Assembly (NCBI GenBank): GCA_024220505.1 | Contig: JAKZZE010000012.1 | Coordinates: 248,001-312,000, forward strand | Source of the DNA: Rhizopus arrhizus | Taxonomy: Eukaryota > Mucoromycota > Mucoromycetes > Mucorales > Rhizopodaceae | Reading direction: 5' to 3' | Length of the DNA: 64,000 nt | Part shown: positions 1-64,000 of the stretch, piece by piece | How positions within the stretch are numbered: the first letter of the stretch is position 1 | Layout of the letters: the number at the start of each line of letters is the position of its first letter | The notes under the pieces: generated by a model | The model's input: only the letters and a program-made list of their open reading frames with translations | The model's database searches: none | Told to the model about the DNA's origin: nothing | Position numbers and translations under genes: made by a program

Positions 1-2
1 CC

Positions 3-3000
3 GACCAAGATACCCGTACTTGTACAAAAAACAACAATATGCTTACTATGACCCTGTGGAATGCCAATGGCTGTAATCGCTACACTGTTGATCAAACCAC
101 CAATTCGCTCCTTACATCGTCACTCATTTTCATTACTGAAACTTGGTTATTGTCTCCACTTCGGCTTATGACTTTATGGCAACAATACCATACCTATGGC
201 GTACCGCTTGAGGGTCAAAGTCGAGGACAGATGGGCATCAGTCTGCTTGTCAATCCTGATTGTCCCTATCCAGTTACTCACTTTCCCTCTGACAATTCTT
301 ATGTGCTCAGCTGTCAAGTCTCTACCTTGCTTGTCCACTGTGTCTATCTGCCGCCATCGCTCTCTGACCTCGAAGCAATGGATATACTCGATGGACTTCC
401 TCACCAAACACATCCATCACAGACCAACATGATTGTGTGCGGTGACTTTAACGCTCGACACCAACATCTTCTTGGTGATTCAAGAACTACGACTCGTGGC
501 ATCAAGTTGTTCAGCTGGATCCTGGAGAATGGAATGACATGTTGGAATACTCAACTAGCCTATGGTATCCCAACCTATTGTGCTCAAGGCCGTGTCAATG
601 CTACCACCGGTGAACACTTCAACAGTGTCATCGACTTGTTTCTCAGTTCACAACAACTGGTGAATCCAAAGATGCTTGTACATGAAGACCTCTCTCTTGG
701 TTCAGACCATCATCCTGTATCATTGTCCTGTGTCCTGCCTCCACCACCGCCACCACCTGCTCATCCTCGTCGTTTGTGGAATCTGAGTAGACTGACCGAG
801 CCTGACTGCCTCTATGTTGACCTCTTCCGGGACCGTATCCAACCGTTTCGTGAATGCTTGACAACATATGCATCATCTACCAATAACACAGCACCCGATA
901 TGGATCTCCTTGCCAACGAGTTGACCTCCATCATTCATTCTTGTCTGGATGACTCTGTCGGTCAAAAGAAGCCTCGTGGTTCTGGCAATGCCTGGTTCTG
1001 GACTGATGATCTTCAAGCTCTGTTTGACCGTCGTGAACAAGCCCGTCGCAAGTGGAAAAGAACTGTTGGTATCAACAAAGTACTTCGATGGCAAGAATAT
1101 GAAGTTGCTGCCCAGCGGTTCAAAAGTGCCCTGTACTGTCGTCGTCGTGCTACTTGGAAGCAATTCTGCGAAACTTTGTCTTCTGGTCCGCTGTCTGACA
1201 CCACTGCTACTATCAAGAGAATTAGACGCAATCGCACACTGGCTCCTTCTTATTCCCATCCGGAAGGTCCCACTGTTGCGGCTACAACCATGGCTAATCA
1301 CTTGAAGCAAGTATTCTCTGGCTCGTCCTTACCATCGACTAGGTACAATGCACCACCGATCCCCTCCGGTCCTCATTGTCTTGAAGATGATCCGTGTCCA
1401 GTGGATATAGAAACGGTGCGCACTGCACTTCTCAAACGTCTCTCACGTCGCAAGGCTCCAGGCTGTGATCACTTACGAACAGAGATGCTATTGCCAATTG
1501 CTGATGATCTGGTTCCTGTCCTGACCTTGCTCTTTCGTCTGTGCTGGATATGGTCTGCTGTCCCTGCTGCATGGTGCACTGCTCAAGTGGTCCCAATCTA
1601 CAAGAAGGGTGATCCACTGCAACCAGCAAACTATCGACCGATCAGCCTGACATCGATATTACGAAAGCTCTTTGAACTGTGCTTGCAGACAACTCTTGAA
1701 GACACCGCTCCACCACTCGACCCAGTCCAAGGCGGCTTCCGTCATAGTCGTAGTGCTCTGGATCAAGCGCTCTGTCTGAATGAGCTCTGTCGACAGCATG
1801 CTATTGATCATCATGGTGAACCTCCTGTCTTGGCCTTCTTGGATATCAAGTCTGCTTATGACACCGTTGATCGAGCAATCATATGGCGTGCTCTAGAGAC
1901 CTACATCTCTCCTGCTCTACTTGGTCTACTCCAATGTCTGTTTGACAAAGTAAGTATAGAAGTCTTGGTCTCTGGTTTTACCTCTCCTGCATTCTGGCCA
2001 AGAACTGGTGTGCTTCAAGGTTCAATCCTGTCACCGTTCTTGTATTCGATCTATATCAACAGCCTCCCAGCTCTGCTTCGTTCTATTCGATTACCAATCT
2101 CGGCAAGGTATTACAGCTCAAATCCACAACGTGAATTCGATGGCCTCTGGTTGAACTGTCTACTATATGCTGATGACGTTGTCCTTATAGGTGCTCCAGA
2201 AGTCATGCCTCGTCTTCTCAAGGCAGCTGAAGAACACTCCTTCTCCTTGGGTTACCGATGGAATCCTGCCAAGTGTGTGGTGGTCAACTCTGCTTTCTCT
2301 CTTGGTGGTCCCCAGCTCAAGTTGTATGGTGATGACATTCCCATTCAATCTACCTTCAACTATCTCGGCGTCCCATTTGATGATACTGGCACCATCGCTA
2401 CTGGTCTGCTGATTCAACGAAATGTTACCTCTGCTGTCTCTGCTATGCGTCGCTTCCTTTTGCCTGTCGGTATCCGCTCTCCTGGCTTCTCTCGCCTTAC
2501 TGCTACTCGTCTCTACACTATCTTTATTAGACCTAGATTCGAGTATGGTTTGTGCATCTGCACCTTTTTGCAAAAGCAACTGGCTCTACTGGATCGCGCC
2601 CAAGATCAGTGTCTTCGTTTGGCATTCGGTGGTCATCCTCGTGCCTCTACCACGGTGTTCAAGCACTTGACAAGTACTCCATCGATGCATGTGCGGGCCC
2701 ATACTTTGGTACTCAAGATGATTGTCCGTGTCCACCATCTTCCTGATGATTGTCTGCTTGCCAAGTTGGTTCCCTTTGTCGCTGCCGCACCGATCAAGAA
2801 CCGTTTCCGATGGCCGGCATTGCTGAGGCAAAACCCTCTATGGTTGAACCCTCAGTATACAGGTGGGTATACTTCTGTTGATGATCGCCTTGCACATCTT
2901 TCTACTGATGTCCATGTCAAGCAGGGTGTGCTCGCTTACCGCAATGACCTTCTGCATCGAATCTTGAATCGTCCTGATCCACCTGTCCTCCTCTCTGCTT

Positions 3001-3461
3001 GTCGTCCAAGTATCGGCATTGATGCGATGTTCTTCATCTCAATGCTCCTCTCTGACCGTAGTCGCATCCTTCGATGGCGTATGGGGTGGCTTCCTGCTCG
3101 TCCTATCGACTGTAGCTGTGGTCCCATCCATGCCTCTCGTACTCATCTCTTGTCCTGTCTCCGTGTTGCTGAAAGATTGAATCTACCTGTTGACATCAAG
3201 CCCAATCCTTTGGATTATGTTCTGAATATGTTGCCAAGGAAACTTCCAGCATATCCATCTCAAGCACTGTTCTCTCGTTGGTCCCTTTGGTGGCCTGTTG
3301 TCTGTCAAGTCCTCCTTGAAATCGAACAGATTTGCCTTCCCGAAGGCACATTTGTTGGATCGTCTATCGACACATCTGGCTCTCTTTTCTTGGACAAGAT
3401 TCGCCCACTGCCACTGTCAAGTACAGTCGATTATTTGTTCTTTGAATCAGTACAAGATTAA
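3..3461 (+). CDS. LINE-A ORF2 endonuclease/reverse transcriptase (A0, 5' partial)
   Basis: The reading frame is open from the window edge to TAA at 3459-3461. It lacks only about the first 16 codons of the 1166-aa ORF2 seen in the intact neighbours. All catalytic motifs described for the A2 copy are present: WNANG, ETW, GDFN and SDHHP of the endonuclease, YADD of the RT (codons at 2166-2177), and the C-terminal CSCG...HLLSC cluster. One codon (AAA, Lys) is inserted near residue 24 relative to the other copies. Protein variants such as PVDIKPNPLDY, and the 3' UTR, match A1, so A0 and A1 form a close pair. It is probably functional if the missing 5' end is intact. Confidence 0.93.
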   Translation, partial: DQDTRTCTKNNNMLTMTLWNANGCNRYTVDQTTNSLLTSSLIFITETWLLSPLRLMTLWQQYHTYGVPLEGQSRGQMGISLLVNPDCPYPVTHFPSDNSYVLSCQVSTLLVHCVYLPPSLSDLEAMDILDGLPHQTHPSQTNMIVCGDFNARHQHLLGDSRTTTRGIKLFSWILENGMTCWNTQLAYGIPTYCAQGRVNATTGEHFNSVIDLFLSSQQLVNPKMLVHEDLSLGSDHHPVSLSCVLPPPPPPPAHPRRLWNLSRLTEPDCLYVDLFRDRIQPFRECLTTYASSTNNTAPDMDLLANELTSIIHSCLDDSVGQKKPRGSGNAWFWTDDLQALFDRREQARRKWKRTVGINKVLRWQEYEVAAQRFKSALYCRRRATWKQFCETLSSGPLSDTTATIKRIRRNRTLAPSYSHPEGPTVAATTMANHLKQVFSGSSLPSTRYNAPPIPSGPHCLEDDPCPVDIETVRTALLKRLSRRKAPGCDHLRTEMLLPIADDLVPVLTLLFRLCWIWSAVPAAWCTAQVVPIYKKGDPLQPANYRPISLTSILRKLFELCLQTTLEDTAPPLDPVQGGFRHSRSALDQALCLNELCRQHAIDHHGEPPVLAFLDIKSAYDTVDRAIIWRALETYISPALLGLLQCLFDKVSIEVLVSGFTSPAFWPRTGVLQGSILSPFLYSIYINSLPALLRSIRLPISARYYSSNPQREFDGLWLNCLLYADDVVLIGAPEVMPRLLKAAEEHSFSLGYRWNPAKCVVVNSAFSLGGPQLKLYGDDIPIQSTFNYLGVPFDDTGTIATGLLIQRNVTSAVSAMRRFLLPVGIRSPGFSRLTATRLYTIFIRPRFEYGLCICTFLQKQLALLDRAQDQCLRLAFGGHPRASTTVFKHLTSTPSMHVRAHTLVLKMIVRVHHLPDDCLLAKLVPFVAAAPIKNRFRWPALLRQNPLWLNPQYTGGYTSVDDRLAHLSTDVHVKQGVLAYRNDLLHRILNRPDPPVLLSACRPSIGIDAMFFISMLLSDRSRILRWRMGWLPARPIDCSCGPIHASRTHLLSCLRVAERLNLPVDIKPNPLDYVLNMLPRKLPAYPSQALFSRWSLWWPVVCQVLLEIEQICLPEGTFVGSSIDTSGSLFLDKIRPLPLSSTVDYLFFESVQD

Positions 3462-3612
3462 CGATTGTTAATTGCCGTCAACATCTCTCTTTGTTTACTT
3501 TGCCTTTTCTTTTTTTTCTAGCTATGTCTAGTTTTTATTTTTATTTTTTATTTCTTAACTCTTATTACTCTCCTATCTTGTTTTATCTTTTCTAAAATTT
3601 ATTGCACCTCAT

Positions 3613-3643
3613 GGCGAGACACATACTGTAACGTCTCCTTGCC
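3613..3643 (+). promoter_or_regulatory. Conserved 3'-UTR hairpin of family A (example in A0)
   Basis: GGCGAGAC and GTCTC...GCC can pair (GAGAC/GTCTC, then GGC/GCC across a CTT bulge) around a 12-nt loop. The element lies a few bases before the AATAAA and is present in every A copy, while the neighbouring T-rich tract varies in length. It is a plausible structure for RT recognition of the RNA 3' end, but the function is inference. Family B lacks this sequence. Confidence 0.45.
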
Positions 3644-3667
3644 ATTCAATAAACAAAAATCTTTTAT

Positions 3668-3681
3668 CTGTGCTAAACGGG
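3668..3681 (+). repeat. Junction 14-mer A0/A1
   Basis: CTGTGCTAAACGGG ends A0. A1 begins immediately with CGCCTTTCTTTCGTG. This is the first of nine copies of the shared junction sequence in the window. Confidence 0.9.
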
Positions 3682-3909
3682 CGCCTTTCTTTCGTGTTCT
3701 TAACCGTTACACCAATTTGCACCTGGTTAAACGTTTATCCGCACAAATAACTTTTACATCCATCTGTTAAATCGCATCCATCCATCATTAGCAAGATAGA
3801 TACAACATCCAAAACAACTTTATTACAAACTACAACCCAAATAGAAGCGTATTCGTCAAGCTATATCCAAAATACGAATCGTTTGAATATTGACATTTCA
3901 AGATCTCTC

Positions 3910-5368
3910 ATGGAAAAAAAATTCTCAAGGTCAGAGCGGCAATGGCACGTCCGTGCCAGCACCACTTGTCCAGTCCGCACTGCATGTCCAACCCGGACAA
4001 GTTGTCCAACCCGGACCAATTGTTCAACCCGGACCAACTGTTCAGTCCGCACAACCTAAGGACACACCAGTTGTCCAACCCGGACCATTTGTTCAACCCG
4101 CACCAACTGTTCAGTCCGCACTCACTATGGGCACACCAATTGAAATTCCCAGCAAGCGCACAATTGCTGACAGAACTCCACCTTACGTTCCTACGAATGT
4201 TAAAAAGACCATCACCAAGCCTACTACCCGTAGTCAAATCCTCAAGACCAAGAACAAGAACTTGAATCCTAGCACCTCTTCTTTCAAGCTCAGTTTAGAC
4301 AAGCCTGTAGACTTTTCATTTAGTCAGAATGACTCCGCAATTAAACCATTATTTACCAGGGAAGTGAACCCTTTAGCTTTACCCGATACTCAAATACTTG
4401 ATCTTAGCTCCCAATCTGGTATTCCAGATTGGTTTATAGTATATCAAAAGCAGCAACAAGATCAAACCCGCTTTTTGAACCAACGTTTGAATGCTCTTGA
4501 AGAGGTCATGGCCGAAAACAAACGTTTGCGCACCGACTTGGACCTGGCACAACAGCGCATTGCAGAACTTGAAGCCCAGGTATCTACCGAAGCCATCCCC
4601 ACCTTGGTACTGGATTCCAAAGTTACTCAAGGTACCGAAGCATCCAAGTACGCATGTCCCAATACCTCGTTGACTTCATCGACTGAACCACTTTCTTTCG
4701 CTGCTGTGGCAACAAAAGGTAAGGATGCACCTGCACCAAAGAGCAAGGCACCATCACGCCGTCGCAAGACAACTGCTCGTCAAATGGAAGCCATACACCG
4801 CCGCTTTGTCCCTGTCGCTGCTCATCATGACTATGAGTACGTGTACTTGCCAAGTCGTTACCGTGAACCTATATCCAGTCTTCGTAGCAAGCTACATAAG
4901 CTTAAGATCAACAACGCTCGTGTACTGGATGTACATTACCCTGACCGTCAAGTGGTTGCTCTTTTGGTGCACACAGAATACACCGCTGATCTGCTCGCTG
5001 CCTTTGCTAAAGCCAAGGTCGAACCTATTCAAGGATTCAATCCTTTGAACCCTGACCTCTTGCGTGATCCCAAGTTTGCTGATTTGTCTGGATCTGACCG
5101 TACTGTCAAGTGTACCGAAGTTCATCAAGCTCGCCTTGTCCGTGCATTGCAGCACATCCGTGAGTCTGTTCGCCCTGCTGTTGCTCGTTCCTTCTTTGTA
5201 AAGAACTGGATCACCCTTGATCAGTACAAAGAAGTTGTGCCTACTGTTACCCGTGCTGCTAAAACCATTGGATCAACTCAAGACGCCACGATGGAAGAAA
5301 TCCACGATACCTTCAGCACTACAGAACTTGATCCTCTCGATGTTGGTGAATCGACCTCATCCCAATGA
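3910..5368 (+). pseudogene. LINE-A ORF1, start-proximal +1 frameshift (A1)
   Basis: The body of the protein is the same as the 485-aa ORF1 of A2, including the VQ-rich repeats, coiled coil and RRM-like region. The start codon at 3910 is followed by eight A residues where the intact copies have seven. Translation from this ATG therefore runs out of frame and stops at about 4265. The correct frame stays open upstream of the A-tract but has no ATG there. Either the copy cannot make ORF1 or slippage in the homopolymer restores it. A sequencing error in the A-run is also possible. The stop overlaps the ORF2 start (ATGA). Confidence 0.85.
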
Positions 5369-8300
5369 TGAGTGTCTTACCCATTGAAGCTTTAAATATG
5401 CCTATGCCCAACCAAGATACCCGTACTTGTACAAACAACAATATGCTTACTATGACCCTGTGGAATGCCAATGGCTGTAATCGCTACACTGTTGATCAAA
5501 CCACCAATTCGCTCCTTACATCGTCACTCATTTTCATTACTGAAACTTGGTTATTGTCTCCACTTCGGCTTATGACTTTATGGCAACAATACCATACCTA
5601 TGGCGTACCGCTTGAGGGTCAAAGTCGAGGACAGATGGGCATCAGTCTGCTTGTCAATCCTGATTGTCCCTATCCAGTTACTCACTTTCCCTCTGACAAT
5701 TCTTATGTGCTCAGCTGTCAAGTCTCTACCTTGCTTGTTCACTGTGTCTATCTGCCGCCATCGCTCTCTGACCTCGAAGCAATGGATATACTCGATGGGC
5801 TTCCTCACCAAACACATCCGTCACAGACCAACATGATTGTGTGCGGTGACTTTAACGCTCGACACCAACACCTTCTTGGTGATTCAAGAACTACGACTCG
5901 TGGCATCAAGTTGTTCAGCTGGATCCTGGAGAATGGAATGACATGTTGGAATACTCAACTAGCCTATGGTATCCCAACCTATTGTGCTCAAGGCCGTGTC
6001 AATGCTACCACCGGTGAACACTTCAACAGTGTCATCGACTTGTTTCTCAGTTCACAACAACTGGTGAATCCAAAGATGCTTGTACATGAAGACCTCTCTC
6101 TTGGTTCAGACCATCATCCTGTATCATTGTCCTGTGTCCTGCCTCCACCACCGCCACCACCTGCTCATCCTCGTCGTTTGTGGAATCTGAGTAGACTGAC
6201 CGAGCCTGACTGCCTCTATGTTGACCTCTTCCGGGACCGTATCCAACCGTTTCGTGAATGCTTGACAACATATGCATCATCTACCAATAACACAGCACCC
6301 GATATGGATCTCCTTGCCAACGAGTTGACCTCCATCATTCATTCTTGTCTGGATGACTCTGTCGGCCAAAAGAAGCCTCGTGGTTCTGGCAATGCCTGGT
6401 TCTGGACTGATGATCTTCAAGCTCTGTTTGACCGTCGTGAACAAGCCCGTCGCAAGTGGAAAAGAACTGTTGGTATCAACAAAGTACTTCGATGGCAAGA
6501 ATATGAAGTTGCTGCCCAGCGGTTCAAAAGTGCCCTGTACTGTCGTCGTCGTGCTACTTGGAAGCAATTCTGCGAAACTTTGTCTTCTGGTCCGCTGTCT
6601 GACACCACTGCTACTATCAAGAGAATTAGACGCAATCGCACACTGGCTCCTTCTTATTCCCATCCGGAAGGTCCCACTGTTGCGGCTACAACCATGGCTA
6701 ATCACTTGAAGCAAGTATTCTCTGGCTCGTCCTTACCATCGACTAGGTACAATGCACCACCGATCCCCTCCGGTCCTCATTGTCTTGAAGATGATCCGTG
6801 TCCAGTGGATATAGAAACGGTGCGCACTGCACTTCTCAAACGTCTCTCACGTCGCAAGGCTCCAGGCTGTGATCACTTACGAACAGAGATGCTATTGCCA
6901 ATTGCTGATGATCTGGTTCCTGTCCTGACCTTGCTCTTTCGTCTGTGCTGGATATGGTCTGCTGTCCCTGCTGCATGGTGCACTGCTCAAGTGGTCCCAA
7001 TCTACAAGAAGGGTGATCCACTGCAACCAGCAAACTATCGACCGATCAGCCTGACATCGGTATTGCGAAAGCTCTTTGAACTGTGCTTGCAGACAACTCT
7101 TGAAGACACCGCTCCACCACTCGACCCTGTCCAAGGCGGCTTCCGTCATAGTCGTAGTGCTCTGGATCAAGCGCTCTGTCTGAATGAGCTCTGTCGACAG
7201 CATGCTATTGATCATCACGGTGAATCTCCTGTCTTGGCCTTCTTGGATATCAAGTCTGCTTATGATACCGTTGATCGAGCAATCATATGGCGTGCTCTAG
7301 AGACCTACATCTCTCCTGCTCTACTTGGACTACTCCAATGTCTGTTTGACAAAGTAAGTATAGAAGTCTTGGTTTCTGGTTTTACCTCTCCTGCCTTCTG
7401 GCCAAGAACTGGTGTGCTTCAAGGTTCAATCCTGTCACCGTTCTTGTATTCCATCTACATCAACAGCCTCCCAGCTCTGCTTCGTTCTATTCGATTACCA
7501 ATCTCGGCAAGATATTACAGCTCAAATCCACAACGTGAATTCGATGGCCTCTGGTTGAACTGTCTACTATATGCTGATGACGTTGTCCTTATAGGTGCTC
7601 CAGAAGTCATGCCTCGTCTTCTCAAGGCAGCTGAAGAACACTCCTTCTCCTTGGGTTACCGATGGAATCCTGCCAAGTGTGTGGTGGTCAACTCTGCTTT
7701 CTCTCTTGGTGGTCCCCAGCTAAAGTTGTATGGTGATGACATTCCCATTCAATCTACCTTCAACTATCTCGGCGTCCCATTTGATGATACTGGCACCATC
7801 GCTACTGGTCTGCTGATCCAACGGAATGTTACCTCTGCTGTCTCTGCTATGCGTCGCTTCCTTTTGCCTGTCGGTATCCGCTCTCCTGGCTTCTCTCGCC
7901 TTACTGCTACTCGTCTCTACACTATCTTCATTAGACCTAGATTCGAGTATGGTTTGTGCATCTGCACCTTTTTGCAAAAGCAACTGGCTCTACTGGATCG
8001 CGCCCAAGATCAGTGTCTTCGTTTGGCATTCGGTGGTCATCCTCGTGCCTCTACCACGGTGTTCAAGCACTTGACAAGTACTCCATCGATGCATGTGCGG
8101 GCCCATACTTTGGTACTCAAGATGATTGTCCGTGTCCACCATCTTCCTGATGATTGTCTGCTTGCCAAGTTGGTTCCCTTTGTCGCTGCCGCACCGATCA
8201 AGAACCGTTTCCGATGGCCGGCATTGCTGAGGCAAAACCCTCTATGGTTGAACCCTCAGTATACAGGTGGGTATACTTCTGTTGATGATCGCCTTGCACA

Positions 8301-8865
8301 TCTTTCTACTGATGTCCATGTCAAGCAGGGTGTGCTCGCTTACCGCAATGACCTTCTGCATCGAATCTTGAATCGTCCTGATCCACCTGTCCTCCTCTCT
8401 GCTTGTCGTCCAAGTATCGGCATTGATGCGATGTTCTTCATCTCAATGCTCCTCTCTGACCGTAGTCGCATCCTTCGATGGCGTATGGGGTGGCTTCCTG
8501 CTCGTCCTATCGACTGTAGCTGTGGTCCCATCCATGCCTCTCGTACTCATCTCTTGTCCTGTCTCCGTGTTGCTGAAAGATTGAATCTACCTGTTGACAT
8601 CAAGCCCAATCCTTTGGATTATGTTCTGAATATGTTGCCAAGGAAACTTCCAGCATATCCATCTCAAGCACTGTTCTCTCGTTGGTCCCTTTGGTGGCCT
8701 GTTGTCTGTCAAGTCCTCCTTGAAATCGAACAGATTTGCCTTCCCGAAGGCACATTTGTTGGATCGTCTATCGACACATCTGGCTCTCTTTTCTTGGACA
8801 AGATTCGCCCACTGCCACTGTCAAGTACAGTCGATTATTTGTTCTTTGAATCAGTACAAGATTAA
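5365..8865 (+). CDS. LINE-A ORF2 endonuclease/reverse transcriptase (A1)
   Basis: This is an intact 1166-aa ORF2. Its ATG lies inside ATGA with the ORF1 stop, so it is expected to be translated by termination-reinitiation. Endonuclease and RT active-site motifs are complete, as in A2. It differs from A0 by only a few residues (for example Val for Ile in the LTS(V/I)LRKL segment). Because ORF1 of this copy is frameshifted, mobility would need ORF1 supplied from another copy. Confidence 0.95.
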   Translation: MMSVLPIEALNMPMPNQDTRTCTNNNMLTMTLWNANGCNRYTVDQTTNSLLTSSLIFITETWLLSPLRLMTLWQQYHTYGVPLEGQSRGQMGISLLVNPDCPYPVTHFPSDNSYVLSCQVSTLLVHCVYLPPSLSDLEAMDILDGLPHQTHPSQTNMIVCGDFNARHQHLLGDSRTTTRGIKLFSWILENGMTCWNTQLAYGIPTYCAQGRVNATTGEHFNSVIDLFLSSQQLVNPKMLVHEDLSLGSDHHPVSLSCVLPPPPPPPAHPRRLWNLSRLTEPDCLYVDLFRDRIQPFRECLTTYASSTNNTAPDMDLLANELTSIIHSCLDDSVGQKKPRGSGNAWFWTDDLQALFDRREQARRKWKRTVGINKVLRWQEYEVAAQRFKSALYCRRRATWKQFCETLSSGPLSDTTATIKRIRRNRTLAPSYSHPEGPTVAATTMANHLKQVFSGSSLPSTRYNAPPIPSGPHCLEDDPCPVDIETVRTALLKRLSRRKAPGCDHLRTEMLLPIADDLVPVLTLLFRLCWIWSAVPAAWCTAQVVPIYKKGDPLQPANYRPISLTSVLRKLFELCLQTTLEDTAPPLDPVQGGFRHSRSALDQALCLNELCRQHAIDHHGESPVLAFLDIKSAYDTVDRAIIWRALETYISPALLGLLQCLFDKVSIEVLVSGFTSPAFWPRTGVLQGSILSPFLYSIYINSLPALLRSIRLPISARYYSSNPQREFDGLWLNCLLYADDVVLIGAPEVMPRLLKAAEEHSFSLGYRWNPAKCVVVNSAFSLGGPQLKLYGDDIPIQSTFNYLGVPFDDTGTIATGLLIQRNVTSAVSAMRRFLLPVGIRSPGFSRLTATRLYTIFIRPRFEYGLCICTFLQKQLALLDRAQDQCLRLAFGGHPRASTTVFKHLTSTPSMHVRAHTLVLKMIVRVHHLPDDCLLAKLVPFVAAAPIKNRFRWPALLRQNPLWLNPQYTGGYTSVDDRLAHLSTDVHVKQGVLAYRNDLLHRILNRPDPPVLLSACRPSIGIDAMFFISMLLSDRSRILRWRMGWLPARPIDCSCGPIHASRTHLLSCLRVAERLNLPVDIKPNPLDYVLNMLPRKLPAYPSQALFSRWSLWWPVVCQVLLEIEQICLPEGTFVGSSIDTSGSLFLDKIRPLPLSSTVDYLFFESVQD

Positions 8866-9071
8866 CGATTGTTAATTGCCGTCAACATCTCTCTTTGTTT
8901 ACTTTGCCTTTTCTTTTTTTTCTAGCTATGTCTAGTTTTTATTTTTATTTTTTATTTCTTAACTCTTATTACTCTTTTATCTTGTTTTATCTTTTCTAAA
9001 ATTTATTGCACCTCATGGCGAGACACATACTGTAACGTCTCCTTGCCATTCAATAAACAAAAATCTTTTAT

Positions 9072-9085
9072 CTGTGCTAAACGGG
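9072..9085 (+). repeat. Junction 14-mer A1/A2
   Basis: CTGTGCTAAACGGG followed by CCTCATTTCTTTCGTG. The 5' end of A2 differs here from the usual CGCCTTTCTTTCG, a small junction variation. Confidence 0.9.
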
Positions 9086-9314
9086 CCTCATTTCTTTCGT
9101 GTTCTTAACCGTTACACCAATTTGCACCTGGTTAAACGTTTATCCGCACAAATAACTTTTACATCCGTCTGTTAAATCGCATCCATCCATCATTAGCAAG
9201 ATAGATACAACATCCAAAACAACTTTATTACAAACTACAACCCAAATAGAAGCGTATTCGTCAAGCTATATCCAAAATACGAATCGTTTGAATATTGACA
9301 TTTCAAGATCTCTC

Positions 9315-10772
9315 ATGGAAAAAAATTCTCAAGGTCAGAGCGGCAATGGCACGTCCGTGCCAGCACCACTTGTCCAGTCCGCACTGCATGTCCAACCCGG
9401 ACAAGTTGTCCAACCCGGACCAATTGTTCAACCCGGACCAACTGTTCAGTCCGCACAACCTAAGGACACACCAGTTGTCCAACCCGGACCATTTGTTCAA
9501 CCCGCACCAACTGTTCAGTCCGCACTCACTATGGGCACACCAATTGAAATTCCCAGCAAGCGCACAATTGCTGACAGAACTCCACCTTACGTTCCTACGA
9601 ATGTTAAAAAGACCATCACCAAGCCTACTACCCGTAGTCAAATCCTCAAGACCAAGAACAAGAACTTGAATCCTAGCACCTCTTCTTTCAAGCTCAGTTT
9701 AGACAAGCCTGTAGACTTTTCATTTAGTCAGAATGACTCCGCACTCAAACCTTTATTTACCAGGGAAGTGAACCCTTTAGCTCTATGCGATACTCAAATA
9801 CTTGATCTTAGCTCCCAATCTGGTATTCCAGATTGGTTTATAGTATATCAAAAGCAACAACAAGACCAAACACGCTTTTTAAACCAACGTTTGAACGCTC
9901 TTGAAGAAGTCATGGCAGAAAACAAACGTTTACGCACCGACTTGGACCTGGCACAACAGCGCATTGCAGAACTTGAAGCCCAGGTATCTACCGAAGCCAT
10001 CCCCACCTTGGTACTGGATTCCAAAGTTGCTCCAGGAACAGAAGCCTCAAAGTATGCCACCCCAAGTGCCTCTTTGACTTCATCGACTGAACCACTTTCT
10101 TTCGCTGCTGTGGCAACAAAAGGTAAGGATGCACCTGCACCAAAGAGCAAGGCACCATCACGCCGTCGCAAGACTACTGCTCGTCAAATGGAAGCCATAC
10201 ACCGCCGCTTTGTCCCTGTCGCTGCTCATCATGACTATGAGTATGTGTACTTGCCAAGTCGTTACCGTGAACCTATATCCAGTCTTCGTAGCAAGCTACA
10301 TAAGCTTAAGATCAACAACGCTCGTGTACTGGATGTTCATTATCCTGACCGTCAAGTGGTTGCTCTTTTGGTACATACAGAATACACTGCTGATCTGCTC
10401 GCTGCCTTTGCCAAAGCCAAGGTCGAACCAATCCAAGGATTCAATCCTTTGAACCCTGATCTCTTGCGTGATCCCAAATATGTTGATTTATCTGGATCTG
10501 ACCGTACTGTCAAGTGTACCGAAGTTCATCAAGCTCGCCTTGTCCGTGCATTGCAGCACATCCGTGAGTCTGTTCGCCCTGCTGTTGCTCGTTCCTTCTT
10601 TGTAAAGAACTGGATCACCCTTGATCAGTACAAAGAAGTTGTGCCTACTGTTACCCGTGCTGCTAAAACCATTGGATCAACTCAAGACGCCACGATGGAA
10701 GAAATTCACAGCACTTTCAGCACTACAGAACTTGATCCTCTCGATGTTGGTGAATCGACCTCATCCCAATGA
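9315..10772 (+). CDS. LINE-A ORF1 RNA-binding/chaperone-like protein (A2)
   Basis: 485 aa, started at ATGGAAAAAAATTCT, the first in-frame ATG of the element. Residues 19-72 are a degenerate 5-aa repeat (VQPGP, VQSAL, VQPAP). Residues 73-175 are Ser/Thr/Lys-rich. Residues about 176-227 form a Leu-heptad coiled coil (FLNQRLNALEEVMAENKRL). A basic RRRKT stretch lies at 283-287, and residues about 306-372 show a beta-alpha-beta pattern like an RRM (YEYVYLP ... ARVLDVHYP ... VVALLVHTEY). This coiled coil plus RRM order is that of L1-type ORF1p, which packages element RNA. No CCHC knuckle is present. The stop overlaps ORF2 as ATGA. The RNA-binding role is inferred from the layout. Confidence 0.88.
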   Translation: MEKNSQGQSGNGTSVPAPLVQSALHVQPGQVVQPGPIVQPGPTVQSAQPKDTPVVQPGPFVQPAPTVQSALTMGTPIEIPSKRTIADRTPPYVPTNVKKTITKPTTRSQILKTKNKNLNPSTSSFKLSLDKPVDFSFSQNDSALKPLFTREVNPLALCDTQILDLSSQSGIPDWFIVYQKQQQDQTRFLNQRLNALEEVMAENKRLRTDLDLAQQRIAELEAQVSTEAIPTLVLDSKVAPGTEASKYATPSASLTSSTEPLSFAAVATKGKDAPAPKSKAPSRRRKTTARQMEAIHRRFVPVAAHHDYEYVYLPSRYREPISSLRSKLHKLKINNARVLDVHYPDRQVVALLVHTEYTADLLAAFAKAKVEPIQGFNPLNPDLLRDPKYVDLSGSDRTVKCTEVHQARLVRALQHIRESVRPAVARSFFVKNWITLDQYKEVVPTVTRAAKTIGSTQDATMEEIHSTFSTTELDPLDVGESTSSQ

Positions 10773-13700
10773 TGAGTGTCTCACCTATTGAAGATTTAAA
10801 TATGCCTATGCCCAACCAAGATACCCGTACTTGTACAAACAACAATATGCTTACTATGACCCTATGGAATGCCAATGGCTGTAATCGCTACACTGTTGAT
10901 CAAACCACCAATTCGCTCCTTACATCGTCACTCATTTTTATTACTGAAACCTGGCTATTGTCTCCACTTCGGCTTATGACTTTATGGCAACAATACCATA
11001 CCTATGGCGTACCGCTTGCGGGTCAAAGTCGAGGACAGATGGGCATCAGTCTGCTTGTCAATCCTGATTGTCCCTATCCAGTTACTCACTTTCCCTCTGA
11101 CAATCCTTATGTGCTCAGCTGTCAAGTCTCCACCTTGCTTGTTCACTGTGTCTATCTACCGCCATCGCTCTCTGACCTCGAAGCAGTGGATATACTCGAT
11201 GGGCTTCCTCACCAAACACATCCATCACAGACCAACATGATTGTGTGCGGTGACTTTAACGCTCGACACCAACACCTTCTTGGTGATTCAAGAACTACCA
11301 CTCGTGGCATCAAGTTGTTCAGCTGGATCTTGGAGAATGGAATGACATGTTGGAATACTCAACTAGCCTATGGTATCCCAACCTATTGTGCTCAAGGCCG
11401 TGTCAATACTACCACCGGTGAACACTTCAACAGTGTCATCGACTTGTTTCTCAGTTCACAGCAACTGGTGAACCCAAAGATGCTTGTACATGAAGACCTC
11501 TCTCTTGGTTCAGACCATCATCCTGTGTCATTGTCCTGTGTCCTGCCTCCACCACCGCCTCCACCTGCTCATCCTCGTCGTTTATGGAATCTGAGTAGAC
11601 TGACCGAGCCTGACTGCCTCTATGTTGACCTCTTCCGGGACCGTATCCAACCGTTTCGTGAATGCTTGACAGCATATGCATCATCTACCAACAGCACCGC
11701 ACCCGACATGGATCTCCTTGCCAACGAGTTGACTTCGATCATTCACTCTTGTCTGGATGACTCTGTTGGTCCAAAGAAGCCTCGTGGTTCTAGCAATGCC
11801 TGGTTCTGGACTGATGATCTCCAAACTCTGTTTGACCGTCGTGAACAAGCCCGTCGCAAGTGGAAAAGAACCGTTGGTATCAACAAAGTACTTCGATGGC
11901 AAGAATATGAAGTTGCTGCCCATAGGTTCAAAAGTGCCTTGTACTGTCGTCGCCGTGCTACTTGGAAGCAATTCTGCGAAACTCTGTCTTCTGGTCCGCT
12001 GTCTGACACCACTGCTACTATCAAGAGAATTAGACGCAACCGCACATTGTCTCCTTCTTATTCCCATCCGGAGGGTCCCACTGTTGCGGCTACAACCATG
12101 GCTAATCACTTGAAGCAAGTATTCTCTGGCTCGTCCTTACCATCGACTAGGTACAATGCACCACCGATCCCCTCTGGTCCTCATTGTCTTGAAGATAATC
12201 CGTGTCCAGTGGATATAGAAACGGTGCGCACTGCGCTTCTCAAACGTCTCTCACGTCGCAAGGCTCCAGGTTGTGATCACTTACGAACAGAGATGTTATT
12301 ACCGATTGCTGATGATCTGGTCCCTGTCCTGACCTTGCTCTTTCGTCTGTGCTGGATATGGTCTGCTGTCCCTGCTGCATGGTGCACTGCTCAAGTGGTC
12401 CCGATCTACAAGAAGGGTGATCCATTGCAACCAGCAAACTATCGACCGATCAGCCTGACATCGGTATTGCGAAAGCTCTTTGAACTGTGCTTGCAGACAA
12501 CTCTTGAAGACACCGCTCCATCACTCGACCCTGTCCAAGGCGGCTTCCGTCATAGTCGTAGTGCTCTGGATCAAGCGCTCTGTCTGAATGAGCTCTGTCG
12601 ACAGCATGCTATTGATCATCACGGTGAACCGCCTGTCTTGGCTTTCTTGGATATCAAGTCTGCTTATGACACCGTTGATCGAGCAATCATATGGCGTGCT
12701 CTAGAGACCTACATCTCTCCTGCTCTACTTGGACTACTCCAATGTCTGTTTGACAAAGTAAGTATAGAAGTCCTGGTTTCTGGTTTCACCTCTCCTGCCT
12801 TCTGGCCAAGAACTGGTGTGCTTCAAGGTTCAATCCTGTCACCATTCTTGTATTCCATCTATATCAACAGCCTCCCAGCTCTGCTTCGTTCTGTTCGGTT
12901 ACCAATCTCGGCAAGATACTACAGCTCAAACCCACAACGTGAATTCGATGGCCTCTGGTTGAACTGTCTCTTGTACGCTGATGACGTTGTCCTTATAGGA
13001 GCACCTGAAGTCATGCCTCGTCTTCTCAAGGCAGCTGAAGAACATTCTTTCTCCTTGGGTTACCGATGGAATCCTGCCAAGTGCGTGGTGCTCAACTCTG
13101 CTTTCTCTCTTGGTGGTCCCCAACTCAAGTTGTATGGTGATGACATTCCCATCCAATCTACCTTCAACTATCTTGGCATCCCATTTGATGATACTGGCAC
13201 CATCGCTACTGGTCTGCTGATCCAACGGAATGTTACCTCTGCTGTCTCTGCTATGCGTCGTTTCCTTTTGCCTGTCGGTATCCGCTCTCCTGGCTTCTCT
13301 CGCCTTACTGCTACTCGTCTCTATACTATCTTTATTAGACCTAGATTCGAGTATGGTTTGTGCATCTGCACCTTTTTACAAAAGCAACTGGCTCTACTGG
13401 ATCGTGCTCAAGATCAGTGTCTTCGCTTGGCATTCGGTGGTCATCCTCGTGCCTCTACCACGGTGTTCAAGCACTTGACAAGCACCCCATCAATGCATGT
13501 ACGGGCCCATACTTTGGTACTCAAGATGATCATTCGTGTCCATCACCTTCCTGATGACTGTCTGCTTGCCAAGTTGGTTCCCTTTGTCGCTGCTGCACCG
13601 ATCAAGAGCCGTTTCCGATGGCCGGCATTGCTGAGGCAAAACCCTCTATGGTCAAACCCTCAGTATACAGGTGGGTATACTTCGGTTGATGATCGCCTCG

Positions 13701-14269
13701 CGCATCTCTCTACTGATGCCCATCTCAAGCAGAGTGTGCTCGCTTACCGCACTGACCTTCTTCACCGCATCCTGGATCGTCCTGATCCACCTGTCCTTCT
13801 CTCTGCTTGTCGTCCAAGTATTGGCATTGATGCTATGTTCTTTATTCCAATGCTCCTCTCTGACCGTAGTCGCATCCTTCGATGGCGTATGGGGTGGCTC
13901 CCTGCTCGTCCTATCGACTGTAGCTGTGGTCCGATTCATGCCTCTCGTGCTCATCTCTTGTCCTGTCTCCGTGTTGCTGAAAGATTAAGCTTGCCTGCTG
14001 ACATCAAACCCAATCCTTTGGATCATGTTCTGAATATGTTGCCAAGGAAACTTCCAGCATATCCATCTCAAGCACTGTTCTCTCGTTGGTCCCTTTGGTG
14101 GCCTGTTGTCTGTCAAGTCCTCCTTGAAATCGAACAGATTTGCCTTCCCGAAGGCACATTTGTTGGGTCATCTATTGACACATCTGGCTCTCTTTTCTTG
14201 GACAAGATTCGCCCAATATCACTGTCAAGTGCAGTCGATCATTTGTTCTTTGAATCAGTACAAGATTAA
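10769..14269 (+). CDS. LINE-A ORF2 endonuclease/reverse transcriptase (A2)
   Basis: An intact 1166-aa replicase of an APE-type LINE. The N-terminal endonuclease/exonuclease/phosphatase domain (about 30-255) shows WNANG (33-37), ITETWL with the catalytic Glu at 60, CGDFNAR (161-166), a VIDLF Asp at 225 and GSDHHP (247-252). A Pro-rich linker follows. The RT spans about 520-830, with motif A FLDIKSAYD (about 625-633), motif B TGVLQGSILSP and motif C YADD (736-739). The C-terminus has a Cys/His cluster C-x-C-x8-H-x3-C (about 1051-1066) typical of LINEs. No RNase H domain is seen. It should nick target DNA and prime reverse transcription there. Confidence 0.96.
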   Translation: MMSVSPIEDLNMPMPNQDTRTCTNNNMLTMTLWNANGCNRYTVDQTTNSLLTSSLIFITETWLLSPLRLMTLWQQYHTYGVPLAGQSRGQMGISLLVNPDCPYPVTHFPSDNPYVLSCQVSTLLVHCVYLPPSLSDLEAVDILDGLPHQTHPSQTNMIVCGDFNARHQHLLGDSRTTTRGIKLFSWILENGMTCWNTQLAYGIPTYCAQGRVNTTTGEHFNSVIDLFLSSQQLVNPKMLVHEDLSLGSDHHPVSLSCVLPPPPPPPAHPRRLWNLSRLTEPDCLYVDLFRDRIQPFRECLTAYASSTNSTAPDMDLLANELTSIIHSCLDDSVGPKKPRGSSNAWFWTDDLQTLFDRREQARRKWKRTVGINKVLRWQEYEVAAHRFKSALYCRRRATWKQFCETLSSGPLSDTTATIKRIRRNRTLSPSYSHPEGPTVAATTMANHLKQVFSGSSLPSTRYNAPPIPSGPHCLEDNPCPVDIETVRTALLKRLSRRKAPGCDHLRTEMLLPIADDLVPVLTLLFRLCWIWSAVPAAWCTAQVVPIYKKGDPLQPANYRPISLTSVLRKLFELCLQTTLEDTAPSLDPVQGGFRHSRSALDQALCLNELCRQHAIDHHGEPPVLAFLDIKSAYDTVDRAIIWRALETYISPALLGLLQCLFDKVSIEVLVSGFTSPAFWPRTGVLQGSILSPFLYSIYINSLPALLRSVRLPISARYYSSNPQREFDGLWLNCLLYADDVVLIGAPEVMPRLLKAAEEHSFSLGYRWNPAKCVVLNSAFSLGGPQLKLYGDDIPIQSTFNYLGIPFDDTGTIATGLLIQRNVTSAVSAMRRFLLPVGIRSPGFSRLTATRLYTIFIRPRFEYGLCICTFLQKQLALLDRAQDQCLRLAFGGHPRASTTVFKHLTSTPSMHVRAHTLVLKMIIRVHHLPDDCLLAKLVPFVAAAPIKSRFRWPALLRQNPLWSNPQYTGGYTSVDDRLAHLSTDAHLKQSVLAYRTDLLHRILDRPDPPVLLSACRPSIGIDAMFFIPMLLSDRSRILRWRMGWLPARPIDCSCGPIHASRAHLLSCLRVAERLSLPADIKPNPLDHVLNMLPRKLPAYPSQALFSRWSLWWPVVCQVLLEIEQICLPEGTFVGSSIDTSGSLFLDKIRPISLSSAVDHLFFESVQD

Positions 14270-14465
14270 CAATTGTTAATTGCTGCCTTTATTTCTCTTT
14301 ATTTACTTTGCCTTTTCTTTTTTTCTCTAGCTATGTCTAGTTTTTTTATTTCTTAACTCTTATTACTCTTTTATCTTGTTTTATCTTTTCTAAAAGTTAT
14401 TGCACCTCATGGCGAGACACATACTGTAACGTCTCCTTGCCATTCAATAAACAAAAATCTTTTAT

Positions 14466-14479
14466 CTGTGCTAAACGGG
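14466..14479 (+). repeat. Junction 14-mer A2/A3
   Basis: CTGTGCTAAACGGG followed by the standard A 5' end CGCCTTTCTTTCGTG. Confidence 0.9.
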
Positions 14480-14707
14480 CGCCTTTCTTTCGTGTTCTTA
14501 ACCGTTACACCAATTTGCACCTGGTTAAACGTTTATCCGCACAAATATCTTTTACATCCATCTGTTAAATCGCATCCATCCATCATTAGCAAGATAGATA
14601 CAACATCCAAAACAACTTTATTACAAACTACAACCTCAATAGAAGCATATTCGTCAAGCTATATCCAAAATACGAATCGTTTGAATATTGACATTTCGAG
14701 ATCTCTG

Positions 14708-16165
14708 ATGGAAAAAAATTCTCAAGATCAGAGCGCCAATGACACGTCCGTGTCGGCACAATTCGTCCAACCCGCACCACATGTCCAGACCGGACCACAT
14801 GTCCAGACCGGACCACTTGTTCAACCCGGACCACTTGTTCAGCCCGCACACCCTAAGGACACACCAGTTGTCCAACCCGGACAACTTGTTCAAGCCGCAC
14901 CAACTGTTCAGTCCGCACACCCTATGGGCACACCCATTGAAATTCCCAGCAAGCGCACAATTGCTGATAGAACTCCACCTTACGTTCCTACGAATGTTAA
15001 AAAGACCATTAGCAAGCCTACTACCCGTAGTCAGATCCTCAAGACCAAGAACAAAAATTTGAATCCTAGCACCTCTTCTTTCAAGCTCAGTCTAGACAAG
15101 CCTGTAGACTTTTCATTTAGTCAGAATGACTCCGCAATCAAACCTTTATTTACCAGGGAAGTAAACCCTTTAGCTCTATGCGATACTCAAATACTTGATC
15201 TTAGCTCTCAATCTGGTATTCCAGATTGGTTTATAGTATATCAAAAGCAGCAACAAGATCAAACACGCTTTTTAAACCAACGTTTGAATGCTCTTGAAGA
15301 AGTCATGGCAGAAAACAAGCGTTTGCGCACCGACTTGGACCTGGCTCAACAGCGCATTGCAGAACTTGAAGCCCAGGTATCTACCGAAGCCATCCCCACC
15401 TTGGTACTGGATTCCAAAGTTGCTCAAGGAACAGAAGCCTCAAAGTATGCCACCCCAAGTGCCTCTTTGACTTCATCGACTGAACCACTTTCTTTCGCTG
15501 CTGTGGCAACAAAAGGTAAGGATGTACCCGCACCAAAGAGCAAGGCACCATCACGCCGTCGCAAGACTACTGCTCGTCAAATGGAAGCCATACACCGCCG
15601 CTTTGTCCCTGTCGCTGCTCATCATGACTATGAGTATGTGTACTTGCCAAGTCGTTACCGTGAACCTATATCCAGTCTTCGTAGCAAGCTACATAAGCTT
15701 AAGATCAACAACGCTCGTGTGCTGGATGTACAGTACCCTGACCGTCAAGTGGTTGCTCTTTTGGTGCACACAGAATACACCGCTGATCTGCTCGCTGCCT
15801 TTGCCAAAGCCAAGGTCGAACCAATCCAAGGATTCAACCCTTTGAACCCTGATCTCTTGCGTGATCCCAAGTATGCTGACTTATCTGGATCTGATCGTGC
15901 TGCCAAGTGTACCGAAGTACATCAAGCTCGCCTTGTCCGTGCTTTACAACACATCCGTGAGTCTGTCCGCCCTGCTGTTGCTCGTTCCTTCTTTGTGAAG
16001 AACTGGATCACCCTTGATCAGTACAAAGAAGTTGTACCTACCGTCACCCGTGCTGCTAGAACCACTGGATCGACCCAAGATGCCACGATGGAAGAAATCC
16101 ATAGCACATTCAGCACTACAGAACTTGATCCTCTCGATGTTGGTGAATCGACCTCATCCCAATGA
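14708..16165 (+). CDS. LINE-A ORF1 (A3)
   Basis: 485 aa from the ATG before the A7 tract. The N-terminal VQ repeat has its own unit order (VQPAPHVQTGPHVQTGPLVQ), which differs from A1 and A2, while the coiled coil and RRM-like domain are almost unchanged. The frame is open upstream through the whole 5' UTR without any in-frame ATG, so the start is chosen at MEKNSQ. The protein is identical to that of A5. Confidence 0.88.
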   Translation: MEKNSQDQSANDTSVSAQFVQPAPHVQTGPHVQTGPLVQPGPLVQPAHPKDTPVVQPGQLVQAAPTVQSAHPMGTPIEIPSKRTIADRTPPYVPTNVKKTISKPTTRSQILKTKNKNLNPSTSSFKLSLDKPVDFSFSQNDSAIKPLFTREVNPLALCDTQILDLSSQSGIPDWFIVYQKQQQDQTRFLNQRLNALEEVMAENKRLRTDLDLAQQRIAELEAQVSTEAIPTLVLDSKVAQGTEASKYATPSASLTSSTEPLSFAAVATKGKDVPAPKSKAPSRRRKTTARQMEAIHRRFVPVAAHHDYEYVYLPSRYREPISSLRSKLHKLKINNARVLDVQYPDRQVVALLVHTEYTADLLAAFAKAKVEPIQGFNPLNPDLLRDPKYADLSGSDRAAKCTEVHQARLVRALQHIRESVRPAVARSFFVKNWITLDQYKEVVPTVTRAARTTGSTQDATMEEIHSTFSTTELDPLDVGESTSSQ

Positions 16166-19100
16166 TGAGTGTCTTACCCATTGAAGCTTTAAATATGCCT
16201 ATGCCCAACCAAGATACCCGTACTTGTACAAACAACAATATGCTTACTATGACCCTGTGGAATGCCAATGGCTGTAATCGCTACACTGTTGATCAAACCA
16301 CCAATTCGCTCCTTACATCGTCACTCATTTTTATTACTGAAACCTGGTTGTTATCTCCACTCAGGCTTATGACTTCATGGCAACAATACCATACCTATGG
16401 CGTACCGCTTGAGGGTCAAAGTCGAGGACAGATGGGCATCAGTCTACTTGTCAATCCTGATTGTCCCTATCCAGTTACTCACTTTCCCTCTGACAATCCT
16501 TATGTGCTCAGCTGTCAAGTCTCTACCTTGCTTGTTCACTGTGTCTATCTGCCGCCATCGCTCTCTGACCTCGAAGCAATGGATATACTCGATGGACTTC
16601 CTCACCAAACACATCCATCACAGACCAACATGATTGTGTGCGGTGACTTTAACGCTCGACACCAACACCTTCTTGGTGATTCCAGAACTACCACTCGTGG
16701 CATCAAGTTGTTCAGCTGGATCTTGGAGAATGGAATGACATGTTGGAATACTCAACTAGCCTATGGTATCCCAACCTATTGTGCTCAAGGCCGTGTCAAT
16801 GCTACCACCGGTGAACACTTCAACAGTGTCATCGACTTGTTTCTCAGTTCACAACAACTGGTGAATCCAAAGATGCATGTGCATGAAGACCTCTCTCTTG
16901 GTTCAGACCATCATCCTGTGTCGTTGTCCTGTGCCTTGCCTCCACCACCGCTACCGCCTGCTCATCCTCGTCGATTATGGAATCTGAGTAGACTGACCGA
17001 GCCTGACTGCCTCTATGTTGACCTCTTCCGGGACCGTATCCAACCGTTTCGTGAATGCTTGACAACATATGCATCATCTACCAACAGCACAGCACCCGAT
17101 ATGGATCTCCTTGCCAACGAGTTGACTTGCATCATTCACTCTTGTCTGGATGACTCTGTTGGTCAAAAGAAGCCTCGTGGTTCTGGCAATGCCTGGTTCT
17201 GGACTGATGATCTTCAAGCTCTGTTTGACCGTCGTGAACAAGCCCGTCGCAAGTGGAAAAGAACCGTTGGTATCAACAAAGTACTTCGATGGCAAGAATA
17301 TGAAGTTGCTGCCCAGCGGTTCAAAAGTGCCTTGTACTGTCGTCGTCGTGCTACTTGGAAGCAATTCTGCGAAACTCTATCTTCTGGTCCGCTGTCTGAC
17401 ACCACTGCTACTATCAAGAGAATTAGACGCAACCGCACACTGGCTCCTTCTTACTCCCATCCGGAGGGTCCCACTGTTGCGGCTACAACCATGGCTAATC
17501 ACTTGAAGCAAGTATTCTCTGGCTCGTCCTTACCATCGACTAGGTACAATGCACCACCGATCCCCTCTGGTCCTCATTGTCTTGAAGATGATCCGTGTCC
17601 AGTGGATACAGAAACGGTGCGCACTGCGCTTCTCAAACGTCTCTCACGTCGCAAGGCTCCGGGTTGTGATCACTTACGAACAGAGATGCTATTGCCAATT
17701 GCTGATGATCTGGTTCCTGTCCTGACCTTGCTCTTTCGTCTGTGCTGGATATGGTCTGCTGTCCCTGCTGCATGGTGCACTGCTCAAGTGGTCCCAATCT
17801 ACAAGAAGGGTGATCCACTGCAACCAGCAAACTATCGACCGATCAACCTGACATCGGTATTGCGAAAGCTCTTTGAACTGTGCTTGCAGACAACTCTTGA
17901 AGACACCGCTCCACCACTCGACCCTGTCCAAGGCGGCTTCCGTCATAGTCGTAGTGCTCTGGATCAAGCGCTCTGTCTGAATGAGCTCTGTCGACAGCAT
18001 GCTATTGATCATCACGGTGAATCTCCTGTCTTGGCCTTCTTGGATATCAAGTCTGCTTATGATACCGTTGATCGAGCAATCATATGGCGTGCTCTAGAGA
18101 CCTACATCTCTCCTGCTCTACTTGGACTACTCCAATGTCTGTTTGACAAAGTAAGTATAGAAGTCTTGGTTTCTGGTTTTACCTCTCCTGCCTTCTGGCC
18201 AAGAACTGGTGTGCTTCAAGGTTCAATCCTGTCACCGTTCTTGTATTCCATCTACATCAACAGCCTCCCAGCTCTGCTTCGTTCTGTTCGGTTACCAATC
18301 TCGGCAAGATACTACAGCTCAAACCCACAGCGTGAATTCGATGGCCTCTGGTTGAACTGTCTCTTGTACGCTGATGATGTTGTCCTTCTAGGAGCACCTG
18401 AAGTCATGCCTCGTCTCCTCAAGGCAGCTGAAGAACATTCTTTCTCCTTGGGTTACCGATGGAATCCTGCCAAGTGCGTGGTGCTCAACTCTGCTTTCTC
18501 TCTTGGTGGTCCCCAACTCAAGTTGTATGGTGATGACATTCCCATCCAATCTACCTTCAACTATCTCGGCGTCCCATTTGATGATACTGGCACCATCGCT
18601 ACTGGTCTGCTGATCCAACGGAATGTTACCTCTGCTGTCTCTGCTATGCGTCGTTTCCTTTTGCCTGTCGGTATCCGCTCTCCTGGCTTCTCTCGCCTTA
18701 CTGCTACTCGTCTCTATACTATCTTTATTAGACCTAGATTCGAGTATGGTTTGTGCATCTGTACCTTTCTACAAAAGCAACTGGCTCTACTGGATCGTGC
18801 CCAAGATCAGTGTCTTCGTTTGGCATTCGGTGGTCATCCTCGTGCCTCTACCACGGTGTTCAAGCACTTGACAAGCACCCCTTCCATGCATGTACGGGCC
18901 CATACTTTGGTACTCAAGATGATCGTTCGTGTCCATCACCTTCCTGATGATTGTCTGCTTGCCAAGTTGGTTCCCTTTGTCGCTGCTGCACCGATCAAGA
19001 GCCGTTTCCGATGGCCGGCATTGCTGAGGCAAAACCCTCTATGGTTGAACCCTCAGTATACGGGTGGGTATACTTCTGTTGATGATCGCCTTGCACATCT

Positions 19101-19662
19101 TTCTACCGATGTCCATGTCAAGCAGGGTGTGCTCGCTTACCGCAATGACCTTCTGCATCGAATCTTGAATCGTCCTGATCCACCTGTCCTCCTCTCTGCT
19201 TGTCGTCCAAGTATTGGCATTGATGCGATGTTCTTCATCCCAATGCTCCTCTCTGACCGTAGTCGCATCCTTCGATGGCGTATGGGGTGGCTTCCTGCTC
19301 GTCCTATCGACTGTAGCTGTGGTCCGATTCATGCCTCTCGTGCTCATCTCTTGTCCTGTCTCCGTGTTGCTGAAAGATTGAACTTGCCTGCTGACATCAA
19401 ACCCAATCCTTTGGATCATGTTCTGAATATGTTGCCAAGGAAACTTCCAGCATATCCATCTCAAGCACTGTTCTCTCGTTGGTCCCTTTGGTGGCCTGTT
19501 GTCTGTCAAGTCCTCCTTGAAATCGAACAGATTTGCCTTCCCGAAGGCACATTTGTTGGATCGTCTATCGACACATCTGGCTCTCTTTTCTTGGACAAGA
19601 TTCGCCCACTGCCACTGTCAAGTACAGTCGATTATTTGTTCTTTGAATCAGTACAAGATTAA
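16162..19662 (+). CDS. LINE-A ORF2 endonuclease/reverse transcriptase (A3)
   Basis: An intact 1166-aa ORF2 with all endonuclease and RT motifs. Notable substitutions relative to A2 are Ser for Leu in MTSWQQ, MHVHED for MLVHED, a shortened Pro run (PPPPLPP), and Leu for Ile after YADDVVL. These are shared with A5. Coupled to ORF1 by the ATGA overlap. Confidence 0.95.
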   Translation: MMSVLPIEALNMPMPNQDTRTCTNNNMLTMTLWNANGCNRYTVDQTTNSLLTSSLIFITETWLLSPLRLMTSWQQYHTYGVPLEGQSRGQMGISLLVNPDCPYPVTHFPSDNPYVLSCQVSTLLVHCVYLPPSLSDLEAMDILDGLPHQTHPSQTNMIVCGDFNARHQHLLGDSRTTTRGIKLFSWILENGMTCWNTQLAYGIPTYCAQGRVNATTGEHFNSVIDLFLSSQQLVNPKMHVHEDLSLGSDHHPVSLSCALPPPPLPPAHPRRLWNLSRLTEPDCLYVDLFRDRIQPFRECLTTYASSTNSTAPDMDLLANELTCIIHSCLDDSVGQKKPRGSGNAWFWTDDLQALFDRREQARRKWKRTVGINKVLRWQEYEVAAQRFKSALYCRRRATWKQFCETLSSGPLSDTTATIKRIRRNRTLAPSYSHPEGPTVAATTMANHLKQVFSGSSLPSTRYNAPPIPSGPHCLEDDPCPVDTETVRTALLKRLSRRKAPGCDHLRTEMLLPIADDLVPVLTLLFRLCWIWSAVPAAWCTAQVVPIYKKGDPLQPANYRPINLTSVLRKLFELCLQTTLEDTAPPLDPVQGGFRHSRSALDQALCLNELCRQHAIDHHGESPVLAFLDIKSAYDTVDRAIIWRALETYISPALLGLLQCLFDKVSIEVLVSGFTSPAFWPRTGVLQGSILSPFLYSIYINSLPALLRSVRLPISARYYSSNPQREFDGLWLNCLLYADDVVLLGAPEVMPRLLKAAEEHSFSLGYRWNPAKCVVLNSAFSLGGPQLKLYGDDIPIQSTFNYLGVPFDDTGTIATGLLIQRNVTSAVSAMRRFLLPVGIRSPGFSRLTATRLYTIFIRPRFEYGLCICTFLQKQLALLDRAQDQCLRLAFGGHPRASTTVFKHLTSTPSMHVRAHTLVLKMIVRVHHLPDDCLLAKLVPFVAAAPIKSRFRWPALLRQNPLWLNPQYTGGYTSVDDRLAHLSTDVHVKQGVLAYRNDLLHRILNRPDPPVLLSACRPSIGIDAMFFIPMLLSDRSRILRWRMGWLPARPIDCSCGPIHASRAHLLSCLRVAERLNLPADIKPNPLDHVLNMLPRKLPAYPSQALFSRWSLWWPVVCQVLLEIEQICLPEGTFVGSSIDTSGSLFLDKIRPLPLSSTVDYLFFESVQD

Positions 19663-19870
19663 CGATGGTTAATTGCCGTCAACATCTCTCTTTGTTTACT
19701 TTGCCTTTTCTTTTTTTTCTAGCTATGTCTAGTTTTTATTTTTATTTTTTATTTCTTAACTCTTATTACTCTTTTATCTTGTTTTATTTTTTTTGTAAAA
19801 TTTATTGCACCTCATGGCGAGACACATACTGTAACGTCTCCTTGCCATTCAATAAACAAAAATCTTTTAT

Positions 19871-19884
19871 CTGTGCTAAACGGG
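19871..19884 (+). repeat. Junction 14-mer A3/A4
   Basis: CTGTGCTAAACGGG followed by CGCCTTTCTTTCGTG. Confidence 0.9.
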
Positions 19885-20112
19885 CGCCTTTCTTTCGTGT
19901 TCCTAACCGTTACACCAATTTGCACCTGGTTAAACGTTTATCCGCACAAATATCTTTTACATCCGTCTGTTAAATCGCATCCATCCATCATTAGCAAGAT
20001 AGATACAACATCCAAAACAACTTTATTACAAACTACAACCCAAATAGAAGCGTATTCGTCAAGCTATATCCAAAATACGAATCGTTTGAATATTGACATT
20101 TCAAGATCTCTC

Positions 20113-21519
20113 ATGGAAAAAAATTCTCAAGATCAGAGCGGCAATGGCACGTCCGTGCCGGCACCACTTGTCCAGTCCGCACTGCATGTCCAACCCGGAA
20201 CAATTGTCCAGACCGGACCACATGTTCAACCCGGACATGTTGTTCAACCCGGACCAACTGTTCAGTCCGCACTCACTATGGGCACACCCATTGAAATTCC
20301 CAGCAAGCGCACAATTGCTGACAGAACTCCACCTTACGTTCCTACGAATGTTAAAAAGACCATCACCAAGCCTACTACCCGTAGTCAAATCCTCAAGACC
20401 AAGAACAAGAACTTGAATCCTAGCACCTCTTCTTTCAAGCTCAGTTTAGACAAGCCTGTAGACTTTTCATTTAGTCAGAATGACTCCGCAATTAAACCAT
20501 TATTTACCAGGGAAGTGAACCCTTTAGCTCTATGCGATACTCAAATACTTGATCTTAGCTCCCAATCTGGTATTCCAGATTGGTTTATAGTATATCAAAA
20601 GCAGCAACAAGATCAAACCCGCTTCTTGAACCAACGTTTGAATGCTCTTGAAGAAGTCATGGCAGAAAACAAACGTTTACGCACCGACTTGGACCTGGCA
20701 CAACAGCGCATTGCAGAACTTGAAGCCCAGGTATCTACCGAAGCCATCCCCACCTTGGTACTGGATTCCAAAGTTACTCAAGGTACCGAAGCATCCAAGT
20801 ACGCATGTCCCAGTACCTCGCTGACTTCATCAACCGAACCACTTTCTTTCGCTGCTGTGGCAACAAAAGGTAAGGATGTACCCGCACCAAAGAGCAAAGC
20901 ACCTACACGCCGTCGCAAGACAACTGCTCGTCAAATGGAAGCCATCCACCGCCGCTTCGTCCCTGTCGCTGCTCATCATGACTATGAGTATGTGTACTTG
21001 CCAAGTCGATACCGTGAACCCATATCCAGTCTTCGTAGCAAGCTACATAAGCTTAAGATAAACAACGCTCGTGTGCTGGATGTACATTACCCTGACCGTC
21101 AAGTGGTTGCTCTTTTGGTGCACACAGAATACACCGCTGATCTGCTCGCTGCCTTTGCCAAAGCCAAGGTCGAACCAATCCAAGGATTCAATCCTTTGAA
21201 CCCTGATCTCTTGCGTGATCCCAAGTATGCTGACTTATCTGGATCTGATCGTGCTGCCAAGTGTACCGAAGTACATCAAGCTCGCCTTGTCCGTGCTTTA
21301 CAACACATCCGTGAGTCTGTCCGCCCTGCTGTTGCTCGTTCCTTCTTTGTGAAGAATTGGATCACCCTTGATCAGTACAAAGAAGTTGTACCTACTGTTA
21401 CCCGTGCTGCTAGAACCACTGGATCGACCCAAGATGCCACGATGGAAGAAATCCATAGCACATTCAGCACTACAGAACTTGATCCTCTCGATGTTGGTGA
21501 ATCGACCTCATCCCAATGA
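20113..21519 (+). CDS. LINE-A ORF1, short repeat allele (A4)
   Basis: 468 aa, 17 aa shorter than the other intact ORF1 copies. The missing residues are one in-frame block of the VQ-rich repeat, including the KDTPVVQ segment present in all others. Coiled coil and RRM-like regions are intact. This shows the repeat expands and contracts in frame without obvious damage to the rest. Confidence 0.88.
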   Translation: MEKNSQDQSGNGTSVPAPLVQSALHVQPGTIVQTGPHVQPGHVVQPGPTVQSALTMGTPIEIPSKRTIADRTPPYVPTNVKKTITKPTTRSQILKTKNKNLNPSTSSFKLSLDKPVDFSFSQNDSAIKPLFTREVNPLALCDTQILDLSSQSGIPDWFIVYQKQQQDQTRFLNQRLNALEEVMAENKRLRTDLDLAQQRIAELEAQVSTEAIPTLVLDSKVTQGTEASKYACPSTSLTSSTEPLSFAAVATKGKDVPAPKSKAPTRRRKTTARQMEAIHRRFVPVAAHHDYEYVYLPSRYREPISSLRSKLHKLKINNARVLDVHYPDRQVVALLVHTEYTADLLAAFAKAKVEPIQGFNPLNPDLLRDPKYADLSGSDRAAKCTEVHQARLVRALQHIRESVRPAVARSFFVKNWITLDQYKEVVPTVTRAARTTGSTQDATMEEIHSTFSTTELDPLDVGESTSSQ

Positions 21520-24500
21520 TGAGTGTCTCACCTATTGAAGATTTAAACATGCCTATGCCCAACCAAGATACCCGTACTTGTACAAACAACAATATGCTTA
21601 CTATGACCCTGTGGAATGCCAATGGCTGTAATCGCTACACTGTTGATCAAACCACCAATTCGCTCCTTACATCGTCACTCATTTTTATCACTGAAACCTG
21701 GTTGTTATCTCCACTCAGGCTTATGACTTTATGGCAACAATACCATACCTATGGCGTACCGCTTGAGGGTCAAAGTCGAGGACAGATGGGCATCAGTCTA
21801 CTTGTCAATCCTGATTGTCCCTACCCTGTTACTCACTTTCCCTCTGACAATTCTTATGTGCTCAGCTGTCAAGTCTCTACCTTGCTTGTTCACTGTGTCT
21901 ATCTGCCGCCATCGCTCTCTGACCTCGAAGCAATGGATATACTCGATGGACTTCCTCACCAAACACATCCGTCACAGACCAACATGATTGTGTGCGGTGA
22001 CTTTAACGCTCGACACCAACACCTTCTTGGTGATTCAAGAACTACCACTCGTGGCATCAAGTTGTTCAGCTGGATCCTGGAGAATGGAATGACATGTTGG
22101 AATACTCAACTAGCCTATGGTATCCCAACCTATTGTGCTCAAGGCCGTGTCAATGCTACTACCGGTGAACACTTCAACAGTGTCATCGACTTGTTTCTCA
22201 GTTCACAACAACTGGTGAACCCAAAGATGCTTGTACATGAAGACCTCTCTCTTGGTTCAGACCATCATCCTGTGTCATTGTCCTGTGTCCTGCCTCCACC
22301 ACCGCCACCACCTGCTCATCCTCGTCGTTTATGGAATCTGAGTAGACTGACCGAGCCTGACTGCCTCTATGTTGACCTCTTCCGGGACCGTATCCAACCG
22401 TTTCGTGAATGCTTGACAACATATGCATCATCTACCAATAGCACAGCACCCGACATGGATCTCCTTGCCAACGAGTTGACTTCGATCATTCACTCTTGTC
22501 TGGATGACTCTGTCGGCCAAAAGAAGCCTCGTGGTTCTGGCAATGCCTGGTTCTGGACTGATGATCTCCAAACTCTGTTTGACCGTCGTGAACAAGCCCG
22601 TCGCAAGTGGAAACGAACAGTTGGTATCAATAAAGTACTTCGATGGCAAGAATATGAAGTTGCTGCCCATAGGTTCAAAAGTGCCCTGTACTGTCGTCGT
22701 CGTGCTACTTGGAAGCAATTCTGCGAAACTCTGTCTTCTGGTCCGCTGTCTGACACCACTGCTACTATCAAGAGAATTAGACGCAACCGCACACTGGCTC
22801 CTTCTTATTCCCATCCGGAGGGTCCCACTGTTGCGGCTATAACCATGGCTAATCACTTGAAGCAAGTATTCTCTGGCTCGTCCTTACCATCGACTAGGTA
22901 CAATGCACCACCGATCCCCTCTGGTCCTCATTGTCTTGAAGATGATCCGTGTCCAGTGGATATAGAAACGGTGCGCACTGCGCTTCTCAAACGTCTCTCT
23001 CGTCGCAAGGCTCCAGGCTGTGATCACTTACGAACAGAGATGCTATTGCCAATTGCTGATGATCTGGTTCCTGTCCTGACCTTGCTCTTTCGTCTGTGCT
23101 GGATATGGTCTGCTGTCCCTGCTGCATGGTACACTGCTCAAGTGGTCCCAATCTACAAGAAGGGTGATCCACTGCAACCAGCAAACTATAGACCGATCAG
23201 CCTGACATCGGTATTGCGAAAGCTCTTTGAACTGTGCTTGCAGACAACTCTTGAAGACACCGCTCCATCACTCGACCCTGTCCAAGGCGGCTTCCGTCAT
23301 AGTCGTAGTGCTCTGGATCAAGCGCTCTGTCTGAATGAGCTCTGTCGACAGCATGCTATTGATCATCACGGTGAACCGCCTGTCTTGGCTTTCTTGGATA
23401 TCAAGTCTGCTTATGATACCGTTGATCGAGCAATCATATGGCGTGCTCTAGAGACCTACATCTCTCCTGCTTTACTTGGTCTACTCCAATGTCTGTTTGA
23501 CAAAGTAAGTATAGAAGTCTTGGTCTCTGGTTTCACCTCTCCTGCTTTCTGGCCAAGAACTGGTGTGCTTCAAGGTTCAATCCTTTCGCCATTCTTGTAT
23601 TCCATCTACATCAACAGCCTCCCAGCTCTGCTTCGTTCTGTTAGACTACCAATCTCGGCAAGGTACTACAGCTCCAACCCACAACGTGAATTCGATGGCC
23701 TCTGGTTGAACTGTCTCTTGTACGCTGATGACGTTGTCCTTATAGGAGCACCTGAAGTCATGCCTCGTCTTCTTAAGGCAGCTGAAGAACATTCTTTCTC
23801 CTTGGGTTACCGATGGAATCCTGCCAAGTGCGTGGTGCTCAACTCTGCTTTCTCTCTTGGTGGTCCCCAACTCAAGTTGTATGGTGATGACATTCCCATC
23901 CAATCTACCTTCAACTATCTCGGCGTCCCATTTGATGATACTGGCACCATCGCTACTGGTCTGCTGATCCAACGGAATGTTACCTCTGCTGTCTCTGCTA
24001 TGCGTCGCTTCCTTTTGCCTGTCGGTATCCGCTCTCCTGGCTTCTCTCGCCTTACTGCTACTCGTCTCTACACTATCTTTATTAGACCTAGATTCGAGTA
24101 TGGTTTGTGCATCTGCACCTTTTTACAAAAGCAACTGGCTCTACTGGATCGTGCTCAAGATCAGTGTCTTCGTCTGGCATTCGGTGGTCATCCTCGTGCC
24201 TCTACCACGGTGTTCAAGCACCTGACAAGCACACCTTCAATGCATGTACGGGCCCATACTTTGGTACTCAAGATGATCATTCGTGTCCACCATCTTCCTG
24301 ATGATTGTCTGCTTGCCAAGTTGGTTCCCTTTGTCGTTGCCGCACCGATCAAGAACCGTTTCCGATGGCCGGCATTGCTGAAGCAGAACCCTCTATGGTC
24401 GAACCCTCAGTATACGGGTGGGTATACTTCTGTTGATGATCGCCTCGCGCATCTCTCTACTGATGCCCATGTCAAGCAGAGTGTGCTCGCTTACCGCACT

Positions 24501-25016
24501 GACCTTCTTCACCGCATCCTGGATCGTCCTGATCCACCTGTCCTTCTCTCTGCTTGCCGTCCAAGTATTGGCATTGATGGCATGTTCTTTATTCCAATGC
24601 TCCTCTCTGACCGTAGTCGCATCCTTCGTTGGCGTATGGGGTGGCTCCCTGCTCGTCCTATCGACTGTAGCTGTGGTCCGATTCATGCCTCTCGTGCTCA
24701 TCTCTTGTCCTGTCTCCGTGTTGCTGAAAGATTGAACTTGCCTGCTGACATCAAACCCAATCCTTTGGATTATGTTCTGAATATGTTGCCAAGGAAACTT
24801 CCAGCATATCCATCTCAAGCACTGTTCTCTCGTTGGTCCCTTTGGTGGCCTGTGGTCTGTCAAGTCCTCCTTGAAATCGAACAGATTTGCCTTCCCGAAG
24901 GCACATTTGTTGGATCGTCTATTGACACATCTGGCTCTCTTTTCTTGGACAAAATTCGCCCACTGCCACTGTCAAGTACAGTCGATTCTTTGTTCTTTGA
25001 ATCAGTACAAGATTAA
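21516..25016 (+). CDS. LINE-A ORF2 endonuclease/reverse transcriptase (A4)
   Basis: An intact 1166-aa ORF2 with complete catalytic motifs. Diagnostic residues VVAAPIKN, LLKQNPLWSN and GIDGMFF are shared only with A6, marking an A4/A6 lineage. The start overlaps the ORF1 stop (ATGA). Confidence 0.95.
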   Translation: MMSVSPIEDLNMPMPNQDTRTCTNNNMLTMTLWNANGCNRYTVDQTTNSLLTSSLIFITETWLLSPLRLMTLWQQYHTYGVPLEGQSRGQMGISLLVNPDCPYPVTHFPSDNSYVLSCQVSTLLVHCVYLPPSLSDLEAMDILDGLPHQTHPSQTNMIVCGDFNARHQHLLGDSRTTTRGIKLFSWILENGMTCWNTQLAYGIPTYCAQGRVNATTGEHFNSVIDLFLSSQQLVNPKMLVHEDLSLGSDHHPVSLSCVLPPPPPPPAHPRRLWNLSRLTEPDCLYVDLFRDRIQPFRECLTTYASSTNSTAPDMDLLANELTSIIHSCLDDSVGQKKPRGSGNAWFWTDDLQTLFDRREQARRKWKRTVGINKVLRWQEYEVAAHRFKSALYCRRRATWKQFCETLSSGPLSDTTATIKRIRRNRTLAPSYSHPEGPTVAAITMANHLKQVFSGSSLPSTRYNAPPIPSGPHCLEDDPCPVDIETVRTALLKRLSRRKAPGCDHLRTEMLLPIADDLVPVLTLLFRLCWIWSAVPAAWYTAQVVPIYKKGDPLQPANYRPISLTSVLRKLFELCLQTTLEDTAPSLDPVQGGFRHSRSALDQALCLNELCRQHAIDHHGEPPVLAFLDIKSAYDTVDRAIIWRALETYISPALLGLLQCLFDKVSIEVLVSGFTSPAFWPRTGVLQGSILSPFLYSIYINSLPALLRSVRLPISARYYSSNPQREFDGLWLNCLLYADDVVLIGAPEVMPRLLKAAEEHSFSLGYRWNPAKCVVLNSAFSLGGPQLKLYGDDIPIQSTFNYLGVPFDDTGTIATGLLIQRNVTSAVSAMRRFLLPVGIRSPGFSRLTATRLYTIFIRPRFEYGLCICTFLQKQLALLDRAQDQCLRLAFGGHPRASTTVFKHLTSTPSMHVRAHTLVLKMIIRVHHLPDDCLLAKLVPFVVAAPIKNRFRWPALLKQNPLWSNPQYTGGYTSVDDRLAHLSTDAHVKQSVLAYRTDLLHRILDRPDPPVLLSACRPSIGIDGMFFIPMLLSDRSRILRWRMGWLPARPIDCSCGPIHASRAHLLSCLRVAERLNLPADIKPNPLDYVLNMLPRKLPAYPSQALFSRWSLWWPVVCQVLLEIEQICLPEGTFVGSSIDTSGSLFLDKIRPLPLSSTVDSLFFESVQD

Positions 25017-25211
25017 CGATTGTTAATTGCCGTCGACATCTCTCTTTGTTTACTTTGCCTTTTCTTTTTCTCTAGCCATGTCTAGTTTTTTTTATATCTT
25101 AACTCTTATTACTCTTTTATCTTGTTTTATCTTTTCTAAAATTTATTGCACCTCATGGCGAGACACATACTGTAACGTCTCCTTGCCATTCAATAAACAA
25201 AAATCTTTTAT

Positions 25212-25225
25212 CTGTGCTAAACGGG
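25212..25225 (+). repeat. Junction 14-mer A4/B1
   Basis: CTGTGCTAAACGGG followed by CACTTTTCTTTCGC. A family B element starts directly after a family A 3' end. Confidence 0.9.
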
Positions 25226-25424
25226 CACTTTTCTTTCGCTTTTGGTTAAAAAGGTAAACTTGTTTATTTTTCAAAAAAGCCGATAACTCCGCCAAATCAA
25301 GCCATCCATCTCCAGTTTTTACACCATTCGATTCATCTTTCAAAAATACACCTTTTGGTATCTTTAATTTTTCGAATACATCAAATCTATATCGGTTTCT
25401 ATCCATTTGAAGTTTGTCAAGATT

Positions 25425-26396
25425 ATGGGACCTTTACGAAAAAACTTGGGTTCAAGGATCCCCAGCGCCGCTGCCACGTCAAACTCAGCAAATTCAAATG
25501 CTGACGTCACCCTCCAGTCTTTGGCTGCAGCCTACGAAGACCTCACTGCCCGCTTGAGTGCCTTAGAGCAGCTCCAGCTCGAAAACGCTCGCCTTTTGGA
25601 ACTGACCAACAGTCAGGCCAATGAGATTGCTTCCTTGCGTGCCCAACTGGCCGCACGATCTGCCGGAACTCCTAGGGACACCCCAAGTTCAAATGCCGCT
25701 GCTTCTTCTCCTGCTGCCCCAAATGGTGCTAAAGAGACCGTTTCTTCGCCTTCCTTGGGTACTGCTGCTTCCTCTTGGGCTACTGTGGCTTCACGTGGTT
25801 CCAAGAACAAACTCCGTCGTCGTGCCGCTGCTGCAAGAGGCTTCCAGCCTGTCACAGGTGAACAAGGGTTTGACTATGTCTACATACCTAGATCTCGCAA
25901 AATGACATACACTGAAGCTCGTCGTCGACTTGGTCGCTTGGGTGTTGACACCTGGCGGGTGTTGGATGTTTCATTTCCCGCACACTCCGTTGTTGGTCTG
26001 CTTGTCCATCTTCAGTACAAGCCTGCTCTCATCTCTTTGCTGGAGAAAGCAAAGATCAAGGTCCTTGATCAGTTCGATCCCTTAGATCCGGACAACGTTG
26101 CTGACCCTGCTTTTGCCTCTGCGCCTCTTGAGGTACGTCAAGAAAAGATGGCGCACATTTCTAATGAGCGTTGTCTTCGTACCCTTGAGCGCTTGCGCTA
26201 TCCTGTTGCTGTTGCTGTCTCTCGTTTCTTTTTGGCCAATGCCATGGTGTCTGATGAGGCTGTCTCTGAAGTCTTGGCTGCCAAGCAAGACCGTCCTGCC
26301 TTCCCACGCCATCGTGACCAACCTGACGATGAAATGCTTCTGGATCAGTATGATCAAGACCGTCCTGCCTCTCGCTCCAGCTTTGGATCATTATAA
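25425..26396 (+). CDS. LINE-B ORF1 RNA-binding/chaperone-like protein (B1)
   Basis: 323 aa from ATGGGACC. An Ala/Leu-rich coiled coil lies at about 31-77 (LTARLSALEQLQLENARLLEL). A Ser/Ala-rich linker, a basic KLRRRAAAAR patch (about 129-138) and an RRM-like region (about 150-210; FDYVYIP ... WRVLDVSFP ... VVGLLVHLQY) follow. The last matches the corresponding A region in order and key residues, so the two ORF1s are homologous. The Pro/Gln repeats of A are absent. The stop and the ORF2 start share TAATG. Confidence 0.88.
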   Translation: MGPLRKNLGSRIPSAAATSNSANSNADVTLQSLAAAYEDLTARLSALEQLQLENARLLELTNSQANEIASLRAQLAARSAGTPRDTPSSNAAASSPAAPNGAKETVSSPSLGTAASSWATVASRGSKNKLRRRAAAARGFQPVTGEQGFDYVYIPRSRKMTYTEARRRLGRLGVDTWRVLDVSFPAHSVVGLLVHLQYKPALISLLEKAKIKVLDQFDPLDPDNVADPAFASAPLEVRQEKMAHISNERCLRTLERLRYPVAVAVSRFFLANAMVSDEAVSEVLAAKQDRPAFPRHRDQPDDEMLLDQYDQDRPASRSSFGSL

Positions 26397-26412
26397 TGAT
26401 GAGTAGTAATAC

Positions 26413-26490
26413 GGATGGTTGTAACTTTGCTGCCGTCGGACTTTAAAATTTTCAATTTCCTTATTAGGAAATCCACTGCAAATAATTGGA
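26413..26490 (+). repeat. Left TIR of outer transposon
   Basis: About 78 bp. It pairs with 42539-42480 (first about 60 bp) and then with 33805-33784 (CAACTATTTGCAGTG against AATTATTTGCAGTG). The right TIR was therefore cut in two by the Merlin insertion. Confidence 0.85.
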
Positions 26491-26716
26491 GATATTAAAC
26501 GTAGTTTTTTAGCATAAATGAGCGCAACAACGCGAAGTTTAACGCAACTCCACGGAATTTTATTGCTCTTTTAAACGATTTTCGAGGCAGAGCAGTAATC
26601 GTTAAATAACTTTTACGCAAGCAAGAGGAGGTCGTTTAGTGTTCTTTTACCAAACCATTTTTTACGTTTCAATTAATACTAGTCAACGTTTGGGCAACGA
26701 ATGATACGTTTTAAAA

Positions 26717-26962
26717 CATTACTTTATATGTCTTTTTGTTCTTTTATCGACCGCTCATATTGCCTTATATACTTCTTCATCGAACACTCCTATTGCCTTA
26801 TATACTTCTTTATTGACCACTCCTATTGCCTTATATACTTCTTTATTGACCACTCATATTGCCTTATATACTTCTTTATGAACCACTCATATTGCTTTAT
26901 ATACTTCTTTATGAACCACTTATATTGCTTTATATACTTCTTTATTGACCATTCATATTGCA
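26717..26962 (+). repeat. 33-bp minisatellite, about seven units
   Basis: Direct repeats of a unit like TTATATACTTCTTTATTGAC followed by CACTCATATTGCC, with a few substitutions per unit. Because 33 is a multiple of three, one frame stays open across the block. The array lies in the subterminal DNA of the outer transposon. Confidence 0.85.
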
Positions 26963-28226
26963 ATAAATATTGCTTTATATATACAAAAAAATAGGGATTT
27001 TGTTTATAAAAAATAGCTTTTTTTTTTTATTTAAATAAAATAATAATAACAATACATAGTATTTCTTTGCTTGTAGCGTTTTAAAAGTGTACTTGACTTA
27101 CCTAATGTCACCAGAATAGCAGCATCTAATCTAAAAATACATCAACTAGTCTCGTGGAACTCAAAAAGTTCTCAAAAAAAAAAAAAAAAAAAAAAAAAAG
27201 CCAAGCTCAAGGATTCAGAGACACAAGGATTCAAGAATTCAAGGACTTGGGCACTCAAAGCAAAAGAAAAGACATCAGTACTTAAGAACCAAAGCGAAAA
27301 TTAGGAAAGAAACAGAAAGAGGCCAAAGCAGAGCAGCATTCATCTATAACAATTATTAGCTATCGTGTATATGTAGTAAAAGTAATAGTACCTTTCTTTA
27401 GATAGACCATGGGAAGAAAACTAGCTAAGCGTATACTCACAAGTAAAAAAAGCAGCAGACATCTATAATAATTATTAGCTATTGAGTATATATAATAAAA
27501 GTGATAGTACCTTTCTTTAGATGGGCTAAGAGAAAAACCTTGCTAAGCTTTACCAACAAGTAAAAAAAAAAAAAAAAAAAAAGGAAGCAGTACTCCTCTA
27601 TAATAATTATTAGTTATCAAGTATATAGTAAAAGTAATAGAACCTTGCTTTAGGTGGACCATGAGAAAAAAAAAGAAAAAGAAAAAAAGACAGCAGCCAA
27701 GCTTATACTAACAAGCAAAAGAAGAAGCAACTATAATCCTGGGAAAAAGACTTTATAAAGACCATTTGAAACATCAAGAAAGCAACTAATACGATTTTAC
27801 TAAAGTTCAAGTACCATCAGAACAATAATAGAGTACATATAATATTAAGAACTTACCTTTTAGAAAGAATGTTTTGTTTAAAAAAAAAAGAAAAAAAAAA
27901 AAAAGGAAAAAAAAAGTACTTTTTTTATAGCCTCATTTTACCAGTGTTACAGTTACCCACTATCGATTAAAAATAAGTCTTCTTTAATACTGTTTAACTA
28001 TTGAAACATTCAGAGAGGCTATTCATAAACAGTTTAAACTTTCTCTTCTTCTTCTTTTTTTTTTTTTTTTTATTTAAATGTAATATCTTTAACTCCAAAG
28101 GCTTTTTTTTCTTCGCTTTTTTTGTAGAACAAACAAAAGTATCAGGTTGTTTTGTGCTCATCTTTAGTTTATTTTGTACTCTTGTTTTTTTTTTTTCTTC
28201 CTTTTTATATAATTTATCTTGAAAAA
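26963..28226. other. Non-coding subterminal DNA of outer transposon
   Basis: AT-rich sequence with several A or T runs longer than 15 bases (27175-27199, 27566-27582, 27881-27914, 28054-28070). It holds the three 125-bp repeats annotated separately. No convincing ORF is visible. The last 150 bp before 28227 is pyrimidine-rich and is the likely promoter or leader of the accessory gene. Confidence 0.7.
27333..27731 (+). repeat. Three degenerate direct repeats of about 125-130 bp
   Basis: Units start near 27333, 27452 and 27587. Each carries a core reading CTATAATAATTATTAGCTAT, then AGTAATAGTACCTTTCTTTAG and an ACAAGTAAAAAA end. Subterminal repeats are typical of CACTA-type elements, where the element's own protein binds them. 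That role here is inference. Confidence 0.75.
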
Positions 28227-29477
28227 ATGTCTCGTCGTCTCGCTACCCCAATCAATGTTCCCAGTAATGCCCCTAAAAGGGCAAGAATATCTTCAAGCAT
28301 TACTGGATCATCATCCACCGTTCTCCCGTCCTCTTCTCCTGCCCCCACTGCTGTTGCGTCTTTTGACAGCTTTGAGCCTTCTCGCCTTCAAGGCCCAGTT
28401 GGCTCTTCTGCAAATGGCCCAACCCTTGAGGCCATCTTTGCTCAGATGCAGCAGCAGGAGCAGATTCAACGCCGACAGGAGGAGAATCAACGTCGGCAGG
28501 AGCTGAAGATTGAGCAGCTAACTCAATTGCTGCAACAACAACAACAAGGGCAGCAACAGCAGCAGCAGCAGCCTCCACAGCAGCCTCCACAGCAGCAACC
28601 TTCTGAGGTCAAAGAGAATAGGGCCTTGACCAGTGTAATTTGAATTTAAAAGCTAAATTAGCATGTGCAAAATAATAACTAAATTTTTGTTTTACCCTTT
28701 TTGAAATATAGGCTTTCATATTGAAGTACTACAGAGAGCATCTGGTCCCTCGGGGTATCACCTTTGACCTGAAGGAGGTCTTGCGCTACAAGCAAAACGC
28801 AAAGGTCAGAGATTTGCTTGTAGCAGCTGCCAAGAAGGAGCCATTTTCTGCTGGCATTACTGTTTCTGACATGCGCAGCATGGTCAGAAACAAATTCAAC
28901 TACATGGTGAGAGAAAGTAAGGGGCTGACGGCTACGTCAGAAGAATCAACGCGTCGTAGTCGTGTGCATGCAGTAAGTAATTAATATTGGAAAATTGAAA
29001 TATATAGTGTTTGAAGTACTTACATTACTTCTTTACATTAGAAGCTCGCCATGAGGCGAAATGCTTACAATGCAGCCCCAGAGGAATTTGAAGCTCGTTT
29101 TCCTTTTGGAAAAAAGCTTCTGATAGCCGATTGGACCTCAGAGGAAGAAGATGGCCCTGAGGATGAACATGGTCCTGTGTTTGTGGTAAAAAGACCACTC
29201 TTTCGAAGTAAAGCAGTAAGTAGTATTTTTGTTATAGTATTTATTTTCTAATATACCTTTAATTAATCTACAGGTGGACGAATTCCATGCTTCTCTTCAA
29301 AAAGCATGGAGAGACTCCTTGTCGAAAAAAGGCACCATCAATAGAACAAGAAGGGTGGTGGACTACTTCGACAAGGAGTTCCCCACAAACCTTGACCATG
29401 AGGATTATCCCTCTTGGGCCTTTTCTTCTCCTGGCCTTGGCTTTTCCTCTTCTGCTGCTGCTAATCCTATGCAGTAA
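28227..29477 (+). CDS. Gln-rich accessory protein of outer transposon (spliced)
   Basis: Not recognised as a known family. Four exons are proposed with canonical GT...AG borders and matching phase 0: 28227-28634, 28712-28972, 29042-29215 and 29274-29477. They give 348 aa. The N-terminal 136 residues are Ser/Pro-rich with a KRARIS basic motif. They continue into a charged Gln-rich helix (QQQEQIQRRQEENQRR) and a polyglutamine tract. Exons 2-4 encode a compact region with FDLKEVLRYKQNAKVRDLL, an acidic EEEDGPEDEHG and ALQKAW-like helices. It sits tail to tail with the transposase, 195 bp away. A second, DNA-binding protein is usual in CACTA-type transposons, but a function here is only inferred. 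Confidence 0.75.
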
Positions 29478-29672
29478 GCGTTTACTTTCTCTTTTCTCTC
29501 TCTCCCTCCTTTTTTTTTTTTTTTTTTTTTTTTGCTGCCTTTTTGTTGTCTCTGCAAATTGAATAAAAATTTCAAAAAAAAAAATAACAATAATAGTCTA
29601 TTGAATGATTCTTTAGTAAAATAAATAATAATAATAATAATAAAAGAATGTTTGAATAATTTAGCATAGTTG

Positions 29673-32504
29673 TTACATATAAATTCTTCTTGGCAGAGCG
29701 AGAGTAAGAAGATGGTTATCAACATATGGACATATAGCAACAGGGTTGAAAATCCTGTAAATTGGAAGTATATTGCTGCTTGTAACTGGATCAAATTGAT
29801 TCTTCCACACTTGGATGCCAGTACCATCAAAGGTGGGAAAATGTTGGGTCGCATGGCTGTACCAATTGACGAATGCAAAATAATGAGTGGTATTGTTGAA
29901 GGAATGTGAAAAAAAATATAATATTTGACCAATTCGTAGTTGGTTATTTACAACGGCTTGAATGTATGATGATGATGAATGACTGTCTGATTGTTGGTAA
30001 CGTTGTCCAAGCAAGTTAATTTTCTTAAATGATTGTATCATTGTACTAATTGTATTCATAATAGGTGTTTCATAGGTATCCATATAATAATTTTGTAAGA
30101 CTTCATAGTGTTCAGGGCATAAGATTTGTTGTTTGTTGTTGGTTTTTGAAGGAAGGGATTTTGGTGGCAGAGGCTCACTACCAGTAATTGTCAGGTTAAA
30201 TAGACTTGGTCCGTCTATGAACTGAGCGTAATCAAATGGCGTTAGACCACTCTCGTCATTCGTAACTTCGCCTATTTCCCTTATAAAGTTGAGTAGTAGG
30301 AGCATGTCTTCGTTGTTGGTATTAATAAGTGTTGATAATGAATGTATAAGATCTTGTGTATGTATTGTTTGTGTAAGCATAGTGACATAAGTAGTTTCGA
30401 AGCCTGTCTTGTAATTGATATTTATCTTTTTGACATCACCATTCAAGCGTTCAAAACCATAGAGCCAAAAGGCATAAGAGGGACCAAAGTCCAAAAAGCA
30501 TTCTTTCAAATGCATGTGCATATGCATATTTGGTGTTATACTTGTTTTTCCATAAAGTTGAGCACAAGTCTTGCCAAAGGTCTTAAATAATGAATGTGCT
30601 GTGTGTATTTCTTCAATTGTGATCAAAGGACCAGTCACCAATCTTACTGCTTCTACATATCGTATCCAATTGATGAAATGTTCACCGATTAGTCTTTGTT
30701 TTAACAGAAAAGGCGAAAGCACAACACACCACGTTCTCCATTCATCGGATTTCATATTGCTAAAAGTACTTTCAATCTTGCCTTTTTTTCGTTTTTGTTT
30801 TTTTTTTTTTTATACAAAAAATTAGTGTTCAGACTTATCACAGAATTAATTCTTTTATATTTGTTGCATACCTTTGGAGATTCTGCAGTACTGTGATGGA
30901 ATAGCAATTGAAGCTGATTCATCAGCCATGGCTTTGAAATCAGCCGTAGAAAGAAGCCCGTGATCTACCCAAACTTCAACCATTCGTTTTGGCGTACCTA
31001 GAAATAAATTGTGCATAGGATCAACTGTTGTTAACCTTACAACATCAAAGTATTCTAGTCGGTGAAGTTCACTCCATTTACTTCCTGTGTCCGTCTGCAG
31101 GGTTCTTTGTTGTGTAATGTGAGTGGCATTGAGCCAAGCATATGCTTCTTGGCGCTGCTGGGTATTGTTTCGCAGAATCCAATGCTCATCGTCAAAGTCT
31201 GAAAAATCTGGCTTCGTTGAATTTGCACCAGTACTGATTCGCGAAAACACAGTGGAACACTTGTTGCAGGCTTTGTGCGCGGATTGACCCATGAATCCAG
31301 CTACCTTACGAGCTGCTGGTATATCACAGTTAACGGACATCAAAGCAACACGTACCATCTCACCGTTTCTGTTCTGGTACGTTGGCATCATCATACCTCC
31401 GTACAAGGTATTCAGCTCTGCAATCATTGGTCGCAAGAAATTTTGGAGCTGGTCATCCGTGGGCTCGCCAGGCCCAGGAATCATACCAACCAGGATGATG
31501 TTGGAAACCTTCATCCTGGAACCCCTTGGAAGGTTGTTGATAGTGAGATATACACCACCGCAAGAGTAATGCATACCATCACTAGGTTGAAACCAATCAA
31601 CGTTCAATGACACCATTAATGATCGTCTTTTATTCACAAATGGCTCCCCAGCTGAGTCGACCATCTCATTCCAGACTCTACCATCATAAATGTCATACAA
31701 CACACCTTCCTCCACATATCGACCTCTCCACTGTTCAATTTCTGTTTCAAAGTTCGGACGGACAAAGAACTTCTTCAACGTTTCGACAATTGAGTTGTAC
31801 GGGAACTCAAGGACGGGCTTCAGGCTGCTGCCAACAAAAAGTGAATTACCACATGGGCGCTCTTGTCTGTGGGGGTTGTTTGCAAACCTGACAAAAGGGC
31901 ATAGTCGGGTATGCAAACTTCCCGTGTCATAAACACTTCTACAAAGAGAACAGACAAGGAAACGGGAGACACCACTACTGGCAGAGGAATAATTGACCAT
32001 GGCACGAGCAGTGGAGATCTTTGTAGGAATCTCCATGCCATGGCCAAGGGCACGAACAAAGAAAGAAAGAAAGGCCAACAGTTCTTCACCGGCTTCAACA
32101 GAAAGGTGCTTTGCTTGAAAAAGCACAAGGTAAAGGACCAGGAGATACTCCAATTGTTGGTCGTTGGTCATTTCTTCTTCCATGTCGACATCCATGTCAG
32201 CATCAAGGTCGAATTCTAAATTTGTTTAATAAAAAAAAAGGGTGTGTTTATGAATATACCTTCAAACGTGCTTCTTTCGGTAGAACTGGAGGGTTGCTCG
32301 AAGATATTTTCTAATCTTCTTTGTCTCAAAACTATTTTAATTGCACTTTAGTCTTTCTGCATTTCTTTAAAAAAAAGTACCTTCTCCAACTTTGTCAATA
32401 CGCTTATGAGTATTAGCGGTTTTCTTGGCAATCATTCTGAATCCTTCAGGACATTTGCTGCATTTGGTGCATTGGCATTTAACTTTGTTGTTAGTGGCGT
32501 TCAT
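29673..32504 (-). CDS. Tnp2/Transposase_21-like (CACTA-related) transposase, four exons
   Basis: The proposed exons are 32504-32381, 32310-32260, 32215-30872 and 30781-29673. Phases agree and all introns are GT...AG (70, 44 and 90 bp), giving 875 aa. The first exon encodes a Cys cluster, CQCTKCSKC (residues 10-18), as in fungal Tnp2 proteins. The core has SLNVDWFQPSDG (Asp 265), the family signature NLPRGSRMK...GMIPGPGEPTD, VDPMHNLFLGTP (Asp 457), SDEWRTW, and NMHMHMHLKECFLDFGPSYAFWLYGFERLNG (Glu near 617), written here only as landmarks. These three acidic residues are the likely catalytic triad (inferred). It would cut and paste the outer element. No inactivating lesion is visible. Confidence 0.87.
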
Positions 32505-33281
32505 TTCAAAAAAAAAAAATAATATTCAGGATTTAGTAGAGGAATAAGATAGAAAAAAATGCGTGATCAAAAAAAACTAAAGCAAATATACTAAATTTGG
32601 ATGTCGTTTCCTAAACAGTAACAGTTTTACGTGTACTAAAGAAATGTTTTTTTTTCCTTGTTTTGTTTCAGAGAACATATTTAACATTGAGGATACAAAA
32701 GATATAAAAGAAAACTCAACAATGGTTAAAATGTAAGTTTGTAACAACAAAAATAATACCAGGTCTAACGTCGTTTTTCTTTTTTTTTTTTCTTTTTATA
32801 TTAAGGATTTCTAATGGGACACAAATGGATGACGAACATGAACCTCATGAGTAAAGTTATTCTTTCCAACAGATAAAACTATAAGAATATCAAACTTATA
32901 TTACTGCTTGTTGCTGCAAAGTGTTTTTTGATAAAGAAAGTTGGCAATGTTAACATCTCTAATGGCTAATGGCAAATTACACCCATGTGTAAACATAAAG
33001 TAAGTAATGAACTAATATAAGCTTAAAAACATATATTCTTTTTATTGTATGTCATGAAAAATAATAAAGCAATCTATTTACTTGAAAAACAAAAAAATTG
33101 TGCTTGTATCTATTGATTATAATTGCCTTGTAACAAGATGTTAACAAAGCTTCTTTTTTTTTTTATTCTTTTTAGAATATACTCGTATTCTTGTTATAAT
33201 GTACAAGCATTTGTATTTTTATAAAACATGTTTACTGTTAGGTTATTGTTTTCATTTGAATAAGTAACATTTTATTGCTAT

Positions 33282-33320
<39 letters not shown>

Positions 33321-33783
33321 ATTCTTCAGCTTCTTTTTTTTTTTTTCCCAAACGCAACTATTTTGTTACGTTCTGTTACACGCTTCAAATGAACTAAGCT
33401 AAAGATCACAGACTGCCTTCCTAATATGTATTCTTTTGATCAAAATAATCACAATGTGTTTTTGTTTTCCGCATTTTGCCCTCAAAAATAAAAAAAAGAA
33501 AATATCGGTCTTTCAACGATAGAGGAGAACAGGCTTTCCAAAAAGAGACTATTTGAAAAAAAAAAGACACTTTTTTAAAACATGAATAACTCTATGAATA
33601 CTTACACCACAAAAAAAATAATAAAATTATTAAATTTCTTTATTTTTTTCGCACCTAAATCTTTTTTCAAAATTCAAAAAGGTGCAATACAGAGCATTTT
33701 AATTTTTTTCGTTTAATCAAAGTTATTTAAATCGTTGAAATTTTGATGTTAGAAATGACTGCCAATGACTGATAACGCTGAAA
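32505..33783. other. AT-rich right-hand non-coding part of outer transposon
   Basis: This stretch contains T-runs (32780-32791, 33287-33313, 33338-33347) and no long ORF. It includes the likely promoter of the transposase, just upstream of 32504 on the minus strand. At 32700-32853 there are good splice-like signals (tttcag ... gtaagt ... attaag) around two short open segments, which might be exons of a very small gene. No start codon in phase could be assigned. Confidence 0.6.
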
Positions 33784-33805
33784 ATCACCAACTATTTGCA
33801 GTGAT
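33784..33805 (+). repeat. Inner fragment of the outer transposon right TIR
   Basis: CCAACTATTTGCAGTGAT matches the reverse complement of 26472-26490 with one or two differences. It is separated from the terminal part (42480-42539) by the Merlin insertion. Confidence 0.75.
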
Positions 33806-33921
33806 CCCCATTTTTAGGTATTTAGCTGTAATAACCCGTAAAATATAATTGTATTATGCATGTTATTGTCCAGATTGGTTAGGGCGTCAGTTTTCTAAGC
33901 AAGAGGTCACTAGTTCGACCC
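33806..33921 (+). repeat. Left TIR of Merlin-type element
   Basis: Matches the reverse complement of the right TIR with about six differences over roughly 110 bp. The innermost two thirds is tRNA-like. Confidence 0.85.
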
Positions 33922-33932
33922 TTACATATACC
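33864..33932 (+). other. tRNA-like sequence with Pol III box A/B in left TIR
   Basis: TTGTCCAGATTGGTTAGGGC resembles the D-arm/box A part of tRNAs (compare TAGCTCAGATTGGTTAGAGC). TAGTTCGACCC, about 35 bp later, resembles box B (GGTTCGANTCC). A T7 run follows at 33933-33939, as expected for a Pol III terminator. The anticodon stem, T stem and acceptor do not pair well, so it is not a functional tRNA. Its presence in both TIRs means it belongs to the transposon. Confidence 0.6.
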
Positions 33933-34067
33933 TTTTTTTGAAATTTTGGTAGTAATTTTTTAAGTCTGAGTTTTTTCTTTTTGTGACTTAAATTTTTTTC
34001 CATTTCGCGTTTTTCCTCTTTTTTTTTTCTTCCCTTTTTACATTTTTCAAATTAAAGTTAGTATATT

Positions 34068-35461
34068 ATGTCTTTTATCAACATTTCAACTGCAAACTAC
34101 ACCAATCCTGCTGGTATTCGTCGTCAAAGACCTGTTACTTCACCAAGCAACCCTATTATTATTGTTGATTCTGATGAAGAAGTAGAAGAAATGCGTTTAG
34201 AAACTGAACAAACTTCAGATTTGGATGAAGCATTTATTTCTATCAATAACGACGATAATGAGGAATTATTGGAAATAGAAGATTTTGAAGTTGATGAAGA
34301 GTTACATGACAGTAATATTTTGCCAGACAATTGGAGCATAGAGCAAAATGTTCCTATTATGTCCACCAGAACGTTTTTTTTAACTTTTGGAACAGAAGAA
34401 GCGTGTATGCAGTAAGTATAAAAGTATAACGAAATATTCTTTTATGCAATATTAGTAACTCTATTTTTTTTTTTATAAATTAGATTTTTTATTAATAATG
34501 GAATTTATTATGGAAGCAATACTGTTTATCGTTGCAATGGTGCTGAAGGAAGTATTATGTACTTGGAACAAACAGGAAGTATTCCACGTTGGAGATGTAA
34601 TGGCATAATAATAAATCAAGAAACCGGTGAAAAGTGCTGTAATGGACGTCAAATAGCCGTACGAAATGCTTCCTTTTTTAGTCATCGCAACTTACCAACC
34701 TATGACACACTTTCGATTCTTTACTTTTGGAGTTTAAAAATACGCCGCATGACAATTTCTACCATGGTTGGATGCTCTCCTAATACAGTACGTAAAACAT
34801 TAACAGATTGGTACCAAGTCTTACAAGAAGATTTGCAGCAAAACGACTGTAAAATTGGAGGCTATGATGTGGATGGAAATCCAATCGTGGTAGAAATTGA
34901 TGAATCAAAGTTTGGAAAACGAAAGTATCATCGTGGACACCGTGTGGAGGGTGTTTGGGTGGTTGGTGGTGTGGAAAAGACACCCGAACGAAAGTGTTTT
35001 CTAGTTGTGGTTAATAACAGAAACACGGAAACGATGGATACAATTATCCAAAATTATGTTGCAGATGGATCGATAGTACATACAGACTGTTGGCGAGCCT
35101 ACGAAAATATGGTAAACCTTGGAATGAATTTAATACATCGAACTGTCAACCATAGTGTAACATTTCGCGATGGCGATGTTCATACTAACACTATTGAGGG
35201 TAAGAATAAAATTACTATATACAAAGGTTTATAGTTCAAAATCATTCTAAAATTTCTTTAGGAACTTGGAATGGAATAAAGATGAATGTAACTCCTGCCC
35301 TCAGAACGAAGAAAATGATGCCTTGGTTGCTTATTGAGTTTATTTGGCGAAGAAAGCATCATAACGATATCTTTGGCGGTATAATAAATTGCCTTAAGAA
35401 TGTTAGCTTTGATCGCGCTCAACGTAATCCAGCCTGGCTAACAGAACTTGCTGCAGAATAA
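34068..35461 (+). CDS. ISXO2-like (Merlin/IS1595) DDE transposase, three exons
   Basis: Exons 34068-34411, 34484-35199 and 35262-35461 join in phase through GT...AG introns (72 and 62 bp) to give 419 aa. The first about 110 residues are acidic and low-complexity. Cys pairs (YRCNG, WRCNG, EKCCNG; about 132-168) form a zinc-ribbon-like N-terminal region, followed by a helix-turn-helix-like segment (ISTMVGCSPNTVRKTL). The DDE core shows VVEIDESKFGKRKYHRGH (Asp 254), VHTDCWRAY (Asp 316) and HTNTIEGTWNG (Glu 353), spaced as in ISXO2/IS1595 transposases. The C-terminus keeps FIWRRKH. The gene looks intact. The second intron cuts the catalytic NTIEG motif between codons. Confidence 0.9.
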
Positions 35462-35716
35462 TAATAATAATAGAAAATAAAAGTAAAAACGTTTGTTAAA
35501 ATGTTAATATTATTTGAAGCAAGTATTATTAATACTTTATGTAAAAAGATAGCCAAAGTGTTAAGATAATCAATTTAAAAAAAAATTGTAATGGTATTCG
35601 TTTTTGTGTGTCTACAATATAAATACAAAATAAAACGATACATAAAAGCGTTAATTTAAAAAAACGAATCACAGCTATAAAACTGCAATTGCAACTTCCT
35701 AAAAAAAAAAAAAAAA

Positions 35717-35787
35717 GGATGCACCGCACGTTTCGAACCGGTGACCTCTTGCTTAGGAAACTGACGCCCTAACCAATCTGGACAATA
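35717..35787 (-). other. tRNA-like sequence in right TIR
   Basis: The minus strand reads TGTCCAGATTGGTTAGGGCG, then TTTCCTAAGC and CCGGTTCGAAACG. Box A and box B are closer to consensus than in the left TIR, and a T16 run follows directly (A16 on the + strand, 35701-35716). It is degenerate as a tRNA because the T and acceptor stems do not close. Confidence 0.6.
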
Positions 35788-35800
35788 ACATGCATAATAC
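35717..35800 (-). repeat. Inner part of the Merlin right TIR
   Basis: Continues across the Ty3 insertion into 42435-42479. ATAC at 35797-35800 is the duplicated target. Confidence 0.85.
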
Positions 35801-36301
35801 TGAGAAATGGTATAGTAGGTGGAGTGCGCCTTTGCGTAGATGCTGCCGACGTCATCAAAAAGCTGAGTAGAAGAGGTGTGCTTAAAGGTGTGCTGAATTG
35901 AGAAGAGAATTTTCAACTTTTTTTAATCTTAATTTTTATTCTTAAACTTTATTTTTCATAAAACAAAACCTTAATTCCATTTTTGGGTTATTGTAACAAA
36001 CAAATACTTATTGTCTCGATCCTTTGTGTTCACGTTCAATTAAATTTATATATAATCTTTATTGTATATTTTAACTGAACAATCCCTAAATACTACGTTT
36101 ATTCTATTACGACTCGTGAAGAATCTGTTGACTTAATCTGAAGGAAGAGATTATTTTTGACGAATATACTACAATAATATACTCAGAAGGAATTGGTGGA
36201 ATTATTGCTATATTCAAATCAATCACTACGTGTAGCAGTAGAGCAACAAATATATATATCGAAACCAGTAATATTATAACACCCAAGTACCAATTGTCTC
36301 A
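35801..36301 (+). repeat. 5' LTR
   Basis: 501 bp, TGAGAAATGG...TTGTCTCA. A TATA-like TTTATATATAAT lies near 36046 and may drive element transcription. Confidence 0.95.
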
Positions 36302-36304
36302 GTT

Positions 36305-36320
36305 TGGTGGAGAAGCTGGG
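36305..36320 (+). promoter_or_regulatory. Primer-binding site
   Basis: TGGTGGAGAAGCTGGG starts 3 nt after the LTR. Its complement has the layout of a tRNA 3' end (T-stem CCCAG, acceptor CTTCTCC, discriminator A, CCA). The tRNA species was not identified. Confidence 0.7.
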
Positions 36321-36492
36321 CGTGCACATAAATAAATCATTCAATTCGTACTATAAAAAAAAAAAAATTTTTTTTTTGAAGAAAAACTTTTTGGAAGGCC
36401 GATAAAGTTGAAGAGCGTCAAAGAGAAGGAATCGTATAAAAAAAAAAATCAAGAGAATATCAAGGGGCATCCATCCGTTTAAAAAAAAAGAT

Positions 36493-37362
36493 ATGGTTAA
36501 AGAAATTACAAGCGAAAACGGTGATATGTTCAATAACTTCACCACAATCAAGTCCTTTATGGCTAGACCTGAGCCATTCTACGGTGTGAAAGGAGAAAAC
36601 CCTGGTTCTTGGCTGCGGTCAATTGATAGGATAAGGAAGGGGACAAAGGCCAGTGATCTGGATATTTTGCTGATTGTGGGAACCTTATTAAAAGGAAATG
36701 CGGGAATCTGGTGGGATTCCATCGAAGACTATGTTACAACTTGGGGTGAATTCAAGACCAAGTTCTTGGGAAATTATATAAATGAAGAAACGAAAATGCA
36801 GTGGAGGAAGGAGCTAAAGAACAAAAAACAATGCGAAAATGAGTCAATTGACGAATTGGTGACGTATCAGTTAGATATGTTTCAAAGACTTGGCTGGGCA
36901 GATGAAGGCGATAAAATTGAAGTTTTTATCTCTGCTTTGAAAGAAGAATACGCCTACGAGGTGGAAAGAGCTCGTCCTTTGACTTGGGAAGCGGCTGTAA
37001 AAGATGCCAAACAATTAGAATCCCTGAGTTTAAAGTATAATGGTATTAAAAATAAAAAAGAAAATATTGTACACACTAAGGATTTTGGAAGTGAATCAAT
37101 GAGCAGTATTCCTGTTAATCAAAGCAGTAATGCTAGTCAGGATGCTGTCTCTTCACTGTCATCTGAAGTGAAAAGTCTAACCCAACAGCTGAATGCATTG
37201 AAGATTTATGCCACTCCAAATCGAAATATGAACGGGCAAGCAAATTTTACTTGTTATAGTTGTGGCCAAGTTGGTCATAAGTCGTTTCACTGCCCCAATC
37301 GTGGTATAGAAAATAATAATAATGTATCGAGTTTGGGAAAAGACTCGAGACAGCAGTACTAG
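36493..37362 (+). CDS. gag: Gag capsid protein with CCHC knuckle
   Basis: 289 aa. Residues about 20-180 match the Ty3/gypsy capsid layout (PFYGVKGENPGSWLRSI, GIWWDSIEDY, FLGNYINEETK, EVFISAL). Near the C-terminus is a zinc knuckle, CYSCGQVGHKSFHC (C-x2-C-x4-H-x4-C), which binds element RNA. It ends in TAG. Another 17 sense codons follow before TAA, in a frame different from Pol, so Pol is not a simple read-through of this stop. A 190-bp leader precedes the gene. Confidence 0.92.
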   Translation: MVKEITSENGDMFNNFTTIKSFMARPEPFYGVKGENPGSWLRSIDRIRKGTKASDLDILLIVGTLLKGNAGIWWDSIEDYVTTWGEFKTKFLGNYINEETKMQWRKELKNKKQCENESIDELVTYQLDMFQRLGWADEGDKIEVFISALKEEYAYEVERARPLTWEAAVKDAKQLESLSLKYNGIKNKKENIVHTKDFGSESMSSIPVNQSSNASQDAVSSLSSEVKSLTQQLNALKIYATPNRNMNGQANFTCYSCGQVGHKSFHCPNRGIENNNNVSSLGKDSRQQY

Positions 37363-37426
37363 AGGAGTCTGCTGTCGAAGAGAATAATCAAAGCTCCTCT
37401 ACAGGTAAAATTATAAAAAAGAAAAT

Positions 37427-40204
37427 ATGAATTATGCGAAGAAACAAGAAAACCATGGAAGAAAAATAAATGTTGTGCAAGGGGTGCAAGTCTGGAATAA
37501 CAGAGGCGCGGTAAGAACTCGTTCTGAGTTGTCCTCTGATAAGGGTAAGCAGACAGTAACCCAAAAGCGACAAAGAAAAGAACAACAACCTGTACCTATA
37601 CAACAGCCAGTGCAGGATTACCAACAGATTCTGATGCAGCAACGACAACAACAACCAAACCAACAATACATGCAGCAATTACGTCAAAATGCGTCAAACC
37701 CTACCCCGCAACAACTGCATAACTCAATGGTTGAACCAATAATTGTTGATCCGCCTGTTCAAAAAAATATAAAAGCGAAAAAGAAAAGAGCACCCGCTCG
37801 AAGATTGGAAGTGGACGTACCCAGTGTTGACATTTGGGAAATTTTAAAAGGAAAAAATGCTGACGTCAGTTGTGCTCAACTGTTAGCGATGAACAAAGTT
37901 GTAGCCAAAGATCTCATTGATGGGATAAGGGGGATGCATGGTCGAAAGCAGAACGTGCGCCAAGTCAACATGGCAAGACCTGCCCCAGATGTACTAACTC
38001 TAGACTCTTATGATTATAGTGATGATGAAATGGAAGATGGTGCTTTTGAAGAAGATGAAGATGGTGACGATGAAGATGACGCTCAAGTGTCAGATTGTTC
38101 TTTTGGTGATGAAGTTTCATCTTGTATTGCCAATACTGGTTCGAATGTAGAAGAAAGTGAATTCGATGGTGATAGTGGTGATGATGCAGACACCGAATTT
38201 GAATACTCCTATGACTATAGGGAAATGAGTAAAAGTGAGCCGCTCACTGTTAAGGTGATCATACATGACAAGGAGTTGTCAGCAATAGTCGACACTGGTG
38301 CTGCTATTTCTGTGATGAGTGAAGCCTTGGTGAAAAAGTTGGATCTGAAAACCAACGATGATACTGTATCCATACAATTATTGGACGGTACGAACAGTAA
38401 GCCTGGTGGTGTGGTGCCGAATGTTCCGGTTCGTATAGGTGGTAAATTACGAACAGAGCATTTTGCTATACAAAAAGGAAGAAAAGATGAGCTACTTATC
38501 TTGGGTATGACATGGTTGAAAAATTATGGGATCATACCTGATCCTGAAAGTGGTACGGTGACAGTGCCCTATGGTAGGAGGGTTGACTACAAAGGTGCGG
38601 TGGTGAGGGAGGCAGGACAGGTGGTCTTGACTACCCAACGTGGTACTGATGATGTGGTGGAAGGTCAACGAGACAGGTGGGTCTCTCGACCTGTGTACAG
38701 TTTGAATCTGGCAGAAGGGGCGCACAGTGCGCCAGAACCAATGGCTGTCAGTAATTGTTATGATGGTGAAAGTTCACTTTCTGGGTCTGAGGACGAGGGT
38801 GAGAAATGGGAGATATGTGATATGACTGGTACACCGAAAGAAGTAGAAGAAATAGTTCTGAGGAACAAAAACTGCTTTGTGGAGGTGTCTGGGTTGGGTC
38901 GTGTAGTTGGTGTCGAACACCATATCCGCTTGAAGACTGATGAACCAATTCGTTGCAAGCCATATCGACTGACCTGGGAAGAAGAGAAGGTTCTGAAAGA
39001 AGAGTTGGAAAAATTGCTAGATCAAGGGTTAATTGAGAAATCGGATGGTCTATACGCTTCACCTATTTTGTTTGTACAGAAGAAGGATGGAAGCAAAAGG
39101 TTGTGCATAGATTACAGAAAGGTCAATGCTATAACGGTCAAGGATGCGTATCCACTACCTTTTATTGATGAATTACTGGATGCGGTAGGTGGTGCCAAAG
39201 TATTCAGTACGTTGGATGCTGCTAGTGGGTATTGGCAAGTGACAATGGCTAAAGACTCTGTGGACAAGACTGGATTTGTTACCAAATTTGGTACTTTCAA
39301 GTGGAAGGTCTTACCTTTTGGTCTCACAACGGCTCCTAGTACTTATCAACGTATGATGGTGAACATTTTGGGTGAATTGATCGGTGACTGTGCTTATGTA
39401 TTCATTGATGATATTATCATTTTCTCTGAGACGGTGGAACAACATGTGCTTGATCTGCAAAGAGTGTTTGACAAGTGTGAAGCTGCTGGTCTAAAATTGA
39501 AAGGTGCTAAGTGTCGTTTTGGTGTATCAGGTGTGGAGTACTTGGGTCATCAAATCACTAAAGATGGATTGTTACCAACGGATAAGAATGTAAAAAAAAT
39601 TATGGATATGCCTGCTCCTACTACAAGTGATGAAGTTCGTTCGTTCTTGGGTCTAGTCGGATATTATAGGAGATTCATAGCTAATTTTGCTGATACTGCT
39701 CATCCGTTGACATCGTTGATCAAGAAAGGTGTTGTATTTGATTGGAACCAAGATTGTGAAGCTGCTTTCGACTCTTTGAAGAATAGTCTAGTAACGCCGC
39801 CTTTGTTGGATTACCCTGATCGTGATCAAGTGCAAATTTTGACTACGGATGCCAGTGGTAAAGGTTTGGGTGCTATTCTATCACAATCGCCTGATGGTAC
39901 TGGTGAAAATGAAAAGATAATCGGTTATGCGTCAAGAACTGTACGAGGTCCAGAGGTGAGATACCCACCAACGCATTTAGAAGCACTGGGTGTTATATGG
40001 GCAGTACAACATTTCCGACATTATCTGGCTGGGAGACGTTTCGTATTGTATACTGATCATTCTGCTTTGCAATATATATTCAATAATCCGAAGCCTGCTC
40101 CTAAACTAGCAAGATGGGCTGCTGCCATGATGGAATATGATTTTGATACCAGGTATAGAAGGGGTGAGGAGAATCCTGCTGACGCTTTATCGCGTTTGGT
40201 ATGA
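37427..40204 (+). CDS. pol: Pol part 1: protease, reverse transcriptase, RNase H
   Basis: 925 aa in a different frame from gag, with an in-frame stop at 37406-37408, so it begins at or after the ATG at 37427. The N-terminal 250 residues are Gln-rich, then strongly acidic. The aspartic protease has IVDTGAAIS (about 287) and LLILGMTWL. The RT has LCIDYRKVNAIT, FSTLDAASGYWQV, LPFGLTTAPSTYQR and VFIDDIIIF (active-site IDD near 660). The RNase H has TTDASGKGLG (near 806), HLEALGVIW, YTDHSAL and ENPADALSRL. It stops right at the usual RNase H end, while integrase lies in a second ORF after an A-rich spacer. Confidence 0.93.
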   Translation: MNYAKKQENHGRKINVVQGVQVWNNRGAVRTRSELSSDKGKQTVTQKRQRKEQQPVPIQQPVQDYQQILMQQRQQQPNQQYMQQLRQNASNPTPQQLHNSMVEPIIVDPPVQKNIKAKKKRAPARRLEVDVPSVDIWEILKGKNADVSCAQLLAMNKVVAKDLIDGIRGMHGRKQNVRQVNMARPAPDVLTLDSYDYSDDEMEDGAFEEDEDGDDEDDAQVSDCSFGDEVSSCIANTGSNVEESEFDGDSGDDADTEFEYSYDYREMSKSEPLTVKVIIHDKELSAIVDTGAAISVMSEALVKKLDLKTNDDTVSIQLLDGTNSKPGGVVPNVPVRIGGKLRTEHFAIQKGRKDELLILGMTWLKNYGIIPDPESGTVTVPYGRRVDYKGAVVREAGQVVLTTQRGTDDVVEGQRDRWVSRPVYSLNLAEGAHSAPEPMAVSNCYDGESSLSGSEDEGEKWEICDMTGTPKEVEEIVLRNKNCFVEVSGLGRVVGVEHHIRLKTDEPIRCKPYRLTWEEEKVLKEELEKLLDQGLIEKSDGLYASPILFVQKKDGSKRLCIDYRKVNAITVKDAYPLPFIDELLDAVGGAKVFSTLDAASGYWQVTMAKDSVDKTGFVTKFGTFKWKVLPFGLTTAPSTYQRMMVNILGELIGDCAYVFIDDIIIFSETVEQHVLDLQRVFDKCEAAGLKLKGAKCRFGVSGVEYLGHQITKDGLLPTDKNVKKIMDMPAPTTSDEVRSFLGLVGYYRRFIANFADTAHPLTSLIKKGVVFDWNQDCEAAFDSLKNSLVTPPLLDYPDRDQVQILTTDASGKGLGAILSQSPDGTGENEKIIGYASRTVRGPEVRYPPTHLEALGVIWAVQHFRHYLAGRRFVLYTDHSALQYIFNNPKPAPKLARWAAAMMEYDFDTRYRRGEENPADALSRLV

Positions 40205-40461
40205 TTTCAAAAAAAAAAAAATATATATAGAATCACAGGAGGTTGGGTGGGTAGTGACAATATAAAAAAAAAAAAAAAAAAAAAAAAAGAGAATAAAAAG
40301 ATAAAACAAAAAAAAAAAAAAAGAGGAATAAGAGAATAAACCAAAAAAAAAAAAGAATAAAAGAATAAAACAAAAAAAAAAAAATGATGATAGTGAGACA
40401 AAAAGAAAAAAAAAAATTTATTATTGAACAAATTATCTGAGGGTGGGAGGTCGGCATGTAA
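40205..40461 (+). other. A-rich spacer, possible intron between RNase H and integrase
   Basis: Several A-runs (up to about 25) with repeated ATAAAAGAATAAAAC-like blocks. A donor GTATGA at 40199 follows the last RNase H codon in phase 0, and an AG at 40487-40488 would continue the integrase frame, removing 290 bp. This would fuse both ORFs into one Pol. It is plausible but unproven. Confidence 0.4.
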
Positions 40462-41883
40462 ATGAGAAAAAAAAAAAAATCAATCAAGAATATATTATTA
40501 TTTGTATTATTATCGTGTGTATCATCAATATCAAGAAGAATTACTGCTATGGAATTATCGTTATATATCGCTATCAATAACTACCTTGTCTCACGTAAGT
40601 ACCCTGAAGGTGATGGTCATGACCTAAACTCGAAGGCGAAACGGCGTATAAGAGATCAATCAAGCAAATGTGTCGCGATCGATGGTATATTATACAAGAA
40701 ACAAGTTGATGGAAGTCCTGGGGTGGAGATTTTAAACACAGGTAATATATTCGAAGTGGTGCAACGATTACACAACGAAGGTCACTTTGGTGTATTGAAT
40801 ACCTGGAGGAGATTAAGAATTCAATATGATGCTCCTGGACTGTATGAATTTGTGAAAGAATTTGTTGCTGGATGCGAAGCATGTCAGAAAAGAGCAAAAC
40901 GACAACGTATCAAGACTGTTCAAGCCAACCCGATTCCTACACCTAATGCTCCATTTTTTATGATTGGTTGTGATGCTATAGGACCTGTGGTGGAATCGAA
41001 GACTGGTAACAAGAACATATTGGTAGCGGTGGACTATTTGACTAGATGGCCTGTGGTAGCTGCTGTACCGGATATAACTGCTGAAACGGTGTCTTGGTTT
41101 TTGTTCCACTGTGTGGTGAAAGATTTTGGTGTGCCAAGTTACATTTTGACTGACAGAGGTTCGAACTTTTTATCCGATCATGTAGCGTTTTTCTTGAAAC
41201 GTATGGGTTGTAGACATTTGACGACCACGGCGTATCGACCGCAGACGAATGGTCTGTGTGAACGAATGAATCAAACGGTGGTGCAAGCCTTGTCAAAGAT
41301 CATTGCTACTAGTGAAGACAATCGTGATTGGGATGAATACTTAGATGAAACGGTTCTTGCGGTGAGGACGATGCCTAACGAGACGACCAAGTTTACTCCT
41401 TCGATGCTCCTTTTTGGATATGAAATGAGGACTCCAAGTAATTGGCCTGCTCCAAGAAAAGATTACGTACAAGGCGAAATGGTATTAGAAGTGGAAAGTC
41501 GTATCCGCGTGATTACTGGATTGATGAATGAATTTCGTGCAGAAGCGAAGGAAAGAAGTGGCTTGATGCAACAAAGAAGAAAGAAGCATTATGATGAGAA
41601 GATTACCCCTAGAAGATACGAGCTTGGTGATAAAGTGCTGTATAGGGATAAGGTAAAGGATAACAAGTTTTCGTATTGCTGGATTGGCCCATTTATGGTG
41701 GTACGTGTCAATGTTCATGGAACTTACTGGTTGGATGGTGCTGGAGGAAAGAAAGTGATGGGTGCAGTCAATGGTGATGAACTGAAACCCTGGAGAGATC
41801 ATGTGAGGTTGAAACCTGATGTAGCTGTTAGTGGTGCATATGAACAATATAGAAGATTTTATGAAGAACGAAGAACGATCTGA
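40462..41883 (+). CDS. Pol part 2: integrase
   Basis: 473 aa. An HHCC zinc-binding domain (HNEGHFG ... CEACQKR; about 105-142) precedes a DDE core: Asp in GCDAIGPV (about 170), Asp in LTDRGSNF (about 230) and Glu in GLCERMNQ (about 266). A C-terminal GPFMVVRV / GTYWLDG region follows. No chromodomain is visible at the end. The first about 25 residues (Lys-rich, then hydrophobic) may not be translated if the spacer is an intron. Confidence 0.92.
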   Translation: MRKKKKSIKNILLFVLLSCVSSISRRITAMELSLYIAINNYLVSRKYPEGDGHDLNSKAKRRIRDQSSKCVAIDGILYKKQVDGSPGVEILNTGNIFEVVQRLHNEGHFGVLNTWRRLRIQYDAPGLYEFVKEFVAGCEACQKRAKRQRIKTVQANPIPTPNAPFFMIGCDAIGPVVESKTGNKNILVAVDYLTRWPVVAAVPDITAETVSWFLFHCVVKDFGVPSYILTDRGSNFLSDHVAFFLKRMGCRHLTTTAYRPQTNGLCERMNQTVVQALSKIIATSEDNRDWDEYLDETVLAVRTMPNETTKFTPSMLLFGYEMRTPSNWPAPRKDYVQGEMVLEVESRIRVITGLMNEFRAEAKERSGLMQQRRKKHYDEKITPRRYELGDKVLYRDKVKDNKFSYCWIGPFMVVRVNVHGTYWLDGAGGKKVMGAVNGDELKPWRDHVRLKPDVAVSGAYEQYRRFYEERRTI

Positions 41884-41917
41884 TGGTGGTATGTCGTCTT
41901 CAACACTACTCAAGGCT

Positions 41918-41929
41918 GGAAGGGGGGCA
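41918..41929 (+). promoter_or_regulatory. Polypurine tract
   Basis: GGAAGGGGGGCA abuts the 3' LTR and is the expected plus-strand primer. Confidence 0.75.
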
Positions 41930-42430
41930 TGAGAAATGGTATAGTAGGTGGAGTGCGCCTTTGCGTAGATGCTGCCGACGTCATCAAAAAGCTGAGTAGA
42001 AGAGGTGTGCTTAAAGGTGTGCTGAATTGAGAAGAGAATTTTCAACTTTTTTTAATCTTAATTTTTATTCTTAAACTTTATTTTTCATAAAACAAAACCT
42101 TAATTCCATTTTTGGGTTATTGTAACAAACAAATACTTATTGTCTCGATCCTTTGTGTTCACGTTCAATTAAATTTATATATAATCTTTATTGTATATTT
42201 TAACTGAACAATCCCTAAATACTACGTTTATTCTATTACGACTCGTGAAGAATCTGTTGACTTAATCTGAAGGAAGAGATTATTTTTGACGAATATACTA
42301 CAATAATATACTCAGAAGGAATTGGTGGAATTATTGCTATATTCAAATCAATCACTACGTGTAGCAGTAGAGCAACAAATATATATATCGAAACCAGTAA
42401 TATTATAACACCCAAGTACCAATTGTCTCA
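41930..42430 (+). repeat. 3' LTR
   Basis: 501 bp, identical by eye to the 5' LTR over its whole length, followed by the ATAC duplication. Confidence 0.95.
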
Positions 42431-42479
42431 ATACAGTTATATTTTACGGGTTATTACAGCTAAATGCCTAAAAATGGGG

Positions 42480-42539
42480 ATTTCCTAATAAGGAAATTGA
42501 AAATTTTAAAGTCCGACGGCAGCAAAGTTACAATTAACC
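42480..42539 (-). repeat. Terminal part of the outer transposon right TIR
   Basis: Reverse-complementary to 26413-26471 with a few differences near the tip. ATAC at 42540-42543 is the outer target duplication. Confidence 0.88.
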
Positions 42540-45500
42540 ATACTTGTCATTATAATGTATCCTCGGTCTCTACATCTGGTATGGTCCCAGATTCGTCAAC
42601 CCCTTCCTCTCCTTTGGTTTCTCTTGGTTCTCATGGCTTCCATGGTTCATCCTCTCGTTCTTCATTATCATCATCACTCGTTCCGCTCACCATCGGCTTG
42701 TGGAATGCCAACGGTCTCCAGGCTTCCACAGTCGATGACCTCCTCCGTCACTGCCAGTCGTTCTCGTTGGTCTTCATTACCGAAACCTGGTTGCTTCCTC
42801 CTGCTCGCCTTCCGACCTCATGGCAGCAGTTCCATCTGTATGGCTCTCCCGTTGCAGGTCAGTATCGTGGTTCTATGGGTGTCTCTGCCTTGGTCTCTCC
42901 TCGGTGTCCTCTTCCTGTGGTCGAATTCTCGGTAAACTGTAAGTATGCTCTTGGTTTGCAGTTGGGTCGTTCTCTACGGCTCATCTGTCTCTACCTGCCT
43001 CCTTCTCTGTCTACTGCTGAGATACAGTCTGCTCTGGATTCTCTGCCACTCACTGACGATACGATCATCTGCGGTGATCTGAATGTTCGTCTTGGTCGTC
43101 TCGTCGGTGACTCTCGTACTAACATGCGTAGCTCTGTCCTTCGTCGTTGGTGCGACGATCATGGTCTCAACATCCTGAACAAGACTCTTGCCTATGGTAT
43201 ACCAACATACCTGACTTGTCGTGGTCATGCTGAGGTAAGCAGCATTGTAGACTACTACATCACCAACATGCCACTGGTTCGTTCAGCAAGTATCTCGGTC
43301 GCCTTGGATCTTTCTTTGGGGTCAGATCACAAACTGATGTCTCTCTCTTTTGAGTACTCGGTCCCTGTGGTTCATTCCATGCAGTCTTCGCCTTCTTCAA
43401 GTCAAGTTCGTCGCCTTTGGAACCTTTCTCGGTTGAAAGAACCAGAAGTCCAGAAGCTGTATGTGTCCACCTTTGGTTCCTTATCTGCTGCTTTGCTTGA
43501 CCAGCTTCAACAGCTGTGTGCAAGTCCACCGTCAACGCGTCCACCCATTGACCATCTCAACGATGAACTCAATGCGGCCATCTACTCTGCTCTGGACAAG
43601 TCTGTTGGATCTCGTGTCTCTCGACCCAAGCAATGGAAGAAGTTTTGGACATCTCAACTGCAAGCATTGGCTGATCGTCGAGACTGGCTCTACCGTAAGT
43701 GGCGTTGGTCTCTTGGGATTGACAAAGCTTACTGGTGGGGTCTTCATCAAGAAGCTCATGTCCGTTTCCGCACGGCTGTCAAGCGAGCTAAACGAGAATC
43801 TTGGCGTGCCTTTTGTGACTCCCTCGCTCGTGGCGACTTTTCTTCTGCGGTGCGTAGGGTCAAGCAAGTCCATAACCGTCGTCGTCCTCAAGTCTCATAT
43901 GCTCATCCTGATGGTCCTGTCGCTGGTGCTAATGCTATGCGAGATCATCTTGCATCCGTCTACTCTGGCTCTGGTCTACCATCCACTCGTCCTCCTCCTC
44001 TTCCATCTCCTGATGATCATGTTCCTTTTGATCCTGGATCCTTTTCTGAGGGTGACTCATCTGGCTCTGGTCTTGGTTCTAGTCTTGGTTCTGGTCTTGG
44101 TCCTGGTTCTGGTTCTGGTGCTGGTCTTTCTTCTTTTTCGGCTGACTCTGTTGCTGACACAATGCGGCGTCTTCCTTTACGCAAAGCTCCTGGCTCTGAT
44201 CATCTGCGTACAGAGATGCTTATTCCCATTCGCAAACAAGTAGCTGCTCTCCTGGCTCGTCTCTTTGATATCTGCTGCCAATGGTCTTACACTCCTTCTC
44301 TTTGGCGTCATGCGCAGGTCGTGCCTATCTACAAGAAGGGCGATCCTCATCAACCGTCAAACTTCAGGCCGATCTCCTTGACGTCCATCATCCGAAAGCT
44401 GTTTGAAATGTGTCTCTTTCCACATTTAGAAGATGTCTCGCCTCCATTGGACATTGCTCAAGGTGGTTTCCGTCCACAGCGAAGTGCTCTTGACCAAGCC
44501 CTCTGCTTGCATGACTTGATACAGGAGTACTATCGTCGAAAGCGTCATTTTCCTGTCGTGGCTTTTCTTGATATCAAGGCTGCCTATGATACCGTCGACA
44601 GACGTGTCATATGGCAATCACTCTTGGCTGTCTCTGCTCCTTTTGCTCTGGTCTCTGTCTTGGCTCACCTCTTTGATGATGTTTCAATTTCGGTCCTGAT
44701 GTCTAATCAAGTCTCGAGGCCATTCACTCCGAGTACAGGTGTACTTCAAGGCTCTGTCTTGAGTCCGCATCTGTACTCGATCTACATCAACACGCTGCCT
44801 GCTCTTCTTCGTTCTGCTGCCACGCGTACTACAACAATGGTCTCGTCCTTGTCTCCTTCTGGTCCTCCTGGTTCTGGCTTTGGTCTTTCTCCTGGTCTTC
44901 CTTTTGGTCCGACATTGGATGTCTCCTCTTTGTCTTTGTCACCCACAGCCATCAATTCTCTCCTTTATGCTGATGATGTGGCTATTCTCGGTTCTGCAAG
45001 CGAAGTCAAACAGATGCTTGACCTGGCCCAAATCCATTCACAGGTACTTGGCTACAGATGGAGTCCTACCAAGTGTGCTATTCTCAATGCACCAAATCCG
45101 ACGTCGTCAAGGTACGTCCGTCTCACACTCTATGATGAAGACATACCATCTGTCGATGAGTTCGTTTACCTTGGCGTGCCATTCGTGCGTAATGGTATCT
45201 CTCCGTCTCGTCTGGTAGCCCACCGCAAGCCTGGTGCTCAGCTCAAGATGGCTCAACTGTCTGCTATTGGTGCCAATCGATCTGGTTTCTCGCTGCTGTT
45301 CTCTTCTCGCCTCTATGCTATGTTTGTACGTCCCAAGTTAGAGTATGGCCTAGCCATCTCGAAGCTGCTCAAAAAGGACTATGACGAGCTAGAGCGCGCT
45401 CAAAGTCGGTGTCTGCGTCTGATCGTTGGTGGCCACAAGACCTCGTCGACGGTTGTGCTTCGGCACATCTGCAACCTACCGTCGATGCGTTTCCGTGCTG

Positions 45501-46144
45501 ATACCTTGGTGCTCAAGTTTTGTCTCCGTGTCCAGTCCTTGCCTGATGACTGTCTCCTGTCGCTGCTTTCTTCTTCGCTGCCATCGTCACTACTATCAAC
45601 TCTTCGCTCTCGACGCATTGTGCTCGATCACCCACCAGAAGTTACGGCTCCTTCTCGGCTTAAAACCTGGTTACATGCGTATCGTCAGCAAGAGTTTGAT
45701 CAGTTCCTGGCTTCGACTTCTCAAGTCTTGATCAAGGCATGTCGTCCTGTACTGCGAGTGGATCCGATCCTCTATGTTCCTGCTTCGCGTGCTGATCGTA
45801 GTCGGCTTATACGTTGGCGTATGGGTTGGCTGCCTGGTGATCCTCGTCCTTGTACTTGTCTGTTTGGTCATACTACTCGTGCTCATCTGATGGTCTGTCC
45901 TCAGGTGCCATCGGCTCTCTGGTGTTGTCTTCCTTTTCCTCCGGCTGGTTCTACCGAGCTGCACATCGATTATCTCTTGTCTTTGCTGCCTGTTTCTCCT
46001 TCTGCTCGTTGTCCTCCGTTCTGGGTCAGTCTTTGTACCATCCTTTGGCACTTTGACCAGCTTTGCAACCCTGATGGTGATTACACCAATGATCCTTCAC
46101 CTGGATTACTTTGGTATGAAAGGTTGACTTCTCGTTCTCGGTGA

Positions 46145-46656
46145 AATGTGTTTTGATTGTTCCTCTGGCTTCTACCTCCCACTGCCACAACCACTTAGTG
46201 CACGATGCGGAGGAGACCATGAACATGACATCCTACAGACTAGCTCTTTTGATTTCTCTTTTGGCCTCTCTTCTCTCTCCTCTTTTTTGGTCCATCAAAT
46301 GGTCGCTAGGACTTTTTTTCGTATCATGTATATTCTCTTTTTGTACTTTGATTAGCAAATAATGGCCTAAAGGTCGATTGCATTAATCTTTAAATAAAAA
46401 CATAAAATTTTCGACTGTGCTAAACGGGCGCCTTTCTTTCGTGTTCTTAACCGTTACACCAATTTGCACCTGGTTAAACGTTTATCCGCACAAATATCTT
46501 TTACATCCATCTGTTAAATCGCATCCATCCATCATTAGCAAGATAGATACAACATCCAAAACAACTTTATTACAAACTACAACCTCAATAGAAGCATATT
46601 CGTCAAGCTATATCCAAAATACGAATCGTTTGAATATTGACATTTCGAGATCTCTG
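46145..46656 (+). other. B1 3' UTR and A5 5' UTR
   Basis: 46145-46428 is the B-type 3' UTR with AATAAA near 46393 and the terminal 14-mer. 46429-46656 is the A-type 5' UTR, identical to that of A3. No other gene is seen. Confidence 0.8.
46415..46428 (+). repeat. Junction 14-mer B1/A5
   Basis: CTGTGCTAAACGGG preceded by B-specific TTTTCGA and followed by A-specific CGCCTTTCTTTCGTG. Only the 14-mer and the following C are shared with A/A junctions. Confidence 0.9.
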
Positions 46657-48114
46657 ATGGAAAAAAATTCTCAAGATCAGAGCGCCAATGACACGTCCGT
46701 GTCGGCACAATTCGTCCAACCCGCACCACATGTCCAGACCGGACCACATGTCCAGACCGGACCACTTGTTCAACCCGGACCACTTGTTCAGCCCGCACAC
46801 CCTAAGGACACACCAGTTGTCCAACCCGGACAACTTGTTCAAGCCGCACCAACTGTTCAGTCCGCACACCCTATGGGCACACCCATTGAAATTCCCAGCA
46901 AGCGCACAATTGCTGATAGAACTCCACCTTACGTTCCTACGAATGTTAAAAAGACCATTAGCAAGCCTACTACCCGTAGTCAGATCCTCAAGACCAAGAA
47001 CAAAAATTTGAATCCTAGCACCTCTTCTTTCAAGCTCAGTCTAGACAAGCCTGTAGACTTTTCATTTAGTCAGAATGACTCCGCAATCAAACCTTTATTT
47101 ACCAGGGAAGTAAACCCTTTAGCTCTATGCGATACTCAAATACTTGATCTTAGCTCTCAATCTGGTATTCCAGATTGGTTTATAGTATATCAAAAGCAGC
47201 AACAAGATCAAACACGCTTTTTAAACCAACGTTTGAATGCTCTTGAAGAAGTCATGGCAGAAAACAAGCGTTTGCGCACCGACTTGGACCTGGCTCAACA
47301 GCGCATTGCAGAACTTGAAGCCCAGGTATCTACCGAAGCCATCCCCACCTTGGTACTGGATTCCAAAGTTGCTCAAGGAACAGAAGCCTCAAAGTATGCC
47401 ACCCCAAGTGCCTCTTTGACTTCATCGACTGAACCACTTTCTTTCGCTGCTGTGGCAACAAAAGGTAAGGATGTACCCGCACCAAAGAGCAAGGCACCAT
47501 CACGCCGTCGCAAGACTACTGCTCGTCAAATGGAAGCCATACACCGCCGCTTTGTCCCTGTCGCTGCTCATCATGACTATGAGTATGTGTACTTGCCAAG
47601 TCGTTACCGTGAACCTATATCCAGTCTTCGTAGCAAGCTACATAAGCTTAAGATCAACAACGCTCGTGTGCTGGATGTACAGTACCCTGACCGTCAAGTG
47701 GTTGCTCTTTTGGTGCACACAGAATACACCGCTGATCTGCTCGCTGCCTTTGCCAAAGCCAAGGTCGAACCAATCCAAGGATTCAACCCTTTGAACCCTG
47801 ATCTCTTGCGTGATCCCAAGTATGCTGACTTATCTGGATCTGATCGTGCTGCCAAGTGTACCGAAGTACATCAAGCTCGCCTTGTCCGTGCTTTACAACA
47901 CATCCGTGAGTCTGTCCGCCCTGCTGTTGCTCGTTCCTTCTTTGTGAAGAATTGGATCACCCTTGATCAGTACAAAGAAGTTGTACCTACCGTCACCCGT
48001 GCTGCTAGAACCACTGGATCGACCCAAGATGCCACGATGGAAGAAATCCATAGCACATTCAGCACTACAGAACTTGATCCTCTCGATGTTGGTGAATCGA
48101 CCTCATCCCAATGA
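46657..48114 (+). CDS. LINE-A ORF1 (A5)
   Basis: 485 aa, identical in protein sequence to the A3 ORF1, including the order of the fast-changing VQ repeat units. Domain layout as in A2. Intact, with ATGA overlap to ORF2, so this copy could still provide ORF1 although its ORF2 is broken. Confidence 0.88.
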   Translation: MEKNSQDQSANDTSVSAQFVQPAPHVQTGPHVQTGPLVQPGPLVQPAHPKDTPVVQPGQLVQAAPTVQSAHPMGTPIEIPSKRTIADRTPPYVPTNVKKTISKPTTRSQILKTKNKNLNPSTSSFKLSLDKPVDFSFSQNDSAIKPLFTREVNPLALCDTQILDLSSQSGIPDWFIVYQKQQQDQTRFLNQRLNALEEVMAENKRLRTDLDLAQQRIAELEAQVSTEAIPTLVLDSKVAQGTEASKYATPSASLTSSTEPLSFAAVATKGKDVPAPKSKAPSRRRKTTARQMEAIHRRFVPVAAHHDYEYVYLPSRYREPISSLRSKLHKLKINNARVLDVQYPDRQVVALLVHTEYTADLLAAFAKAKVEPIQGFNPLNPDLLRDPKYADLSGSDRAAKCTEVHQARLVRALQHIRESVRPAVARSFFVKNWITLDQYKEVVPTVTRAARTTGSTQDATMEEIHSTFSTTELDPLDVGESTSSQ

Positions 48115-50053
48115 TGAGTGTCTTACCCATTGAAGCTTTAAATATGCCTATGCCCAACCAAGATACCCGTACTTGTACAAACAACAATATGCTTACTATG
48201 ACCCTGTGGAATGCCAATGGCTGTAATCGCTACACTGTTGATCAAACCACCAATTCGCTCCTTACATCGTCACTCATTTTTATTACTGAAACCTGGTTGT
48301 TATCTCCACTCAGGCTTATGACTTCATGGCAACAATACCATACCTATGGCGTACCGCTTGAGGGTCAAAGTCGAGGACAGATGGGCATCAGTCTACTTGT
48401 CAATCCTGATTGTCCCTATCCAGTTACTCACTTTCCCTCTGACAATCCTTATGTGCTCAGCTGTCAAGTCTCTACCTTGCTTGTTCACTGTGTCTATCTG
48501 CCGCCATCGCTCTCTGACCTCGAAGCAATGGATATACTCGATGGACTTCCTCACCAAACACATCCGTCACAGACCAACATGATTGTGTGCGGTGACTTTA
48601 ACGCTCGACACCAACACCTTCTTGGTGATTCCAGAACTACCACTCGTGGCATCAAGTTGTTCAGCTGGATCTTGGAGAATGGAATGACATGTTGGAATAC
48701 TCAACTAGCCTATGGTATCCCAACCTATTGTGCTCAAGGCCGTGTCAATGCTACCACCGGTGAACACTTCAACAGTGTCATCGACTTGTTTCTCAGTTCA
48801 CAACAACTGGTGAATCCAAAGATGCATGTGCATGAAGACCTCTCTCTTGGTTCAGACCATCATCCTGTGTCGTTGTCCTGTGCCTTGCCTCCACCACCGC
48901 TACCGCCTGCTCATCCTCGTCGATTATGGAATCTGAGTAGACTGACCGAGCCTGACTGCCTCTATGTTGACCTCTTCCGGGACCGTATCCAACCGTTTCG
49001 TGAATGCTTGACAACATATGCATCATCTACCAACAGCACAGCACCCGATATGGATCTCCTTGCCAACGAGTTGACTTGCATCATTCACTCTTGTCTGGAT
49101 GACTCTGTTGGTCAAAAGAAGCCTCGTGGTTCTGGCAATGCCTGGTTCTGGACTGATGATCTTCAAGCTCTGTTTGACCGTCGTGAACAAGCCCGTCGCA
49201 AGTGGAAAAGAACCGTTGGTATCAACAAAGTACTTCGATGGCAAGAATATGAAGTTGCTGCCCAGCGGTTCAAAAGTGCCTTGTACTGTCGTCGTCGTGC
49301 TACTTGGAAGCAATTCTGCGAAACTCTATCTTCTGGTCCGCTGTCTGACACCACTGCTACTATCAAGAGAATTAGACGCAACCGCACACTGGCTCCTTCT
49401 TACTCCCATCCGGAGGGTCCCACTGTTGCGGCTACAACCATGGCTAATCACTTGAAGCAAGTATTCTCTGGCTCGTCCTTACCATCGACTAGGTACAATG
49501 CACCACCGATCCCCTCTGGTCCTCATTGTCTTGAAGATGATCCGTGTCCAGTGGATACAGAAACGGTGCGCACTGCGCTTCTCAAACGTCTCTCACGTCG
49601 CAAGGCTCCGGGTTGTGATCACTTACGAACAGAGATGCTATTGCCAATTGCTGATGATCTGGTTCCTGTCCTGACCTTGCTCTTTCGTCTGTGCTGGATA
49701 TGGTCTGCTGTCCCTGCTGCATGGTGCACTGCTCAAGTGGTCCCGATTTACAAGAAGGGTGATCCACTGCAACCAGCAAACTATCGACCGATCAACCTGA
49801 CATCGGTATTGCGAAAGCTCTTTGAACTGTGCTTGCAGACAACTCTTGAAGACACCGCTCCACCACTCGACCCTGTCCAAGGCGGCTTCCGTCATAGTCG
49901 TAGTGCTCTGGATCAAGCGCTCTGTCTGAATGAGCTCTGTCGACAGCATGCTATTGATCATCACGGTGAATCTCCTGTCTTGGCCTTCTTGGATATCAAG
50001 TCTGCTTATGATACCGTTGATCGAGCAATCATATGGCGTGCTCTAGAGACCTA

Positions 50054-51683
50054 CAGTAGCGGACAAAACTGGTGCACAAAAATTAAAATCAACATTGTAT
50101 CTCCGCCATATGTCTGCGACTTTTGTGGCATATACCATCTGAAAGACAGTCCAAAATATACATTATGTTATGTAAACCGGAACTGTGCCGGACATCCCCC
50201 AGGCATAAGGTCATTTTTAGTGATTTTTTGCATATTTCAATTTTCGCCAAAAATGTAGTGCTTGTCTAGCCTTCTTTCAATTTTCCCCATATCTCTCCCG
50301 TTTGCTTTCAGATTTCACAGCATATTAGTAAATTTTAGTAGCTCTTAAAAAATATATAAAACTGTACTTATTTTGTATTTCCCATTGAGTCCCCCCTTTT
50401 GTTTTTACCCTATTCACTATAACAAAGTACTAGCCTTATATGTTTAAGAAAATAAGCAACTGTAAAAACGAAACTCTGAGATCTCGAACACGCCTAGTTC
50501 GTACGACAGCAGATATTTCTAGAGTAACAAGGATCTCTAAATGGACAATCAACAGGAGAAAGAGGGAAGAAAGAAACTTAATGTCTTGTGATCATGAAGG
50601 TATTCCGCTATTAGCCTGAAAAGTTATTAGTTCAGTCATCAACCTAGAGCTTGGACAAGGTCCGCTACACACAGTTCCTGATGCTCAGCACATTTTGAGG
50701 ACCTTAAGATACAGTGTTAGCAGACTGTCAGTCTAAAGGCACAGTAGGAAGCTAGATTTTGAGTCCGGAAGTAAGGAATCGAAGAATTTCATCAGCTGTA
50801 TAAGTCGGAAAAAGCGATGAATGTGGTATCACAACAAGCCATTGTATACTATAGAGGGCTGGAAGTCTGCTATCTTTAGCAATGAAACAAGTATGAACAT
50901 TAAGGATGCAGATAGTATACACTAATATTGAAAGCAAGTCGAGCAACCTGAGCGATTTTTTCACGGTGATCAAACAATGAAGCATGCTGGCTGCTCTGTT
51001 ATGTTTTAAGGCTGTATTAGATATTGAGGACCAGAATATGTGTGTCAGGTATACGATGGTATAATGAACTCATAAATATACACATATATTTCGCTTACTT
51101 CATACCACAAAAGCCTAGCGTATAGTGGTCTAAAACGTCGTAATCTCTCGTTTCAGTATGACAATGACACAAGGCACAAGTCAACGCATGTCACAAACTC
51201 AATATTTGATAACAGCGCTTCTGTGCTACAAGTTTAGCCGCCACTAATCCCGGCCTAAGTCCGCTTAAGCATGCCAGGTGGCAATTGATGGCAAAGGTAT
51301 GATGATACGACACTAGATCAAAAAGGGTCGATGATCTTTGGAAAAGAATAGTTAAAGAGCCGGGTTCTTTTACTGAAAATGATATACACGCATATTATTA
51401 GCATATGCAAAGAAGAATATCCGATAATATCAAGAGATGAGATGATTATATAAAGTCTAAGATTTTAGCCACTTTTGCGGTTTTTAGAAAATATAAAATT
51501 TTATAAATTCAAAGCACGCTTATCGCTCAGTTTTAACAATGTCATGCTTAGAACATACATAGATTACAATGACTAGTATATCCTCCTTCTAGTACAGTTT
51601 CATGACTATTGCAATTACCATGAGCAGGTAATGGTAGTTAAAAGCTGAAAAAAAGTTTTGTGCACCAGTTTTGTCCGCTACTG
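50054..51683 (+). mobile_element. Tc1/mariner element with decayed transposase
   Basis: 1630 bp between duplicated TA dinucleotides (50052-50053 and 51684-51685). The intact copies show the empty site with one TA. The terminal repeats are 28 bp and perfect, starting CAGTAGCGGACAAAACTGGT (50054-50081 and 51656-51683). The interior retains only remnants of a transposase. Confidence 0.92.
50450..51340 (+). pseudogene. Tc1/mariner transposase remnant
   Basis: Recognisable fragments occur in the expected order but in different frames and with stops. They are a helix-turn-helix-like DISRVTRISKWTINRR (near 50505), GWKSAIFSNET (near 50859; the first catalytic Asp position reads Asn where families have FSDES), HAGCSVMF (near 50980; compare HGGGSIMVWG) and FQYDNDTRHKST (near 51150; second Asp block, compare DNDPKHTS). 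No intact ORF above 80 codons remains, so the element cannot supply its own transposase. Confidence 0.7.
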
Positions 51684-53451
51684 TACATCTCTCCTGCTCT
51701 ACTTGGACTACTCCAATGTCTGTTTGACAAAGTAAGTATAGAAGTCTTGGTTTCTGGTTTTACCTCTCCTGCCTTCTGGCCAAGAACTGGTGTGCTTCAA
51801 GGTTCAATCCTGTCACCGTTCTTGTATTCCATCTACATCAACAGCCTCCCAGCTCTGCTTCGTTCTGTTCGGTTACCAATCTCGGCAAGATACTACAGCT
51901 CAAACCCACAGCGTGAATTCGATGGCCTCTGGTTGAACTGTCTCTTGTACGCTGATGATGTTGTCCTTCTAGGAGCACCTGAAGTCATGCCTCGTCTCCT
52001 CAAGGCAGCTGAAGAACATTCTTTCTCCTTGGGTTACCGATGGAATCCTGCCAAGTGCGTGGTGCTCAACTCTGCTTTCTCTCTTGGTGGTCCCCAACTC
52101 AAGTTGTATGGTGATGACATTCCCATCCAATCTACCTTCAACTATCTTGGCATCCCATTTGATGATACTGGCACCATCGCTACTGGTCTGCTGATCCAAC
52201 GGAATGTTACCTCTGCTGTCTCTGCTATGCGTCGTTTCCTTTTGCCTGTCGGTGTCCGCTCTCCTGGCTTCTCTCGCCTTACTGCTACTCGTCTCTATAC
52301 TATCTTTATTAGACCTAGATTCGAGTATGGTTTGTGCATCTGTACCTTTCTACAAAAGCAACTGGCTCTACTGGATCGTGCCCAAGATCAGTGTCTTCGT
52401 TTGGCATTCGGTGGTCATCCTCGTGCCTCTACCACGGTGTTCAAGCACTTGACAAGCACCCCTTCCATGCATGTACGGGCCCATACTTTGGTACTCAAGA
52501 TGATCGTTCGTGTCCATCACCTTCCTGATGATTGTCTGCTTGCCAAGTTGGTTCCCTTTGTCGCTGCTGCACCGATCAAGAGCCGTTTCCGATGGCCGGC
52601 ATTGCTGAGGCAAAACCCTCTATGGTTGAACCCTCAGTATACGGGTGGGTATACTTCTGTTGATGATCGCCTTGCACATCTTTCTACCGATGTCCATGTC
52701 AAGCAGGGTGTGCTCGCTTACCGCAATGACCTTCTGCATCGAATCTTGAATCGTCCTGATCCACCTGTCCTCCTCTCTGCTTGTCGTCCAAGTATTGGCA
52801 TTGATGCGATGTTCTTCATCCCAATGCTCCTCTCTGACCGTAGTCGCATCCTTCGATGGCGTATGGGGTGGCTTCCTGCTCGTCCTATCGACTGTAGCTG
52901 TGGTCCGATTCATGCCTCTCGTGCTCATCTCTTGTCCTGTCTCCGTGTTGCTGAAAGATTGAACTTGCCTGCTGACATCAAACCCAATCCTTTGGATCAT
53001 GTTCTGAATATGTTGCCAAGGAAACTTCCAGCATATCCATCTCAAGCACTGTTCTCTCGTTGGTCCCTTTGGTGGCCTGTTGTCTGTCAAGTCCTCCTTG
53101 AAATCGAACAGATTTGCCTTCCCGAAGGCACATTTGTTGGATCGTCTATCGACACATCTGGCTCTCTTTTCTTGGACAAGATTCGCCCACTGCCACTGTC
53201 AAGTACAGTCGATTATTTGTTCTTTGAATCAGTACAAGATTAACGATTGTTAATTGCCGTCAACATCTCTCTTTGTTTACTTTGCCTTTTCTTTTTTTTC
53301 TAGCTATGTCTAGTTTTTATTTTTATTTTTTATTTCTTAACTCTTATTACTCTTTTATCTTGTTTTATTTTTTTTGTAAAATTTATTGCACCTCATGGCG
53401 AGACACATACTGTAACGTCTCCTTGCCATTCAATAAACAAAAATCTTTTAT

Positions 53452-53465
53452 CTGTGCTAAACGGG
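53452..53465 (+). repeat. Junction 14-mer A5/A6
   Basis: CTGTGCTAAACGGG followed by CGGCCTTTCTTTCGTG, one G more than the usual A 5' end. Confidence 0.9.
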
Positions 53466-53694
53466 CGGCCTTTCTTTCGTGTTCTTAACCGTTGCACCAA
53501 CATCCACCTGGTTAAACGTTTATCCGCACAAATATCTTTTACATCCGTCTGTTAAATCGCATCCATCCATCATTAGCAAGATAGATACAACATCCAAAAC
53601 AACTTTATTACAAACTACAACTCAAACAGAAGCGTATTCGTCAAGCTATATCCAAAATACGAATCGTTTGAATATTGACATTTCGAGATCTCTC

Positions 53695-55152
53695 ATGGAA
53701 AAAACTTCTCAAGATCAGGGCGGCAATGGCACGTCCGTGCCGGCACCACATGTCCAGTCCGCACCGCATGTCCAGACCGGACCACTTGTTCAGCCCGGAC
53801 AAGTTGTTCAACCCGGAAAAATTGTTCAGTCCGCACACCCTAAGGACACACCAGTTGTCCAACCCGGACCACATGTTCAACCCGCACCAACTGTTCAGTC
53901 CGCACACACTATGGGCACACCAATTGAAATTCCCAGCAAGCGCACAATTGCTGACAGAACCCCACCTTACGTTCCTACGAATGTTAAAAAGACCATTACC
54001 AAGCCTACTACCCGTAGTCAGATCCTGAAGAACAAGAACAAGAACTTGAATTCCAGCACCTCTTCTTTCAAGCTTAGTCTAGACAAGCCTGTAGACTTTT
54101 CATTTAGTCAGAATGACCCCGCAATCAAACTATTATTTACCAGGGAAGTGAACCCTTTAGCTCTATGCGATACTCAAATACTTGATCTTAGCTCCCAATC
54201 TGGTATTCCAGATTGGTTTATAGTATATCAAAAGCAGCAACAAGATCAAACACGCTTTTTAAACCAACGTTTGAACGCTCTTGAAGAAGTCATGGCAGAA
54301 AACAAACGTTTACGCACCGACTTGGACCTGGCACAACAGCGCATTGCAGAACTTGAAGCCCAGGTATCTACCGAAGCCATCCCCACCTTGGTACTGGATT
54401 CCAAAGTTGCTCAAGGTACCGAAGCATCCAAGTACGCATGTCCCAATACCTCGTTGACTTCATCCACTGAACCACTTTCTTTCGCTGCTGTGGCAACAAA
54501 AGGTAAGGATGTACCCGCACCAAAGAACAAAGCACCTACACGCCGTCGCAAGACAACTGCTCGTCAAATGGAAGCCATCCACCGCCGCTTTGTCCCTGTC
54601 GCTGCTCATCATGACTATGAGTATGTGTACTTGCCAAGTCGATACCGTGAACCCATATCCAGTCTTCGCAGCAAGCTACATAAGCTTAAAATTAACAACG
54701 CTCGTGTGCTGGATGTTCATTACCCTGACCGTCAAGTGGTTGCTCTTTTGGTGCACACAGAATACACTGCTGATCTGCTTGCTGCCTTTGCCAAAGCCAA
54801 GGTCGAACCAATCCAAGGATTCAATCCTTTGAACCCTGATCTCTTGCGTGATCCCAAGTTTGCTGATTTATCTGAATCTGACCGTGCTATCAAATGCACA
54901 GAAGTACATCAAGCTCGTCTTGTCCGTGCTTTGCAGCACATCCGTGAGTCTGTTCGCCCTGCTGTTGCTCGTTCCTTCTTTGTGAAGAACTGGATCACCC
55001 TTGATCAGTACAAAGAAGTTGTACCTACTGTTACCCGTGCTGCTAGAACCACTGGATCGACCCAAGATGCCACCATGGAAGAAATCCATAGCACATTCAG
55101 CACTACAGAACTTGATCCTCTCGATGTTGGTGAATCGACCTCATCCCAATGA
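53695..55152 (+). CDS. LINE-A ORF1 (A6)
   Basis: 485 aa. The N-terminus reads MEKTSQDQGG (Thr for Asn at residue 4), and the A-tract is only six bases because of the AAC/ACT change. The repeat block has its own order of units (VQSAPHVQTGPLVQPGQ). Small changes elsewhere include NDPAIKLLF and SESDRAIK. Coiled coil and RRM-like domain intact; ATGA overlap to ORF2. Confidence 0.88.
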   Translation: MEKTSQDQGGNGTSVPAPHVQSAPHVQTGPLVQPGQVVQPGKIVQSAHPKDTPVVQPGPHVQPAPTVQSAHTMGTPIEIPSKRTIADRTPPYVPTNVKKTITKPTTRSQILKNKNKNLNSSTSSFKLSLDKPVDFSFSQNDPAIKLLFTREVNPLALCDTQILDLSSQSGIPDWFIVYQKQQQDQTRFLNQRLNALEEVMAENKRLRTDLDLAQQRIAELEAQVSTEAIPTLVLDSKVAQGTEASKYACPNTSLTSSTEPLSFAAVATKGKDVPAPKNKAPTRRRKTTARQMEAIHRRFVPVAAHHDYEYVYLPSRYREPISSLRSKLHKLKINNARVLDVHYPDRQVVALLVHTEYTADLLAAFAKAKVEPIQGFNPLNPDLLRDPKFADLSESDRAIKCTEVHQARLVRALQHIRESVRPAVARSFFVKNWITLDQYKEVVPTVTRAARTTGSTQDATMEEIHSTFSTTELDPLDVGESTSSQ

Positions 55153-58100
55153 TGAGTGTCTCACCTATTGAAGATTTAAATATGCCTATGCCCAACCAAG
55201 ATACCCGTACTTGTACAAACAACAATATGCTTACTATGACCCTGTGGAATGCCAATGGCTGTAATCGCTACACTGTTGATCAAACCACCAATTCGCTCCT
55301 TACATCGTCACTCATTTTTATCACTGAAACCTGGTTGTTATCTCCACTCAGGCTTATGACTTTATGGCAACAATACCATACCTATGGCGTACCGCTTGAG
55401 GGTCAAAGTCGAGGACAGATGGGCATCAGTCTGCTTGTCAATCCTGATTGTCCCTACCCTGTTACTCACTTTCCCTCTGACAATTCTTATGTGCTCAGCT
55501 GTCAAGTCTCTACCTTGCTTGTTCACTGTGTCTATCTGCCGCCATCGCTCTCTGACCTCGAAGCAATGGATATACTCGATGGGCTTCCTCACCAAACACA
55601 TCCGTCACAGACCAACATGATTGTGTGCGGTGACTTTAACGCTCGACACCAACACCTTTTTGGTGATTCAAGAACTACCACTCGTGGCATCAAGTTGTTC
55701 AGCTGGATCCTGGAGAATGGAATGACATGTTGGAATACTCAACTAGCCTATGGTATCCCAACCTATTGTGCTCAAGGCCGTGTCAATGCTACTACCGGTG
55801 AACACTTCAACAGTGTCATCGACTTGTTTCTCAGTTCACAACAACTGGTGAACCCAAAGATGCTTGTACATGAAGACCTCTCTCTTGGTTCAGACCATCA
55901 TCCTGTGTCATTGTCCTGTGTCCTGCCTCCACCACCGCCACCACCTGCTCATCCTCGTCGTTTATGGAATCTGAGTAGACTGACCGAGCCTGACTGCCTC
56001 TATGTTGACCTCTTCCGGGACCGTATCCAACCGTTTCGTGAATGCTTGACAACATATGCATCATCTACCAATAGCACAGCACCCGACATGGATCTCCTTG
56101 CCAACGAGTTGACTTCGATCATTCACTCTTGTCTGGATGACTCCGTCGGCCAAAAGAAGCCTCGTGGTTCTGGCAATGCCTGGTTCTGGACTGATGATCT
56201 TCAAGCTCTGTTTGACCGTCGTGAACAAGCCCGTCGCAAGTGGAAACGAACAGTTGGTATCAATAAAGTACTTCGATGGCAAGAATATGAAGTTGCTGCC
56301 CATAGGTTCAAAAGTGCCTTGTACTGTCGTCGTCGTGCTACTTGGAAGCAATTCTGCGAAACTCTATCTTCTGGTCCGCTGTCTGACACCACTGCTACTA
56401 TCAAGAGAATTAGACGCAACCGCACACTGGCTCCTTCTTATTCCCATCCGGAGGGTCCCACTGTTGCGGCTATAACCATGGCTAATCACTTGAAGCAAGT
56501 ATTCTCTGGCTCGTCCTTACCATCGACTAGGTACAATGCACCACCGATCCCCTCTGGTCCTCATTGTCTTGAAGATGATCCGTGTCCAGTGGATACAGAA
56601 ACGGTGCGCACTGCGCTTCTCAAACGTCTCTCTCGTCGCAAGGCTCCAGGCTGTGATCACTTACGAACAGAGATGCTATTGCCAATTGCTGATGATCTGG
56701 TTCCTGTCCTGACCTTGCTCTTTCGTCTGTGCTGGATATGGTCTGCTGTCCCTGCTGCATGGTGCACTGCTCAAGTGGTCCCGATTTACAAGAAGGGTGA
56801 TCCACTGCAACCAGCAAACTATCGACCGATCAGCCTGACATCGGTATTGCGAAAGCTCTTTGAACTGTGCTTGCAGACAACTCTTGAAGACACCGCTCCA
56901 TCACTCGACCCTGTCCAAGGCGGCTTCCGTCATAGTCGTAGTGCTCTGGATCAAGCGCTCTGTCTGAATGAGCTCTGTCGGCAGCATGCTATTGATCATC
57001 ATGGTGAACCGCCTGTCTTGGCCTTCTTGGATATCAAGTCTGCTTATGACACCGTTGATCGAGCAATCATATGGCGTGCTCTAGAGACCTACATCTCTCC
57101 TGCTTTACTTGGTCTACTCCAATGTCTGTTTGACAAAGTAAGTATAGAAGTCTTGGTCTCTGGTTTCACCTCTCCTGCTTTCTGGCCAAGAACTGGTGTG
57201 CTTCAAGGTTCAATCCTTTCGCCATTCTTGTATTCCATCTACATCAACAGCCTCCCAGCTCTGCTTCGTTCTGTTAGACTACCAATCTCGGCAAGGTACT
57301 ACAGCTCCAACCCACAACGTGAATTCGATGGCCTCTGGTTGAACTGTCTCTTGTACGCTGATGACGTTGTCCTTATAGGAGCACCTGAAGTCATGCCTCG
57401 TCTTCTTAAGGCAGCTGAAGAACATTCTTTCTCCTTGGGTTACCGATGGAATCCTGCCAAGTGCGTGGTGCTCAACTCTGCTTTCTCTCTTGGTGGTCCC
57501 CAACTCAAGTTGTATGGTGATGACATTCCCATCCAATCTACCTTCAACTATCTCGGCGTCCCATTTGATGATACTGGCACCATCGCTACTGGTCTGCTGA
57601 TCCAACGGAATGTTACCTCTGCTGTCTCTGCTATGCGTCGCTTCCTTTTGCCTGTCGGTATCCGCTCTCCTGGCTTCTCTCGCCTTACTGCTACTCGTCT
57701 CTACACTATCTTTATTAGACCTAGATTCGAGTATGGTTTGTGCATCTGCACCTTTTTACAAAAGCAACTGGCTTTACTGGATCGTGCTCAAGATCAGTGT
57801 CTTCGTCTGGCATTCGGTGGTCATCCTCGTGCCTCTACCACGGTGTTCAAGCACCTGACAAGCACACCTTCAATGCATGTACGGGCCCATACTTTGGTAC
57901 TCAAGATGATCATTCGTGTCCACCATCTTCCTGATGATTGTCTGCTTGCCAAGTTGGTTCCCTTTGTCGTTGCCGCACCGATCAAGAACCGTTTCCGATG
58001 GCCGGCATTGCTGAAGCAGAACCCTCTATGGTCGAACCCTCAGTATACGGGTGGGTATACTTCTGTTGATGATCGCCTCGCGCATCTCTCTACTGATGCC

Positions 58101-58652
58101 CATGTCAAGCAGAGTGTGCTCGCTTACCGCACTGACCTTCTTCACCGCATCCTGGATCGTCCTGATCCACCTGTCCTTCTCTCTGCTTGCCGTCCAAGTA
58201 TTGGCATTGATGGCATGTTCTTTATTCCAATGCTCCTCTCTGACCGTAGTCGCATCCTTCGTTGGCGTATGGGGTGGCTCCCTGCTCGTCCTATCGACTG
58301 TAGCTGTGGTCCGATTCATGCCTCTCGTGCTCATCTCTTGTCCTGTCTCCGTGTTGCTGAAAGATTGAATCTACCTGTTGACATCAAGCCCAATCCTTTG
58401 GATTATGTTCTGAATATGTTGCCAAGGAAACTTCCAGCATATCCATCTCAAGCACTGTTCTCTCGTTGGTCCCTTTAGTGGCCTGTTGTCTGTCAAGTCC
58501 TCCTTGAAATCGAACAGATTTGCCTTCCCGAAGGCACATTTGTTGGATCGTCTATCGACACATCTGGCTCTCTTTTCTTGGACAAGATTCGCCCACTGCC
58601 ACTGTCAAGTACAGTCGATTATTTGTTCTTTGAATCAGTACAAGATTAACGA
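55149..58652 (+). pseudogene. LINE-A ORF2 with late nonsense codon (A6)
   Basis: The frame runs as in A4 for 1109 residues and then hits TAG at 58476-58478, where all other copies have TGG (Trp in RWSLWW). The last 57 residues to 58652 are otherwise conserved. The endonuclease, RT motifs and C-terminal Cys/His cluster all lie upstream of the stop. The protein may therefore retain activity, though loss of the conserved tail suggests a defective copy. Confidence 0.9.
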
Positions 58653-58854
58653 TTGTTAATTGCCGTCAACATCTCTCTTTGTTTACTTTGCCTTTTCTTT
58701 TTTTTCTAGCTATGTCTAGTTTTTATTTTTATTTTTATTTCTTAACTCTTATTACTCTTTTATCTTGTTTTATCTTTTCTAAAATTTATTGCACCTCATG
58801 GCGAGACACATACTGTAACGTCTCCTTGCCATTCAATAAACAAAAATCTTTTAT

Positions 58855-58868
58855 CTGTGCTAAACGGG
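58855..58868 (+). repeat. Junction 14-mer A6/B2
   Basis: CTGTGCTAAACGGG followed by CTCTTTCGCTTTTGG. B2 starts about five bases further in than B1 (CACTTTTCTTTCGC). Confidence 0.9.
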
Positions 58869-59064
58869 CTCTTTCGCTTTTGGTTAAAAAGGTAAACTTG
58901 TTTATTTTTCAAAAAAAGCCGATAACTCCGCCAAATCAAGTCATCCATCTCCAGTTTTTACACCATTCGATTCATCTTTCAAAAACACACCTTTTGGTTA
59001 CTTTAATTTTTCGAATACATCAACTTTACATCGCTTTTTATCAGTTTGAAGTTAATCACAAAAG

Positions 59065-60036
59065 ATGGGACCTTTAAGAAAAACCTTGGGTTCAAGGATC
59101 CCCAACGCCGCCGCCTCAACAAACTCAGCAAATTCCAATGCTGACGTCACTCTTCAGTCTTTGGCTGCAGCCTACGAAGACCTCACTGCCCGCTTGAGTG
59201 CCTTAGAGCAGCTCCAGCTCGAAAACGCTCGCCTTTTGGAACTGACCAACAGTCAGGCCAATGAGATTGCTTCCTTGCGTGCCCAACTGGCCGCACGATC
59301 TGCCGGAACTCCTAGGGACACCCCAAGTTCAAATGCCGCTGCTTCTTCTCCTGCTGCCCCAAATGGTGCTAAAGAGACCGTTTCTTCGCCTTCCTTGGGT
59401 ACTGCTGCTTCCTCTTGGGCTACTGTGGCTTCACGTGGTTCCAAGAACAAACTCCGTCGTCGTGCCGCTGCTGCAAGAGGCTTCCAGCCTGTCACAGGTG
59501 AACAAGGGTTTGACTATGTCTACATACCTAGATCTCGCAAAATGACATACACTGAAGCTCGTCGTCGACTTGGTCGCTTGGGTGTTGACACCTGGCGGGT
59601 GTTGGATGTTTCATTTCCCGCACACTCCGTTGTTGGTCTGCTTGTCCATCTTCAGTACAAGCCTGCTCTCATCTCTTTGCTGGAGAAAGCAAAGATCAAG
59701 GTCCTTGATCAGTTCGATCCCTTAGATCCGGACAACGTTGCTGACCCTGCTTTTGCCTCTGCGCCTCTTGAGGTACGTCAAGAAAAGATGGCGCACATTT
59801 CTAATGAGCGTTGTCTTCGTACCCTTGAGCGCTTGCGCTATCCTGTTGCTGTTGCTGTCTCTCGTTTCTTTTTGGCCAATGCCATGGTGTCTGATGAGGC
59901 TGTCTCTGAAGTCTTGGCTGCCAAGCAAGACCGTCCTGCCTTCCCGCGCCATCGTGACCAACCTGACGATGAAATGCTTCTGGATCAGTATGATCAAGAC
60001 CGTCCTGCCTCTCGCTCCAGCTTTGGATCATTATAA
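59065..60036 (+). CDS. LINE-B ORF1 (B2)
   Basis: 323 aa. It is identical to B1 ORF1 except near the N-terminus (KTLGSRIPNAAASTN against KNLGSRIPSAAATSN). The nucleotide differences cluster in the first about 90 bp and in the 5' UTR. Coiled coil and RRM-like layout as in B1. The stop TAA and the ORF2 start ATG share one base in TAATG. Confidence 0.9.
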   Translation: MGPLRKTLGSRIPNAAASTNSANSNADVTLQSLAAAYEDLTARLSALEQLQLENARLLELTNSQANEIASLRAQLAARSAGTPRDTPSSNAAASSPAAPNGAKETVSSPSLGTAASSWATVASRGSKNKLRRRAAAARGFQPVTGEQGFDYVYIPRSRKMTYTEARRRLGRLGVDTWRVLDVSFPAHSVVGLLVHLQYKPALISLLEKAKIKVLDQFDPLDPDNVADPAFASAPLEVRQEKMAHISNERCLRTLERLRYPVAVAVSRFFLANAMVSDEAVSEVLAAKQDRPAFPRHRDQPDDEMLLDQYDQDRPASRSSFGSL

Positions 60037-63000
60037 TGATGAGTAGTAATACTTGTCATTATAATGTATCCTCGGTCTCTACATCTGGTATGGTCCCAGA
60101 TTCGTCAACCCCTTCCTCTCCTTTGGTTTCTCTTGGTTCTCATGGCTTCCATGGTTCATCCTCTCGTTCTTCATTATCATCATCACTCGTTCCGCTCACC
60201 ATCGGCTTGTGGAATGCCAACGGTCTCCAGGCTTCCACAGTCGATGACCTCCTCCGTCACTGCCAGTCGTTCTCGTTGGTCTTCATTACCGAAACCTGGT
60301 TGCTTCCTCCTGCTCGCCTTCCGACCTCATGGCAGCAGTTCCATCTGTATGGCTCTCCCGTTGCAGGTCAGTATCGTGGTTCTATGGGTGTCTCTGCCTT
60401 GGTCTCTCCTCGGTGTCCTCTTCCTGTGGTCGAATTCTCGGTAAACTGTAAGTATGCTCTTGGTTTGCAGTTGGGTCGTTCTCTACGGCTCATCTGTCTC
60501 TACCTGCCTCCTTCTCTGTCTACTGCTGAGGTACAGTCTGTTCTGGATTCTCTGCCACTCACTGACGATACGATCATTTGTGGTGATCTGAATGTTCGTC
60601 TTGGTCGTCTCGTCGGTGACTCTCGTACTAACATGCGTAGCTCTGTCCTTCGTCGTTGGTGCGACGATCATGGTCTCAACATCCTGAACAAGACTCTTGC
60701 CTATGGTATACCAACATACCTGACTTGTCGTGGTCATGCTGAGGTAAGCAGCATTGTAGACTACTACATCACCAACATGCCACTGGTTCGTTCAGCAAGT
60801 ATCTCGGTCGCCTTGGATCTTTCTTTGGGGTCAGATCACAAACTGATGTCTCTCTCTTTTGAGTACTCGGTCCCTGTGGTTCATTCCATGCAGTCTTCTC
60901 CTTCTTCAAGTCAAGTTCGTCGCCTTTGGAACCTTTCTCGGTTGAAAGAACCAGAAGTCCAGAAGCTGTATGTGTCCACCTTTGGTTTCTTGTCTGCTGC
61001 TTCGCTTGACCAGCTTCAACAGCTGTGTTCAAGTCCACCGTCAACACGTCCACCCATTGACCATCTTAACGATGAACTCAATGCGGCCATCTACTCTGCT
61101 CTGGACAAGTCTGTTGGATCTCGTGTCTCTCGACCCAAGCAATGGAAGAAGTTCTGGACATCTCAACTGCAAGCATTGGCTGATCGTCGCGACTGGCTCT
61201 ACCGTAAGTGGCGTTGGTCTCTTGGGATTGACAAAGCTTACTGGTGGGGTCTTCATCAAGAAGCTCATGTCCGTTTCCGCACGGCTGTCAAGCGAGCTAA
61301 ACGAGAATCTTGGCGTGCCTTTTGTGACTCCCTCGCTCGTGGCGACTTTTCTTCTGCGGTGCGTAGGGTCAAGCAAGTCCATAACCGTCGTCGTCCTCAA
61401 GTCTCATATGCTCATCCTGATGGTCCTGTCGCTGGTGCCAATGCTATGCGAGATCATCTTGCATCCGTCTACTCTGGCTCTGGTCTGCCATCCACTCGTC
61501 CTCCTCCTCTTCCATCTCCTGATGATCATGTCCCATTTGATCTTGGATCCTTGTCTGAGGATGACCCATCTGGTTCTGGTCTTGGTCTTGGTCTTGGTGC
61601 TGGTCTTGGTTCTGGTTCTGGTTCTGGTGCTGGTCTTTCTTCTTTTTCGGCTGACTCTGTTGCTGACACAATGCGTCGACTCCCTTTACGCAAAGCTCCT
61701 GGCTCTGATCATCTGCGTACAGAGATGCTTATTCCCATTCGCAAACAAGTAGCTGCTCTCCTGGCTCGTCTCTTTGATATCTGCTGCCAATGGTCTTACA
61801 CTCCTTCTCTTTGGCGTCATGCGCAGGTCGTGCCTATCTACAAGAAGGGCGACCCTCATCAACCGTCAAACTTCAGGCCGATCTCCTTGACGTCCATCAT
61901 CCGAAAGCTGTTTGAAATGTGTCTCTTTCCACATTTAGAAGATGTCTCGCCTCCATTGGACATTGCTCAAGGTGGTTTCCGTCCACAGCGAAGTGCTCTT
62001 GACCAAGCCCTCTGCTTGCATGACTTGATACAGGAGTACTATCGTCGAAAGCGTCATTTCCCTGTCGTGGCTTTTCTTGATATCAAGGCTGCCTATGATA
62101 CCGTCGACAGACGTGTCATATGGCAATCACTCTTGGCTGTCTCCGCTCCTTTTGCTCTGGTCTCTGTCTTGGCTCACCTCTTTGATGATGTTTCAATTTC
62201 GGTCCTGATGTCTAATCAAGTCTCGACGCCATTCACTCCGAGTACAGGTGTACTTCAAGGCTCTGTCTTGAGTCCGCATCTGTACTCGATCTACATCAAC
62301 ACGCTGCCTGCTCTTCTTCGTTCTGCTGCCACGCGTACTACAACAATGGTCTCGTCCTTGTCTCCTTCTGGTCCTCCTGGTTCTGGCTTTGGTCTTTCTC
62401 CTGGTCTTCCTTTTGGTCCGACATTGGATGTCTCCTCTTTGTCTTTGTCACCCACAGCCATCAATTCTCTCCTTTATGCTGATGATGTGGCTATTCTCGG
62501 TTCTGCAAGCGAAGTCAAACAGATGCTTGACCTGGCCCAAATCCATTCACAGGTACTTGGCTACAGATGGAGTCCTACCAAGTGTGCTATTCTCAATGCA
62601 CCAAATCCGACGTCGTCAAGGTACGTCCGTCTCACACTCTATGATGAAGACATACCGTCTGTCGATGAGTTCGTTTACCTTGGCGTGCCATTCGTGCGTA
62701 ATGGTATCTCTCCGTCTCGTCTGGTAGCCCACCGCAAGCCTGGTGCTCAGCTCAAGATGGCTCAACTGTCTGCTATTGGTGCCAATCGATCTGGTTTCTC
62801 GCTGCTGTTCTCTTCTCGCCTCTATGCTATGTTTGTACGTCCCAAGTTAGAGTATGGCCTAGCCATCTCGAAGCTGCTCAAAAAGGACTATGACGAGCTA
62901 GAGCGCGCTCAAAGTCGGTGTCTGCGTCTGATCGTTGGTGGCCACAAGACCTCGTCGACGGTTGTGCTTCGGCACATCTGTAATCTACCGTCGATGCGTT

Positions 63001-63653
63001 TCCGTGCTGATACCTTGGTGCTCAAGTTTTGTCTCCGTGTCCAGTCCTTGCCTGATGACTGTCTCCTGTCGCTGCTTTCTTCTTCGCTGCCATCGTCACT
63101 ACTATCAACTCTTCGCTCTCGACGCATTGTGCTCGATCACCCACCAGAAGTTACGGCTCCTTCTCGGCTTAAAACCTGGTTACATGCGTATCGTCAGCAA
63201 GAGTTTGATCAGTTCCTGGCTTCGACTTCTCAAGTCTTGATCAAGGCATGTCGTCCTGTGCTGCGTGTGGATCCAATCCTCTATGTTCCTGCTTCTCGCG
63301 CTGATCGTAGTCGACTTATACGTTGGCGTATGGGTTGGCTGCCTGGTGATCCTCGTCCTTGTGCTTGTCTGTTTGGTCATACCACTCGTGCCCATCTCAT
63401 GGTCTGTCCTCAGGTCCCATCGGCTCTCTGGTGTTGTCTTCCTTTCCCTCCTGCTGGTTCTACCGAGCTGCACATTGACTATCTCTTGTCTTTGTTGCCT
63501 GTTTCTCCTTCTGCTCGTTGTCCTCCGTTCTGGGTCAGTCTTTGTACCATCCTTTGGCACTTTGACCAGCTTTGCAACCCTGATGGTGATTACACCAATG
63601 ATCCTTCACCTGGATTACTTTGGTATGAAAGGTCGACTTCTCGTTCTCGGTGA
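60036..63653 (+). CDS. LINE-B ORF2 endonuclease/reverse transcriptase (B2)
   Basis: An intact 1205-aa protein. A Ser-rich leader (1-50) precedes the endonuclease (LWNANG about 58-63, FITETWLL, CGDLNVR, GSDHKLM). A linker has a Gly/Ser/Leu low-complexity stretch (SGLGLGLGAGLGSGSG, before the RT). In the RT come motif A FLDIKAAYD, motif B TGVLQGSVLSP, then a Pro/Gly/Ser-rich insertion (about 40 residues) before motif C YADD (814-817). The C-terminus carries C-x-C-x8-H-x3-C (about 1109-1124). It is about 40 residues longer than A ORF2, mostly from the leader and the two low-complexity inserts. Confidence 0.96.
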   Translation: MMSSNTCHYNVSSVSTSGMVPDSSTPSSPLVSLGSHGFHGSSSRSSLSSSLVPLTIGLWNANGLQASTVDDLLRHCQSFSLVFITETWLLPPARLPTSWQQFHLYGSPVAGQYRGSMGVSALVSPRCPLPVVEFSVNCKYALGLQLGRSLRLICLYLPPSLSTAEVQSVLDSLPLTDDTIICGDLNVRLGRLVGDSRTNMRSSVLRRWCDDHGLNILNKTLAYGIPTYLTCRGHAEVSSIVDYYITNMPLVRSASISVALDLSLGSDHKLMSLSFEYSVPVVHSMQSSPSSSQVRRLWNLSRLKEPEVQKLYVSTFGFLSAASLDQLQQLCSSPPSTRPPIDHLNDELNAAIYSALDKSVGSRVSRPKQWKKFWTSQLQALADRRDWLYRKWRWSLGIDKAYWWGLHQEAHVRFRTAVKRAKRESWRAFCDSLARGDFSSAVRRVKQVHNRRRPQVSYAHPDGPVAGANAMRDHLASVYSGSGLPSTRPPPLPSPDDHVPFDLGSLSEDDPSGSGLGLGLGAGLGSGSGSGAGLSSFSADSVADTMRRLPLRKAPGSDHLRTEMLIPIRKQVAALLARLFDICCQWSYTPSLWRHAQVVPIYKKGDPHQPSNFRPISLTSIIRKLFEMCLFPHLEDVSPPLDIAQGGFRPQRSALDQALCLHDLIQEYYRRKRHFPVVAFLDIKAAYDTVDRRVIWQSLLAVSAPFALVSVLAHLFDDVSISVLMSNQVSTPFTPSTGVLQGSVLSPHLYSIYINTLPALLRSAATRTTTMVSSLSPSGPPGSGFGLSPGLPFGPTLDVSSLSLSPTAINSLLYADDVAILGSASEVKQMLDLAQIHSQVLGYRWSPTKCAILNAPNPTSSRYVRLTLYDEDIPSVDEFVYLGVPFVRNGISPSRLVAHRKPGAQLKMAQLSAIGANRSGFSLLFSSRLYAMFVRPKLEYGLAISKLLKKDYDELERAQSRCLRLIVGGHKTSSTVVLRHICNLPSMRFRADTLVLKFCLRVQSLPDDCLLSLLSSSLPSSLLSTLRSRRIVLDHPPEVTAPSRLKTWLHAYRQQEFDQFLASTSQVLIKACRPVLRVDPILYVPASRADRSRLIRWRMGWLPGDPRPCACLFGHTTRAHLMVCPQVPSALWCCLPFPPAGSTELHIDYLLSLLPVSPSARCPPFWVSLCTILWHFDQLCNPDGDYTNDPSPGLLWYERSTSRSR

Positions 63654-63922
63654 AATGTGTTTTGATTGTTCCTCTGGCTTCTACCTCCCACTGCCACAAC
63701 CACTTAGTGCACGATGCGGAGGAGACCATGAACATGACATCCTACAAATTAGCTCTTTTGGTTTCTCTTTTGGCTTCTCTTCTCTCTCCTCTTTTTTGGT
63801 CCATCAAATGGTCGCTAGGACTTTTTTTCGTATCATGTATATTCTCTTTTTGTACTTTGATTAGCAAATAATGGCCTAAAGGTCGATTGCATTAATCTTT
63901 AAATAAAAACATAAATTTTCGA

Positions 63923-63936
63923 CTGTGCTAAACGGG
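63923..63936 (+). repeat. Junction 14-mer B2/A7
   Basis: CTGTGCTAAACGGG followed by CGCCTTTCTTTCGTG, the start of another A copy. Confidence 0.9.
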
Positions 63937-64000
63937 CGCCTTTCTTTCGTGTTCTTAACCGTTACACCAATTTGCACCTGGTTAAACGTTTATCCGCACA
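63937..64000 (+). mobile_element. LINE-A copy A7 (first 64 bp of 5' UTR)
   Basis: Identical to the A3 and A5 5' UTR start, cut by the window edge. It shows that the array continues to the right. Confidence 0.88.

What the first reader, a model, noticed from the sequence alone, without database searches (positions are those of the whole stretch)
1..64000. Head-to-tail, single-orientation array of ten LINE copies from two families
The whole window is A0-A1-A2-A3-A4-B1-A5-A6-B2-A7 on one strand, with zero to a few bases between a 3' end and the next 5' end. Such arrays are known for telomeric or centromeric LINEs (HeT-A/TART, SART/TRAS, Zepp) but are unusual for fungal LINEs. Several copies are intact, so the array may be actively extended.
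Basis: partly seen in the sequence, partly recalled or inferred. Interest (0 to 1): 0.9.

Follow-up and report, generated by a model that had tools for sequence, protein, structure and literature searches.

The report
tRNA-anchored LINE arrays in a fungus
This stretch of a fungal chromosome is a queue of jumping elements that insert one after another at the exact start of a transfer-RNA gene while leaving that gene whole, and related elements in the same genome do this at other transfer-RNA genes.

Summary
The array is real: A0-A1-A2-A3-A4-B1-A5-A6-B2-A7, one orientation. B1 and A5 are split by 16.1 kb and 1.6 kb of other elements, so not all of the window is LINE. The "few bases" at each joint are a 15-mer, the reverse complement of the first 15 nt of tRNA-Thr(UGU), plus 1-6 variable bases. 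The intact 18-nt tRNA start occurs four times in the genome; at all four an antisense A/B LINE array begins at tRNA nucleotide +1. This array's tRNA lies 1.7 kb left of the window. Of 21 listed relatives, 10 sit the same way at other tRNAs. One near-identical family carries a different tRNA's first 14 nt at each site, so the joint is a target-site duplication. Best reading: target-primed retrotransposition into a tRNA gene that every insertion restores, so the array grows from the tRNA; on C4 the least-diverged copies are nearest it. Telomeric identity is not supported; a centromeric role was not testable. Against strict specificity: 8 of 15 close B copies lie at other, unidentified sites. Similar behaviour is known (TRE tandems, Dewa, tRNA-specific NeSL/LIN elements); a fungal APE-type radiation cutting at tRNA +1, with long layered arrays, appears new.

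The parts
1..3682 (+). A0, 3' two thirds; its 5' end abuts tRNA-Thr(UGU) nt +1 at C4:246310, outside the window (window position -1690); ends in the 15-mer 3668-3682
3683..9086 (+). A1, ORF2 5365-8865; 15-mer 9072-9086
9087..14480 (+). A2, ORF1 9315-10772, ORF2 10769-14269; 15-mer 14466-14480
14481..19885 (+). A3, ORF1 14708-16165, ORF2 16162-19662; 15-mer 19871-19885
19886..25226 (+). A4, ORF1 20113-21519, ORF2 21516-25016; 15-mer 25212-25226
25227..26412 (+). B1, 5' part with ORF1 25425-26396
26413..42539 (.). 16.1-kb non-LINE insert in B1, bounded by inverted repeats; Transposase_21 ORF 30855-32195 on the minus strand
35801..42430 (+). Ty3/gypsy element inside that insert, two identical 501-bp LTRs (35801-36301, 41930-42430), gag 36493-37362, protease/RT/RNase H 37427-40204, integrase 40462-41883
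42540..46429 (+). B1, 3' part; 15-mer 46415-46429
46430..50055 (+). A5, 5' part with ORF1 46657-48114
50056..51683 (.). 1.6-kb element with terminal inverted repeats, inserted in A5 ORF2
51684..53466 (+). A5, 3' part; 15-mer 53452-53466
53467..58869 (+). A6, ORF1 53695-55152, ORF2 with one TAG; 15-mer 58855-58869
58870..63937 (+). B2, ORF1 59065-60036, ORF2 60036-63653; 15-mer 63923-63937
63938..64000 (+). A7, first bases; continues to C4:317263

Best explanation
A and B are site-specific LINEs (ORF1; ORF2 with an EEP/APE-type endonuclease and RT) that insert at the 5' end of the tRNA-Thr(UGU) gene. Proposed mechanism: ORF2 nicks the tRNA-sense strand at or just 3' of A14 in the A box, primes reverse transcription of the LINE RNA there, and the other strand is cut about 14-15 bp away at tRNA nucleotide +1. 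The tRNA gene stays whole, the LINE sits antisense with its 5' end against tRNA +1, and its 3' end is followed by a copy of tRNA nt 1-14/15. Because the full target is restored, the same gene can be hit again, and each new copy lands between the tRNA and the previous copy. This gives a head-to-tail, one-way array with the oldest members farthest from the tRNA. Shown by sequence: the target, the duplication, orientation, intact tRNA genes, 5' truncations, variable 5' joints, and copies that do not group by array. Inferred: the biochemistry, the exact nick, and growth at the tRNA end only.
For: 15-mer at 9 of 9 joints in the window. Its 13-nt core occurs 29 times in the genome, in four clusters only, one strand per cluster, reversed control 0. 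A complete tRNA-Thr(tgt) gene stands at the 5' edge of each cluster. The intact 18-nt tRNA start occurs 4 times, all four at arrays. One family, 98.6-100% alike in its 5' region, sits at Lys (two genes), Phe, Thr(CGT) and Met, each copy flanked on both sides by the first 14 nt of its own tRNA. 15 of 63 tRNA genes picked by tRNA score have a LINE 5' end within 10 bp of +1. Of 29 Thr joints, 22 start with a LINE 5' end, 3 with a 5'-truncated copy, 4 with a LINE stub followed by an LTR. Tree of 17 A copies: labels by array need 7 changes, shuffled mean 7.3. Terminal branches on C4 lengthen away from the tRNA, rho 0.85, exact one-sided p 0.0033. LTRs that stand 8-12 bp upstream of tRNA genes also stand 10-11 bp from 4 of 25 array joints that keep only the 15-nt fragment.
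Against: 8 of 15 close B copies are outside the Thr clusters and do not carry the Thr 15-mer. For 9 of 21 listed A relatives no tRNA was found in the DNA fetched around them. C40 terminal branches are uneven (0.011, 0.0015.016). The Asn-type family duplicates a shorter tRNA piece plus flank. The Ser(CGA) copies on C12 are 99.9% alike, which recombination could also give. For Thr, Ser and Ile the nick can be placed only to within a base or two. No reads, biochemistry or second species.
Confidence: 0.87

Rival explanations
1. One or a few tRNA-targeted insertions, then tandem amplification by unequal crossing-over between copies.
For: Neighbouring units align in register over long stretches, and the C12 Ser(CGA) units are 99.9% identical.
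Against: A copies do not group by array, and the nearest relative of A0, A1 and A2 is in another array; A and B alternate; 5' joints vary by 1-6 bases and three copies are 5'-truncated exactly at the tRNA fragment.
Confidence: 0.06
2. Telomeric or centromeric LINE array, with LINE clustering serving a chromosome function as for HeT-A/TART, Zepp or Mucor Grem-LINE1.
For: Grem-LINE1s are L1-like elements of pericentric regions in Mucor (PMC7377519, passages), and named protein relatives here are mucoralean. The C39 array ends about 30 kb from its contig end.
Against: All four Thr arrays begin at a tRNA gene; the C4 and C40 arrays are far from contig ends; 10 of 21 listed relatives stand directly at tRNA genes on various contigs.
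Confidence: 0.04
3. Rival for one step: the site is chosen by host Pol III factors bound to the tRNA gene (as proposed for TRE5 and Ty3), not by the endonuclease reading the A-box sequence.
For: One family uses several tRNAs. In this genome LTRs at 8-12 bp (26 of 63) and another element at 50-59 bp (22 of 63) upstream of tRNAs look factor-guided.
Against: Insertion is nucleotide-exact; A is confined to one isoacceptor by its exact 3' ends (18 of 18); three 3' ends without a recognised tRNA still start TGAGG, close to the TGAGC of the usual sites.
Confidence: 0.3
4. Assembly artefact: unrelated LINE copies joined by the assembler.
For: Repeats are hard to assemble; reads were not available.
Against: Most compared A copies differ by 2-3%, nested inserts are unique to copies, and four arrays plus other tRNA arrays share one architecture.
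Confidence: 0.02

Closest known systems
TRE5/TRE3 non-LTR retrotransposons of Dictyostelium (PMC5391098, PMC5911963; passages seen)
   Same: APE-type LINEs at tRNA genes; several elements at one tRNA form tandems without entering each other
   Different: TRE5 lands about 40-54 bp upstream and TRE3 40-150 bp downstream of tRNA genes; here insertion is flush with +1 and duplicates tRNA nt 1-14/15
Dewa, a LINE of the tRNA-Leu spacer in fish (named in a passage of PMC3706591, citing Kojima and Fujiwara 2004)
   Same: Sequence-specific LINE tied to a tRNA locus
   Different: Spacer target, fish, one tRNA; no sequence was available to compare
NeSL-1_TV (tRNA-Pro), LIN15_SM (tRNA-Arg), LIN25_SM (tRNA-Glu) (PMC4640811, passages)
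   Same: LINEs specific to one tRNA gene
   Different: Restriction-like endonuclease lineage; here EEP/APE type
Dada DNA transposons (PMC3706591, passages)
   Same: Related families each aimed at its own tRNA gene
   Different: DDE DNA transposons inserted inside the tRNA gene
Grem-LINE1 of Mucor (PMC7377519, passages)
   Same: L1-like elements of Mucoromycotina
   Different: Described as pericentric; no tRNA mention in that paper (0 occurrences); sequence not compared
HeT-A/TART, SART/TRAS, Zepp (recalled)
   Same: Head-to-tail LINE arrays built by reinsertion at a renewed target
   Different: Telomeric or telomere-repeat targets; here a tRNA gene

Membership tests
APE-type LINE (non-LTR retrotransposon) | ORF2 with EEP/APE endonuclease and RVT_1 reverse transcriptase | tested here: met
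   Pfam Exo_endo_phos(_2) and RVT_1 in A and B ORF2; RT region matches human LINE-1 ORF2p structures, E 4e-13
APE-type LINE (non-LTR retrotransposon) | Marks of target-primed reverse transcription: target duplication, 5' truncation, variable 5' joint | tested here: met
TRE5/TRE3 (Dictyostelium) | Insertion at a distance of tens of bp from the tRNA gene | tested here: not met
   LINE 5' ends start 1-10 bases from tRNA nt 1 in 15 of 15 cases found among 63 tRNA genes
NeSL/R2-type LINE | Restriction-like endonuclease | tested here: not met
   Only EEP and RVT_1 families found in A and B ORF2
Tx1 clade (Dewa, Keno, Mutsu) | Placement in the Tx1 clade by RT phylogeny | not tested
Telomeric LINE (HeT-A/TART, SART/TRAS, Zepp) | Array at chromosome ends or in telomere repeats | tested here: not met
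   All four arrays start at tRNA-Thr; the C4 and C40 arrays are internal, the C39 array is about 30 kb from a contig end. Telomere repeats were not searched for
Centromeric LINE / Grem-LINE1 | Pericentric location next to kinetochore-bound DNA | not testable with these tools
   No chromatin data and no Grem-LINE1 sequence held

The most novel reading that the evidence does not exclude
A radiation of fungal LINEs has evolved endonucleases that read the tRNA A box and cut 3' of the universally conserved A14, so that every insertion leaves the tRNA gene whole and reloadable. Families have specialised on different tRNAs. Their shared 5' ends (TTTCTTTC at the start of families as distant as A and B) replace the tRNA leader and keep the tRNA transcribed, even where every gene of an isoacceptor, as for tRNA-Thr(UGU), is occupied. 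The arrays are time-ordered records of insertion.
Probability: 0.42. Interest if true: 0.85.

Novelty: new variant of a known kind. Interest (0 to 1): 0.77.

Why it matters
tRNA genes are a known safe harbour for transposons, but here the element takes the gene's first 14-15 nt as target, restores the gene and can use it again. That would give nucleotide-exact, self-renewing landing pads; several related endonucleases with different small targets to compare, useful for learning how APE endonucleases choose sites and for targeted insertion tools; and arrays that order insertions in time. It also makes testable how a cell keeps its tRNA-Thr(UGU) genes working when transposons replace the upstream region of every one found.

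Tried and rejected
Telomere/centromere model: set aside once the tRNA anchor was found; telomere repeats were not searched for. Unequal crossing-over as the main cause: rejected for the Thr arrays on tree and joints, kept possible for the C12 Ser array. The 15-mer as part of the element: rejected, because one family carries four different tRNA sequences there (and, for Lys on C2). A known ribozyme or RNA family at the LINE 5' end: only a ToxI match far below its gathering score in one A 5' region. A conserved 5' hairpin is weakly supported (10 pairs, 5 with changes on both sides, consensus energy only -2.4 kcal/mol). Intron-containing tRNAs near relatives without a tRNA: none with standard ARAGORN options in the nine sequences given; relaxed options gave noise. 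An independent species: no relative in viral contigs; no other eukaryote genome was available. ORF1: no Pfam family, only weak coiled-coil hits; structure prediction could not be run. Prediction that the 70-72% B-like clusters sit at Gly(TCC): true for C1, apparently for C34, not for C4:183-198k, C8, C29, C32, C38 or C40.

Literature: eight answered searches listed no title or abstract on LINEs at tRNA +1 in fungi. I saw passages of seven papers and one whole section of one of them (PMC2699053 section 7, which reports Ty3 elements, not LINEs, co-localising with tRNA genes). Most subscription papers are not in that library.
Full report
What is there. The window is G000:C4:248001-312000 of a 50.26-Mb, 41-contig genome. 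Named protein relatives are mucoralean: ORF1 has matches of 82-96% identity in Rhizopus arrhizus/delemar records, and the best ORF2 matches are 65-77% to Rhizopus. The species is not known. A has ORF1 of 485 aa and ORF2 of 1166 aa, B has 323 and 1205 aa, and both ORF2s carry EEP endonuclease and RT domains. B1 is split by 16.1 kb holding a Transposase_21 ORF and a Ty3/gypsy element with identical 501-bp LTRs, and A5 by a 1.6-kb element with inverted repeats.

The joints. Each of the nine LINE 3' ends in the window is followed by CTGTGCTAAACGGGC. Its 13-nt core occurs 29 times in the genome, in four clusters only (C4, C28, C39, C40), on one strand per cluster; the reversed control gives 0. The first joint of each cluster is the 5' end of a complete tRNA-Thr(TGT) gene on the opposite strand. 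The intact 18-nt tRNA start is found four times, at these four places, so all four such genes detected carry an array. The tRNA of this array lies at C4:246239-246310, outside the window; no tRNA was called inside the window.

The joint is a target-site duplication. One search lists 21 relatives with 62-66% ORF2 identity. Of these, 10 have a tRNA gene directly at their 5' end, antisense: Ser(AGA) twice, Ser(CGA), Asn, Gln, Lys twice, Phe, Thr(CGT), Met. Two are inner copies of the C12 Ser array, and for 9 no tRNA was found in the DNA fetched, though the 3' joint of one of these (C4:680 kb) matches the start of tRNA-Thr(AGT). Most telling is one family, 98.6-100% alike in its 5' region, at five loci with four different tRNAs: each copy is flanked on both sides by the first 14 nt of its own tRNA. 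Of 12 printed 3' ends of this family, 11 are followed by a tRNA 5' 14-mer and one by TGAGG (Thr(AGT)). In a mixed list of 78 candidate 3' ends (the printed part of 192 matches, near-duplicates dropped; the control pattern gave 40), 25 match one of 17 known tRNA starts over 11 nt or more, against 0 of 1560 shuffles. Eight more match tRNA-Ile(AAT) or Thr(AGT), identified afterwards. The duplications fit a nick at or one base beyond A14 for Thr, Ser, Gln, Lys, Phe, Met and Ile; A14 and A-box numbering are recalled tRNA knowledge. The Asn-type family is an exception: its duplication covers only the first few tRNA bases plus flank.

How common. Of 63 tRNA genes listed by tRNA score (63 scored of 2878 candidates), 15 have a LINE 5' end within 10 bp of +1. 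The search pattern for this looked in one orientation only. The tRNA-Ile(AAT) start occurs 95 times, mostly in one-strand runs with spacings near 4.85 kb; one such run was checked to end in tRNA-Ile. The tRNA-Gly(TCC) start occurs 19 times: 5 in a row on C1, 7 and 5 on C34, and two singles. All 18 exact A 3' ends are in the four Thr clusters. Of 15 listed B copies of 93% identity or more, 7 are in the Thr clusters and 8 on C19, C22, C23 and C26; the B 3' end plus Thr 15-mer was found only in the Thr clusters, 7 times. So B is not confined to this tRNA, and its other targets are unknown.

How the array forms. Of 29 Thr joints, 22 start with a LINE 5' end (1-6 variable bases; two of these are interrupted soon after), 3 with a 5'-truncated copy, and 4 with a 10-11-base LINE stub followed by an LTR: marks of target-primed reverse transcription. 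A tree of 17 of at least 19 A copies does not group by array (7 changes, shuffled mean 7.3), so copies come from RNA of any array. On C4 terminal branches lengthen outward from the tRNA (0, 0.003.0013.0064.0006.0048.014.019; rho 0.85, exact one-sided p 0.0033). C40 is uneven (0.011, 0.0015.016). Among 63 tRNA genes, 26 have an LTR start 8-12 bp upstream (one more at 28), and 22 have CACTGCA at 50-59 bp; the LTR starts searched for were chosen from the same data. LTR starts also occur 10-11 bp from 4 of 25 array joints that hold only the 15-nt fragment, and CACTGCA at 57-58 bp from 2 of 25. The simplest reading is that those joints once stood beside the whole tRNA gene and were pushed outward by later insertions.

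Relations. In the ORF2 tree A groups with the Ser, Asn, Gln and Lys/Phe/Met/Thr(CGT) families (support 99/99), while B is on a deep branch with Mucor and R. stolonifer relatives (two outgroup rows have very long branches). Two distant lineages therefore meet on the same tRNA gene.

Known or new. Tandems at tRNA genes are known for Dictyostelium TRE elements (PMC5391098, passage), and tRNA-specific LINEs are known among NeSL/LIN types and Dewa (PMC4640811, PMC3706591, passages). Insertion flush with tRNA +1 that duplicates nt 1-14/15, a set of APE-type families with different tRNA choices, and long layered arrays in a fungus were not found in eight literature searches.

Limits. One genome, no reads, no expression data, capped lists and a cap on genome letters, no structure prediction and no second species. 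Cleavage at A14, growth only at the tRNA end, and any role of the LINE 5' end in tRNA transcription are inferences.

Noticed in passing
5' flanks of tRNA genes, L072-L134; array joints L020, L021, L033, L036: Ty3-like LTR starts stand 8-12 bp upstream of 26 of 63 tRNA genes, and at the same distance from four array joints that keep only 15 nt of tRNA.
   Followed up: partly
5' flanks of tRNA genes, L072-L134; L028, L031: A different element, or set of elements, with CACTGCA at its near end stands 50-59 bp upstream of 22 of 63 tRNA genes and of two array joints; identity unknown.
   Followed up: partly
C3, C9, C12, C14, C18, C24, C31: The tRNA-Ile(AAT) start occurs 95 times in the genome, mostly in one-strand runs with spacings near 4.85 kb: larger LINE arrays than the one given.
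   Followed up: partly
C19:789 kb, C22:660-677 kb, C23:466-491 kb, C26:530-549 kb: Eight close B copies (93-98% ORF2 identity) outside the Thr clusters; their target is unknown.
   Followed up: partly
window 3683-3760 and 5' ends of the other families: The LINE 5' ends share TTTCTTTC across families as distant as A and B, followed in the A-like families by a possible hairpin, weakly supported.
   Followed up: partly
window 35718-35800: A tRNA-like sequence (A- and B-box-like, not called by ARAGORN or Rfam) lies just upstream of the Ty3/gypsy element's left LTR.
   Followed up: partly
C4:322591-327489 (L137): A 1632-aa open frame on the minus strand inside the A8 copy; by eye a Ty3-like gag-pol with a chromodomain-like C-terminus (no family search).
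   Followed up: no
many contigs: A separate repeat ends AATAATCTTTAATCGTA with unrelated sequence after each copy: apparently a dispersed element not tied to tRNA genes.
   Followed up: no
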